From assembly GCA_944470555.2 (NCBI GenBank), contig OX104127.1, forward strand, positions 162,064,499-162,128,498: a stretch of 64,000 nucleotides of DNA, given 5' to 3'. The notes beneath the pieces are model-generated. The model was not told the origin of the DNA, searched no databases, and was given only the letters and a program-made list of their open reading frames with translations. Positions 1-64,000 of the stretch are shown here, piece after piece (positions within the stretch are counted from its first letter, which is position 1; every line of letters starts with the position of its first letter). This DNA comes from Heterobilharzia americana (Eukaryota; Platyhelminthes; Trematoda; Strigeidida; Schistosomatidae). Position numbers and translations under genes: made by a program.

Positions 1-3000
1 TCAGTCATTGGGCTTTCTTACACAGAGTTAGTTCTTAAGATAATAAATAAACTCGTTTAAGGGTTGCATGTCAACTCTGGCAGAAATTATTTTAATCGAT
101 AAACAACAGCGACCGAAAGCAAGTTAGATGAAATTTGTTTGGATTTTGCTATCCATTGATTGAGTGCCATGAGTATATCAATCATACAAAAATGATCTTT
201 CGTGAACCTGTACCGTTAATCTTCAGTAAAGTTTATCCTTACCAGAAAGTAAGGTAGACATTCCACCATTTGATAGTACTTTCTACTTGTGTGATAGTGT
301 AGTTATTTATCTGCAGTCCAATGAGTCAAGTATATTACTTCCTTTATAAACTGATGAAATCCTTCGGTTATCTGTAACGAATGAAATCATTTGAATGGAT
401 GGTATCGATGTCCGTTTTCAGAAAATTGCATCACGTATGGTATTTCTATTACTAAAATGCGGTGTTTTCTGACACCGGCTAGTTGTACAACAGTCGGCGT
501 TATTTTTGTCAGAGTTTATTTTGGAATATTGGGTACCTGGTAAGGCATGCTTACTTTTAGATTTTGCTGTTACATCACCCGTGGATTATTTAGAAATACC
601 AGATATGCGCTCTTACATTCAGCGTTTGTTTCCAGCCTGTGTTATTTTCTTGAGTTGACCTTGGTTTGCTATTCTCATTGGATCCTATGATTGACGGATT
701 GAAAAGAAAGCCCAACGTTTAGTCCAAACTAGTACTATACCCTGAGTTGCTATGTTCAAGTTAGTCCTACAACCATTAACGTCACACTAAGAGAGAAGAT
801 GAGGTTAGACTGTTAAACCAAACAGGGGTGACTTCAAAGGCCACGCTAAAAAATGATAAGACAGCCAATTACATTCCTTTATTTTACGGAAAAGTATTCT
901 TCCAGGTAAAATACCGAAGTCTGATTGGTCATTTCAGCAATTGTTACAATGGCCTTTAAAGTTACTACCAAACAAGAGGTACCTACTCTGTGCAGTGCAT
1001 ATCTCTGAAGCATTTATTGTTAAACCGAATCGGAGAACTTATAGATCCCATGAATTCGAGTGATCTGTCCTGAAAGTTACTTTATATAGTGCAACTGATT
1101 GCAATCAACGTTTTTTTCAAGAACCCTATCGAAGATACGGTGTTTAGTTGTTCAATCTGCAAACGACTTTGTTTCTTGTCAACTACTGTATGGATGTAGT
1201 AAAATAGTAACAGTAAAGGTGGTTAACGTCATAAAAATCGTTTAGAAAATTAAAAATCATCTTGAAATTCAAACAGTTCCCATTTAAAAATTTCGTGCAT
1301 AAAGCAGATTCTTTCAAAAGCTATTGGATTAAATAACATAGTTCTTTTCACTTGTAAATAAAGTGTAAAAGTTTTATACACTAAATAAAACTAGTAATTG
1401 ATGGCGTTGGTGATCCTTCAAGCCACAGAGTTTTCTTCACGGTGTTTTTATTGCTTAGTGGCAGAGATGTAGGATTAAAATGGTAGCAGTAAGAAAAATT
1501 ATCTTTGCCATTTCATGATTTTATCCCCGAAAGAAGGTGAATGGTTACTACGTTTACCTGTCACATACTTTCATACCTTCGGTTTCTTTCCAAACTGTCT
1601 ACTGTTTGCATGCACTGAGGCATAACAGCTTCAACCATTTTATAGTAATGCTAATTCGTGTGTTGATAACTTCGTCATGTTTTCGTCTTGGAATTGTACT
1701 TGGTTCACTGGAAATCAGGTGGTCAAGAAATGGTTTAAACATCATTGATTAAGTAGAAAAAAGATAGTGAAATATGCCGTGAATTTCTTCTCATACAAAG
1801 AGAAGGCAAAACATATGAGCTAAGCAATAAAATAAGTCCCCTTCATGAATTTTAATAAAATTAGACGTAACGTGACTGAAAACGAACCAGACAAGCTACA
1901 TCTTATTTTCCTGTATTGTTTATGCTACTTATAAGTAGGCAAATTTATGTTGCCTAAGCGACTGGAAAATTTAAGGTGAAAACTGCTTGATATTTATGTT
2001 GTAAAGCCGATCAGTGATTGCAGATCATTTTTTTCAGAGGAATGTGGCGAAACAATGTGGTACCCTTTACGATGGCATGGTAGAGCAATTAAAAAACGAT
2101 GTATTAAGGAGAAGTAACGGGCTTAGTTTAGTGAGCGCGAGTAAACGAATTCATCAACCAACTGGTGTCATAGAAACCAGCTAAAGGTCAATATCGTTGC
2201 GTCTTCTGTTGAGTTTTGTCCTACGAAGAAGAAATAATGCTTTGAATTTCCTGATTACAAACATCAGCTTGTTCTGTATGCAGATAAGTCATCTAATAGT
2301 CAACCCTCCTAATGTGTATACTTACGCCTTTTTAGCATGTTAAATTACACCTACTGTTGTGTGTTTTCCTGCAGCTGCAAGCTGATCTTCATCTTTAGTG
2401 GTCAGTATCCTCTTGATCATTAAGAGATTATAACAGGTACGTTGATTGTGACTGATAATTTGATCGGTTGAAGTGATTAATTCCTTCACTACCTTACCAC
2501 CCCCTTACAATATGTTTCGAGCCTTATTTCTGCCTCCATTTTATGCCACTCATTTTGAAAACTTATTGTTAGGATATTTACCGATTGAAAAAGTCCAACA
2601 ACCATTTGTATTGTACACATTTTCTTTTACTTCTCCAGTTATCATCGAAGATGGTGTTTACAGATCAATTTGCATAATGCAATAAGAAGATGCAGTTCAT
2701 CTGAAATGTGTGATATATTTTCACAATGCATCTCGAGTAAACTGATCACATTTACTTTTTAAGGAATTTTTATATGAAAGGTGAAAATATAGTAGGATAA
2801 AGCAAATAAATTAGGGCAATACAAGATTTGAATGATAAAGTATAGGGAGGAGGCGTAATCGAACCTTGGTAACCTGCTTAAATGAAACTTTCCACCAAAC
2901 ATACTGTATCAGATTCTTCCCTTTAAGTCTGTTTTAGTCTCTCATATATGTCTTCCATACATATCACATATCTTTGAGGATTTTTAAAATGCTCTGAACT

Positions 3001-3640
3001 AGCCGTTTTTTTAGGTAATAGAAAACGAAGGAAAAATGTCATATAAGAGAGAAATGGACTTTTGAATGCACAAAAGCACATTGTATTTCTATACCTCAGA
3101 TACCTGTTTCAAATATTACATTCTTCTACTGGCTGACTAAATAAACTACAGCTACTGTTTAGTAGTGTTTAAACACCGGACGCTAACTTAGCACCAACCC
3201 ACTGCTTCAAATTACTACCTTAGATGTTGTTATTCTGGACAACATTCAGACACCATAATAATTTCGTTTGAAAATTCTTTTTTAGAAGTAAATTTGTGAA
3301 TTTATTACATGCTGAAAATTTCATACTGTAGCAAATATTTCGTTTGGAATAAAGCTGTTATTATTGTTATTGGTGTTATGATTATTATCGTTATTACTAT
3401 GGAAGTTAATGGTGATGGGACATGTCCCTAAATAGCTCGAGAAACACTTTGTACGGACTAGGAAACAACACCATCTATAGGTAACCATATCATAGAAGCA
3501 GGTCATAGGATTGACTCCAAAGCAGCCTTTAGACCATTATATAGGAGCCATCAGGAAGTCTTAGCCATGCGAAAGCTCAAACCCTTTCGTATATTGAAAA
3601 AATGGTTTGTCCTTACCTTAATTCTTCCTGGAAAATCTTC
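1..3640. other. AT-rich sequence, no gene recognised
   Basis: No open frame exceeds about 75 codons and none resembles a known family. A degenerate TTA-rich microsatellite lies near 3358-3400. A stretch near 2850-2930 has a weak tRNA B-box-like motif on the minus strand, too poor to call. Otherwise nothing is seen; the stretch may be intronic or intergenic. Confidence 0.6.
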
Positions 3641-3649
3641 ACCTGGAGG

Positions 3650-3985
3650 TAGTATTCATCACGGACCGACACCAGTTTGGGAACTATTGAGAACTCGAAA
3701 GTGCTGGATAGGTGTTTCGCAGTAGTACGAGACTCCTCATCAATACACATCACTACCCTGCCAGGGATCGAACTCAGGACCTTCAAGACTTCCACTGAAA
3801 GCGTTAACTATCCAGCTACTGGGTCGATGTCGAGTGGTCTGCAGTTCCGTACATCTGTCACTTTACACCATAGTGCGACCATCCATCAAGCTTTTCACTT
3901 CTGACTGGTTGACCGCACGGGTCATGAACTCTGATTGCAACTTCAGGAAGTCCGTCTCAAAGCATGTCACTAGTGAGGACTATAT
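3650..3985 (-). mobile_element. tRNA-like SINE with dead hammerhead (gamma type)
   Basis: Read on the minus strand, this copy has a tRNA-like head with B box GTTCGATCCC followed by a hammerhead-like segment at about 3701-3750. Its layout matches the copy at 57690-58035: head, hammerhead segment, then a tail reaching an ATTCATCA motif. The ribozyme is broken: the first core C of CUGANGA is A, and the cleavage triplet reads AUC. GAAA is still present. The copy is old and shows no clear target duplication. The family assignment comes from the alignment with the other copies in this window. Confidence 0.6.
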
Positions 3986-3989
3986 AATG

Positions 3990-5380
3990 ATGTAATCTCA
4001 GGTTTATAGGGAATTTATTTTTTTCAATGCAGTATTCACCACGCAAGAATATCCCATCTCAATTTATCAATCCCTATTTTGCACATCTTGTACTATTCTT
4101 ATTTACTTGTTTTATCTCTATTTATTTTCATATAAAAGTGCCTTGACAACTGAAAGTGTGATCAAATTTTTCGAAGTGTTGCGCGGCTATATCATACTTC
4201 TCATATAAACTCCGTCTTCTTATTAAAATATACAAATCCATCAAAGAAAATGATTGTTTCAGGTTCATAGGTAAGCAAAAGTTGCAAAGTACTGGGCAAC
4301 AACGGACCGTTATTATAATTATCTTGACCAGTACGTATGATTTAATGGATTGCGTTTGACAAGCTGCTTGTTAAAAGGATTCAATATATCTTATAAACAT
4401 GGTTTTCCAGATTAAGTTAGTAGTCAGAAGATAACTTTCTTCAAAAAAGTTCTCATACACACTAGTAGCACACTGATGTACATCTTGAGGATTGGTACAT
4501 ATGGCTATAAATGACATGGAATTCTTATGAAAGAAATGATGGAGCAGATAAAAGTCTGTCGTAACCAATCATATTTAACAAGTAAATACAGTTTCTGTTC
4601 ATTGTTTGTAAAGGGTGGTCTTAACTTCTATTGCTGAGATATCTCGGTGATATTGTTATTCAAGTATGGCTTCATGTAGGATTATCATCAAGGAGATAAA
4701 ACCTCCTTATTCACTTAGATTGTTTCGACAAGTACACATCTTCTTGTGTCTAAATAACAGGAAAACTATTGTTGAGGCTTACACAAAGCATCTTACTGTG
4801 CTTTTCAGTTGATTCTCAAGTTTACTACTGAAAAGTATTACTGTCGATGGGGTTACGATGAAGTTAAGAAGCTTTACATAGATAGATATCAAAGTTAACC
4901 TTAAAACAGTGGTTTAAGTCAGTGAATTATATTTCAAGGTTAATTTCTTTGATTTACAAAACCAACTACAATACCCGAGTTAGAAACTAAATTGAACAAA
5001 AAAGTCACTCTCTTGACTCTTTGTCAACAAGAACATCAGTTGGCCGTTATACATCATGACATTTCATAGCCTATTTCAGTGCATGTAAACATGAATTCGA
5101 CTTTGAAAGCGTTAAGATCTTAGCAATCAATCAGTAATCAACAAGCGCATAGACAATGATCCAACCTATTAATCAATAGGAAAAAGAATAAAAACAATTT
5201 ATAAGGTGAAAGATTAGGCAGAGAAATAGACAATAGGAAGTTCGGTGTAATCAATGACACAACAATCAAATAAAACTACTAGTCACGTACCACTTCATCT
5301 GGACAGATTAGTGAGTCACTAACGCAGAAATTCTGACTGTTGACTAGGGAACGCAATATCATAAACATATAGGTATATGT
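3990..5380. other. AT-rich sequence, nothing recognised
   Basis: Only short frames and no repeat family shared with the rest of the window were seen here. Confidence 0.5.
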
Positions 5381-5384
5381 TTTA

Positions 5385-5741
5385 AAAAAAATAGTATTCA
5401 TCATGAACTGATATCAATTAGATAGCCACTGGAAACGTGGGAGAACCGAACCCTATTTCCTGCATCACCACACACCCAAACTCCTGCTGCGGATAGAATG
5501 CAGGATCTTCAGAGGTGACGGCGAATGCGTTAACCACTCAGCCACTCAGTGCTTTACAGTTTCCTACTTGTGTCAATTCGCGACATACTCCAACTATGCA
5601 TCAAGGTGTTCAGTTGGTATCCACTTCATTTCCAGTTGGTTAACCCAACACGTCACAGATTCTCACTAGAACTTCAAGATATCCATTTTTAGGTTAATGA
5701 GAGTTTTGTTTTTAAGGTAGTATCCATCATGAACTTATGCG

Positions 5742-5745
<4 letters not shown>
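5385..5745 (-). mobile_element. Diverged gamma-type SINE plus truncated second copy
   Basis: 5385-5695 follows the gamma SINE order (ATTCATCA end, tRNA-like block with AACCACTCAGCCACT, long tail) but is much diverged. The hammerhead core has been lost. A second copy starts at about 5713 with the same ATCCATCATGAA end and is cut off by the (TA)n tract that follows. No intact promoter box is left. Confidence 0.45.
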
Positions 5746-5746
<1 letters not shown>

Positions 5747-5806
<60 letters not shown>

Positions 5807-5826
5807 TACATATATATATATATATA
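5747..5826. repeat. (TA)n microsatellite
   Basis: About 80 bp of TA dinucleotides with two CATATA interruptions near the right end. It abuts the truncated 5' side of the RTE fragment at 5829. Open frames reading YIYIY across it are accidental. Confidence 0.95.
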
Positions 5827-5828
5827 CC

Positions 5829-6690
5829 GTGAAAAAGATCCTAGAAGATTTGGATTTCGCCGATGACTTGTGTCTAATGTCACACAAACTCAAAGATCTA
5901 CAGGCAAAAACTAACAAGTTGACAGAAGAGGCAGCGAAAGAAGACGGGACTTCAAGTGAATATAGAGAAGACAACCAACCACTACCACCACCACCAACAA
6001 CAGGCTCCAATCACCATCAACGGGAGAAACTTAAAGGAAGTAGCCCCTTTCACCTACACCTATCTAGGCAGCACCGTTTCAACTACAGGTGGCGGCACAG
6101 ACGAGGACGTGAAAGTAGCCAGGATCGGAAAGAAAGCAAGACAGGTGCTCATTAACCTGAAACCAGTGTGAAGATCTGCTGCACTCAGACTTAAGCGTGA
6201 ACAACCTCCGGAATTTTAACACTGATGCCAGTCAAGTCACTGCATCTGTATGGTTGAGAGACTTGGCGCGTTACGAAAGGGATTCCCAACAAACTACAGA
6301 CATTCATCAACAGCTGCTGCCTACGCTGGCTCGATACTGAAGCTCAGATAGCCAGAATAATAAGAATGAGCAACAAGGATTCCCGCCTGACAACGAACCA
6401 ACCAAGAACCTATTGCTCAACAAATATGAAGAAGGAAGTGAAGATGGATTGAGCATGCACTGAGAAGACCAACTGGGGACATCACGTGCCAGTCCAGTTG
6501 CTCGAGTGGAACCTAGATGGGAAACGACGAGTTGGGTGTCCGAGATGAGGGTGACATGGAGGAGGAGATGGTGTGAGAAAGAAATGAGAGCTTGTGGACA
6601 GTGGTGGAGCCAGGTTGAAAAGATTGGAGAGAAGAGAGTGGAATGGAGACGTGCTTACTGAATCCCTATATTCCACTAGGAACCTAAGAG

Positions 6691-6696
<6 letters not shown>
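5829..6696 (+). mobile_element. RTE-clade LINE, 3' fragment with reverse transcriptase FADD motif
   Basis: The piece starts in the reverse-transcriptase palm, with FADD (the clade's version of YxDD) at 5856-5867. It continues through the C-terminal region (LTEEA, ITINGRNLKE, NKLQTFIN-like, RRPTGD segments) to the 3' end, where a (TA)n tail starts at 6697. Several frameshifts and stops break the frame after about residue 35, so it is dead. The 5' side is truncated against a (TA)n tract. The left arm of the large inverted repeat begins inside this element at about 6220. Assignment to RTE (SR2-like) is from the order of motifs; the exact family is not proven. Confidence 0.8.

Positions 6697-6751
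<55 letters not shown>
6697..6751. repeat. (TA)n tail of RTE fragment
   Basis: About 55 bp of TA directly follow the RTE 3' end. The partner tract in the right arm, 15557-15621, is 12 bp longer and is the only length difference between the arms. Confidence 0.93.
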
Positions 6752-6753
<2 letters not shown>

Positions 6754-6799
6754 ATGAATGCATAGTTGAATTCATCAAGTTTTTAATTAAGTTACCCTT

Positions 6800-7870
6800 C
6801 AACTAACAGGGATTTTATGGAGATACTCTCAGCTGGGTATTATTTTAAACTTACTGGAATATATTACTGTCAATTTAATGGTATCCCAGTGCTTCGCACT
6901 TCACAAGTTATTTAGGCTTTTGTTTAAAACATGCTGTAAATTTGACAATTAAGCTTCCGTACGCTTAAAATCTTACTAGTTAATTAGTTTAACATGAAAA
7001 GTAGAGAATTTCAGTGTATTTAGAATGGAACTTGAATCTAAGTAACTCAAAATAATTTTATAAATTCAATAAAATGTTTTCTGTTGTTTTTAGAAATGTA
7101 TATTTTAGGTGTAAATTAAAAAAAAATTCCTCAGTTTATTTGCATAAGTCTCAAATATACATTGATGAGTAGACGCTTTCCATCGAATAAAAGCAGATTG
7201 ATAGTATAAGTGATGAACGGGAACATCAAAGGAAGAATGTAGCATCAGTTTAGGACAATTATTATTCTTGTTAAACATTTTAATACTATCACACAGCATA
7301 CAGCTAACAGTATATGACTTTGCTCTGCGATTCCCATCATGCCACAGCGATTAAAGTTAGTCCTATGGCTATCAAACAGACTTTTCTGGCATATTAGGAC
7401 CTCAAAAAAAGTTATTACTGCTGGTGATAGTCATTAATTCGTTGGAAAAAGCAAGCGCAATGTATAAAACGCGATCATTTCGTTCTAGTATAGAATTCCA
7501 TAGTAGTGCTCACCTACAATGACGTCAGCGATCAAACCCAGGTTTCTTAGGTCTTGTCAAGAGAACACATTACCACTGAGCCCTGTGAGGCGGAATTCGA
7601 TGCTATACATTTTCCTATTTCTAGCAATTCACAATGTAAAGTAACCATCATCTAATTCCATTGGCAGCTATCAGTCCTTATATACGACTTACTTAACCTC
7701 TTACTACATGGCTTCTCACTAGAACATCAGTAAATCCATCTCAAATGCATATCAGCAAGGCGAACTAGGCAGTAAATCAGTTGTTTATTTTTCCCAAATT
7801 CTATGGAAAATTACACCCTAACGCTTCATATTTCATGGCTAGATTAACTGCTTATTTGATGCTGTACAAA
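6800..7870. other. Non-LINE segment of IR1 left arm with SINE remnant
   Basis: AT-rich sequence lying between an RTE 3' end and an oppositely oriented RTE 5' half. About 7480-7785 shows the gamma SINE order in decayed form (TTCTAGTATAG, a CAAACCCAGG box, a CTTCTCACTAGAAC tail) without any hammerhead core. The same sequence recurs in reverse at 14440-15500. Confidence 0.5.
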
Positions 7871-7875
7871 AACAA

Positions 7876-10235
7876 GCATCATATAGCATATAGCTGTTGA
7901 ATGAGGATGATCAAGGTTTATGTCACTATAACTGAAGTTTTGCAGCAGCTGATCGTCAAATTAATTCTCAGTCGACGCTGTCGGAGGCCCTTTCAAAGTC
8001 GATGAAGTTGAGGTGAGGTGGAGAGTTGACTGGTATTCTATGCCCTGTTCTATGCATAGCGTTGCGTTGCGTTGCGTAGAGTTGCAATTTGATCCTCACA
8101 TCATTTGTCCTACCCGAAGACAGCCAACAAGCCGGCCTGTTTCGGTTGTAATTTTGAATGCGGAGCAGTTTTAAACTTCTCCAGAATGATGCGGCCTAAT
8201 TTCTCCTTCAGGTGGACAGGGGTGGAGGATGATTCCTCACCACTTCTTGCAAGAAATTAGTTCTCCCTTCTTTCAGAGTTTGACAAGGTAGCCCGTCTTC
8301 CGGTCAAAAACCAGGTACCTTCCCTTCCTTCTTTCCCTCCAAACCTTGTGCAATAGTGTTGTGAGCATGTTCGCTGTTGTCTCTGTGTCTATTTTCAGTG
8401 TTCTTGGTGATACATCATCTAGTCCTACTGCTTTCCCAGATTTCAGCAATTTTGTGGCTTTCAAGACTTCGGCTTTTGTCGGAGGGCTTGTGTTCACTGA
8501 TATTTCTGTGACTGGGTTGCTGGTGGTATTTCTGGATGTGTTGGAGGTGGTGATGGTAGTCGATTCAAGAGCTTTTTGAAGTGGTCAGTCCATCGTTTCC
8601 TTAGTTTCTCCTCTTTGGCGGTAACCAAGTTATGTCCACTATCTTTCATTGGTTTCATCTGTGTTCATCCATTCCCAGAGAGTATTTTGGTTATTTGATA
8701 TAGTGTTGTCAGGTCTCTGTCTCTCCTACCTGCAGCCATTTCTACTTCAATTGTAAGTGTGTCGTAGAAGTGCCCACTGTGTTTGCGCACACCCTTCTTC
8801 ACTTCTTTGTCCAGTGTAGTGTTTTATGGGTTGTAATCAGTTCCTCTTTTCGTTGTTCATCACTGCACTGCACTGGTTCATCTTCTGCTTCATCATCTTA
8901 CCCTCCCTACTCCATCAGCTTCCATGTGTCCTTCGACATCCATTCCTTGTTCTGTTTTTTCTCCCATCCCAACACGGTTATGCAGGTTTCCCTCCACATC
9001 CCTTCCAAAGAGTTCCAGCGTTCTTCTACTCATGTTTCTTCAGGGATGTTTCCAAATATCTATCATTTTATCTTGATGACTGACGTGAAGATTTCCTTTC
9101 TAGTTTCGTCGCTCAGTTTCTATTCTGGGTGTTGAACTTCAACTGTCGTCTATCACCAACTTCTTTGAAGGCTTTCAACCTGATTTTAAAAGTTCCTTGC
9201 AAAGGTTAGTCATTGGTGTGAAACTACATCTGCTCCTCTCTCTTCCTGATCAGATCTTGTGTTCAGTAGGCTACTTCTCCACTTTCTTCACATTGAAATG
9301 AAGTCGATCTGATTTCTAGTGTAGTGCGTCCTGATGTCTGGTGAAATCCATGTCTCTGTCTTTTGAATATCCTTGTGTTTACACACACTACCTCCAATCA
9401 CCAAATCGTTGAATGCGCGGATGTCTACAAACAGTTCTACATTCTCCTTCATTTCACCAAATGCTTCTCGATCCATGATGAATTCTCTTCCTGTGTTCTC
9501 CACTCCCACTTTCGCATTCATATCACCCCACCTATTAGAATTTCGATGTCACCAACTGGAGTGGTGTCTTGTCCTGTACTGATTACAGTTGTCTGTAGAA
9601 TCCCTCCTTCTTCTCTTCACCTGCATTATTTGTAGGTGCATAGTGTAGCGTAGCATTGTATCATTGTGACTCTCCCTCCTTTCGAGTTGAATCTTACCGT
9701 GATGATGGTGATCCTGGAGGAGGAGATTGGTTCCCACTGTATGAGAGAGAGGGACAGAGAGAGCGTTCGATGCTGTTGGGGACATGATGATGGCCACTGG
9801 ACAACTCAGTGTGCTGTTCTCGTGGTTGTCGTCTGGGTGACAATATTGGAGTAGATAATTGACTCCTCACTAGTTGGTAGTTTGGAGAGTCCACTTCCAT
9901 GCCATACTTTCTCATCTCTTTTTCGATCTGGTCAGCCTTGCCAGCCAGCTTCAAACATGGTGCTCGCATTCCATGTCCCCAATCTTACTTTTGCTTTCAT
10001 CAGCCAATTGGCTTCCCTATGGCTTTCACCAACCGGCGTTATTTCGTCTCCCTTATTGCAGTGAGGAATAAGTTCATTTTTATTTTATGTTTTCTTTGTG
10101 CTTTGAAGTTTGTGTAGCAGTTGGATTGCTTTTATAAAGGTAGGGTTGCTGGTTTTATGCCCAACCTTCCCTATTTATCCGGGCTCAAGACGGTCTAGTA
10201 ACTAGGGAATTAGTTAACCAGGCAAGGTTTCTTTA
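7876..10235 (-). mobile_element. RTE-clade LINE, 5' half (UTR, endonuclease, start of RT), dead
   Basis: Read on the minus strand from 10235: a 5' UTR, then an AP-endonuclease-like start (a KVRLGTWNA-like segment near 9990-10010), a (CACTA)-type stretch, then the RT N-terminus with SPPTKAEVLKATKLLKSGKA at about 8440-8497. The element breaks off near 7876 before the FADD motif. Numerous stops and frameshifts split it into pieces of no more than 121 codons. Relative to other copies it has replaced the usual linker with RRKGRYLVFDRKTGYLVKL. The 5' terminal 85 bp (10151-10235) differ from the partner arm, although the rest is almost identical. Confidence 0.8.
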
Positions 10236-12035
10236 TGTCAAATTTATCTGTTATTGGCTAGGGTAAGTTATCGTGAGTCAGTAACTTGGCTTACATTCAT
10301 AAATGGTAAATTCGTTTGGTCATATTATGATGAAGAGTATGTCGCGTAATCGATTATATGTTGGAAGACCGAAAATACCGCTAGGATGTTGTTTTCAGGT
10401 TGTGAGTTAGTACTTTCAGCTTATCACTTCTTAACAACAACTAATGAATATCAGGATATTTAAAACCCTAACCAGTGAATCAGAATTTAAGGACGGTTAC
10501 CAGGGCCAGTTGGCAAGTGATTTAACAAGTGTACGTTCCACGTTGACATTTCTCACAGCTGAGTAGTTTTTCAACTGCTCAGTTGTGGTGTTAACAAGGT
10601 TTTCGCTGGAAACCACTCAGGCTAGAAAAAAAGACGTGATCTCTGACATAATTGTCATGAACTAGCAAAACATACTACTACCGAATAACTGAAGTAGTCA
10701 GAAACCACTTAGGTTGATCTATACTCTTTGTCAGCCAGATCAGAGTGATCTAAGTCCGAACAGCTGTTCCACTCGTTTGGGAACGAGCACCTCAGCGAAG
10801 TATCCCCACAAATTGAGCTCATGGAACTAAATTAGTTCAGATCACCTGAATCTGTCTACCTGACTTGGTTACCGTGATATTTGAGCCTCTTAGATCGATG
10901 AGTATTAACGCTACCTCTGGAATGACTTATACGGATCTTATAAAGGCTGATCACAACTAAAAAAAGGAATTTCAGAATTTATTTTTGGTTTTTTATTAAT
11001 TTAATCAGTATTAAGAATTTTATACACCATAGATGAATAAACGAAACTCATTAGTCACTAGTTTTCATACTTTCTATGCTGATCTTAAGATTATTCTAAA
11101 CGTAGAAATGATACAAATATTTGTCAAAATCTTACTCCAAAGTAGAATTCACAAGAATATCAGGTAAATTAGGCTGCTAAAATCCTTTGAGTTCCACTTA
11201 ATCATTCAGTCAATATTGATATTACATCTGGTATTACTGTGGAATGATCCAAGTAGCCGTATCTTATATCAGTACATCAAGGTAAAAGGCGACAAGATGG
11301 AGGATCAAGGAAGAAAGTAATCGAATATAGTAAAAAGTCATAAGTTGATAAGAAGAAATGATTAAGCAATAATGAAATGCTATCTGACAACGAAGATTTG
11401 ATAAATCCAGTTATGCTTATCTGGACTGAATCAATCCACTTCTGCAGTTGTCCGTATGCGATCTTGGCAAACAAGCATGTCGGTCAGTAATTCTTCCTAG
11501 TTATAAAATACCCAAGACTAAAAGACCAAAAAATAATGCAGTATTTTAGCTAGGAGGGATAGTATATTTTGTGAACCATGCCAAAATACCAAGACGCTTC
11601 GACTGACTAACATAAACACCTCATACCAGCAGCACAACTAGCCAAATGGCATATCTGTCTGACTGTATACCTTCAGCCTAATCAGTCAGCATCAACGATA
11701 AAACCTTAAGGTTTTGATTTTGGGGATTATTTTTCACTATTTTGTATATCATTCAGTATGTTTAAATATATTGGCACCTACGTAATTCAACTATCGTTTT
11801 TCAATCTGTGCGAAAAACAGCGATTCCAAGAAAGCGTAAATCTGCAAACCCAGATTTTCAAGTAAATACCCTGCTCACAGTTTGAACGGTTACGTTCACT
11901 CAGTAGACGTCTTTGTTTACACGTATATTCCAGATATCAACAAATGTCATGCATAATTGTCATTATTCCACAAAATCGAGATAATAAGAAATATAACATA
12001 TACGAAATTAATGAAATAAAATCTAAAATCACTTT

Positions 12036-12040
<5 letters not shown>
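10236..12040. other. Spacer of IR1, mostly unrecognised
   Basis: About 1.8 kb of single-copy-looking sequence between the arms. 11210-11730 belongs to a dispersed repeat listed separately. The rest, including the 10440-10920 block of higher GC, gave no coding frame above 65 codons and no family I recognise. Confidence 0.5.
11210..11735 (+). repeat. Dispersed repeat R1, copy 1
   Basis: Shares scattered, ordered blocks with 52990-53640 and with 32400-32660: CTGGTATTACTGTGGAA, a GCCAAAATACC block, GCCAAATGGC, a GTCAGCATCAACG block, and TTTTGATTTTGGGGA. The copies are diverged, non-coding and of similar size. Function and class are unknown; it could be an old LINE UTR or a non-autonomous element. 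Confidence 0.5.

Positions 12041-12075
<35 letters not shown>
12041..12075. repeat. (TA)n microsatellite
   Basis: Pure TA tract just upstream of the RTE 5' end that begins the right arm. Confidence 0.9.
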
Positions 12076-12077
<2 letters not shown>

Positions 12078-12078
<1 letters not shown>

Positions 12079-14440
12079 CTCACCTAGTTTATACGTTCAC
12101 CAGTTTGCTAGACTGTCCTAAGCCCGGATAAATAGGGAAGGTTGGGCATAAGACTAGCAACCCTACCTTTATAAAAGCAATCCAACTGCTACACAAACTT
12201 CAAAGCACAAAGAAAACATAAAATAAAAATGAACTTATTCCTCACTGCAATAAGGGAGACGAAATAACGCCGGTTGGTGAAAGCCATAGGGAAGCCAATT
12301 GGCTGATGAAAGCAAAAGTAAGATTGGGGACATGGAATGCGAGCACCATGTTTGAAGCTGGCTGGCAAGGCTGACCAGATCGAAAAAGAGATGAGAAAGT
12401 ATGGCATGGAAGTGGACTCTCCAAACTACCAACTAGTGAGGAGTCAATTATCTACTCCAATATTGTCACCCAGACGACAACCACGAGAACAGCACACTGA
12501 GTTGTCCAGTGGCCATCATCATGTCCCCAACAGCATCGAACGCTCTCTCTGTCCCTCTCTCTCATACAGTGGGAACCAATCTCCTCCTCCAGGATCACCA
12601 TCATCACAGTAAGATTCAACTCGAAAGGAGGGAGAGTCACAATGATACAATGCTACGCTACACTATGCACCTACAAATAATGCAGGTGAAGAGAAGAAGG
12701 AGGGATTCTACAGACAACTGTAATCAGTACAGGACAAGACACCACTCCAGTTGGTGACATCGAAATTCTAATAGGTGGGGTGATATGAATGCGAAAGTGG
12801 GAGTGGAGAACACAGGAAGAGAATTCATCATGGATCGAGAAGCATTTGGTGAAATGAAGGAGAATGTAGAACTGTTTGTAGACATCCGCGCATTCAACGA
12901 TTTGGTGATTGGAGGTAGTGTGTGTAAACACAAGGATATTCAAAAGACAGAGACATGGATTTCACCAGACATCAGGACGCACTACACTAGAAATCAGATC
13001 GACTTCATTTCAATGTGAAGAAAGTGGAGAAGTAGCCTACTGAACACAAGATCTGATCAGGAAGAGAGAGGAGCAGATGTAGTTTCACACCAATGACTAA
13101 CCTTTGCAAGGAACTTTTAAAATCAGGTTGAAAGCCTTCAAAGAAGTTGGTGATAGACGACAGTTGAAGTTCAACACCCAGAATAGAAACTGAGCGACGA
13201 AACTAGAAAGGAAATCTTCACGTCAGTCATCAAGATAAAATGATAGATATTTGGAAACATCCCTGAAGAAACATGAGTAGAAGAACGCTGGAACTCTTTG
13301 GAAGGGATGTGGAGGGAAACCTGCATAACCGTGTTGGGATGGGAGAAAAAACAGAACAAGGAATGGATGTCGAAGGACACATGGAAGCTGATGGAGTAGG
13401 GAGGGTAAGATGATGAAGCAGAAGATGAACCAGTGCAGTGCAGTGATGAACAACGAAAAGAGGAACTGATTACAACCCATAAAACACTACACTGGACAAA
13501 GAAGTGAAGAAGGGTGTGCGCAAACACAGTGGGCACTTCTACGACACACTTACAATTGAAGTAGAAATGGCTGCAGGTAGGAGAGACAGAGACCTGACAA
13601 CACTATATCAAATAACCAAAATACTCTCTGGGAATGGATGAACACAGATGAAACCAATGAAAGATAGTGGACATAACTTGGTTACCGCCAAAGAGGAGAA
13701 ACTAAGGAAACGATGGACTGACCACTTCAAAAAGCTCTTGAATCGACTACCATCACCACCTCCAACACATCCAGAAATACCACCAGCAACCCAGTCACAG
13801 AAATATCAGTGAACACAAGCCCTCCGACAAAAGCCGAAGTCTTGAAAGCCACAAAATTGCTGAAATCTGGGAAAGCAGTAGGACTAGATGATGTATCACC
13901 AAGAACACTGAAAATAGACACAGAGACAACAGCGAACATGCTCACAACACTATTGCACAAGGTTTGGAGGGAAAGAAGGAAGGGAAGGTACCTGGTTTTT
14001 GACCGGAAGACGGGCTACCTTGTCAAACTCTGAAAGAAGGGAGAACTAATTTCTTGCAAGAAGTGGTGAGGAATCATCCTCCACCCCTGTCCACCTGAAG
14101 GAGAAATTAGGCCGCATCATTCTGGAGAAGTTTAAAACTGCTCCGCATTCAAAATTACAACCGAAACAGGCCGGCTTGTTGGCTGTCTTCGGGTAGGACA
14201 AATGATGTGAGGATCAAATTGCAACTCTACGCAACGCAACGCAACGCTATGCATAGAACAGGGCATAGAATACCAGTCAACTCTCCACCTCACCTCAACT
14301 TCATCGACTTTGAAAGGGCCTCCGACAGCGTCGACTGAGAATTAATTTGACGATCAGCTGCTGCAAAACTTCAGTTATAGTGACATAAACCTTGATCATC
14401 CTCATTCAACAGCTATATGCTATATGATGCTTGTTTTTGT
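12078..14440 (+). mobile_element. RTE-clade LINE, 5' half, mirror copy of 7876-10235
   Basis: 5' UTR from about 12078, with the shared CCTAAGCCCGGATAAA block. It is followed by an AP-endonuclease start near 12315-12345 (RLGTWNAS), frames from 12337, and the RT N-terminal MNTSPPTKAEVLKATKLL at 13809. It ends near 14440 short of the FADD motif. A pentamer run of CAACG lies at 14226-14247. The element carries the same stops as the left arm, so both derive from one already dead copy. It cannot encode an active protein. Confidence 0.8.
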
Positions 14441-15552
14441 ACAGCATCAAATAAGCAGTTAATCTAGCCATGAAATATGAAGCGTTAGGGTGTAATTTTC
14501 CATAGAATTTGGGAAAAATAAACAACTGATTTACTGCCTAGTTCGCCTTGCTGATATGCATTTGAGATGGATTTACTGATGTTCTAGTGAGAAGCCATGT
14601 AGTAAGAGGTTAAGTAAGTCGTATATAAGGACTGATAGCTGCCAATGGAATTAGATGATGGTTACTTTACATTGTGAATTGCTAGAAATAGGAAAATGTA
14701 TAGCATCGAATTCCGCCTCACAGGGCTCAGTGGTAATGTGTTCTCTTGACAAGACCTAAGAAACCTGGGTTTGATCGCTGACGTCATTGTAGGTGAGCAC
14801 TACTATGGAATTCTATACTAGAACGAAATGATCGCGTTTTATACATTGCGCTTGCTTTTTCCAACGAATTAATGACTATCACCAGCAGTAATAACTTTTT
14901 TTGAGGTCCTAATATGCCAGAAAAGTCTGTTTGATAGCCATAGGACTAACTTTAATCGCTGTGGCATGATGGGAATCGCAGAGCAAAGTCATATACTGTT
15001 AGCTGTATGCTGTGTGATAGTATTAAAATGTTTAACAAGAATAATAATTGTCCTAAACTGATGCTACATTCTTCCTTTGATGTTCCCGTTCATCACTTAT
15101 ACTATCAATCTGCTTTTATTCGATGGAAAGCGTCTACTCATCAATGTATATTTGAGACTTATGCAAATAAACTGAGGAATTTTTTTTTAATTTACACCTA
15201 AAATATACATTTCTAAAAACAACAGAAAACATTTTATTGAATTTATAAAATTATTTTGAGTTACTTAGATTCAAGTTCCATTCTAAATACACTGAAATTC
15301 TCTACTTTTCATGTTAAACTAATTAACTAGTAAGATTTTAAGCGTACGGAAGCTTAATTGTCAAATTTACAGCATGTTTTAAACAAAAGCCTAAATAACT
15401 TGTGAAGTGCGAAGCACTGGGATACCATTAAATTGACAGTAATATATTCCAGTAAGTTTAAAATAATACCCAGCTGAGAGTATCTCCATAAAATCCCTGT
15501 TAGTTGAAGGGTAACTTAATTAAAAACTTGATGAATTCAACTATGCATTCAT

Positions 15553-15556
<4 letters not shown>
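14440..15556. other. Non-LINE segment of IR1 right arm with SINE remnant
   Basis: Mirror of 6750-7866. It contains the decayed gamma SINE at about 14521-14826. The 64-codon frame at 15007-15201 has no recognisable feature. Confidence 0.5.

Positions 15557-15621
<65 letters not shown>
15557..15621. repeat. (TA)n tail of RTE fragment
   Basis: About 65 bp of TA adjoining the minus-strand RTE 3' end. It is 12 bp longer than the partner tract in the left arm. Confidence 0.93.
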
Positions 15622-15627
<6 letters not shown>

Positions 15628-16120
15628 CTCTTAGGTTCCTAGTGGAATATAGGGATTCAGTAAGCACGTCTCCATTCCACTCTCTTCTCTCCAATCTTTT
15701 CAACCTGGCTCCACCACTGTCCACAAGCTCTCATTTCTTTCTCACACCATCTCCTCCTCCATGTCACCCTCACCTCGGACACCCAACTCGTCGTTTCCCA
15801 TCTAGGTTCCACTCGAGCAACTGGACTGGCACGTGATGTCCCCAGTTGGTCTTCTCAGTGCATGCTCAATCCATCTTCACTTCCTTCTTCATATTTGTTG
15901 AGCAATAGGTTCTTGGTTGGTTCGTTGTCAGGCGGGAATCCTTGTTGCTCATTCTTATTATTCTGGCTATCTGAGCTTCAGTATCGAGCCAGCGTAGGCA
16001 GCAGCTGTTGATGAATGTCTGTAGTTTGTTGGGAATCCCTTTCGTAACGCGCCAAGTCTCTCAACCATACAGATGCAGTGACTTGACTGGCATCAGTGTT
16101 GAAAATCCGTATGTTGTTCA
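15622..16120 (-). mobile_element. RTE-clade LINE 3' end
   Basis: Minus-strand C-terminal region and 3' end. It is the mirror of 6198-6696 up to about 16098 and is diverged from there to 16120. It abuts the plus-strand fragment at 16120 in a head-to-head join reading GTTGTTCACACAAACTTG. Confidence 0.8.
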
Positions 16121-16935
16121 CACAAACTTGAAGATCTACAGGCAAAATCCAATAAGCTGACAGAAGAAGCAGCGAATACGGGACTTCAAGTTAACCTAAA
16201 GAAGATAGGGATGATGGAGAGACCCAAACAACACCATCATCAACAAACTCCAATCACCATCAACTCGAAAAACCTAAATGAAGTAGCCTCTTTGACGTAT
16301 CTAGGCAGCAACGTTTCAATTGCAGGCGGCACAGATGAGTACATCAATGCCAGCGAGGATCGGAAAATGAAGACTGGTGTTCATTAACCTGAAACTAGTA
16401 TTGAGATCTTCTTCCTTCGGCATTAAGCGGGAACAACAACCGGTTTTTCAACACCATTTCAGTCAAGCCAGTACTTCTGTATGGTTCAGAAACTTGGCGA
16501 GTCACGAAATACATTTCCAACAAAATACAGATATTCCTCAATAACTGCCTACGCCGGCTCGTTACTGAAGATCAGATGGTCAGAAAGAATAAGCACAAAG
16601 GAACTCAGGCCTGGTAAACAACCAACCAACCAAGAACCTATCGCTGAAGAAATCTGCAGAAGGAAGTGGAAATGGACTGGGCATGCACTGAGAAAATTAT
16701 TCAGTGACATCACTCACCAGACCAGGCCATGGTGTCGAGTGGAACTTGAATGGGAAACGACGAGTTGGGCATCGGAGGCGAGGGTGAGATAGAGGAGATG
16801 GTGTGAGGAAAAATTGAGATCTTGTAGGCCATCGTGGAGCCAGGTTGAAAAGATTGCAGAGAAGAGAGTGAAATGGCGACGTGTTAGTGAAGCCGTATGT
16901 TTCACTAGAAACCCAACGGACAAATTATGTAATAA
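16120..16935 (+). mobile_element. RTE-clade LINE 3' fragment
   Basis: Starts just after the RT catalytic motif at the segment DLQAKSNKLTEEAA. It runs through ITINSKNLNE and LTYLGSNVS to a 103-codon open stretch at 16481-16792 (EEICRRKWKWTGHALRK), and ends at RNPTDK with a short TAATAT tail. Frameshifts separate these parts. The 5' truncation point is the same as that of the copy ending at 37965. Confidence 0.8.
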
Positions 16936-17245
16936 TATAATTCCAGAGTTCCAACGGGCCTGAAATCTGGATCAGGCATAGCTTCCTATCAATTAGCCCA
17001 AACCAATTAACAAAATGAAAGCACTGTTGTTAACTATCGACTAACTTAGCTAACACGTGAGAGTAAAAGTAGTTGTGTGAAAAATTATGAAACTGTAACA
17101 GAACTTAATCAGTACATATAGACTTAACTGACCTTAAAGTATGATTTTCAGTCATATGATAATTTGATACACCAATAGACAGTGAATTTATGTACTAGTA
17201 GAAAATATCATTTCCATACGAACTTAGTTATCAATTAGTGCACAA

Positions 17246-17249
<4 letters not shown>

Positions 17250-17310
<61 letters not shown>
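17250..17310. repeat. (TA)n microsatellite
   Basis: About 60 bp of pure TA, 85 bp upstream of the secreted-protein ORF. Confidence 0.95.
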
Positions 17311-17313
<3 letters not shown>

Positions 17314-17395
17314 CAACCAATCATTATTTGTGTAAATTAAACCGCAAATCATGCTGTTTAGTTAAGAAAAAGATGAAGACCCAGTATAAACAAAT

Positions 17396-17674
17396 ATGTT
17401 AATACTGAATTTTATACAGTTTTCATTTTTTCTTTTAATATTAATGGAAGTTACTGGAGATTTTTTAACTAGTTCTACATTTATTCGTGATGAAACTACA
17501 GAACAACCAAGTGGACCAGCACCAACACCAGCTGAAAAAACATTAACAAGAATTATCTTTACAATAAATGATGAAAATTTAGTTTCTCTTCAAAATTCTA
17601 TTGAAAAGTGTAGATTAACAATAATGGATCTATTAAATATTCTTGAAAATCTAGAACCATGTTGGTCAAAATGA
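17396..17674 (+). CDS. Small secreted protein candidate, 92 aa
   Basis: An uninterrupted 92-codon frame. Residues 1-20 form a strongly hydrophobic signal peptide (LNFIQFSFFLLILMEV), with likely cleavage near T20-G21. The mature part of about 71 residues starts with a Ser/Thr/Pro-rich stretch (SGPAPTPAEK at 39-48). It then has a predicted amphipathic region with two cysteines, C72 and C89, which could pair. Codon use is AT-ending, as in schistosome genes. A polyadenylation signal AATAAA occurs about 200 bp after the stop, at about 17867-17872. No repeat family overlaps it. Size and layout resemble the small secreted micro-exon-type proteins of schistosomes, but I do not recognise a named family. 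Upstream exons may exist. The start is the first ATG of the frame and gives the full signal peptide. Confidence 0.6.
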   Translation: MLILNFIQFSFFLLILMEVTGDFLTSSTFIRDETTEQPSGPAPTPAEKTLTRIIFTINDENLVSLQNSIEKCRLTIMDLLNILENLEPCWSK

Positions 17675-17866
17675 AATATTATTTGTTTATTCTATTAATC
17701 TGGTTAGTTTGATGTAGAAGAGATGATAAAGGTATCCATTCTGATACTCATCATATAAATGAACCCATATGTAGTCTTTCATTAACGTTTTTTAATCTTT
17801 CAACTTTCCTACATTTCTTTAAAACATGTATTTAAACAAAATCAACTTATTTATTTCTACACTAGT

Positions 17867-17872
17867 AATAAT
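17867..17872 (+). terminator. Possible polyadenylation signal AATAAA
   Basis: Canonical hexamer about 195 bp after the stop codon of the secreted-protein ORF. In AT-rich DNA such hexamers are common, so support is modest. Confidence 0.35.
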
Positions 17873-17904
17873 AAACCATTGTATTCTGAAAATGAATATT
17901 GTAA

Positions 17905-17907
<3 letters not shown>

Positions 17908-17945
<38 letters not shown>
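17908..17945. repeat. (TTA)n tract, tail of minus-strand RTE
   Basis: Trinucleotide run directly next to the RTE 3' end at 17946. On the element's own strand it reads (TAA)n, the expected RTE tail. Confidence 0.9.
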
Positions 17946-17946
<1 letters not shown>

Positions 17947-18420
17947 GTCCCTTGGGTTCCTAGTGGAACATAGGGCTTCACTAGCACGTCTCCAGTACAC
18001 TCTGTTCTCTGAAATCTTTTGAACCTGGTTCCACGATAGCCCAGAAGCTCTCATTTCCTCCTCGCACGACCTCCTCCATGTCACCCTCACCTCAGACACC
18101 CAACTCGTCGCTTCCCATCTAGGTTCCACTCGAGCAACTGGCCTGACGCCTGATGTCCTCGGTCGGCCTTCTCAGTGCATGGCCAATCCATCTCCACTTC
18201 CTCCTGCATATTTGTTGGGTGATAGGTTCTGGTTGGTTCGTTCCAAGAGTTCCTTGTTGCTTATTCTTTCTGGCAATCCATCTGATCTTCAGTAGCGAGC
18301 CAGTGTAGGCAGTTGTTGATGAATGTCTGTAGTTTATTGGAAATGCCTTTCGTAACGCGCCAAGTCTCTGAACCATACAGAAGCACTGACTTGACGTTGG
18401 TGTTGAAGAATATTGTAATT
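17946..18420 (-). mobile_element. RTE-clade LINE 3' end
   Basis: Read on the minus strand: FFNTNVKSVLLYGSETWRVTK, then a QICRRKWRWIGHALRRPTED segment, RASGLSWNQVQKI and the terminal STRNPRD, over three frames. Truncated 5' near 18420 in the segment following the RT domain. This is one of the better conserved 3' ends in the window. Confidence 0.85.
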
Positions 18421-18720
18421 AAGGTATATATATTATTTAAACTAGACTCATTTATCACTGTTACATCATATAGTATTCAATCAAACATTTGACTTGTTTG
18501 TGGATGATGAAAAAGTATATGAAAAGTTAATTTACGTTCATCAAACATTTCATATGTAATAGAGTTTTTATAGATGATGATCAATGTTCAGTTTCAGTTT
18601 GTTACTCTATCCGATCAGGTGTTTTGTTTAAATAACAACAAAAACAGAGAATTAATGGTTGAGATTACAATGAATTTAATTCTTTTGTAAAATGACATAA
18701 ATTATTAGAATTCCTTATTG

Positions 18721-19480
18721 TATACTGTAGCGGCCAGTATCCAATAATCTTGGCCTGAACGCGGGAAATAGCTAGGCGGTGCCAACTGACGTGAATCTGA
18801 CTAGTTCCTGCGTTCTACTGTATAGCTTCCTAACTTCCGCGAGTGACGCACAGTCAAAGGTTGGGTCAAAATATCAAAACACGGTTTGTAGTAATTCAAT
18901 GGTAGATTCGTAACAAAATCTGTGGTACTATCAAAGCAACAATAAGTTATGTCAAAATTACAAGAATACCTCAACAGTGCCGTTGGGTAACTATACAGTC
19001 CAAAACGTTCTCGGATATAAATACGTACTACACGGTAAAAACTGGATAAACAAATACGACTGTTGAGTACCTGTCGGTCAATAGGAATATTCCCGACAAA
19101 AGGGATCAAAACTCTGCCTACAGGAATCAAATCAACAAACAAACGTTCCCAGTAGACAGTCAAAAGACAAACAGCCAAATCACTGCACAGCCGTAAGTTG
19201 AACGAAAACAAAATGTCGGGCGCAGTAAAACAAAATCACCTTATCAACAGTCCAGCGTCACATAATAGGAAAGTGAAACACTCATAATAAGTCTCAAACA
19301 TACAAAGGCAAATATCGAGTGTAAAGTCAAATAAGACAGTCGAACAAGCAAATAACACTACACCGGCTAGGGTGAAAGGTACACCATCCATAACGAGGGT
19401 AAAAATGTTAAATAAGTGTCAATACAATCAAATAAGGGTGATCGGGAGGGATTTTCAGATCATTTTTCCTTTACATATAC
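18721..19480. mobile_element. Solo LTR with 5-bp target duplication
   Basis: The 750-bp block 18726-19475 begins TGTAGCGG and ends CCTTTACA, so it has TG...CA ends with the short inversion TGTA/TACA. It is flanked on both sides by the identical pentamer TATAC (18721-18725 and 19476-19480). Its GC content is visibly higher than its surroundings. No second copy or internal domain adjoins it, as expected after recombination between two LTRs. The parent element, presumably LTR retrotransposon of Ty3 or BEL type, is not identified, and polarity is not settled. The 136-codon minus frame at 18801-19211 lies wholly inside the LTR and is probably accidental. Confidence 0.8.
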
Positions 19481-20065
19481 ATTATGTATATTTTTAACAC
19501 TATATCTTTAAGTATAAACTTTACAACTATTATCTTGTTATGTAGAAATTTAAAAGCAACGGTTAGGATATTTTATGACTACTGTAATATGCATAAAAGG
19601 CTGTCTAATTGAATCACTATATATAAAAAAGATCTCTTAGAAACAATCTACTCCACTCTGTATGTTGATAAACCTTATAATTTTATTATATAATATGATA
19701 AATAAAAAACTGACATATCTATTTCGAGATGAGATGAACATAGATTGTAATAGTCATTTACATTATAGATGGAAAAGAATACCATATGACTTTATAACAA
19801 GGTTATCAACTTCAAAATAATTAGTTAGTCAATCAATTGGTGTTTCACTTACCTATTGTTTTCATGTCAAGCCAATAATATACAAAAGTGATGTGGATTT
19901 TGTTGTAAATCCATTTATAGGAAAACTGTTCAATCAGTGGTTGAGATTATTCAAGATGTCTGGTGAGACTTATCTACGAGTGTCACTTTATGTTTCGGGG
20001 TCGGCGATTCAATGCAGAATAGAGTATTACAATAAAAATATTTACCAGGTGATGTTCTGATTTAT
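19481..20065. other. AT-rich sequence, nothing recognised
   Basis: Very AT-rich, without usable frames. Ends at the RTE 3' end that starts at 20068. Confidence 0.5.
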
Positions 20066-20067
20066 TA

Positions 20068-20920
20068 TTTGTTCCTGGTTTCCTAGTGGAACACAGGGCT
20101 TCAGTAGGACGTCGCCATTTCACTCTCTTCTCCGAAGTCCTTCCAACCTGGATCCATCAATGCCAACAAGCTCTTATTTCTACCTCACACCATCTCCTCC
20201 ATCTCACCCTCGCCTCGAACGACCAACTCGTCGTTTCCCACTCAAGTTCTACTCGACACCATGGCCTGGTCTAGTGCGTGATGTCACCGAATGGTTTTCT
20301 CAGTGTATTCTCAATCCAATCCAATCCAATTCATCTCCACTTTCTTCTTCTTCTGCATATGTGTTGGGTGATGGGTTCTTGGTTGGTTCGTTGTCAGGTC
20401 AGAGTGAGTTCCTTGTTGGGTGTTCTTTCTGACCATCTGATCTACATCTTCACTATGGAGTGAGTGAAGGTAGAAGCTGTTCATATATGTCTGCAGTCTA
20501 TTGGAAAGGCTTTCCATAACATGCTAAGTCTGTCAACCATCACATGGAAGCACTGACTGACTTGACTGAATTAGTGTTGAAAATCCGGATGTTGTTCACG
20601 CATTACGCTAAGTGCAGTGTAGTGCAGTAGATCCCCACACTGATTTCAGATTAATTCAGGAAGGTCTGTCTTGGTGTCTTTCACATCCTGGCTGGCTTTG
20701 ACATCCTCATCTTTGTGTGTGTGGCCTGTAGTTGAAACGATGCTGTCTAGGTTGATGGGTAGGTCAAAGAGACTACTTCATTTGGACTTCTTCTATTCAT
20801 GGTGATCGCTGCTTGTTGTTTTTGGGTATCTCATCACATCTCTCTTATCTGCGTTCATCTGAAGTCACATCTTCCCTGCCACTTCTGATGAATTGTTGGC
20901 TTTCATCTGTAGACCCAGAT
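20068..20920 (-). mobile_element. RTE-clade LINE 3' fragment, left half of inverted pair IR4
   Basis: Minus-strand 3' end (tail TTATTTG..., then RKWRWIG-type C-terminus, RISN..Q, GSTV region), reaching the LQMKANNSSE-like region near 20920. It carries a CCAAT pentamer run at 20311-20331. The part 20068-20445 is almost the same as the reverse complement of 21316-21695, including the pentamer run and a shared divergence from other copies. Many frameshifts; dead. Confidence 0.8.
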
Positions 20921-21315
20921 GATGTTGATGACGATTTGTTGCCGGTAGTTAAAAAACTTTTAGTCATTTATGGGTAGTTTGTGCTTCATTGCTTGTCAAT
21001 GTCGAGAAAGAAATATGACAGATTTAAAAGCATAGTGCTTAGCAAGTTTGATTTAGTCAATTCATAGTTTGATGAAGCGTTAGTTCTTTCATTGGACCGA
21101 TACCTTTTCTTTTGTTAACAATCACACATGTACAACATATTCACTAAAGATATCTAGCTGTTAATAAGTTTGAAATATGATGAATACAGATAGTCGTATA
21201 GTGTGAAATTGAATAAAAATAACCCTGCCAAACACATGGACTTATCAACAGAGAATCTTATACTGAACAGCCTAAGTTAAAGTTGCTAAACTTCACAATG
21301 ATACACAATGACGAA

Positions 21316-21695
21316 ATGGATCGAAAAAGATGGCCAGAAAGAATAAGCAACAAGGAACTCACTCTGACCTGACAACGAACCAACCAAGAATCCACAACCC
21401 AACAAATATGCAGAAGAAGAAGAAAGTGGAAATGGATTGGATTGGATTGGGAATACACTGAGAAAACCATTCGGTGACATCACGCACTAGACCAGGCCAT
21501 GGTGTCGAGTAGAACTTGATGTGAAACGACGAGTTGGTCGTTCGAGGCGAGGGTGAGATGGAGGAGATGGTGGAGGTAGAAATAAGAGCTTGCTGGCATT
21601 GATGGATCCAGGTTGGAAGGACTTCGGAGAAGAGAGTGAAATGGCTGAAGCTTTATGTTTGACTAGGAACTCAGGAGACAAATAATAACAATAAA
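21316..21695 (+). mobile_element. RTE-clade LINE 3' end, right half of inverted pair IR4
   Basis: Plus-strand 3' end starting at WPERISNKELTLT and ending in an AATAATAACAAT tail. It shares with the minus-strand copy at 20068-20445 the GGATT pentamer run and the GACCAGGCCATGG block. Small deletions distinguish the two. Together they form a divergent (head-to-head) pair 870 bp apart. Confidence 0.8.
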
Positions 21696-21714
21696 AATAA
21701 TAGTAATATAGGTA

Positions 21715-22535
21715 TTTGAGATGAAGGCTAGTAAGCGTTTAAAAAACGTTTATTACGTTAAGAAGTTAATACATTCACTGTATTGTAAGCGATTCCGCAC
21801 CATATCATTTATAGTCTCCGAATATCAATTGCCAATAACTCAATCATAATGATCCAAGTGGTCAACACCTATCTTCAAGGTTCACACCTGTAATCAAAGA
21901 CTGTATTATCAATAAAGCCTTATGGTTTAGATACCCTAACATATTTTCAAAGCTAGTCCCTTTTTTGACTACAATCTCATAAGTAGGTAGGTGGTGGATA
22001 GACATATGTAAAACATATCCCCTTAGATCCACTTCTTTGTTGATTGACTTAGCTTCCTTGCATAGTACTCTGCACTTATCCTAAAAAGTGCTTACTTAGT
22101 GGTCCCATTGCACATACAAGAAGGAGAAATCTATACAGTGATTTTGAATAAGCTTAATCGAAGCAAATATTCACGATTGATGAATTGTTTAGCATTTCCA
22201 AGCTTGACTTATGAGATAAGTATCAATACCTTTGGCTCTACGAAGTATGAAAAAACAATAGCGTTAAGTTTAGAATATGGTTTGACTAATTTCTGCAAAC
22301 AAATGACAAACAGTTACAATCAATCTTAAACTGCCTATACCTTACTTTGTTATAAAGAAGAATTTTAGGATTAGGTTAGTTATTGTGCATGTATTGCCTA
22401 ATTTTCGTTAACTGGAAGTTGTATCTTTCAGAATTCTTTTGAAGGAAGAATATGATGAAACATTAGTCCCGTTTTCTATATTACACTGAGGACGCCTTAT
22501 AGTGCTAAGAAGCTACATAAAAGTAGCTGACTAAT
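21715..22535. other. No recognised gene
   Basis: A 76-codon plus frame at 22099-22329 (begins MVPLHIQEGEI) has no signal peptide, motif or family resemblance that I can see. The remainder is AT-rich. Confidence 0.4.
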
Positions 22536-22537
22536 AG

Positions 22538-22606
<69 letters not shown>

Positions 22607-22620
22607 TGATAATAATAATA
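22538..22620. repeat. (ACT)n(AAT)n compound microsatellite
   Basis: About 11 ACT units followed by about 12 AAT units with one ACAATG interruption. It is followed by an 85-bp block (22621-22710) that recurs at 52022-52110, again just after AAT repeats. Confidence 0.9.
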
Positions 22621-22853
22621 GCTCCATTCCAAACAGTATGTTGACGGAGTATGAAATTCTCAGCATGTAGTGCTTCGAAAAATTCACTCCTTGAAAATAT
22701 TTTCAAACAAAATGATTCTTACATCTAAATAAATTTCCTAATAACAGAAAAAATAAACTTTGGCTGATGACCAATCACGTTGAAGTATGCGCTAGCCAAT
22801 TAGAATGAGGTGTTCGAAGAAAATCCTAATTATGAAGAAAAACGATATTTTAT

Positions 22854-23146
22854 TTACTATTTATAATTCCAAGTTGTTATTCATCGTAGACTGACTGACA
22901 TCAGTTGAGGAACAAAGGAAACCTGGGAGCACTGGACAGCTGTTTCGCCCAACTAGTTTGGGACTCCTCAGCAGTGCGCACCCACGACCCCCGCCAGGGA
23001 TCGAACCGGCGACCTTCAGGTTCCGCGGCCAGCGCGTTGCTATTGAGCCGCTGGGTTAGAATCCGACTAATGTCAGTCTACGATGAATAACAACTTGGAA
23101 TATTTCCAAATCTCCACAACTCCCTCAAAATTACTATTTCTAAATT
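22854..23146. mobile_element. Beta hammerhead element, foldback form, with target duplication
   Basis: Body at about 22869-23130. The ends are inverted copies of each other (22869-22905 against 23063-23100, the GTTATTCATCGTAGACTGAC motif). Inside, on the minus strand, sit a tRNA-like head (B box GGTTCGATCCC, A box TGGCTCAATAG-like, 22990-23060) and then an intact hammerhead. The right end adds the family tail CAAATCTCCACAAC...CTCAAAA. Flanks TTACTATTTATAA at 22854 and TTACTATTTCTAA at 23131 form a 13-bp duplication with one mismatch. Such a duplication points to target-primed retroposition. Confidence 0.8.
22929..22979 (-). ncRNA. Hammerhead ribozyme, beta type, intact core
   Basis: On the minus strand: stem I strand GCACTG, core CTGAGGA (22965-22971), stem II closed by GTCCC...GGGC, GAAA (22943-22946), a palindromic stem III ACAGCTGT, cleavage triplet GTC (22935-22937), and stem I partner CAGTGC. 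All core residues fit the hammerhead consensus CUGANGA...GAAA...NUH. Stem I pairs over six base pairs. Stem II contains a G-U pair. Type I topology (open at stem I), as in schistosome S-alpha ribozymes. Activity is predicted, not shown. Confidence 0.85.
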
Positions 23147-23840
23147 TGTTTGTATGTTTCCATATGAAACCTTATCAATGTTCATTCACAAACATGTTGA
23201 AGGTTTCAGGAACATTCGAAGGTGACTGCATATATTTTTAATGTTGTTTGTGCGCACTCCAGTTGTTGGACCAAGTAAGTGGTTTTTGATGAGGTCAACC
23301 CAGTCCACATAACAACATGTGAAATTTCCAAGTATCTGTATATATTGTAATACCCAATTTTACCCACTTTTCGGTATCTGATAGGATAAATCCATCCTAT
23401 CTACCCTTCATCCACCGAAAATGTTCTCCCTTCATATTTTAAGCCTACATACTAAGAATCTACGATTTGTACCTAACTTCCTAGTTCCATTTAATCTATC
23501 TTTCTGGGTTATATTTACCTTCGGTGCGTTAGATATGCAGTCCATTACGACACTATATTCACTGTTTAGACTCCTCATAAACATTACGTCTCTTCTCAAA
23601 TGATCGGCAATGTAGTTTTTTATCATAACTCATCAAAAGCTTACACAGCCTCAACAACACGCAAGTGAACGTAGCGAATGACCTGGAATGAGGCATTTAC
23701 AAACTGAATGACCATCCTCAAGGTTTCCTATCAATACAGTTTAATACTACCAACAACAGCATTAAAGGTAATCATGTGAAGTAGCTATATAGCTTTCGAT
23801 TAGTGTCCAGTCAAAAAGGCAGAATGAACACTAAACGGAA
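23147..23840. other. No recognised gene
   Basis: A 60-codon plus frame and a 64-codon minus frame overlap at 23421-23626. The minus-strand one (DHLRRDVMFMRSLNSEYSVV) has no family that I can name. No repeat was matched. Confidence 0.4.
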
Positions 23841-23846
23841 CATTAG

Positions 23847-24078
23847 TTTAGTGATGAGTATATGCAAACAGTATTAGTTCCAGATGAACTTCAACGTGAT
23901 TTGGATAACGTGAGTAGTATGTCACCTCCGTTTCACCAGAATATTATAAGCTTTATCTTAACCAATAAGCACCAACTGAACATACGTCAATTGTAGGTCG
24001 GTAAACCAAATGACAAAATGCACAGGATTCGAAAAGATGCGATCAATCGATTTTTTGTTGTTGCATGTAATATAAACA
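23847..24078 (-). repeat. LTR-like direct repeat, 3' side of gypsy element
   Basis: Ordered match to 27797-28009, including CAACGTGATTTGGATAACG, GTCAATTGTAGGTCGGTAAA, GACAAAATGCACAGGATTCG and GATCAATCGATTTTT. The two copies flank the gypsy gag-pol remnant in direct orientation, as LTRs would. Indels near the ends make the boundary approximate. Confidence 0.65.
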
Positions 24079-24233
24079 AAATTAGTTCTAATGTTACTGT
24101 GATATTGTTAAACATGGTGTTTTTCAATAGACTTGAATAAATTTTGAGGGGGTTGTGGAGATTTGGAAATATTTCAAGTTGTTATTCATCGTAGACTGAC
24201 TGACATCAGTTGGAGGAACAAAGGAAACCTGGG

Positions 24234-24282
24234 AACACTGGACAGCTGTTTCGTCCTAGTATGAGACTCCTCAGCAGTGCGC
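24234..24282 (-). ncRNA. Hammerhead ribozyme, beta type, intact core
   Basis: Minus strand: stem I GCACTG, core CTGAGGA (24268-24274), stem II GTCT with GGAC (one U-G pair), GAAA (24249-24252), stem III ACAGCTGT, triplet GTC (24241-24243), stem I partner CAGTGT. All catalytic positions are kept. It follows the tRNA-like promoter block by about 15 bp, the same distance as in the other copies. Confidence 0.85.
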
Positions 24283-24295
24283 ACTCACGACCCCA

Positions 24296-24369
24296 CCAGC
24301 AGGGATCGAACCCGCGACTTTCAGGTTCCGCGACCAGCGCGTTACCATTGAGCCACTGGGTCAGAATCC
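24296..24369 (-). promoter_or_regulatory. tRNA-like Pol III box region of beta element
   Basis: A box TGGCTCAATGG and B box GGGTTCGATCCC are spaced as in tRNA genes, on the minus strand. The block lacks a full tRNA cloverleaf with a closing acceptor stem, so it is a SINE-type internal promoter, not a tRNA gene. Confidence 0.7.
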
Positions 24370-24669
24370 AATGCTCCATATTTCCAACTTCTGTTAGCTC
24401 ACGATATAGCGCAAACCGCCACCCAATGTCATCGTTGAGTATTTGTCCTCACGGCCATCAGGCTTTGACTCCACCGGTCACGACTTGTCATTGGAACTCG
24501 GGAATACTTCTCGAAGCTAGTCACCAACGAGCACTAGTTCAATTAAATTTTGAGGGGGTTGTGGAGATTTGGAAATATTTCAAGTTGTTATTCATCGAAG
24601 ACTGACATCATTTGTTCCTCCAACTGATATCAGTCTTCGATGAATAACAACTTGAAAGACTTGAATAAA

Positions 24670-25060
24670 GTTATATGGGGTATACAACATGATTCTACCA
24701 CTAGAACGCTGAAATATGAAATAAGCTATTTAAGCATTTGAAAAGTGTTTTTAGAAAAATAAGTACTCTTGATAAGAGTAACGATGGTTGTACGTTCAGC
24801 AATAATATACCAGGATGTGATAACTAGTAAATGTTAAATTTGATTACTGAGTTATGAAACTGTTGTAGTTAGTAATCATGAAAACAAATGATAGAATATG
24901 CAAAAACGAGAAGTAACCGAGGCTCCTCAGGCCTTAAATGAAAACAGTATGTCAAGGGTGGTAAATGAATAAATGTGAGTATGTATTAATAGTGTGTAAT
25001 CTGTGTAGATTAAACTTGTATTCAATGCGATGCAGAAAATATAGTCTCAATGAAAGGATA
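24670..25060. other. Gypsy 3' region, non-coding
   Basis: AT-rich stretch between the beta insertion and the C-terminal end of the gypsy polyprotein. No frame or motif recognised. Confidence 0.4.
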
Positions 25061-25061
25061 A

Positions 25062-25810
25062 TCAAATCATGATTACTCGTATGCAACATTTTGACCAGTG
25101 AACTCTTCTACCTGATTTAGTAACTCTTTCACGTTTCTCTGTAGGATTTTCAGTTGTTTCAGTTTCTATGGATATGATGTCGTTTCTAGTTGTTTCTGTA
25201 TGATCATCGATGAAGGCAGACTTTACTCTGTCGATGCTAAGAGAATATGCTTTTTTGAACGTTTTCATTGTAACAACTTTAGCACTTCTACTTAAAACTT
25301 TGTATATACCATCATAAGCTGGTTGTAGTGGTCGCTGGACACCATCTTTTCTGACAAAAACGTGGGTACAGTTGTTTGGCTGGGATGAGACATGTGACGT
25401 TCACTGTGAGAGTGGGAGTGATATTTTCAACTCGTGCATATGCTTTTTCAGTAGTTGCACGTAATTAATCATATCGAGTGGAACCTGGTTGTCTGTGGTG
25501 AAAAATTCTCCCGATCATCATAATGTTATCCTGTAGAATAACTCTGAAGGACAGCAACGAATATCTTTCTTTAAAGTCGAAGGGAGTTTGGTAGACCAGT
25601 TTTTGTCAGTTACAGCAGCAGGAAGTTCTACTTTAAGTTATCTGTGTAAGCATTCTATCTTACCGTTAGAAATAGACTGGTATCCTGTTGTGAGTATGCA
25701 TACGGTAACAAACAAGTCAGTGAATTATTGGAACAAGCAACTTTCAAACTGTGCACCTCAATTAGTTGTGATGACCGAAGGGACACCAAGATTGGATATG
25801 CAATGGGTCA
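25062..25810 (-). pseudogene. Gypsy integrase end and basic C-terminus
   Basis: On the minus strand from 25810: a shifted frame corresponding to the integrase segment around the second Asp and Glu (the usual TDRG...QFES region is garbled to LVSLRSSQLIEVHSLKV-like in the wrong frame). Then remnants reading AVTDKNWSTKLP-like and ILQDNIMMIGRI-like. The last open part, 25062-25268, is ETTENPTEKRERVTKSGRRVHWSKC, a basic tail ending typical of gypsy polyproteins. Several frameshifts; not functional. Confidence 0.6.
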
Positions 25811-26398
25811 CTAATGCTTAGCAACCATTTTGACTGAAATATCTGGTAGTAGTACAGCAACAGACCAGCGAGTAAATCGATCGATACATGGACGTAGGTA
25901 GTTGAAACCGTTGGAAGTAAGCAGTGGTTTAACTATATCTACATCAATATGCCTTAATCTGGCTGGTGGAATCGGAAACTGACAGATGGAGCGTTGATGT
26001 GATGATTCACTTTTTCTTTTTGACATGTAAGACGTTCGTATTCACCATTTTACATCAAGATTTATATTTGACCACACCAATCTCCTATTTATCAGCTTCA
26101 TAGTGGCATTGATCCCAGGGTGCGATAAGTAATGCAGTTTGTCAAATATGATGCGTCTTATTGCTTTAAGAAGGAATGGACGAAGTTTTTCAGTGGATGT
26201 ATCACATCTGACTCTGACGGTATTAAATTGAATTTCAGGGAAAACTAAAGAAGTCGTTGTCGAAGACACTAACTTCTCCAATTTCAAATCATCTTTCTGT
26301 AGCTGAGATAAGCGTCGGTAATGAATGTCTGGATAACAATGCATCAGCAACTTCATTCTTGGTACCTTTCGTGTGTTGAATATCAGAAGTGATTGCAT
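25811..26398 (-). pseudogene. Gypsy integrase, HHCC and first part of DDE core
   Basis: The frame at 26042-26398 ends in FDKLHYLSHPGINATMKLIN and RRLVWSNINLDVKW, the His-His part of the integrase zinc-binding domain (H-x4-H type, with the following Cys pair lost over a frameshift). The frame at 25811-26026 has RLRHIDVDIVKPLL and DRFTRWSVAVLLPD, the first catalytic Asp region of the DDE core. In gypsy elements integrase inserts the cDNA. This copy is broken into at least two frames. Confidence 0.75.
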
Positions 26399-26600
26399 TA
26401 GTAACTGCTAACTTCATGGATGTTGAGTCAGTGACCATACCAATAAAGCAGTTTGTACTATTTGAATTAATCAGTGTGTGTCTCTTCAGATCGACTAACA
26501 GGTCATACTGGCATTGAAAATCAATTCTAGTGATCGGTTGTCGCATATCTGTCAGTATAAATGACCAAGAGCAGGTATCGAGGCCAAAATCCACTATCAT
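26289..26600 (-). pseudogene. Gypsy RT linker joined to RNase H end (RT core deleted)
   Basis: The 103-codon frame begins with MIVDFGLDTCSWSFI and ITRIDFQCQYDLLVDLKRHTL, the protease-RT linker of gypsy elements. It passes within about 40 residues to IQHTKGTKNEVADALLSRH, the very end of RNase H. The whole RT palm, with its catalytic aspartates, is absent. The join is in frame, so a single internal deletion is likely. Confidence 0.7.
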
Positions 26601-26676
26601 GGCTTTTATCCATAAGTAACAATACTGGATTTATTTACGGCTACAGAGATAAAGCAGGATTAGGACGCTGACGTTC

Positions 26677-26931
26677 TTAGTCGTTAGGAGGAATGACGTT
26701 CACTTCGACTCCTGTGTTCACAAGAAACCTAATGCTAGTGTTTCTGTCTGTTACATAGAACGAACGACGGTTGGATTTGTCAGTGCCGATAACACAAGTT
26801 GTCACAGATTGCTGGCTTGTCCGTTTTCTGAAAAAGGGTTTGTCTAAATGCTTGAAGTTGCATGGTAATAGACAATGGTGTGCGCGATTACCATATTTTT
26901 TATGATACCAACAGATATCTATGGTATCCAT
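26677..26931 (-). pseudogene. Gypsy zinc motif and protease
   Basis: 84 codons. CWYHKKYGNRAHHCLLPC is the trematode/arthropod gypsy nucleic-acid-binding motif. About 50 residues later RFLVNTGVEVNVIPP matches the aspartic protease D-T-G signature, but the catalytic Asp is Asn (NTG). The protease is therefore dead in this copy. Confidence 0.75.
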
Positions 26932-26958
26932 TAGTTAACCAGGTATATGCGATCTGTG

Positions 26959-27640
26959 TCAACGTGACGAACTTCTGCTGCGACTTGTTATTGATGATAA
27001 CTTCTGATCAGTTATGAGTCTGACTGTTTCTTCTAATCCCTGCATTCTGACTTGAGGGTCATTTTCCTGCGTAGTGAAAGCAGCAGTGCAAGGAGTAGTT
27101 CTTTTGTGCATTCGATCTGCGATTGCAGCAAGTCTGTCAGTGTCAATATTATTGTTGCCAAATGCTACCACCTGTTGAATAGTTGCTAGCAGACGTCGTG
27201 ACCATATCTGGTACAAAAGTCTCTTATGTATATCATAACCTGCAACTAAGGACTGTATGTGTCTTAATCATTGTGCGGGAGTTTTATCTCTCAGTTCCAC
27301 GTTGCTAAACAGGTGGTCCAATGATGGCCTGTCAGACAATGATGTACATCGGATGACTGAGTGCTTAAGACTGTCATTTGGATACTCAGTACCTGGTTGT
27401 ACAATGTGCTGGCGTACTTGATGGGCAATGTCATCTAGTAGGATGGTGTTAAGAAGACAGAATTTTACATTCTGTCAAGTGATCTTGTTTGCAGTGAAGT
27501 AGTTTGTTAATCTAGTAAGCCATAAATGAGGATCTCTGGAAGTGAATTATGGGACATTAAGAGATAATGCACTGATGGATCCCACTTCTAAATTAACATT
27601 GTTACTAGGCACGATACGAACCGTGGAAATGCAAAGTAAA
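26959..27640 (-). pseudogene. Gypsy gag
   Basis: The minus-strand frames read RDPHLWLTRLTNYFTANKIT, then a VKFCLLNTILLDDIAHQVRQH segment, IVQPGTEYPNDSLKHSVI, LRDKTPAQ, and finally LLYQIWSRRLLATIQQVVAFGN. This order (W-x-aromatic, tandem helices, PYDTLK-like, GD(K)KPTQLL-like, F-x-x-RLP-like) is the capsid/gag of schistosome gypsy elements. Two stops interrupt it. The 85-codon open part 26959-27216 is the C-terminal section. Confidence 0.7.
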
Positions 27641-27796
27641 ACCGAACATCTGAACAAGATGTAAATGACAGGAGATTGTTAACCAAAAAATAGCTAGTCT
27701 GACTGGAATGACAGTTTGTGAAATGAGTTGAAAATATGCTATCTACTCGATAAGAGATACTCGATTTCTTTAATCAAATGTTTGGCTCACCACTTT

Positions 27797-28009
27797 TGTA
27801 GTGTGTATACGCAACAGTATTATTTTCCAATGATTTTCAACGTGATTTGGATAACGTGAGTAGATATCAGCCCCCCCCCCTTCCACTAGAATATTATAAG
27901 CTTAACCAACAAGCACCAACTGAACACACGTCAATTGTAGGTCGGTAAATCAAATGACAAAATGCACAGGATTCGAAAAGATGTGATCAATCGATTTTTA
28001 ATGTAAACA
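27797..28009 (-). repeat. LTR-like direct repeat, 5' side of gypsy element
   Basis: 213 bp. On the minus strand it begins TGTTTACATT and ends CACTACA, i.e. TG...CA. A TGGTGAGCCAAAC segment follows 4 bp inside and could be a tRNA primer-binding site, though the tRNA is not identified. A run of ten C lies near 27869-27878. Confidence 0.6.
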
Positions 28010-28014
28010 AGAGA

Positions 28015-28980
28015 GTTGAATACAGTTACATAGTGGTATACTCCAGTGGTTCATTGAAGGAGTCAAAAACCTGCTGTTTAAGATAGAAATCAGAAAAATA
28101 GATACATGGTGTATTTTTTTTCCATTCAAAGTTTCATTTCCTTTTAACAGCATACTATTAGTTCGTTAAGTTATCAGCTTGAAAATATGCTAGTTGAGAG
28201 CATATTTAAAAATGCGCAAGTGTATGTGATTAGTTTGAAGGACAATTTTGAAAGATTAAAACAAGCTGAAAGGGAAGAAGGTTTCTATAGAAAATTTTAT
28301 TCATAGCCCAAATATCAATCAGGCAATCGATAAAGGTATGTCTGGAAGTGAGTGAAGTCAATCTGGCTAGCTAACAGCAATAATCACTATTTGTTGTAAC
28401 CTTTCTATGCGTAGACTATGTTGCGTTCAGTTGCATCCGCATAACCATTTTCAACTAATTATTTATTTAAAAGACATAAGGCTACTCTAATTCTAAAATG
28501 AATCCGGTATATATGAAATGATCCAGATATGAGGTAAGGAAAAAGATAATCACAGTATCTTTTGTTCCATTGTAGTTATCGAAAATGTATTACCAGCTTA
28601 ATGTTAAACATTAAATAAAGATTGAATATTTTGTTATAAGATCTCTGAATTCTAATTTCAGTCAGTAGTTAACTACTTTTTATTTCTACAGTATCGTTCA
28701 ACTAACGTTGTCTTATAATGAAACTTGTTTTTCTAACATTCACCACTAAAACTAACCAGAATTGTAATGAGGATAATATTTCAAATCATAAGTAATTTGT
28801 TCTGTAAACTGAACTCCATGTAATACTCTTTGTTCGATTTGATTAACTCACCTCACTTTACCTTTGATGTATATTAAACTTTGCTAGGCGGTATACATTA
28901 TCCACTTTCCAATTAGTGTCATTTAGTGAAGAAATCAATGAATCTTCACAAACCTCCAAACTGTCATATTATTTTGATAA
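28015..28980. other. AT-rich sequence, nothing recognised
   Basis: No frame or repeat match found between the gypsy LTR and the S-alpha pair. Confidence 0.5.
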
Positions 28981-28984
28981 CCTA

Positions 28985-29255
28985 CTTAGTTGTAGCTGGC
29001 AGAAAAACCCAGTACGTGCGTTTTGTCCCATTTGGGGCTCGTCAACTGAATGTACCAGCAACTCAATGCGAAGTGACTTTGTTCCCAGTGAGACTCGAAC
29101 CTCTTGCCCATCGCTTCAAACGTCAAGGAGTTATCCACTATGCCGTGGAGGCACGATAGCCACTTCTTGTACAACGCGTATTGGTTATTACTATTTATTG
29201 GCATACTCTTTATTCTCCGTTATTTTACTGGATCGAATTGTTCGACCCCGGTGAA
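28985..29255 (-). mobile_element. S-alpha (Sm-alpha) SINE with dead hammerhead, minus copy of a divergent pair
   Basis: Minus strand from 29255: body end (AATTCGATCCAGTAAAATAA), AAATAGTAATAACC, a GTTGTACAAGAAGTGGC head, tRNA-like block (A box CGGCATAGTGG, B box GGTTCGAGTCTC at 29085-29160), then a hammerhead at 28999-29060. The ribozyme core reads TTGACGA (first C lost) and AAAA in place of GAAA, so it should be inactive. Stem II GCCCC...GGGAC is kept. It pairs with the plus-strand copy starting at 29270. Confidence 0.8.
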
Positions 29256-29269
29256 TTAGAAGTAAATCA

Positions 29270-29595
29270 GCAAATATTAATAACCAGTACTCGTTGTACA
29301 TGAAGTGGTTATCGTGCCTCCAAGGCATAGTGGATAACGCCTTGGTGTTTGAAGCGATGGGTACGAGGTTCCAGTCTCAGTGAGGACAACACTCCGCACT
29401 GAGGTGCAGGTACATCCAGCTGGCGGGTCCCAAATGGGATGAAACGCGCGTCCTAGATTCTTCTACTAGCCACAAGCAAGCAGATCATCATAACTGACAT
29501 CCAGGCAATATCAAGGTATCTACATAGGAGCTCATATGCCAATAGAGGTTGAACAATTCAATTCAATAAAACAACAGAGAATTACAAGGCATGTC
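29270..29595 (+). mobile_element. S-alpha SINE with hammerhead, plus copy of a divergent pair
   Basis: A nearly complete unit: GTACTCGTTGTACATGAAG head, tRNA-like block (A box AGGCATAGTGG, B box GGTTCCAGTCTC, 29320-29385), hammerhead at 29406-29466, then the 3' body through CATATGCCAATAGAGG to TGTCAATAAATAA. The core is damaged: CTGGCGG (29420-29426) in place of CTGANGA. GAAA (29441-29444) and GTC (29450-29452) are intact. Stem I keeps five of six pairs. Confidence 0.85.
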
Positions 29596-29599
29596 AATA

Positions 29600-30094
29600 A
29601 ATAACAGTGAGGTATTATTTAGCTAGAAAATATTATCTCACTTGTTACAGGATTCATTGTAAAACTCTTTTCCATACCAATGACAGTATCTTAAAGTGAA
29701 TGACCAGACTAATATGGCTAAGCGACATTTAATCGAAAAAAATAAACAGTTTTATATTTTGTGAACAAAATTATTGGTTACTATACAGAATAGGTATCAT
29801 TCTAATGCAAACAAAACAAAAATGTACAGTATAAAGTTATCTCACTTAATGAACCTGTGTTGTTTCAGTCTATTCTTTTCAGTACTTCCCGCATAATTTG
29901 TGAAAGGGCCTATATTTTTTAGATAATACATTTACAACAATAAGTATCTGACACATTTCTGAGAACCTGTTGAACATGATGTCCACAACCAACTTAAAAT
30001 TAATAAACTAACTAGCCCAAGTTATCTTACCACATCATCCAGAAGTTATTGTATAGTTGGTTCTTTAATGTAAATGTTAAAAATATACGTCAGA
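29600..30094. other. AT-rich sequence, nothing recognised
   Basis: Short gap between the S-alpha pair and the beta composite; no frames or repeats seen. Confidence 0.5.
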
Positions 30095-30161
30095 CAAATG
30101 TAATTTAAAGTTGTTATTCATCGTAGACTGACATCAGTTGGAGGAACAGACGAAATCTGGG

Positions 30162-30211
30162 AGCATTCGACAGCTGTTTCGTCCAACTAGTATAGGACCC
30201 CTCAGCAGTGC
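30162..30211 (-). ncRNA. Hammerhead-like, beta type, one core change
   Basis: Core reads CTGAGGG: the last A of CUGANGA is G. Stem II GTCC...GGAC, GAAA, stem III ACAGCTGT and GTC are kept, but stem I loses two of six pairs. Probably inactive. It is the inverted partner of the intact ribozyme at 30421. Confidence 0.75.
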
Positions 30212-30420
30212 GCACCCAAGAACCCGCCAGCCAGGGGTCGAATGCGAGATATACAGGTTCCGTGGTCAACACGTTACCATTGAGACACTGGATCAGAATC
30301 CAGTCGTACATATTTCCAACTTCTGTTAGCTCACGATATAGAGCAACCGCCACCCAATGTCATCTTTGAGTAACTGTCCTCATGACCATCAGGCTTTGCC
30401 CCAAACAGTGGGTCGTGGGT

Positions 30421-30472
30421 GCGCACTGCTGAGGAGTCCCATACTAGTTGGACGAAACAGCTGTCCAGTGCT
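30421..30472 (+). ncRNA. Hammerhead ribozyme, beta type, intact core
   Basis: Stem I GCACTG (30423-30428), core CTGAGGA (30429-30435), stem II GTCC/GGAC with a ten-base loop, GAAA (30454-30457), stem III palindrome ACAGCTGT, cleavage triplet GTC (30463-30465), stem I partner CAGTGC (30466-30471). Every required core base is present and stem I pairs perfectly over six bases. This is the cleanest ribozyme in the window. Confidence 0.88.
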
Positions 30473-30814
30473 CCCAGGTTTCCTTTGTTCCTCCAACTGA
30501 TGTCAGTCAGTCTACGATGAATAACAACTTGAAATATTTCCAAATCCCCACAACTCCCTCAAAATTCAAATATAATTTAATTATTTAAGTCGATAAAAAA
30601 CTTTAAACTATGTAACTGTTCACTACAAATATGCCTAACAGTTGACTGACTAAAAGCCAATTTCATAAAAATACTCTACAATACAAAGATTTTCATTTAT
30701 TTTAATGACAAATCTAATGTGATAACCGGAAAAATGCAACCAAAGCAAATATGTCATTTTGGTAATTTCTCATCAAACTATACAACTAGTCAACAAGAAC
30801 TGGTGCTAAATCAC

Positions 30815-31945
30815 GCTCCTGTCCACCCCAAGCAAAATGTTATGCCGCATCATCTTGGAGAGACTAAAGGATGCGCTGGATTCAAAACTACGACCCCAAC
30901 AGTCTGGCTGGCTTCAGGAAAAACAAATCATGTGCCGACCAAATTGCAACGCTTTGCATCATCATAGAACAGAGTATAGAATGGCAGTTAACTCAACTCT
31001 CTACCCCAACTTCATCAACTTTGAAAAGACCTTTGACAACATCGACCGAGAAGTGATTTGGCAGGCAGCTGCTTCAACACTATGGAATACCACAAACCTT
31101 TATCAATCTCATTCAACAACTATATGAAGACGCCGCATGCCAAGTAATTCACAATGGGAAGCTCAGTAATGCCTTTGAAGTGAAGACAGGAGTGAAACAA
31201 GGTTGCCTACTATCCCCCATGATATTCCTGATTGTGGTTGACTGGACTGGACCATGCAGCAAACAGTGGGGAGGGAGAAGAGGGGGATACTCTGGACTGC
31301 GGAAAAGAACCTAGAAGATCTGGATTTTGCCGATGACTTGTGCCTGGTGTCACACAAACTCGAAGATCTACAGGCAAAAACTAACAAGTTGACAGAAGAG
31401 GCAAGGCAGCGAAGACGGGACTTTCTTCGAGTCAACGTAGAAAAGATAGTGGTGATACCCAACCAACACAACCACCACCACCAACAACAGGCTCCAATCA
31501 CCATCAACAGGAGAAACTTAAAGGAAGTTGTCTCTTTCACCTACCTGACTAAACAGCATCGTTTCAACTACAGGCGGCACAAGCACAGAAGAGGACGTCA
31601 AAGCCAAGACTGGAAAAGCAAGACTGGCATTCATTAGACTGAAACCAGAGTGCATATTTGCTTCACTGCACTCAGCATGTGGAAAAAGATGGAGACTTTC
31701 AACACCAACGTCAAGTCAGTGCTCCTGTATGGTACAGAAACTTGGCGAGTCACGAAACGCATTTCCAACAAAATACAGACATTCCTCAATAACTACCTGC
31801 GCTGTCTTGTTACTGAAGATCAGATGGCCAGAAATAATAAGCAACAAGGAACTGTGGCTGGCAACCAGCCAACCAAGAACCTATCGCTGAAGAAATCTGC
31901 AGAAGGAAGTGGAGATGGATTAAGCATGCACTGAGAAGGCCGAAA
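30815..31945 (+). mobile_element. RTE-clade LINE, RT middle and C-terminal fragment
   Basis: Read across frames: MLCRIILERLKDALDSKLRP, then AGFRKNKSCADQIATL, NFINFEKTFDNIDREVIW (RT finger and first palm Asp region), KTGVKQGCLLSPMIF and LDFADDLCLVSHKLEDLQAK (FADD catalytic pair at 31326-31337). It continues into the C-terminal region with ETWRVTKRISNKIQTFLNN. Both ends are truncated: no endonuclease, and the 3' tail is missing after RRP near 31945. Frameshifts near 31060, 31120 and 31540 break it. It is the best preserved RT catalytic region here. Confidence 0.85.
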
Positions 31946-31959
31946 AGATTCTATCATCT

Positions 31960-32740
31960 CACAATGAACTCTGATAATGAAGTCAAGTCTACCGCAGTTA
32001 GTCATGAAGTTCCAGCTGATACAAAAACCTCGACACCTATCACTTAGGATACCACAGGGAATATGCTATAAAGAAAGATAACATTTAGATGTATTCCACA
32101 ATAAGACCAAGAATAAAAGGTGATGAGTTTGAGGGAGATAAGCGTCAAATAAACAACAACTTTTGTCAATACAACGTTGCTCAATAAATCCTGGTGATTA
32201 TTCATTCTAATTAACTAGGTAAACAAAGATGCACATACTTATGACATCCTGTTGAAAATTATTTTTAAAAACTTGATGTTTTGTCAATTTGACTCACTCT
32301 CATTATTAAATCGCCTACAATTGAGTTTCTGATTGATATTACTATTTCTCTAATTAACCACAATTACTTCACCTATGCAACTATATACATGGTGAACATT
32401 CAGTCAGTCAGTAAATATGAATATGAGACTGGTATTACTATGTAACAATCTAAGTAGTCACAAATTGGTTCCACATATCAGACTATAAAACAAAAAGATA
32501 AAAGATGAAGGAATGAAAATGATACGATCAAAGTGACAGAAAATAAGAGTGGTTCAAAGAAAATAACGAAATGCAATTTAACAATGAACATAAAGTTAAG
32601 TTGTGGAGATGTATACAACAGTGAAATAGAGTCTGAGAAAAATCACAAAGATCTCCAGCAATCCGTATTCCTACATGGTACTGTTCTCATAAATTAAATT
32701 ATATGAAGCCTGTTAAATCCACTAAACTCAAACGCTTCTA
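31960..32740. other. No gene; diverged copy of repeat R1 at 32400-32660
   Basis: CTGGTATTACTATGTAACAATCTAAG at about 32430-32455 and the A-rich block that follows match the first part of R1 (11220-11400). A similar A-rich block is at 52620-52740. The rest is unrecognised. Confidence 0.4.
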
Positions 32741-32749
32741 CTGCACATG

Positions 32750-35700
32750 TATTTGTCCCCTGGGTACTTAGTGAAACATAGGGTTTCAGTAGCACGTCGC
32801 CATTTCACTCTCTTCTCCACAGTCCCTCCAACCTGGCTCCACCAATGCCCACAAGCTATCATTTCATCTTCACATGATCTCCTCCATATCAACGTCACCT
32901 CGGATGACCAACTAGTCGTTTCCCATTCAACTTCCATTCGACACCATGACCCGGTCTGGTGCGTGATGTCACCGAATGGTTTTCTAAATGTATTCCCAAT
33001 CCAGTCCATCTCCACCTTCTTCTTCTCCTGCAAATTTGTTGGGTGATGGGTTCATGGTTGGTTTATTGTCAGGACAGAGTGAGTCCCACCTTGCTTATTC
33101 CTTCTGGTCATCTGATCTTCAACATCGAGTGAGCGTAGACAGTAGCTGTTGATGAGTGACTGTAGTTTGTTGGAAATACTTTTCATGACGTACCAAGCAT
33201 CTCAACCATCACACTGAAGCACTAAATTCCTTCACTGAATTACTGTCGAAAATCCCGATCTTGTTGTTTGTGCTGAGTGGAGCAGATCTCAACACCGATT
33301 TCAGATTACTGAAAGACTATCTTGCCTTTCCGATCCCGTCTGGCTATGACATCCTCATCCGTACCTGCAACGCCTGTAGTTGAAACGATGATTGCTAGCT
33401 TGGTGGGTAGGTGGAACAGACTACTACGCATAGATTCCTCCCGTTCATGGTGATCGCTGCTTATTCTTGTCCACGGTGTGGTTGGTTGGACATATTCACC
33501 ACCTCTGTCTTCTCTACGTAAACACGAAGGAAGTTCGGTCTTCACTGTCTCGTCTCGCCTCTTCTGTCAACTTGTTGATTTTTACCAGTAGATCTTCGAG
33601 TTTGTGAGACAAGTCATGAGACATACTTCATCATCGGCGAAATACAAATCTTCTAGTGTCTTTTCATCAGCCAAACAGCATACGCCAATCTTCTCACAGC
33701 TCCTCTCAGCTGTTTCTTGCATGATCCAGTCCAGTCAGGTTAACCACAATCAGGAAAATGATCGATGATAGTAGGCAGCAGCCCTCTCTTGTCATACTCC
33801 TGTCTTCACTCCACTTCACTTCACTTCACTTCACTTCAATAGCGTCACTGAGCTTTCCATTGTAAATCATTCGGCATGTAGCATCATATAGCATATAGCA
33901 GAAAGCTGAAGTTGAATGAGGTTGATAGACGTTTGTATCACTAAAACCATAGTGTTGAAGCAACTGATAGTCAAATTAATTCTCGGTCGACTCTGTCAAA
34001 GACCCTTTCAACGTTGATGAAGTTGGAGTGAGGTAGAGAATTGACTGACATTCTATACCCTGTTGTATGATGATGCATAGTGTTGCGTCGCGCTGTGTTG
34101 AGTTGCAATTTGATCCACACATGATTCGTTCTCCCTGAAGCCAGCCAGCCAGCCTGTTTCGGTCGTATTTTGAATGCGGAGCAGTTTTAAACTTCTCCAG
34201 GATGATGAGGTGTATTTTTTCTTTAAGGTGGACAGGGTGGAGTATGATTCCTCACCAGTTCTTGCAAGAAATTAGTTCTCTCTTCTTTCGCAGTTTGACA
34301 AGGTAGCTTGTCTTCCATTCAAACACCAGGTACCTCCCCTTCCCTTCCCTGCCTGCCTTCCTTCCTGCCTTCCAATCCCTGTGCAACAGTGATGTAAGTG
34401 TGTCCGCTGTTGTCTCTGTGTCTGTTTTCAGTGCTCTTGGTGTAACACCATCTGGTACTACTACTTTCCCAGATTTCAACAGCTTTATGGCGTTCATGAC
34501 TTCGGCTTTTGTCGGAGGGCTTGTGTTCACTGATTTTTCTGTGATTGGGTTGCTGGTGGTATTTCTGGATGTGTTGGAGGTGGTGATGGTAATTGATTCA
34601 AGAGTTTTTTGAAGTGGTCAGTCCATCGTTTCCTTAGTTTCTCCTCTTTGGCGGTAACTAGGTTTCATTCACCATCTTTCATTGATTTCATCTGCTTTGG
34701 TCTCTTCCTAGATAGTAACCTGGTTATTTCATATAATGTTTTCAGGTCTGTGTCTGTGCTGCATGCAGCCTGTTCTGATTCGCTGGCGAGTGTGTCGTAG
34801 AAGTGCCCCTTGTCTTTCTGCACACCTTTCTTTACCTCTTTATCCAGTGATTTATACGTTGTCTGTACTCTCTCGAGATTGTAATGAAGTCGATCTGATT
34901 TCTAGTGTAGTGAGATCCATACCGCTCTCTCAATATCCCTATGTTTGTGAGCACTGTACCCGACCGAAAAATTGTCGAATGCGCAGATGTCTACAAACAG
35001 TTATACATTCTCCTTCATTTCACCAAATGCTTATCGATCCATGATGAATTCTCTTCCTGTGTTCTCCACTCCCACTTTCGCATTCATATCAACCCACCTA
35101 TTAGAATTTCGATGTCACCAACTGGAGTGGTGTCTTGTCCTGTACTGATTACAGTTGTCTGTAGAATCCCTCCTTCTTCTCTTCACCTGCATTATTTGTG
35201 GGTGCATAGTGTAGCATAGCGTAGCCTAGTGTAGTGTAGTGTAGTGTAGTGTAGCATAGCATAGTATCATTGTGACTCTCCCTCCTTTCGAGTTGAATCT
35301 TGCTGTGATGATGGTGATCCTGAGGATGAGATTGGTTCCCACTGTATGAGAGAGAGAGAGACAGAGACAGAGAGAGCGTTCGATGCTGTTGGGGACATGA
35401 TGATGGCCACTGGACAACTCAGTGTGCTGTTCTCGTGGTTGTCGTCTGTGTGACAATATTGGAGTAGATAATTGACTCTTCACTAGTTGACAGTTTGGAG
35501 AGTCCACTTCTATTCCATCTGCAGATTCTTCACAGATTCCTTCTCTTTTGCAATCTGGGCAGTCTTGCTAAGTTTAAACATATTGCGGACATTCCATATC
35601 CGCACGTTTACTTTCTCTTTTACCGAGAGAGAGAAGACACATCGGCCAATTGGCTTCCCTATGGCTTTTACCAACCGACGTCATTTCATCTTTCCGATTC

Positions 35701-35860
35701 CAGTGAGGAATAGGTTCGTTTTTATTTTTATATTTTCTTTGTGCTTTGAAGTTTCTTTAGCGGTTGGATTGGTTTTATAAAGGTAGGTTTGCTTGTTGTA
35801 TACCCAACCTTCCCGGTTAGTAACTAGTGAACCAGTTAACTAGGCGATGTTCTACACATT
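32750..35860 (-). mobile_element. RTE-clade LINE, full-length but dead (left of pair IR2)
   Basis: Minus strand from 35860: 5' UTR, endonuclease region (35200-35530), internal pentamer run GTAGT near 35225-35265, and the RT N-terminus MNTSPPTKAEVMNAIKLLKSG at 34530. It then has a SCKNW segment, a CADQIATL-like region near 34110, the catalytic segment (FADD spread over a frameshift near 33640), and the C-terminus QEKKKVEMDWIGNTFRKPFG at about 33030, to the 3' end at 32755. An insertion KAGRKAGREGKGRYLV replaces the normal RT linker, as in the right partner. About 3.1 kb, with many stops. Confidence 0.82.
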
Positions 35861-36480
35861 AACTGCATGAACCTTATTGCTAGTTGCATTTCATGAGCTT
35901 GAATACCAGCGTAGATAATGTGGTTTTGATTATTAGGAGCAGTTTATGAAGTGACGGAGTAGGATTGGTTGACAGGATAATACGAAATATGAGAAACACT
36001 ACTAGTTCAATGAGACACTGACTGAAAACGAATAGTGACTGTTCTTCCTTAGACCTGATGCTTCACTGACCTATGAAAATTAGAACACGAGACCTGCCTG
36101 TGATCATAAGGGAGACAACTTTATTATTTTGGTATTTATATTTCCCAATGAATGTAAAATAAAATAAGTTTGGTTCATCTGACTTTTCTCTATTTAGTGC
36201 TAATAGCGTTTTCAAAGTCATAGTAAACCGAAATTTACAATAACCTCCAAGTTTATATATGATAACTTGACAAATGTTTTCCGGCACAGGTGATTCTGCA
36301 TTGACAGAATTGTAGAATAAGGATGATGTGCATACGTAGTATGTTGTATGTGATCAGTGTATGAATTACAGATTGAGATTTGCATACACACATATATATA
36401 TATATGCTTGTAGTTCTTATCATATGTATGTTGGTTATGTCGGGATATGAGGCCAATTGAAACCAGGTCAAACTATGTTC
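35860..36480. other. AT-rich sequence, nothing recognised
   Basis: Short (AT)n at 36391-36403. No frame with a recognisable motif. Confidence 0.5.
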
Positions 36481-36559
36481 TACTCCTCATTCCTTCCTAT
36501 TTACACAATTTTGATTCCACTCTGTAATGGGAAAAGATTCTGTTATCAGATGTTCTTTA

Positions 36560-37060
36560 TAATTTCTAAAGCCACTTTTCTAAATAATTTCGATATTGTC
36601 AAAATCAACCCTGTGACCTGAAATCATGACATGTAGAGCTAAGTTTTTAAGTTTTTTTTTCAGTTCTACTGAATTTCTAGGTGGTCGAGTGAGAGCTGTT
36701 TGGTGTTCATTTTTCCTAATTTTGGTTTCACAGGAAGTTTGTCCTATGTATACTGCATCATAGTCTGAGCATTTTATTTTATAAACACAATTAGATTGTG
36801 AATCTAGGAGGGATCTGGTCCTTCAAATGAACTAAGGTGGTCTGTAATATGTTTGATGTTCTGTAGAACACTCTGATGATATTGTATTCGTTGAACACTT
36901 TGCTAATTTCATCCGATGTGTGTGTGATCTGTAAGGGATAACTGTTGTTGAGGCCTGTGATTTAAGAGTATTTCTACCATGTGATCTGATGTTATTTTCT
37001 ATCTCTCTCTCTGATTTTCATTCATTACTAGAGTGTGTGCTCTCCTCAAGAGACTGGAGG
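36560..37060 (-). pseudogene. Penelope-like element, GIY-YIG endonuclease fragment
   Basis: On the minus strand the frame reads NCVYKIKCSDYDAVYIGQTS, then ETKIRKNEHQTALTRPPRNS and LALHVMISGHRVDFDNIEI up to a stop near 36595. This is the GIY-YIG domain of Penelope-like elements: paired cysteine region, VYIGQTS, the Arg-containing H-x-R-like helix, then the H..SGH motif. The upstream part (36830-37060) is frame-broken and reads like the RT-endonuclease linker. In PLEs this domain nicks target DNA. The RT part is missing here. Confidence 0.72.
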
Positions 37061-37157
37061 TAACAAAAACCTTAGCATTGATTGGATGTGATGAATTGAA
37101 ATCTAAATAGTTGTTTGAATGTGTTGGTTTCCTGAAAATTACATAATATTTTTTTCC

Positions 37158-37965
37158 CATGGGTTTCTAGTAGAATATAGGGATTCAGTAGCACGTCACC
37201 ATTTCACTCTCTTCTTTACAGTATTTCCAACACGACTACACCAATGACCACAACCTTTCATTTCTACCTCACACAATCTCCTCCATCTCACCCTCGCCTC
37301 AGACGCCCAACTCGTCACTTCCCAATTGGGTTCCACTCAACGGCCTGGCCTAGTCAGTGATGTCCCAAAATGGTCTTCTCAGTGTATGACCAACCCAATC
37401 CAATACATCTCCACTTTCTCCTTCCACAGTTTTGTTGGTCGATAGGTTCTTGATTGGTTCGTTGTCAGGACAGAGTGAGTCCCACCTTGCTCATTCTTTC
37501 TGGTCATCTGACCTTCAGTATCGAGTGAGCGTAGACAGTAGCTATTGATGAATGACTGTAGTTTGTTGGAAGTGCTTTACATGACGTGCCAAGTTTCTAA
37601 ACCATCACATAGAAGCAGTGAGTTGACTGAATTGGTGTTGAAAATCCGGATGTTGTTGTTTGTGCTGAGTGGAGCAGATCTCCACACTGATATCAGATTA
37701 ATGAAAGTCTGTCCTGCTTTTACATCTTCGTCTGCGCCACCGCCTGTATTTGAAACTATGCTGACTAAGTGGTAGGTGAAACAGACTGCTTCATTTTGGT
37801 TTCTCCCGTTGATGGTGATTAGTGCTTGTTGTTGATGCTGTTGTTGGCTTGGTATCTTCATCACCTCCGTCTTCTTTACACTCACTTGAAGTCCCGTCTT
37901 CGCTACCTCTTCTATCTACTTTACTGGTTTTCGCCTGTAGATCTTCGAGTTTGTGCGACATTAAA
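37158..37965 (-). mobile_element. RTE-clade LINE 3' fragment
   Basis: Minus strand from 37965: HKLEDLQAK, SVKKTEVMKIP, ALITINGRNQNEAVCFTY, VSIVSNTGGGADEDVKAGQTFINL, FNTNSVNSLLLCDGLETWHVM, then the C-terminal part to the 3' end near 37158. Truncated 5' at the same place as the copy at 16120, here directly against the tetranucleotide array. Confidence 0.82.
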
Positions 37966-37967
37966 CG

Positions 37968-38562
<595 letters not shown>

Positions 38563-38564
38563 AT

Positions 38565-39478
38565 ATCCATTTTCATTCCATTTAACAAGACAATCAAGGA
38601 AAAACTTCATCATTTATATGCAGTTTTCCTTCAGAAAATAAACTCACTAGGTCAATTGTTGAACACTTAGTTTCACTGGTCGACTAAAAGACAAAATTGT
38701 TCAATAAGGTTTGTCTAACCACAAGAAACTAAGATTGTAATTTAAAACTTCTATCTTCATGGCTGATGACCTTGAGTGGTGATATCGATTTTCGCTGGTT
38801 CCATCGGTTAAAAGTTAGCTGTCTAACTAAATGAATTAGAGCTTTATCTAATTATTTATTGATCGGAAGTCAACTATATCACATGAAGACAATTATAAAT
38901 GTAACGGTAAAAAAAATACAGACTGTTTACGTATCATGAGTAGTCAACTATATGAAGTCTTCAAGTCCATCACTATAGATAGCTGTCGGTAAACAGTAGT
39001 TGATAAATATCCTGATTATCACTTGTTATTTCACATGGAGAATTAGCACTAAGGAGAACAGTTTACCTTATTATTATAAATATAATGACTGTTATTATTA
39101 CCATTATTATTGTGTGAAATTACTGCCTAAATTAACATGATTATGGGTTTTTTGTTTCCGCCATCGTTATGAAAATTAAATGTTTCTACTACAATGATGC
39201 TTCAACCTCCATGATGTAACTACGTTCTTGTAGGCATCTTCCTGATCACATCATGACATCCCACAGTTTTCTTACCAATCCATTATTATTATTGTTGTTG
39301 TAATTACTTTGACAAAGTTGTATTACTCGGTAGCATGATCTTTATCTCAAACACAGCTTCATAAGTATAATCAAATGAATGGTAAACTTAGTTGGTCATT
39401 ATTCTTCTACAATGGAAAATTATGCATTCTTAGTCTTGGCAAAATATTCTCTTGTCAATACGCCCTTTCAACCTCGCC
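38565..39478. other. AT-rich sequence, nothing recognised
   Basis: Contains short ATT-rich stretches near 39070-39115 and 39280-39300. No gene or repeat family match. Confidence 0.5.
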
Positions 39479-40112
39479 TGGCTAAATAGTTCACTAGTTA
39501 CTAACCGGTCCTAAGCCAGGATAAAAAGGGAAGTTTGGGCATACGGCTAGCAAACCGCCAGCCCCTTCCCCCCAAGAAAACCAATCCAATTACTAAAGAA
39601 ACTTCAAAACGCAAAGAATATATAAAAATAAAAACTAACCTATTCCTCACTGGAATCGGAAAGATGAAATGACGCCGGTTGGTGAAAGCCATAGGGAAGC
39701 AAGTCAGCCGATGTATCTTATCTCTCTCGACGAAAGTGAAAATAAGAATAGAAACATGGGATATCCGCACCGTGTATGAACCTAGCAAGACTGGCTAGAA
39801 TGCAAAGGAGATGAGGAGGTACGGCATGGAAGTGGTAGGAATCTGTGAATAATCTGCAGATGGAATAGAATTGGACTCTCCAAACTGTCAACTACTGAGG
39901 AGTCAATTATCTACTCCAATATTGTCACACAGACGACAACCACGAGAACAGCACACTGAGTTCTCCAGTGGCCATCATCATGTCCCCAACAGCATCGAAC
40001 GCTCTCTCTTCTCTCTCTCTCTCTCATACAGTGGGAACCAATCTCATCCTCAGGATCACCATCATGACAGCAAGATTCAACTCGAAAGGAGGGAGAGTCA
40101 CAATGATACAAT

Positions 40113-40190
40113 GCTACGCTACACTACACTACACTACACTACACTACACTACACTACACTACACTACACTACACTACATTAGGCTACACT
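40113..40190. repeat. (ACACT)n pentamer array inside RTE
   Basis: About 15 tandem copies, reading TLHYTTLHYTT. The same site holds only about 6-8 units in the partner copies at 35225-35265 and 45507-45550, and almost none in IR1. The site is therefore an expansion-prone spot within the element. Confidence 0.9.
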
Positions 40191-41019
40191 ATGCACCTAC
40201 AAATAATGCAGGTGAAGAGAAGAAGGAGGGATTCTACAGACAACTGCAATCAGTACAGGACAAGACACCACTCCAGTTGATGACATCAAAATTGTAATTG
40301 GTGGGGTGATATGAATGTGAAAGTGGGAGTGGAGAACACAGGAAGAGAATTCATCATGGATCGAGAAGCATTTGGTGAAATGAAGGAGAATGTATAACTG
40401 TTTGTAGACATCTGCGCATTCGACAATTTTTCGGTTGGGTACAGTGCTCACAAACACAGGGATATTGAGAGAGCGGTATGGATTTCACTACACTAGAATT
40501 CAGATCGATTTCATTACAATCTCGAGAGAGTACAGACAACGTATAAATCACTGGATAAAGAGGTAAAGAAAGGTGTGCAGAAAGACAAGGGGCACTTCTA
40601 CGACACACTCGCCAGCGAATCAGAACAGGCTGCATGCAGCACAGACACAGACCTGAAAACATTATATGAAATAACCAGGTTACTATCTAGGAAGAGACCA
40701 AAGCAGATGAAATCAATGAAAGATGGTGAATGAAACCTAGTTACCGCCAAAGAGGAGAAACTAAGGAAACGATGGACTGACCACTTCAAAAAACTCTTGA
40801 ATCAATTACCATCACCACCTCCAACACATCCAGAAATACCACCAGCAACCCAATCACAGAAAAATCAGTGAACACAAGCCCTCCGACAAAAGCCGAAGTC
40901 ATGAACGCCATAAAGCTGTTGAAATCTGGGAAAGTAGTAGTACCAGATGGTGTTACACCAAGAGCACTGAAAACAGACACAGAGACAACAGCGGACACAC
41001 TTACATCACTGTTGCACAG

Positions 41020-41300
41020 GGATTGGAAGGCAGGAAGGAAGGCAGGCAGGGAAGGGAAGGGGAGGTACCTGGTGATTGACTGGAAGGCAGGCTACCTTGT
41101 CAAACTGCGAAAGAAGAGAGAACTAATTTCTTGCAAGAACTGGTGGGGAATCATACTCCACCCTGTCCACCTTAAAGAAAAAATACACCTCATCATCCTG
41201 GAGAAGTTTAAAACTGCTCCGCATTCAAAATTACGACTGAGGCTGGGTGGCTGGTTGGCTGGTTGGCTGGCTGGGTGGCTGGGTGGCTGGTGGCTGGCTG
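41020..41300. repeat. GGAAGGCAGG and GCTGG low-complexity expansions inside RT region
   Basis: 41025-41065 is a GGCAGGAA-type run and 41243-41300 a GGCTGG/GGGTGGCTGG run. Together they insert about 35 residues (KAGRKAGRE and GGWLAGWLAGWL) into a region where working RT needs a fixed fold. Neither run is present at this size in the copy at 30815. Confidence 0.8.
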
Positions 41301-42719
41301 GCTTCAGGGAGAACGAATCATGTGTGGATCAAATTGCAACTCAACACAGTGTGACGCAACACTATGCATCATCATACAACAGGGTATAGAATGTCAGTCA
41401 ATTCTCTACCTCACTCCAACTTCATCAACGTTGAAAGGGTCTTTGACAGAGTCGACCGAGAATTAATTTGACTATCAGTTGCTTCAACACTATGGTTTTA
41501 GTGATACAAACGTCTATCAACCTCATTCAACTTCAGCTTTCTGCTATATGCTATATGATGCTACATGCCGAATGATTTACAATGGAAAGCTCAGTGACGC
41601 TATTGAAGTGAAGTGAAGTGAAGTGAGGAGTGAAGACAGGAGTATGACAAGAGAGGGCTGCTGCCTACTATCATCGATCATTTTCCTGATTGTGGTTAAC
41701 CTGACTGGACTGGATCATGCAAGAAACAGCTGAGAGGAGCTGTGAGAAGATTGGCGTATGCTGTTTGGCTGATGAAAAGACACTAGAAGATTTGTATTTC
41801 GCCGATGATGAAGTATGTCTCATGACTTGTCTCACAAACTCGAAGACCTACTGGTAAAAATCAACAAGTTGACAGAAGAGGCGAGACGAGACATCGAAGA
41901 ACGAACTTCCTTCGTGTTTACGTAGAGAAGACAGAGGTGATGAATATGTCCAACCAACCACACCGTGGACAAGAATAAGCAGCGATCACCATGAACGGGA
42001 GGAATCTATGCGTAGTAGTCTGTTCCACCTACCCACCAAGCTAGCAATCATCGTTTCAACTACAGGCTTTGCAGGTACGGATGAGGATGTCATAGCCAGA
42101 CGGGATCGGAAAGGCAAGATAGTCTTTCAGTAATCTGAAATCGGTGTTGAGATCTGCTCCACTCAGCACAAACAACAAGATCGGGATTTTCGACAGTAAT
42201 TCAGTGAAGGAATTTAGTGCTTCAGTGTGATGGTTGAGATGCTTGGTACGTCATGAAAAGTATTTCCAACAAACTACAGTCACTCATCAACAGCTACTGT
42301 CTACGCTCACTCGATGTTGAAGTCAGATGACCAGAAAGAATAAGCAAGGTGGGACTCACTCTGTCCTGACAACAAACCAACCAAGAACCTATCGACCAAC
42401 AAATATGCAGGAGAAGAAGAAGGTGGAGATGGACTGGATTGGGAATACATTTAGAAAACCATTCGGTGACATCACGCACCAGACTAGGTCATGGTGTCGA
42501 GTGGAACTTGAATGGGAAACGACTAGTTGGTCATCCGAGGTGACGTTGATATGGAGGAGATCATGTGAAGAAGAATTGAGTGCTTATGGGCATTGGTGGA
42601 GCCAGGTTGGAGGGACTGCGGAGACGAGAGTGAAATGGTTATATGTTACTGATGCCCTGTGTTTCGCTAGGAGCCAAAGAGACAAGTAATAATGATAAAA
42701 ATAATGACAATAATAATAA

Positions 42720-43735
42720 CCATTATAAAATTAAATATCTCCGTTGTTTGTTTGCCTATTATCTGTATTCGTCACAATAAAAATTATGTTTCTATTTCAA
42801 GATATGTGAGGACTGTGAAAATAGTGGTTTGATCTTTCTATAAAATGTATTGATTTCATTGCGTGGAACTGTGAAACGGTTAACTGTAAGCTATTTCAAG
42901 AATCTGCTTATTTATTCACTACACATCGGAGACTGCATATCAGGAAGACACTCTAAGTTGTTCTCGAAGATTTTGATCTGTTTCTTATAACAATACCTCG
43001 ATAACTGTTTCATCTTTGGTTTTTGTAGGAACAGTTATACCTTATGAACTGCAATTGCGTAATATAAATAAAAACGTCGAATACACTTCTCCAATGTCGT
43101 CTGATTACAAATTCTTGTCAGTATTAACTACTGAATATAGCTGCATGAAAGGATAACCGTGGGATTTCAATTGTAACAAAGATATTGGTCCACAGAATGG
43201 GTTCTTTTCACAATTTATCATCATCAAAGCTGTACAGTTATGTAGTGGTTTAAATATATCATGAATATCGCCTACTAGGGTCAAAGGTTAACAATAGCTA
43301 GTAACAAGACGTACTGAACTGTCAATCGGAAGATAAAAATAGGAAAACGTAAGGGATGACAAGTCAGTCTTACGTAACGAGAACAAAGCACAGAAGTGCT
43401 TGTTCTTATTCAGACAGGATTGAAGAACAGACTCACTATTTACAAGAAACCAAGAAAGATTTCATGTAATAATATCACACTGTAACAAAAGGAGTGGAAG
43501 TAGATTGATGAGAAAAGTATTAAACTAAAATAAAAGAGTTGCAAAACTGAGACCATGGTAGTAAAATGGAGTTCAAGATTCTCCTTGTGAATAGAAAGAA
43601 TCTTTGCTGGAAAACGAGGACGTAACTGAAATCACTTTGAACTCCTTTATTTCACCTAATATATCACTTTAAATGAGGTATGTACAGATGCTATGTAACC
43701 TGAGAGAATCTATTCGGTACAATATTACTATTATT
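42720..43735. other. No recognised gene
   Basis: AT-rich. Ends at a TATTATTATTTA run that is the tail of the small RTE fragment at 43740. Confidence 0.5.
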
Positions 43736-43739
43736 ATTT

Positions 43740-43905
43740 ATCCCTTGAGTTCCTAGTGGAACATACGGCTTCAGTAGCATATCTCCAGTGCACTCTATTC
43801 TCTGTAATCTTCTGAACCTGCCTCCACGACAGCCTACAAGCTCTCATTTCTTCCTCACATGATTTCTTCCATCTCACCTTCACCTCGGACGCCCAACTCG
43901 TCAAC
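43740..43905 (-). mobile_element. RTE-clade LINE 3' end, short
   Basis: About 165 bp from SWASEVKVRWKKSCEEEM to STRNSRDK on the minus strand, in one frame, with a TAAATAATAATA tail outside. Heavily 5'-truncated, as is common for LINEs. Confidence 0.8.
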
Positions 43906-44880
43906 CTATTATAACAGAATGAAATTACAAAGATCAATAAATACAACTGCTTATTGATCTAAATTCTGTTTTTGATAAACTAGACAACAAATGTTCATTT
44001 TGATGAGACAACCACTACAAGTTGAAAAACTCACAACGTTTCTTACTAATAGTTCATTCCTGATGTATATCATATCATGCCTATGCGTACACAGAGAGGA
44101 ATAATTTGTTCACAGTATATATATACCATAAATTACATACAACCATGGAACAAGGTTATTAGGTTAGAAGATTTAGAGATACACTTTAGTAATCAACTAA
44201 CTTTCACTTTTCAATAGAGGAGAGGAAACAACAATTAATATAGTATGAGAAGAAAGTAAAATTGGTTCTGAAAGAGTATTGTGAAATTGTCTCGGTGTAA
44301 TTAGGTATCTTTTTTGAAAGTGAATGAATAACAGACCAGAATATGATTGTTTTCGTTGTTAATAATGTGTATATTTTCATAATGATCATTTTAGATAGCT
44401 ATAGTTTAACAAATTTATATTGTGGATACAGGATAATGGTTGAAAGTGCAATGAAAATTTGTGTTACGGTAGGATTTGAACCAAAGACCCTCAGTTATAG
44501 GTCGGTTACTTTAAAAACAAACCTATGAGACCCAGTTGTTAAGCAAATATACATAATATATAAATGATTTATTCCAAGCCATTATTTTGTAAAACAGCAT
44601 GTGGCAGGAAACGACAACTGTTCATTATTGTAAAATTGATTCTTTAATATGCCTTTCGTCATATAATATACAAGCTAAATAATGTGGTATGATTGAATTT
44701 GTGTTTGTAGTTGTACTTGCCTAAGGCTTAAAGTATTTGGTTCTTGTTTGCCTTGAGGAGAAACAGCGAGAAAGATAAGTATATGCTTATGGTCTGATAA
44801 GATATTTACATCCTCCTTTACTTGGTGTATCATAATATGAATTACAATTATCGAAAGTAACTCATTTCCTAACCTCACCT
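43906..44880. other. No gene; weak tRNA-like SINE remnant near 44450-44545
   Basis: On the minus strand 44450-44545 has a B box GGTTCAAATCC and a CCCAGT-type start without a clear A box, so it is a remnant at best. The rest is AT-rich and unrecognised. Confidence 0.35.
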
Positions 44881-44884
44881 GGTT

Positions 44885-46632
44885 AACTAGATCACTAGTT
44901 ACTAGCTGGTCCTAAGCCCGGGTAAAGAGGGAAGGTTGGGCATAAGACTAGCAACCCTACCTTTATAAAACCAATCCAACCGCTACAGAAACTTCAAGGC
45001 ACCGACAAAATAACAAAAATCAAAACAAACTTATTCCTCGCTGGAATCGGAGAGAAGAAATGACGAAAAGCCATAGGGAAGCCAATTGGCCAACGTATCT
45101 TCTCTCTCTCGATGAAAGCAAAAGTCAGCATGGGGACATGGAATGCGAACACCATGTTTGAAGCTGGCTGGCAAGGCTGACCAGATGGCAAAAGAGATGA
45201 GAAGGCATAGCATAGAAGTGGTAGAATCTGTGAAGAATCTACAGATCGAATGGAATTGGACTCTCCAAACTGTCAACTACTGAGGAGTCAATTATCTACT
45301 CCAATATTGTCACACAGACGACAACCACGAGAACAGCACACTGAGTTGTCCAGTGACCATCATCATGTCCCCAACAGCATCGAACGCTCTCTCTGTCTCT
45401 GTCTCTCTCTCTCTCATACAGTGGGAACCAATCTCCTCCTCCAGGATCACCATCATCACAGCAAGATTCAACTCGAAAGGAGGGAGAGTCACAATGATAC
45501 AATGCAACACTACACTACACTACACTACACCACACTAGGCTACACTATGCTACACTATGCACCTACAAATAATGCAGGTGAAGAGAAGAAGGAGGGATTC
45601 TACAGACAACTGTAATCAGTACAGGACAAGACACCACTCCAGTTGGTGACATCGAAATTCTAATAGGTGGGTGATATGAATGCGAAAGTGGGAGTGGAGA
45701 ACACAGAAGAGAATTCATCATGGATCGAGAAGCATTCGTGAAATGAAGGAGAATGTAGAACTGTTTGCAGACATCTGCGCATTCAACGATTTGGTGATTG
45801 GAGGCACTGTGTTCAACTACAAGGATATTCACAATGTAGCGATATGGATTCTATCAGGCAGACACACCAGAAATCAGATCGACTTCATTTCGATGTGAAG
45901 AAAGTGGAGAAGTAGCCTACTGAACACAAGATCAAGAAGGGGAGCGGATGTAGTTTCACATCATTTACTAACCTTTGCAAGGAACCTTCCAAATCAAGTC
46001 GAAAGCCTTCAAAGAATTTGGTAATAGACGACAGTTGAAGTTCAACACCCAGAACTGAAACTGAAGGACGAAACTACAATGAAAATCATTCCAGGCTTAC
46101 ATTAACCTGAAACCAGTCTGGAGGTCTTCTGCACTCAGTATTAAGCGTGAACAACATCCAGACTTTCAACAGTGATGCTAGTCAAGTCAGTGTTTCTGTA
46201 TGAATCAGAGACTTGGGGCGTTAGTAAAAGCATTTCCAACAAACTACAGATATTCATCAACAACTGCCTACGCTGCTATTTACTGAAGCTCAGATGGTCA
46301 GAAAGAATCAGCAACAAGGAACTGTGGCTGGCAACCGACCAACCAAGAACCTATCACTTAACAAATATGCAGAAGAAAGTGGATATGGATTGGGCACACT
46401 CTGAGAAGGCCGGTTGAGGACATCACGTGCCAGGCCAGTTGCTCGAGTGGAACCCAGATGGGAAAGGACAAGTTGAACGTCTGAGGTGAGGCTGACATGG
46501 AGGAGATAGTGTGAGGAAGAAATGAGAGCTTCTGAGCTATCGTGGAGCTAGATTCAAAAGATAGCAGAGAACAGAGTGGGATGGAGGCGTGCTACTGAAA
46601 CCCTATGTTCCATTAGGAACCCAAGGGACAAA
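44885..46632 (+). mobile_element. RTE-clade LINE with internal deletion of RT
   Basis: 5' UTR and endonuclease part as in the full-length copies (RMGTWNANTMFEAGW-like near 45130; MELDSPNCQLLRSQLSTPI at 45250; a pentamer run at 45507-45550; SRSIREMKENVELFADICAF at 45735-45790). The sequence then jumps near 46085 straight to the C-terminal region (NLKPVWRSSALS, then MMLVKSVFLYESETWGVSK from 46172) and the 3' end with an AATAATAACAATAAT tail. The entire RT domain is missing. A deleted but end-complete copy of this kind could have moved in trans. Confidence 0.82.
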
Positions 46633-46639
46633 TAATAAC

Positions 46640-47180
46640 AATAATCTCATTTCTTAAAATGTAAAGTATAATGACAATTAGCAAGTTCTAAGTATCTCAC
46701 AGAATCATATTTATTGGTTAGCTATGAAATGTACTACTTATCAAGTGTAAAACACTCTACTGTCATTTGATTCTTGTACTCCTTTATTTATATTGTACTT
46801 TAATCAGTATAATTTCGTAGTTAATATCGATAAATTAATTCAAAATTGTTTTATACTGTTTTCTGCTAATCTTAGTTGTTATCGATAAATTATGCCATAA
46901 AGTGAGTAACTACTGCAAGACATTTAACATCTCTAGTCGAAATGCACCATTCGTGAAGTAGGCAGTGGGCTAATTCTGTTATGTAAGGACGAATTTTACT
47001 ATTCGGATATCAAAACCTCAGTAGGTAGAGAGCTGAGTTCAAACCTACAACTCATTGGTTGAAAATCAACGCCCTAAACCTATAAGCAACAATTCAATCA
47101 ACTGCCAACTAAAACAGAGAAATACAACTCAAAGTTTAGCAGTTTAACATGTTACTTCTTTTTAAAATTTACGAAGAAAG
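46640..47180. other. No recognised gene
   Basis: 46990-47060 contains a GAGTTCAAACCT motif resembling a B box but no partner A box. Confidence 0.35.
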
Positions 47181-47186
47181 CGATTT

Positions 47187-47385
47187 TAGTCTTTTAGTCC
47201 TAGTATGAGACTCTTCACTAATGTGCTTCCATGAGCTTATTAGCGATTGAAAGTGCTCGTTACAAAACCTGACGGCTATGGGTTCGCGCCATGGTCAAGT
47301 CATGGATGCCTACTGCTGAAGAGTCGCATACTAGGACAAAATACATTTGTTCATTACCCCCAGGTTCTTATTGGTTTTCCAAATG
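47187..47385. mobile_element. Decayed beta hammerhead pair, divergent
   Basis: A minus-strand hammerhead-like segment at 47187-47226 (core reduced to GTGAAGA, TAAA) and a plus-strand one at 47308-47350 (core CTGAAGA intact, GTCG...GGAC stem II, but AAAA instead of GAAA) face outward from a short middle containing a GGTTCGCGCC B-box remnant. Same head-to-head plan as the younger copies, but old. Confidence 0.6.
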
Positions 47386-47399
47386 ATATCAGTTCAAAG

Positions 47400-48640
47400 T
47401 GACTGCCGCATTAAAAATCCACCAGTCATTCCTCACTAACCCGAAGAGTGAATTCACAATCTGTAATCTATCCAATAATCAAAATATTTAGAATCCGGAA
47501 TACTTAACTACCATGGTCCATGTCTGCTGTTACACGTCGATTAGAGGTCTGAATTTATCTTATCGTTAACTGTAGGAATTCAGAGCCTCAGATTTATTCT
47601 CATCGTATTCAATTGAATGAAATGACTCCAGTCGCTAATTGGACAGCAGTCTCTATGTTATGTTTTGCATCTTAAGTTTGATGGTAATTTGATCTCCTCT
47701 GTTCTTCAATATTTCGTCGTGGACAATTCATTTACATTATTGGTGAAGAATGTTCACTTGTGGTATGAATAGCTTTGTTGACCTTGAATGTAGCTCAGTT
47801 GCGAATGAGATTTTTGTTATGCCTTTATCTCTTTGACCTTAACTTTTATTTAGTTAAAATGGGAGAATATATTTATATGACTGGAATTGTACTATTTGTT
47901 GCTAACACTGTGCTTGGTTATTGATTAAATGGATCAGTTTCCAACTGACTGTTAGTTGTTGTTTGTAAATGCTTTCAGTGATCCAACAAAGTGAATCAGA
48001 CAATCTTTACAATTCACTTCACAATTTACATTTGTTCTGTCTTCCTTTTGCCAATAAATTCTTTAGCTAGCAAGTACAACATGTTATGAAGCGATTTTGC
48101 TATTTTGCGCACCATTGGAATCTTGAACGGATATAGCGAATGGTTAACAGTCTCTGACGGTCGGGTGATGCGCTTTCTATTCTGTAGGTAAACGTTTTAC
48201 GATTAAAACACGCTGTATCACTGTGTTCCATATCAAACAAGCAATCTAACATAGATAATCATTAGTTTTGAAAACATTCTACAGGTGTGGAGATAGCTCC
48301 TTGTAACCAAACATCTAAGTGGTATGTGTACCAACACTGAGAATGAGCATGGTTATATGATGAGGATTCGGGGAAAAGGGAATACACATTAACAAAAGTA
48401 TGAATAGCAAAGCAAGTATGGAATGCAGCACAGATCATATAACTGTTTCCGAACAGATATCACATTAAAATGATGAGTATTTTTACCAGTACTATTTGTA
48501 TTTTCATAGTAAACAACATTTGCTAATTCACCGAACTTCTCTTCATAGATATTATTCTCCTTTCTTCTGTAGTGCGCTATTATTTTGCTTCAAATATTGA
48601 AAATAGTCTATCGACACAACATTTTCTTTGGACTGCTAGA
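47400..48640. other. No recognised gene
   Basis: Largest frames are below 60 codons. No match to the repeat families described here. Confidence 0.45.
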
Positions 48641-48679
48641 TGATTTCTGTCTCATTTCAAACTCTAGTGAATGTGTGCG

Positions 48680-48860
48680 GTTTTCTTGATCACCTGAGTT
48701 TGTACGGTCTCACTATTCTTTCTATTGATGAGCACGTTTAAAAAAGCAATTTCACTGGTAAATCTTTTCCCTTTTGTGAATAGAAATCTGTCAAATGATT
48801 TACTGATTCGTTTCAACGTGTCTCTCACTTCATCCTTCTGGAGAATTAAAAAAGTGTTTG
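48680..48860 (-). pseudogene. Possible second Penelope RT fragment
   Basis: Minus strand reads DEVRDTLKRISKSFDRFLFT, then TSEIAFLNVLINRKNSETVQTQVIKKT. The I-A-F-L-D-V-L-I-x-R-K pattern is typical of the RT region after YVDD in Penelope-like elements. The fragment is short and lies just beyond the better PLE copy. Tentative. Confidence 0.4.
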
Positions 48861-48959
48861 TTTGTTTTTACTAAATCTACCATTGAACTATGAACAGGTC
48901 ATAAGGCATAGATCAACTAACTGTGTTTAATTTAGAACAGTGAGTTTCATATAATCTGA

Positions 48960-49415
48960 AAGATTTTAACCGTTCTTCAGAGCAATGTCCACCTTTTCTT
49001 TGACTAATTTTGGGCTGACTGAAGTGAACAATGAATCCAACATCGCTAAATCCCCTTCACAATCTTCTAATTCCTTGGTAAATTGAATTCCATTGACTAG
49101 AGAATTTATATGTGTAAAGAAATTAAGTATGTGCCCCTTTTTCGACACTATAAACGTGTCATCTACATATCGAAACCATACTTTTGAAGTAGGACTACAT
49201 GTTTCGACAGCTATCCGTTCTCAACTATCCATAAATATTTTGGTGATGACGAGCTATATTCATGATACCATGACAACTGCTTCTGTTCGTTTGTATATTT
49301 TATTCTGCAACTTAAAGATTGTAGGACTTGAGCATAGCTCTGTTTTCAACATGATCCAATCTACTGCTATTTTAGTTCGTAGTGTACCTTCGTGATCATT
49401 ATGGAGTACAGCTAT
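48960..49415 (-). mobile_element. Penelope-like element, inverted partial copy with YVDD
   Basis: Minus strand: FRYVDDTFIVSKKGHILNFF (YVDD at 49158-49169), then THINSLVNGIQFTKELEDCEGDLAMLDSLF and 25 more residues to a stop at 48966. This is the PLE RT palm. It is a partial copy in inverse orientation, immediately upstream of the plus-strand copy. The mirrored region is 49033-49338 against 49411-49716, 72 bp apart. Confidence 0.8.
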
Positions 49416-50620
49416 GCTCAAGTCCTACAATCTATAAGTTCCAGAATAAAATATACAAACGAACAGAAGCAGTTGTCATGGTATCATGAATGTAGCTTGT
49501 CATCACCAAAATATTTATGGACTGTTGAGAACGGATAGCTGTCGAAACATGTAGTCCTACTTCAAAAGTATGGTTTCGATATGTAGATGACACGTTTATA
49601 GTGTTGAAAAAGGGGCACATACTTAATTTCTTTACACATATAAATTCTCTAGTCAGTGGAATTCAATTTACCAATGAATTAGAAGATTGTGAAGGGGATT
49701 TAACGATGTTGGATTACAAAATGAGACGAAAGTAAAGTAGAATTATAAACCCAAGTGTCGATAGAAAATATCACTCCGATCGTTACTTGGCCTTCAAATC
49801 ACTTCATCCTATATCAGCTAAAGTTGGCTCGGTAAAATGTCTAAGTTGTAATACCAAAAAACTTACTAGTAATAAAGATCAGAGAAAAGAAATCAGATAC
49901 ATTAAGGACGCCTTACTCATCAACAATTATCCTCCTAAGGTAATTGTTAACTTCCTTAGAAATCGTAAGAATAACGTGACTAGTATAAGTAAAACAAGTG
50001 TTAATAGTAGTAATATTATTGTTAATAATAATGTTGGTAATACTGTGAAAATAGGATTGAGAACTTCCATAGTATTAACACACAAGGAAGGCACCTCAAA
50101 GACATAACGTAGGATTCGCAATAAGAGTGAGATTAGAGTGGCACTTAAACCTACAAACTCACTTAGAAATAAGCTTTGTAGGTTAATAGTCTGTCTGATC
50201 CAATTAGACAGAAAATTTAATTGACCAACACCCTTGCAACGACTGTAAAGTCAAATACATAGGTCAAAGTAGTCGATGAAGGTCAACTTCGCTATACAAG
50301 CACAAAGGCTCACCTAGGTCAAGATAAGGAATTTAGAAGATAACTCGATCATAACTATGGATGCAATTACATACAACCACACAACTGGATGGGATAGGTT
50401 GAGAATACTTAAAATAATCTAGTGGGGTAGAGGGAGAGATTGATAATGAATCTCTGTTAATCGAATCAGCACCTAATACATGCAACAGGAATAACTGAGC
50501 ATCCGTCCAGATATATGGAAAATCCTACCATCTATATCACAAAGGAGACGATAAAACTAGAACTACATAACATATGTTTCAAAGTTGTGCAGTTATTCTG
50601 ATATGACTATGGACAATAAA
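49395..50620 (+). mobile_element. Penelope-like element, RT to GIY-YIG, degenerate
   Basis: FRYVDDTFIVLKKGHILNFF (YVDD at 49580-49591) and ITFTHINSLVSGIQFTNELEDCEGDL-like follow in one frame until about 49716. There a deletion skips the rest of the palm. The frame resumes with SDRYLAFKSLHPISAKVGSVK and QRKEIRYIKDALLINNYPPKVIVNFLRN (49787-50107, the RT-endonuclease linker). Around 50225-50300 it reads CNDCKVKYIGQSSR, a GIY-YIG endonuclease start with one stop. PLEs use this endonuclease to prime on target DNA. The copy is dead, but all three parts are in order. Confidence 0.78.
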
Positions 50621-50639
50621 AATTGTGTCCGAGACGTAA

Positions 50640-51280
50640 TCTAGTCAATAATGTTATTTCGTTGTATGAAATCAAAAAAACTGGAATTACATTCAACCAT
50701 AGTGTCTAAGTTTTACTCTTATATAAGTATGGAAACTACTTTCGTTCCTTAAGAGTAGACAATAGAATCAATAATTACATCATAAACGAAAGCTACCTAG
50801 TGAAACGCAGTGACTGAACCCTATGGCAAAAAGGAAACGCATGATACACTTAGTTAGTTACATATTTGTTGATTATGAGAAGAAAAAAGATAAGGACCTC
50901 ATCTAAGCCATGATATTACAGAAATGTTATGAAGAAAACTTGACCTTTGACGACTGTCATTTGTAACGTAGTTCCCAACAGCTTACCCATGAAGTGAGAG
51001 TGACGCAAATTTACTACTAAAATGAAATATTCAGAATTCACTAAGAAGTTATTACGTTTCAAGGTCAACTTGAAAGGCATTCATCTTCTTGTTATGCAGT
51101 AAGAATTCGATTTAAAATGATAAACTTTATTGTTCTATGAATAAAACAAGTGAATTCCTTAAAAAAAACCCTCGGTAATTTCCTGAAAACCTTCACAATC
51201 AATCAGTACATACTAATCATTCACATAAGGGCAAGTGTTCATACATGCGAGCTTCAGTTAAATGTGTTTTGAGAAAATAT
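50640..51280. other. AT-rich sequence, nothing recognised
   Basis: May include the degraded 3' flank of the Penelope element. No motif seen. Confidence 0.4.

Positions 51281-51283
<3 letters not shown>

Positions 51284-51350
<67 letters not shown>
51284..51350. repeat. (TA)n microsatellite
   Basis: About 66 bp of pure TA, not adjacent to any LINE end that I can identify. Confidence 0.93.
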
Positions 51351-51352
<2 letters not shown>

Positions 51353-51354
51353 GT

Positions 51355-51905
51355 TAAATGTTATATTTTGACTTGAATATAAACCTTTTATCGTTTTAGC
51401 GATTCATTCATTTTCCAAGGAATTGAATGATCAATGATAGATAGTTGTGTGTTTCGTCAACAATAATATGAATTGAGAAATTGTTAAGGATGAAAATGAA
51501 GCGTTGTTGTTCAGTAGTACACAAATGTACCTTATATCAAAAATATACTCACTGTATTAATAAGAAAACGGGGTAAGTACTTTCGTCAGGTACAACTTTT
51601 AAAGATACCATTTTCACAATGAAAACTAATACAATCAAGTAAACGATGGAATAGAATGGAAATGTATACGAATCAAATGGTTGCATGAATTTAAAGGATT
51701 ATAGTCAAATGAAGACTTAGTCAATTTTTGAGATGAAAGTTGTTTACACGTTTAACTTGTATTACAAGCATTTTGATAATAAATAAGAAGGTTAATAATT
51801 TGGATTGAATCAGGAAGTGATCCTTGAGAGACTGAAAACGTAATGACAATTCATGGATATGATACGAAGAATCATAGCTTGCAAATGTTTTGTGAGATTT
51901 TATTC
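51355..51905. other. AT-rich sequence, nothing recognised
   Basis: Leads into an AAT repeat (51906-51927) that precedes the S-alpha fragment. Confidence 0.45.
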
Positions 51906-51927
51906 AATAATAATAATAATAATAATA

Positions 51928-52005
51928 GGCAGGTACATCTAGCTGACAGGTCCCAAATAGGAGGAAATGCACATCCTGGATTCCACTGCTAGCCACTACC
52001 CATCA
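51928..52005 (+). mobile_element. S-alpha hammerhead fragment inside AAT repeats
   Basis: Stem I strand GGCAGGTACATCTAG, core CTGACAG (last two bases swapped from GA to AG), stem II GTCC...GGAG, GAAA, stem III ATGCACAT, triplet ATC, partner CTGGATTCCACTGCT. Both parts of stem I still pair, including the outer GGCAG/CTGCT. The core change should abolish activity. Only the ribozyme section of the SINE is present. A block at 52022-52110 after it matches 22621-22710. Confidence 0.75.
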
Positions 52006-52049
52006 TTACTATAAATAATAATAATGATCGCCTCATTCCAAACAATATG

Positions 52050-52985
52050 TATAACAGTATGAAATTCACAGCATGCAATTTTTCAATAAATTCACTCTCA
52101 GAACAACAATACTTTCAGACCAAATGGTTATTGCATCTGCTAGATGTTAACAATAACAGTATTCAAGGCAATAATGTTAAATAGCCAGTTGGTTTTGACA
52201 TAGACATCCGATCCATAATGAAGAATCAACAGAAATCCAAGCGTAAATTTGGGATTGCTGGTGGTTCATTCACAAGGTACAAAAATCTGTAACTCAAGCT
52301 AAGTATCTGACGGATAGAAAAGTCCATTACCATATAACGTAACATTTTTTTCTCTGCCTTTTTATTGACTTGAAAAATGAAGAATTGAAAACAGTTTAAA
52401 AATGTTCAACAGTACATGATACATTCAAAAGATATAGTTAAATGATTAAAACAAATTGAAAACAAAATGTTCAATGGATAAATTTGGTAGCCCAAGGTTC
52501 AAGCAGGCCGCCATGAATTTGATAGTTTATGGTGTGTTCGAAAAACATATGCTAGTCAGTCAGTGAATACCTACATGAATTTGAATGCCTACAATCTACA
52601 TCAGCACACAAAAATACTAGAATGAATAATGAAAGAAAGAAGTAAAATGTGATTGAAGTTCGTAAGAAAAGAAGGGAAAACAAATAACGAGATTTTATAT
52701 CACTATTAAGATGAAGTTAGTTTGTGGATGTATCCACGCCAATTATTTGCGTTACTTAGAATCTCCAACTACAGATTTCTGCTATCAGGTCAACCTCAAG
52801 CAAAAGTCTAAGTAGCTTAGACATTTCTTGAACTAATATCATATTTTAGTCTGGCTGCGTTTTTCCAACCAATAAATGCTCACCTCAGCTAAATTTAAGT
52901 CACGGAGTAAACAGTAGCCAGGAGTGCATAAAAATATACAAAAATTAATGAAGCTTGACAACTAACTCATCTCTTTCAATCAAAA
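52050..52985. other. No gene; A-rich block shared with R1 copies
   Basis: 52600-52745 resembles 32495-32600 (AGAATGAATAATGAAAG..., AAAAGAAGGGAAAACAAATAACGA). Otherwise unrecognised. Confidence 0.4.
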
Positions 52986-52989
52986 CTCT

Positions 52990-53640
52990 ACGTCTAAATT
53001 CCACGTTAGTAACTACTGCTAAGTACACTCGACTTTAATATGCAATCTGGTATCACGGTGGAACTGTAAACAGTGTAAATTAGTCAAGGTCGAGTGAACC
53101 TTTCATGGGTCACTGACCCACTAAGGCTAATCTAACTTCTCAGGTAAGTGAAGTAGTCAATACATTCAAAAATTTAATTCCTTGTTGTTAAACAAAGCAC
53201 CAGTGAAAACTACTCCCATAGTAGCAATTCGTATTTGGGTTGGAGGAATGATATTTTAGGATTTGTCCTGGTGCGAACTTGACAGACGCAAAGACCAATC
53301 ACTAATTATTCGAACTTGCTATATACCCACGAATACGAGACCAAGGAAGAACACGATAGCGTAGTCGGATGGAATAGTATATTTGGATGGTTATGCCAAA
53401 ATACCGATGGGTTCCAACTAACTGGCTAGAGAGTCGAATACGAGCAGTGCAACGTAACACGACAGCGTGCCAAATGGCGAGGATGCTTGACCGGGTGCCT
53501 TCATCTTAGCGAGTCCAGTTAAACTATCAAGGTCAGCATCAATGTCGAAAGTCGTCAAACCCTAGGCTATTGATTTTGGGGAAGTGTGTGACGCTACAAT
53601 ATCGCGAAAATTCTCGAATTACCACCAAAGTTGTCCAGGT
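52990..53640 (+). repeat. Dispersed repeat R1, longest copy
   Basis: Matches 11210-11735 in order over several blocks: CTGGTATCACGGTGGAA near 53050, GCCAAAATACCGATG near 53394, GTGCCAAATGGCG near 53468, GTCAGCATCAATGTC near 53532, TTGATTTTGGGGAA near 53571. Higher GC than surroundings. No coding capacity evident. Confidence 0.5.
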
Positions 53641-53649
53641 GACTGTATT

Positions 53650-54095
53650 TCACCAACATTTTCACTCAACAGGAGTATGTCATCTTACAGCTTTATTTCT
53701 GCTAAAACGTTTTCCATCATTGCACATTCCTGATAAGTAAAACGATGTGGGATAGACCCGTTTGATGTTTGACACAAGTGGACCATCTTCCTGTCAGTTA
53801 TCACCATATAAGGTTATCACTTTTCCTGGAGCACATATGTAAACAGTGATCACAAGTATGCCTGCAATTAAATGAATGTAAGATAACTACAAATGAAAGA
53901 CCGTTCTGATCAGAACTCATTGAGGAAGACACTGTATCTGTTCTCAAGGAGGTTTCTGGCTAGACAGCTGATAGAACGATGTGTCACTCACCTGAAGAAG
54001 CTTTGCGCCATTTTAAGTCTACTTTAAAAATACCGTAACTGAACTTTAGAAAAACGTTAGAAAAGGCCAGTGGATTAAAACAGCTGCTTCTGAAT
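53650..54095. other. No recognised gene
   Basis: Possibly the upstream part of the CR1-like fragment that follows, but no motif is readable. Confidence 0.35.
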
Positions 54096-54099
54096 TAAT

Positions 54100-54740
54100 G
54101 GATGTACATGGATGCATTCTTGTAGGCTCCGATCATAATAAGGAGCGAAAGCAACTCAAATGTAGATTTATGAAGATCATATGTAATGGTTGTGAGTAGT
54201 GGTGAACGATGAAGGCTGAAAACATGAATACTGCAGTGCCGATGGATAACAGTATGCAGTTATTTAGACTAACCAGGGAATCTTGGGCAAGAAACTCTAT
54301 GTTCAGGGAGAATATAGGAGAGGAGGATGCGTGTGATTCATCCAGTGGGAAGATGACTAGAACAGTTCAACTGACCTCCATATACTCTTCGTTAATCGAC
54401 TTTTCATTTGGGTTATGGTTGGATGATTGAGAAATGACCCCCAACTTTGCAGAATTTGAGAAAGCTATAAGTAACCTTAGATGGGGAAGAAAAACAGACT
54501 CTGATAGACAGGCACCAGAGGTTATTCCTTATAGTGGCTTTAGAATATTGTCTAAACTAAATAAAACATTAGCTGGAGTACGGAGATGATTCATATCATC
54601 AGTTACAAGAAAAGAGAAAAGTCCTCTTGTGATATTCAGAGATTCTGCGGTTCAAGAATGATGGACTGAAGAAATGTTTCCAAATTTTTTATCTGGTCGT
54701 GGGTGCATATCATTTTACTGAATAACAAAAAAAGGAAGTT
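54100..54740 (+). mobile_element. CR1-like LINE fragment, region before RT catalytic core
   Basis: Over one main frame with stops: GSDHNKERKQLKCRFMK, a basic stretch, MDNSMQLFRLTRESWARNSM (54232-54291), FAEFEKAISNLRWGRKTDSDRQAPEV (54449-54526), RILSKLNKTLAG, and after a frameshift FLSGRGCISF. The order (ERKRLK, RQLFRLIRE-G-R, EFEKAIS-LR-GRA--D--APE, F-SGRGCIDQ) is that of CR1-type elements of schistosomes (SR1/Perere kind). The RT core between GR and SGRGC is shortened. Distinct from the RTE elements elsewhere in the window. Confidence 0.6.
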
Positions 54741-54784
54741 ATTGGTGCTTGGACAAGTTCACTTCTTAACTACAAGACAATATT

Positions 54785-55035
54785 ACGTTGGTTATGGCTG
54801 GCAGAAGAGTGGAGGACGTGCGTTTCTTCCCATTTGGGACTCGTGAGCTGGATGTACCTGCACCCTAGTGAGTGATGTTGTTCCCACTGAGACTCGAACC
54901 TCGTACCCATTGCTGGGAACACCAAGGCGTTATCCACTATGCCACGGAAGAAAAGTAGCCACTCCTTGTACAACGGGTAGTAGTTATGACTAGTTATTGA
55001 CATATTTGTTATTCTCCGTTGTTTTTGTTGGATCA
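54785..55035 (-). mobile_element. S-alpha SINE with damaged hammerhead, minus copy of a divergent pair
   Basis: Minus strand: body end, GTTGTACAAGGAGTGGC head, tRNA-like block (A box TGGCATAGTGG, B box GGTTCGAGTCTC, 54888-54945), then a hammerhead at 54798-54863. The core is CTCACGA (G5 to C), GAAA and GTC are kept, stem II GTCC...GGGA is weakened. G5 is essential in hammerheads, so this copy should be inactive. Confidence 0.8.
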
Positions 55036-55262
55036 AACTACATCACTCACTGAAGTGCAGGCACATCCAGCTGACGAGTCCCAAATAGGACGAAACGCGC
55101 GTCCTCCATTCTTCTGCTAGCCACAACCAACCAAATGATGACAATTAACATTCAGGCGATATCAAGGCATCCGTATAGGAGCTCATATGCCAATAGAGGT
55201 GGAACAATTCGATCCAATAAAACAACGGAGAATAACAAGTATGTCAATAAATAGTAATAGTA
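55036..55262 (+). mobile_element. S-alpha SINE, hammerhead plus 3' body, plus copy of a divergent pair
   Basis: Starts abruptly 20 bp before the ribozyme, without a tRNA-like head, directly joined to the minus copy. The hammerhead is followed by the S-alpha body (CATATGCCAATAGAGG, AACAATTCGATCCAATAAAA) to TGTCAATAAATAG. The composite of an inverted partial unit and a full unit is the same plan as the beta elements. Confidence 0.85.
55057..55117 (+). ncRNA. Hammerhead ribozyme, S-alpha type, intact core, weak stem I
   Basis: Core CTGACGA (55071-55077), stem II GTCC/GGAC (55078-55091), GAAA (55092-55095), stem III palindrome ACGCGCGT, triplet GTC (55101-55103). All core residues fit. The outer stem I pair GCAG/CTGC is kept, but the inner six-base stem ATCCAG/CTCCAT has two C-C mismatches. 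Activity may therefore be reduced or lost. Confidence 0.8.
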
Positions 55263-55264
55263 TT

Positions 55265-56225
55265 ACATTTTGTTGATCGATAGGTCTAATTTTAGTATCT
55301 TCCACTGAAAGGACTGTCAAGAAGTATATCGTTCTATGGAATACTTTGTACTCGAATACCTATATTCATGCTAGAGTTTACAGTGAACTATTGGATAAGT
55401 TGTCTTTGTCAGGTACTCACTATCAAGCTTGAACACTGTCTCCATTTTTGTGCAACTTTGTTATAGTGGTACTTTTAGTGTATTTCATTCTCACTTGGCT
55501 TTACAAGGGTCAGTCTCGTAGGAAACTTCAATGTAACTTATGGTATTCAAAATATATATATATAGTCGATTTCGATAAAGTTACTGGCATTATAAATACT
55601 CACATTCATGTAAAGACATAGAAAATTGAGATTCAAGTATTTGTATGCATTTACTTTCAGATGAGTTTACCAGTTCCATAATATGTGAACAAAGATACAT
55701 TTATATGATTTACAAATTGTTATTAAGTACAATATTTATACAGATGAGGCCGATAGAATTGTAGCTATTCATCCAACAGTCGTGTTTGTTAGAGTATTAG
55801 ATGAAAAAAATTTGAAGCTCAACTCACTAATTCATTGAGTAATCAATAGAACCCTAATTAAGCTCATACACTGTGCATGTCAGTTTATCACTCTTTCTAA
55901 TCTGATATGCTTTTATCATAGATTTTTCTTAATCATTTTAAGCGTATGACAGAGTTCAAAAGTAGCCTCTTCTGGGTATCCTTCAGCTCACTTAATAACA
56001 TACTGATATTTTTCAACTTCTGGAGGTGGTATAAGTTTGTAAAAGGAATCATCTTCAAATGAAGTCACTACGGAAAAAAAAAATACTCATTTTCAAAATA
56101 TTTATAATTTTCATAAGTGGTCGAATTTACCTTTTTTTGGAAATAAAAATCACAAATAATTTGCTCACTTGTCAGCAGAATGACTGCTACAATACACTTT
56201 TCTATTCGAATATATTTAGCTAGAC
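55265..56225. other. AT-rich sequence, nothing recognised
   Basis: No frame above 71 codons and no repeat match. Confidence 0.5.
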
Positions 56226-56621
56226 AATCAGAGGATACTGAGGGAGTTATGGGGATTTGGAAATATTTCAAGTTGCTATTCACCGTTGACTTGCATCAGT
56301 TGGAGGAACAAAGGAAACCTAGAACCACTGCTCTTCAACAGTGAGCACATACGACCGACGGTTTGGGACAAAGCCTGATGTCAGTATACGATGAATAACA
56401 ACTTAAAATATTTCCAAATTCCCACAACTCCCTCAAAATTCAATTGAACTGGTGCTCATTAATGACTAGCTTCGAGAAGTATTCCCGAAGTTCTAATGAA
56501 AGTTGTGACCAGTGGAGTCAAGCCTGATGGTCATGAGGACAGTTACTCAACGATGACATTGGGTGGCGGTTGCGCTATATCGTGAGCTAAGAAAATTTGA
56601 AAATATGGAGCATTGGATTGT

Positions 56622-56690
56622 GACCCAGTGGCTCAATGGCAACGCGCTGACCGCGGAACCTGAGGGTCGCGGGTTCGATCCCTGGTGGTG
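56622..56690 (+). promoter_or_regulatory. tRNA-like Pol III box region of beta element
   Basis: A box TGGCTCAATGG (56627-56637) and B box GGGTTCGATCCC (56670-56681) on the plus strand, 43 bp apart from start to start, a tRNA-like spacing. The best preserved internal promoter among the beta copies. Confidence 0.75.
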
Positions 56691-56706
56691 TGGGGTAGTG
56701 GGTGCA

Positions 56707-56750
56707 CACTGCTGAGGAGTCCCATAGTAGGACGAAACAGCTGTCCAGTG
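56707..56750 (+). ncRNA. Hammerhead ribozyme, beta type, intact core
   Basis: Stem I CACTG (56707-56711), core CTGAGGA (56712-56718), stem II GTCC/GGAC with a seven-base loop, GAAA (56734-56737), stem III ACAGCTGT, triplet GTC (56743-56745), partner CAGTG. Five perfect stem I pairs; the sixth is lost to an A for G. It lies just downstream of an intact Pol III-like promoter in the same unit, so this unit is the best candidate for a self-cleaving transcript. Confidence 0.87.
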
Positions 56751-56824
56751 CTCCTAAGTTTCCTTTGTTCCTCCAACTGATATCAGTCTATGATGAATAA
56801 CAACTTGAAATCAGAGGATACATC

Positions 56825-57665
56825 AACGACTGCTCTGATTAAATGTTCCGAGTACCTAAAGATGTTAAAATAAACTTAGTTGTATTACTGTAAACAGTCT
56901 ATTCTTAGAATTCCTCACAAACATCTCTACATCCAATTGTCTTATTTTCTACACACTAAGACTCACCCTAACTCACTTCTCCATGCCTAAACTTACTTCT
57001 TATTCAGTGGCGTATGTATAACGTTTACTCACTACTTATCTTTTAGATTCTCGCTTAGACATGTCGACTGATATGCTCCACTGTTCAGATAAATAGTTTC
57101 AGCGCTATCGTAAAATGACAACAGTTTCTGGACTGAGTTACAACTTTAGTTCAATTTATTCCAATGAATTTGTTTTTAACAACATAGACCTAAACAATCA
57201 CTACATGTTGACTGATATTGTGTGATATTGATGCCAAGCATTGTCATCGGTCCATACCAGGATTTAAATCTAGTTTTACATTCTCTATGTAAATAGCACA
57301 ATTTTATTGAATATCCGCATTTTTTCAGTTTTATTCATACTCAGCATTTGATATTCTATGTACTTTTACCGTTTATGCGAATCATTAACTGAAGTGTTAA
57401 GGCTTAATCATAATTACCTGGTTGAAGCTCATACTGAGTGACAATACATGTGTTATTACTCACTGTTGTTGTGAAGCGATAGGGTTATCATCTAATATTT
57501 GTGACTAGTAACATGCGAATAATTGAATCCTCTGGCAGACTATGTATGGTGTGACGATTCATTCTTTTTCAATTTTTTCAGCTTCATCGGGAACAATAAC
57601 ATTCAGATATTGCCTTTAAAACGACGTGTTCGCATAATTTATTATTCGGAATATATTATTACCAT
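56825..57665. other. AT-rich sequence, nothing recognised
   Basis: No gene or repeat identified. Confidence 0.5.
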
Positions 57666-57689
57666 TATTATTACTTATTAGTAGTACTC

Positions 57690-58035
57690 ATCATGGATTG
57701 ACGTCAGTTGGGGAACCATTGAGAATCTGGGAGCACTGGACACCTGTTTCGTCCTAGTATGGGACTCCTCGGCAGTACGCACCCACGACCCGGCCAGGGG
57801 TCGAACTCAGGACCTCCAGGCTTCACGGCGAACACGTTAACCATTCAGCCACTGGGTCGGTCTCCACTGGTTCACAATTCCCAACTTCTGTCAATTCACG
57901 ATATAGCGCGACTGTCACCCAGGGTCTTCACTTAGCATCCACTTCACTTCCAACTGCTTGACCCCACAGGTCACGGCTTCTCATTACAACTTCCTAACAT
58001 CCATCTGGAAGCAAGTCACTAATGAGCAGAGCACT
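57690..58035 (-). mobile_element. tRNA-like SINE with dead hammerhead (gamma type), best copy
   Basis: Minus strand: long 5' region (CTTCACTTCC...CGATATAGC mirrored), A box TGGCTGAATGG, B box GAGTTCGACCCC (57790-57865), then a hammerhead at 57732-57780 with core CCGAGGA (U4 to C), stem II GTCC/GGAC, GAAA, stem III ACAGGTGT and GTC, and the tail ending AATCCATGATGAG. Stem I is partly kept. The single core change should inactivate it. This family shares the ribozyme with beta but has a different head and tail. Confidence 0.75.
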
Positions 58036-58074
58036 AGAGAGTAATGTATTTTTCAGATGAATGGGGATTTTTAA

Positions 58075-58260
58075 TTTAGAAGTAGTATTCATCATGGACT
58101 GAATCAGTTGGGGAACCATTGAAAATCTGTGAGCAATGGACAGCTGTTTCGTCCTAGTATGGGACTCCCCAACAGAATGCGCCCCGAGTTCGAACCCTAG
58201 CCGAGTCGTGGGTGAACATGAGACTAGCAATCGACCTGGTATTCTGTCACTGGCAATACA
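58075..58260 (-). mobile_element. Gamma-type SINE, truncated
   Basis: Same tail (ATTCATCATGGACTGA) and hammerhead (58131-58183), then truncated in the tRNA-like head after GAGTTCGAACCC. The core is destroyed (CTGTTGGGGA), although stem II, GAAA and GTC survive. It follows the first gamma copy in the same orientation. Confidence 0.65.
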
Positions 58261-58264
58261 CGCT

Positions 58265-60465
58265 GTACATCGAAATGTATGCATCACTTATTTGATAAAT
58301 GCATTCAAAGATACTTTATTTATTTATCAGAATGTATGCAACCATTCACTATAACTTTCAACATCATTCAAGTATCTAAGTAATAAAAGTTCTAATTGTA
58401 AAGCTTCAACTTATAATATCAATCATAAAAGAAGTTTCTTTGATCAGTTAGTCATCGATTTGTACAACTTTTCAATCATATTGAACATCTCTGCTTGAAA
58501 AAAAGTCATGTAAATGCTTGTTACGAAAGCTATACTAAATTCTCGTGGCCGCCGCTAAACTCACACTACTCTATGCACCTCCTGCCACAACGTACCTATC
58601 TACAGACTAGAAGAAAATGTGTTAGAAGTTAGTCATTACAAGGTAGTTGAGTTGAGTTAAAATGCGTTGTTAGAAAGAAAAGAAAAACAGATGTAAACTA
58701 CATATTTGTTCTAAATCTTGGTCAAAATTTGTGTTATTGGTATTTAACTAGTCCATTATTAACCAAATTCTAAGAATGCAGTTTTCCTAAATAAAAAGTG
58801 GCAGTTATTGATCCAGTAAAATAACTACATTAACAGCTATGTCGTTAGTAAACTTGCGCCTGTTTCTGTAGTACTAATTTTTTATCTTCCCAGTTTTGTC
58901 TACTATGCCTTCTCATTAGTATACTGACGATAACTCAGTGATTAGTATCCATTGTCGTGTGTCAAAGTGTTGTTGGTGTATTAGCGACAGTTTCCTAGTT
59001 CCTTATTCAGCAAAAATGCCAAGTCGAGCATTATTCGATCACTTTATATACATCAGCTCAATAAATAAGTGTTCAAAACGTCTATCTTCTTTCAGTTGAA
59101 CTGCTACGGCTATCAGAATATGTAGCTTCGGCCAGTCTTAATCGGTAGGTTATCAGGAAACTCATATAGATTATGTAAGGGTTATTCATTCTGATCGAGT
59201 ACTTCCTCATATCTGTTTGTCTATGTTAACACCATTCTCTGTAGAATTATCAGTATGCGATGATATTCTGGCATCTACTTGGAATTTAACCAATCTCTTT
59301 TTGATACGACAGATTATAAAACGTCTCAGCTACTGAGTCAATTCAAAATCTGTTAACATAGATTTACTAATGATAAAGTGATGTTTGTCATACAAAACTT
59401 TTAAGCATTATGTTGAAGCTTATTTGATTATTCAGGGTGACACGAGCCAAACGCTTTGTTTATCCGAGATGATCTGTTTCTTGTCATCAGTATTTTATTT
59501 GGATATTCAGATTTCCACTCTTCAGGATTTGTTCAAATAAATTTAGAACACTTTCCCCATGTCTATATGCTTACAGACGAGTCTGTATACGAAAAGATGA
59601 GAACAGTTATCTGCTAGGCACTTTTGAAAGTTTTAGATGATATACTTAGTCAGTGTCACGTAGCCATATCTCAAATGTCGCTACCGATACTTTATCCCGA
59701 CCATTTTTATCTGCTATCTCCATATCACAAAGAGATTCACCAAATGAATTAAGTCTACCTTCAGATGCATTTCTGGTTGTATTGTCGATAAGAGTACATC
59801 TTGAATAACTGAATTTCTCCAAGTTCTCTTAGACACGATAATAATGCTGAATGGTGTACTTAATTACAGCCAAGTAGTTCTTCTGTTTAACCTGAATGTA
59901 ATATAATTTCGAAATAGGTTTTCCTGTATATTGTTATTATTAATGGTTGTAAGCAGATGATTAAATCTGAGTTTAACTGTTGCTGCCGTTAGTCCGATAA
60001 ATCTAATTTCTCTACTAAGTGTTATTTCATAGAATACCAACCCTCCTAATAGCTATGTTGATCCCAGATTGGACACTTTTACTTCTTTAGTCAAACAAAC
60101 TATCATTCATCACACTTCTTGTATGTAAGGGCTGATTACGTAACACAGGACTTCTGTGTACAGACTTGTTTTGTGGTAGATATCTGGAAGACACTGAATG
60201 ATAAATGCTCCAATATAACTGTGTCCTGCTTCAGATTCGGTTAACGTTGATACTGATGAAAGATGTTCTATAGTATTTTGCTGGCAAATCGTTCGATTAC
60301 ACTGAGGATTCTGGTTCTGATGTCACCATCTACATGGTACTACAGATCGTGTAAGAAAACAAAACATGTGAATCGGTGTTTGGACTTACAACATAACTTG
60401 AACTGTTCACAACTTCACATAATAGATTTGTTGTAATGAATAACTTGGTTTCACAAAATAATTCA
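58265..60465. other. Longest repeat-free stretch, no gene recognised
   Basis: About 2.2 kb without a match to any family seen elsewhere here and without frames above 60 codons. A faint minus-strand resemblance to LINE C-terminal text (DGDIRTRI near 60315-60335) is too short to support a call. Confidence 0.45.
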
Positions 60466-60469
60466 AACT

Positions 60470-60708
60470 GTATAACAATATAATTTTAGGGGGGTTGTGG
60501 AGATTTGGAAATATTTCAAGTTGTTATTCATCGTAGACTGACATCAGTCGGAGGAACAAAGGAAACCTGGGATCACTAAACAGCTGTTTTGTTCAACTAG
60601 TATGGGACTCCTCAGCAGTAACCGGTGGAATCAAAGCCTGATGGTCATGAGGACAGTTACTCAACGATGACATTAGGTGGCGGTTGCGCTATATCGTGTA
60701 TAACAATA
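60470..60708. mobile_element. Beta element, truncated, with 11-bp target duplication
   Basis: GTATAACAATA at 60470-60480 and again at 60698-60708, identical. The body 60481-60697 holds the minus-strand tail and a hammerhead (60571-60619), joined near 60620 to a plus-strand head piece (CAAAGCCTGATGGTCATGAG). The ribozyme is dead: AAAA for GAAA and GTT for GTC; the core CTGAGGA is kept. A further instance of the inverted join, cut short at one end. Confidence 0.8.
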
Positions 60709-61064
60709 GTTTTTATGGAATAAAAACAGGAATTTCGATACAGAGGAATTCCTTTGCTTAAAAATAAGTCGTAAGTTATCCATTTCCCAAGAGCTTTAGA
60801 AGTGGTAGAAATTAGGCGTAATATTAAAGCTACACTAATTTTCACATCAATGAACTACATTTGCATTCAGTTCATTATTGGTTATTTTATATTCCTGATC
60901 TTCCCCAGTTTTACAAACCTATTCACAGTCACCAGTCGTAAGGCCGTCTTTTAATTAGATAAATCTGCATGAAAACGGTGTGCACTACAGTAAATCTATC
61001 CTCACAATTTAAGGTGAGACTACAGCGAGTGTTCAACCTGGATTACCACCCGCTTAGGTCAAAA

Positions 61065-61490
61065 TACTGGGAAACAAATAGCTGTTTTATCCTAGTATGG
61101 GACTTCTCACCAGTATGTACCAACGAAGTCACCGGGGGTCGAACCCAGGACAATTTGGTCTCATGGCTAGCATATTACTATTCAACCACTAATTGTCAGT
61201 CAATGAATTACATTTGCACTCAGTTGATTAATGGCTACTTACAGATTTATCATTATACTTGTCTACTTTCCATAAAGCAGTTTATATGTCAACAAAAAAG
61301 TGTTACATTTCTCTGGTAACTTGTTGTTTTATGGTGTCAATTAGTTAAGCGAACTTCCGATTCACAGTGTGACCCAGTGGTTGAATGGTTCATGCGTTAG
61401 CTGTGAAACCTGATGGTCCTGAGTTCGACCCCTATCTAGCTAGTGGGTGCGTACACCTGAGAAGTTTAGTCAGAGATGAATACCCCCTAA
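61065..61490. mobile_element. Two decayed gamma/beta SINE pieces in divergent order
   Basis: 61065-61195 on the minus strand has a tRNA-like block (GGGTTCGACCCC) and a dead hammerhead (GTGAGAA core, TAAA). 61365-61490 on the plus strand has A box TGGTTGAATGG, B box GAGTTCGACCCC and a ribozyme start CTGAGAA that is cut off. About 170 bp separates them. Confidence 0.6.
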
Positions 61491-61494
61491 AAAT

Positions 61495-61840
61495 AAATAT
61501 TTGATCAGTTATCAGCTAAACTGATTGATGTGTATTCACTAAAATTCTCATCAATGAAATCCTGAATTTCAACTGGAAAGTAGTGATGAAGTGTATAATA
61601 CATTGATTGTATGCTGAGATGAAGATAGGATGTTCAATGTCAAGTTTTTAAACTCCTGTTAATAGTAAATTTATTACAAACTGAAAGATCAGTTAAACAC
61701 TACCAATGTAATGTAGAATAGGACACTGCTTTATCCAAAGTCAAAACAGTAAATTACGCTCATTTGTATTCATATGAAAGGATAGAGGAGAAAGGAGGTC
61801 GATGAAGAAATTTAGTCTTTTATTCATGGTAACTACAGCC
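61495..61840. other. AT-rich sequence, nothing recognised
   Basis: Short gap without gene or repeat. Confidence 0.5.
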
Positions 61841-61844
61841 ACAA

Positions 61845-62032
61845 CCAAACAGATAGAAACATCCACACAGGTGCCCATATGACAACAGTCGTCCAACAGT
61901 TCTATCCAATAAAACTAAGGAAAATTACAAGTACATCAATAAATAGTAATAACTAATAGCCATTGTACAAGAAATGGCTGTCGTGCCACCGTGGCGAAGT
62001 GGATAACACCTTAGTGTTTGGAGCGATAGGTA
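61845..62032 (+). mobile_element. S-alpha SINE, tail-to-head junction fragment
   Basis: S-alpha body end (CCACAACC, TGCCCATATGACAACAG, TCTATCCAATAAAAC, ACATCAATAAATAGTAATAAC) runs straight into a head (TTGTACAAGAAATGGC) and tRNA-like block (GTGGCGAAGTGGATAAC), then stops. No ribozyme is included. The tail-to-head order matches tandem or circular S-alpha units. Confidence 0.7.
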
Positions 62033-62034
62033 TT

Positions 62035-62545
62035 ATTATTTGTCGTTTGGGTTCCTAATGGAACATAGGGCTTCAGGAGTACGTCACCATTCCACTCTCT
62101 CCTCTGCAAACTTTTGAACCTGCCTCCACCATTGCCCACAAGCTCTCATTTCTTCCTCACACCATCTCCTCCATGTCACCCTCACCTCCGACACCCAACT
62201 TGTCCTTTCTCATCTGGGTTCCACTCGGTGGCCTGGCCTGGCGCGTTATGTCTCCAGTCGGCCTTCTCAGAGTATGCCCAAACAATCTCCACTTTCTTCT
62301 GCATATTTGTTGAGTGATAGGTTCTTGGTTGTTTGCCAGCCACCGTTCCTTGTTGCTTATTATTTCTGATCTTCAGTAACAAGACAGCGCAGGCAGTTGT
62401 TGAATGTCTGTAGTTTATTGGAAATCTCTTTCGTGACGCACCAAGTCTCTCAACCATATAGAAGCACTGACTTGACTTGATTGATGTTGAAAATCTGGGT
62501 GCTGTTCACGCTTTATACTGAGTACAGATCTCGACACTGGCTCCA
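62035..62545 (-). mobile_element. RTE-clade LINE 3' end
   Basis: Minus strand, with a short ATAATA tail at 62033: MVERLGASRKRFPINYRH (from 62457), NKQQGTVAGKQPRTYHST, then the C-terminal part and PHKR-like 3' end. Frame-broken at several points. Truncated 5' near 62545 after the ETW-like region. It adjoins the S-alpha fragment directly. Confidence 0.8.
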
Positions 62546-62549
62546 ACCT

Positions 62550-64000
62550 ACATCTAACTACTTTTTTTTATAACTATGCATATTTCACATCAGAGAAGTG
62601 TATGATAATTTATTTATATGTAAATATTTTAATAATATATAGAGAAAATATTAATTTCACCTATTGACCAGTTGAATAATCATCAAATTTTAGGTCATGA
62701 AAAGTATGTCAGAAATGATAAAAGAACCAGGGGTGTGTTAAAGAAAAAGCCAACATATTCCTTTGTTCTTCCATGACCCTTCATAACGTTGGATCTTATA
62801 TAATCCACTTGTACATTACCACATTTGCATACCATTAAACACACAATTTTAAGTTAGTTAGTTGAGGTCAGATAGAAGAACTTAGGTTTTGTGCTTGGTG
62901 GCACCTGTCAGCTTAGCATATCTACAACTTCAAAGGAATTGATTTCCCCTGTGAAATTCGAAATCATATCGCTCAGAGTTTTAGTCAGAGACGTTACCAC
63001 GATGATATTTGATCCACGGTTCCTCCCTTATACGGCTATATTCAGTGCACTGATTGCTGAATGTTAAGTAATCAATTTCATGTTGTGTAGTCTTGAAAGT
63101 ATCCTATCGATTATTTTTTGATGCGGTCACTAATCTAAGAAATTTAGCATTATAGTTGTATATAGGCGTTGCTGATGAATGTCAGTAGAAACGAAAGGTA
63201 GCTCCCTTGAGTTTCTATCGATCGCTGTCAAACACCTCACACCAATTAAAGGATACTCCACTGTTCATAAAAATGATCGATAGAATTTGAACTAAACAGA
63301 ATTAATTGGATTACTCTGTGGTAACAAACCAATCTACAATTTTTGTGTGTTTATGATTTTTTAGACATTTTAATGTTGTTCTTTAAATTAATGCACATTT
63401 CTATTCTATTCTATTGTTCATTTCATTGTGAAAGCGATGTCTTTAAAAGTAACACCTGATGAGACTTACGCGAAAATATTTACTTGCTGGAACTACTGTT
63501 CTCTCAATGACACAATGAGTATATTTGTTTTACATTTTCTACTTCTGGATTCCGACTTATAACAATGTAGGCAGAAATGTTCTTTATTAGATTTTTTGTA
63601 CAGTTAGTCGACTTGATGGTAGGAGCAGGATGCATGTTTCACTTTCTGTTTGTTCATGATACACCTTCTTTACAATCCTTTGAAGAATAGAGTAACACTT
63701 AAATGTCTGCGACCACAACTTGTTCTTGAGGTTAGTCGACCACCTGTGAAACATTCACTTTCAGAAGTCCTATCCTATTTGGCCAAGTGCTTCCGAAGAG
63801 AATTTTTGCTTCCTGTCTGATGTGCAATGCTAAAACTATCATGGGCAAAAGTAGACTAATCAACAGTCATAAGCTGAAATGATCAAGCCACTCATGGTAT
63901 ATGTTGAGGATAATTCTACTGAAAGGTCCAATGATATCTTCAGTGGAAGTAGATTCTCTAGATGATGACAGGGAAAGGAGTCAAGCGGACACTTACATTT
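62550..64000. other. AT-rich sequence, no gene recognised
   Basis: No frame above 60 codons, no repeat match. The window ends without reaching a recognisable gene. Confidence 0.5.

What the first reader, a model, noticed from the sequence alone, without database searches (positions are those of the whole stretch)
22854..60708. A second hammerhead family (beta) in target-duplication-bounded retroposons
Besides S-alpha, a distinct dispersed family carries a hammerhead with core CTGAGGA, stem II GTCC/GGAC, GAAA, stem III ACAGCTGT and GTC. Four copies are intact (22929, 24234, 30421, 56707), several others decayed. Five insertions show direct duplications read in the sequence: 13 bp (12/13 or better) at 22854/23131, 13 bp perfect at 24129/24657, 12/13 at 30095/30567, 11 bp perfect at 56228/56811 and 60470/60698. 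Long duplications imply target-primed retroposition. I do not know whether this family has been named.
Basis: partly seen in the sequence, partly recalled or inferred. Interest (0 to 1): 0.87.

Follow-up and report, generated by a model that had tools for sequence, protein, structure and literature searches.

The report
Self-cutting tRNA-like jumping elements, Penelope-style insertions
A family of short jumping DNA elements in what looks like a blood-fluke genome carries a self-cutting RNA next to a tRNA-like start signal, and the way its copies end suggests that Penelope-type enzymes insert them, which would bear on an open question about what moves such elements.

Summary
Rfam calls five non-S-alpha type I hammerheads at gathering score; four have intact core letters. 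The five reported target duplications are real, 12-14 bp, far above chance. No sequence shared with S-alpha was found by BLAST.

A tRNA-like segment lies directly upstream of the hammerhead (likely, not proven). Each of the five bounded insertions is a head-to-head fold-back. And 9 of 10 insertion ends fall at two places of the 406-nt unit, 64-69 or 96-103 nt after the ribozyme cut (ends set by eye). The G-free, AC-rich stretch between them is an optional "tail" of about 30 nt, on one of the two ends in the four copies that have both kinds of end. Optional 30-40 bp tails on inverted terminal copies are a published mark of Penelope-like elements.

Most likely mechanism: both target nicks prime a Penelope-type reverse transcriptase on tandem hammerhead RNA, once on two different RNAs. 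The family is probably the W25.2-W27.2 group of S. mansoni (unit size and ribozyme agree; sequence not compared), so family and ribozyme are probably known; the Penelope-style ends are new to my searches. Only one window was examined: the genome search did not complete.

The parts
22867..23130 (-). beta element b22k: inverted 3' region with tail at its 5' side, then tRNA-like, hammerhead, 3' region without tail
   Evidence: BLAST of the unit; sequence
22854..22866 (.). target duplication of b22k, copy 1 (12/13)
23131..23143 (.). target duplication of b22k, copy 2
22929..22977 (-). type I hammerhead of b22k, core letters intact
   Evidence: Rfam RF00163, 43.0 bits; core check
22985..23057 (-). 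tRNA-like segment of b22k; the forward arm begins a few bases upstream of it
   Evidence: alignment; end placed by eye
24142..24656 (-). beta element b24k: inverted 3' region without tail, left direct partial 3' region, body, tRNA-like, hammerhead, 3' region with tail
24129..24141 (.). target duplication of b24k, copy 1 (13/13)
24657..24669 (.). target duplication of b24k, copy 2
24235..24280 (-). type I hammerhead of b24k, core letters intact
   Evidence: 42.2 bits
24288..24362 (-). tRNA-like segment of b24k with A box TGGCTCAATGG and B box GGTTCGATCCC
   Evidence: end placed by eye
24142..24170 (-). tail of b24k (unit 71-99), G-free, on the 3' end
30109..30566 (+). beta element b30k: long inverted arm (decayed hammerhead and tRNA-like in reverse) joined head to head to a forward arm with hammerhead and tail
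30095..30108 (.). target duplication of b30k, copy 1 (13/14)
30567..30580 (.). target duplication of b30k, copy 2
30423..30471 (+). type I hammerhead of b30k, core letters intact
   Evidence: 43.1 bits
30163..30211 (-). decayed hammerhead in the inverted arm of b30k
   Evidence: 26.5 bits, below gathering 34
56239..56808 (+). beta element b56k: inverted b30k-type arm with tail, left direct partial 3' region, body, tRNA-like, hammerhead, 3' region without tail
56226..56238 (.). target duplication of b56k, copy 1 (13/13)
56809..56821 (.). target duplication of b56k, copy 2
56706..56751 (+). type I hammerhead of b56k, core letters intact
   Evidence: 40.3 bits
56622..56698 (+). tRNA-like segment of b56k
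   Evidence: Rfam lists no tRNA match here; end placed by eye
60481..60696 (-). beta element b60k: inverted arm whose outer end is at unit 247, then decayed hammerhead and 3' region with tail
60469..60480 (.). target duplication of b60k, copy 1 (12/12)
60697..60708 (.). target duplication of b60k, copy 2
57685..58182 (-). older direct tandem dimer of the family; predicted cut sites 58139 and 57739 lie 400 bp apart
57733..57778 (-). hammerhead of the dimer's second unit (core CCGAGGA, so probably inactive)
   Evidence: 38.0 bits
57786..57858 (-). tRNA-like segment of the dimer's second unit, 73 nt
   Evidence: Rfam tRNA 16.5 bits, model 1-71, below gathering 29; relaxed ARAGORN

Best explanation
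The family is a non-autonomous, tRNA-headed retroelement (a tRNA-SINE of the animal retrozyme kind). Its 400-406 nt unit reads: tRNA-like pol III promoter, minimal type I hammerhead, about 100 nt of 3' region holding two reverse-transcription start sites, and a body. Probable life cycle: (1) pol III transcribes from the tRNA-like head; the b24k-derived unit has no TTTT stop, so tandem copies would give tandem RNA (inferred). (2) The hammerhead can cut RNA to unit length, or leave it uncut (inferred). (3) A Penelope-type protein, supplied in trans, nicks both strands of an AT-rich target 12-14 bp apart (duplication shown; enzyme inferred). (4) Both target ends prime reverse transcription inside the 3' region, at the short site (unit 64-69) or the long site (96-103); the stretch of about 30 nt between them is the optional tail (end positions shown, priming inferred). 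(5) The two cDNAs, made from one tandem RNA or from two different RNAs, are joined head to head (structure shown; a five-base overlap at the b56k junction is read by eye).
For: Two-site ends: with ends set by eye, 9 of 10 ends of the five duplication-bounded copies lie in two windows of 8 nt; 2000 random sets of 10 ends never exceeded 6. In the 4 copies that have both kinds of end, one is short and one long, facing outward. Unit 71-104: A13 C12 T9 G0. Published pattern: an optional 30-40 bp tail equals the stretch between two RT start sites, RT starts in an AC-rich element downstream of the hammerhead cut, the endonuclease prefers AT-rich DNA, both strands are cleaved and extended (PMC11167929, passages); a 31-bp tail on one of the inverted pLTRs, an adjacent inverted pLTR and a TSD (PMC3846280, passages). 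Two templates: the inverted arm of b56k aligns to b30k (132/146) across b30k's fusion point and does not align to b24k there. Tandem template: b24k and b56k read from the body into a preceding unit's 3' region; a direct dimer with 400-bp cut spacing exists. tRNA head: A plus B box in the unit, against 2 of 20000 shuffles (pattern written after seeing the sequence); ARAGORN at 80% threshold calls the consensus (tRNA-Pro, cgg) and 2 of 7 copies, shuffles 0-9 of 1000. A Penelope-like family (Perere-10) is reported from S. mansoni (PMC8293314, passages).
Against: Five bounded copies from one window; end windows chosen after the fact. One short and one long end in 4 of 4 has a chance of 1/16 if ends were drawn independently and evenly, and the anole work saw no difference in start site between strands. 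One of 10 ends (b60k, 5' side) is at unit 247. No Penelope gene was seen, but only 10 of the 88 ORF pieces of 85 aa or more were scanned with Pfam: 2 of 10 matched (an integrase zinc-binding domain, and RVT_1 below its cut-off); no Penelope sequence was compared. The stretch 56-106 alone is not predicted to fold (0.0 kcal/mol), unlike the anole stem-loop. Default ARAGORN finds no tRNA in the window, Rfam's one tRNA match of three stretches tried is below gathering, and 5 of 7 single copies fail relaxed ARAGORN. Minimum-energy folds of the four core-intact hammerheads do not show the catalytic form: in three the core CUG pairs with stem III; z-scores -1.2 to +0.7. S-alpha copies here are fold-backs too, but with end zones about 125 nt apart, which does not fit a 30-40 bp tail.
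Confidence: 0.6

Rival explanations
1. A LINE-mobilised tRNA-SINE whose fold-backs come from twin priming or self-priming of the cDNA after ordinary target-primed reverse transcription.
For: 12-14 bp duplications and a tRNA-like head fit ordinary SINEs; an RT fragment is present (RVT_1 at 31057-31314, 25.6 bits, below its cut-off of 29.6); in b24k the inverted and left direct arms share variants absent from the right arm, as self-priming would give.
Against: Twin priming inverts without duplicating the 3' region (recalled), whereas here the inverted arm repeats it. In 4 of 5 copies the outer end of the inverted arm is itself one of the two 3' sites. In b56k the inverted arm comes from another template than the forward arm.
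Confidence: 0.22
2. The family is itself a decayed or miniature Penelope-like element (solo pLTR repeats), with the tRNA-like stretch acquired by chance or only superficially similar.
For: Tail, inverted terminal copies, partial tandems and a minimal hammerhead with very short stem III are Penelope traits.
Against: The tRNA-like segment recurs: of 7 copies compared, 5 have both GACCCAG and RGTTCGAYCCC, one has only the second, one neither intact. The body was not searched for coding remnants.
Confidence: 0.12
3. A DNA-mediated fold-back or MITE-like element with terminal inverted repeats.
For: Head-to-head inverted ends flanked by duplications.
Against: The two ends differ by the tail in the 4 two-sided copies, duplication length varies from 12 to 14, arm lengths and junctions differ among the five copies, and arms cross the unit junction in b24k and b56k.
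Confidence: 0.04

Closest known systems
W-element families W25.2, W26.2, W27.2 of S. mansoni (PMC8490949; sections 7 and 11 and passages seen)
   Same: Units of 415-428, 399-402 and 403 bp with minimal type I hammerheads; 25,162-55,303 autosomal copies each, mostly parts; one TSD noted for W25.2; three of five tested hammerheads from W25.2/W36.2 variants cleaved in vitro.
   Different: Sequences not compared here. The held text has 0 occurrences of tRNA and of retrozyme and 2 of Penelope; I saw no two-site ends, tail or fold-back structure in the parts read.
S-alpha (Sm-alpha) SINE, W36.2
   Same: tRNA-headed, hammerhead-bearing, dispersed SINE; the copies at 54788-55259 and 28986-29603 are also head-to-head fold-backs.
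   Different: No BLAST-level similarity; reported as tRNA-Gln derived (PMC2770079, passages); 333-335 bp unit; two end zones about 24-28 and 150 nt after the cut (partly by eye); no significant duplication at 3 of 3 copies tested.
Animal non-LTR retrozymes (PMC7229834, parts 1-4 of 6 read; PMC7761336 and PMC4918200, passages)
   Same: Units of 150-450 bp with type I hammerhead, no coding, TSDs longer than 4 bp; Penelope elements proposed as a candidate mobiliser; a tRNA noted for schistosome repeats.
   Different: PMC7761336 states that the repeats show no motif that tells which autonomous element moves them; here the insertion ends may.
Penelope-like elements (PMC3846280, PMC11167929, passages)
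   Same: Inverted terminal copies, partial tandems, optional 30-40 bp tail, TSD, hammerhead, AC-rich start region, AT-rich targets.
   Different: No room for an RT and GIY-YIG ORF; tRNA-like head; unit of about 400 nt; tail not predicted to fold.

Membership tests
Type I hammerhead (Rfam RF00163) | Matches the covariance model above gathering score | tested here: met
   5 beta copies, 38.0-43.1 bits against 34; 3 more beta copies below it
Type I hammerhead (Rfam RF00163) | Self-cleavage at GUC | not testable with these tools
   Needs in-vitro transcription; minimum-energy folds of four copies do not show the catalytic form
tRNA-derived SINE | tRNA-like pol III promoter (A and B boxes, tRNA fold) | tested here: inconclusive
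   A+B boxes 2 of 20000 shuffles; ARAGORN at 80% on the consensus and 2 of 7 copies; Rfam tRNA 16.5 bits, below gathering 29, in one of three stretches; default ARAGORN none
tRNA-derived SINE | Target-site duplications | tested here: met
   5 of 5 named copies; 5 further loci not tested
Animal non-LTR retrozyme | Tandem units of 150-450 bp with type I hammerhead | tested here: met
   400-bp dimer at 57685-58182 (both hammerheads with a changed core); partial tandems b24k, b56k
Animal non-LTR retrozyme | Circular RNA of unit length | not testable with these tools
   No RNA data
Penelope-mobilised element | Optional 30-40 bp tail on one of two inverted terminal copies | tested here: met
   4 of 5 bounded copies have one tailed and one tailless end; the fifth (b60k) has a tailed end and an end at unit 247
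Penelope-mobilised element | RT start in an AC-rich stem-loop | tested here: inconclusive
   AC-rich yes, stem-loop not predicted
Penelope-like element proper | RT plus GIY-YIG ORF | tested here: not met
   A 400-406 nt unit has no room for it
S-alpha | Sequence similarity to S-alpha | tested here: not met
   No cross hits by BLAST
W25.2/W26.2/W27.2 | Sequence identity with the W-element | not testable with these tools
   Sequences not held; unit length and hammerhead agree

The most novel reading that the evidence does not exclude
A tRNA-promoted ribozyme SINE is mobilised in trans by a Penelope-type reverse transcriptase that starts on both cut target strands at two fixed sites and can use two different RNA molecules in one insertion. 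This would be genomic evidence for which enzyme moves animal retrozymes, and a class of SINE partnered with Penelope instead of LINEs. One arm (the inverted arm of b56k) even lacks 29 nt of hammerhead ending exactly at the cut site, as if copied from a cleaved RNA (best single-gap model; one case).
Probability: 0.5. Interest if true: 0.8.

Novelty: new variant of a known kind. Interest (0 to 1): 0.62.

Why it matters
Hammerhead-bearing repeats are widespread in animals, yet the enzyme that spreads them is not known: PMC7229834 names Penelope elements as a strong candidate, and PMC7761336 states that the repeats show no motif that tells. Insertion ends that carry the Penelope tail signature would turn this into a question that can be counted in any schistosome assembly, and tested by offering the RNA to a purified Penelope protein.

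Tried and rejected
Beta as an S-alpha variant: rejected (no cross hits). MITE or fold-back DNA transposon: disfavoured (end asymmetry, variable arms). Isotype of the tRNA-like head: the consensus reads Pro(cgg), single copies Leu, Ser or undetermined, so not settled. S. japonicum is reported to hold about 650 tRNA-Pro-CGG pseudogenes (PMC2770079, passage), a possible link only. tRNA detection: ARAGORN at default found none in the window and at 100% none in the four sequences tried; 80% was chosen after that, and 50% gave conflicting calls on both strands. Rfam found no tRNA in two of three stretches. For the tRNA comparison I kept 7 copies that have a recognisable start; b47k, b58k and the minus copy at 61.1k, aligned, were dropped because the first half of the segment is missing or does not align. 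RNA folding as support for the hammerhead failed. S-alpha duplications: none significant at 3 of 3 copies. Related sequence elsewhere: the 21-base ribozyme pattern has 0 exact matches in genome contigs and viral contigs, as expected for a eukaryotic repeat. Two papers, Cervera 2014 and Lunse 2017, are not held, so Penelope hammerheads described there were not compared. The five further beta-like loci (3.7k, 47k, 57.7-58.2k, 61.1k, 61.4k) were not tested for duplications and are not in the end counts. Negative print claim: the listings (up to 30, 10, 20, 20, 10 and 12 rows shown) showed no paper on Penelope-type ends of hammerhead SINEs; I judged by titles, abstract starts and the passages read, in a library without most subscription papers.


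Full report
What is there. Rfam gives 8 type I hammerheads at gathering score in the window, 3 of them S-alpha and 5 of the family called beta; further ones of both families fall below it. BLAST of a beta unit against the window finds ten loci: 3.7k, 22.9k, 24.2k, 30.1k, 47.2k, 56.2k, 57.7-58.2k, 60.5k, 61.1k and 61.4k. None coincides with an S-alpha copy, and two S-alpha elements used as queries find no beta locus. Four of 8 beta hammerheads checked have all core letters.

Target duplications. Element boundaries were taken from homology between copies, then junctions were searched. All five named loci show 12-14 bp matches (scores 10, 13, 11, 13, 12). Of 2998 random pairs, 2 reach 10 and none reaches 11; the best of 56 mismatched flank pairs is 8. 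The duplicated DNA is AT-rich (52 of 65, window 62%, P 0.0017). Three S-alpha copies tested the same way show nothing significant.

The unit. Counting from the first base after the predicted cut: 3' region 1-103, body from 104 to about 284, tRNA-like segment, then hammerhead up to 406. There is no TTTT in this b24k-derived unit. The tRNA-like segment is about 73-77 nt (by eye). Of 7 copies compared, 5 begin GACCCAG and 6 have RGTTCGAYCCC; three other copies were left out of that comparison because its first half is missing or does not align. A box plus B box arose in 2 of 20000 shuffles of the unit, with a pattern written after seeing the sequence. ARAGORN at 80% of its threshold calls the consensus (tRNA-Pro, cgg) and 2 of 7 single copies; shuffles give a call in 0-9 of 1000. 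At the default it finds none. Rfam's tRNA model matches one copy end to end at 16.5 bits, below its gathering score of 29, and does not match two others. I treat the tRNA origin as likely, not shown. In b22k the forward arm begins a few bases upstream of this segment, where a pol III transcript would begin (inference).

Tandem units. At 57685-58182 two units lie head to tail with predicted cut sites 400 bp apart; both hammerheads there have a changed core. b24k and b56k also run from the body into the 3' region of a preceding unit. RNA of more than one unit, with the hammerhead uncut, must have been copied in these cases, or a circle more than once round. In b24k the left and right 3' regions differ at a base and by a four-base insertion, which favours a tandem RNA of unlike units over a single circle; self-primed copying of an erroneous second lap is not excluded.

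Fold-back insertions. Each of the five bounded copies has an inverted arm on its 5' side. Outer ends in unit coordinates, with duplications removed by eye: b22k 5' 99, 3' 68; b24k 5' 68, 3' 99-103; b30k 5' 65, 3' 101; b56k 5' 96, 3' 68; b60k 5' 247, 3' 99-103. Overlap of a few bases with the target blurs each. With one value per end, nine of ten lie in two windows of 8 nt; 2000 random sets reached at most 6. The stretch 71-104 has no G. The four copies with both kinds of end have one with and one without this tail, on either side (b22k and b56k: tail on the inverted end; b24k and b30k: tail on the 3' end).

What it works like. Penelope-like elements are described with an inverted terminal copy, a TSD, and a 31-bp tail optionally on one of the inverted pLTRs (PMC3846280, passages). 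The anole Penelope protein cleaves and extends both strands, prefers AT-rich DNA and starts in an AC-rich stem-loop; the 30-40 bp tail is the stretch between its two start sites, and genomic insertion ends fall on them (PMC11167929, passages). The beta ends repeat this pattern. Points that do not fit: that work saw no strand difference in start site, so 'one of each' is not predicted by it; the beta tail region alone is not predicted to fold; b60k's 5' end is elsewhere; and S-alpha, which also makes fold-backs here, has its end zones about 125 nt apart.

Two templates in one insertion. The inverted arm of b56k carries the fusion of reversed body to tRNA end that is seen otherwise in b30k, and aligns to b30k over 132 of 146 positions; against b24k the corresponding part does not align. 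Its forward arm is of the ordinary type. So the two arms probably come from two RNAs. In that inverted arm the hammerhead lacks 29 bases that end exactly at the cut position: this is the best of the single-gap models tried, the next best being shifted by one base. It is one case, and it could be a plain deletion.

The ribozyme. Core letters are intact in four copies, but their minimum-energy folds are not the catalytic form. Stem III is a self-complementary ACAGCTGT, so action as a dimer, as published for short-stem hammerheads, is plausible (for the amphibian case).

Known or not. The hammerhead families W25.2, W26.2 and W27.2 of S. mansoni have units of 415-428, 399-402 and 403 bp and many autosomal pieces; of five candidates from W25.2 and W36.2 variants three cleaved in vitro, and a TSD was noted for one W25.2 copy (PMC8490949, sections 7 and 11 and passages). 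Beta is probably of this group, by size and ribozyme only. A tRNA in schistosome hammerhead repeats is in print for S-alpha and for schistosome repeats in general (PMC2770079; PMC4918200). What I did not find in print, by the searches, is the Penelope-type end structure in hammerhead SINEs.

Verdict. Observation confirmed; mechanism extended from plain target-primed retroposition to Penelope-style double-ended insertion, at 0.6. The scale is small (five insertions, one window); a genome-wide count would decide it.

Noticed in passing
44866-44939 (+), 39465-39538 (+): Sub-threshold twister-P1 ribozyme matches (40.7 and 23.0 bits, gathering 67.2), both at the start of a shared repeat (39470-40429 / 44871-45792). 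PMC7761336 mentions truncated twisters at 5' ends of RTE elements.
   Followed up: no
6197-10201 and 12105-16121: Two 4.0-kb inverted copies, 99.4% identical, with about 1.9 kb between: recent inverted duplication, insertion pair or assembly fold.
   Followed up: no
32769-35776 and 39577-42669: A second pair of large inverted copies (92-97%); the sequence between them includes a 594-bp TACT repeat at 37968-38561.
   Followed up: no
28986-29603 and 54788-55259: S-alpha copies are also head-to-head fold-backs with two end zones (about 24-28 and 150 nt after the cut), so double-ended insertion may not be special to beta.
   Followed up: partly
b24k and b56k left direct arms (24142-24656, 56239-56808): Forward arms of two separate insertions stop at the same base, unit position 33 by eye, at an imperfect palindrome (ACTGATGTCAGT): a strong RT stop or an RNA 5' end.
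   Followed up: no
26042-26407 (-): Piece of a retroelement with an integrase zinc-binding domain (PF17921), probably of an LTR retrotransposon.
   Followed up: no
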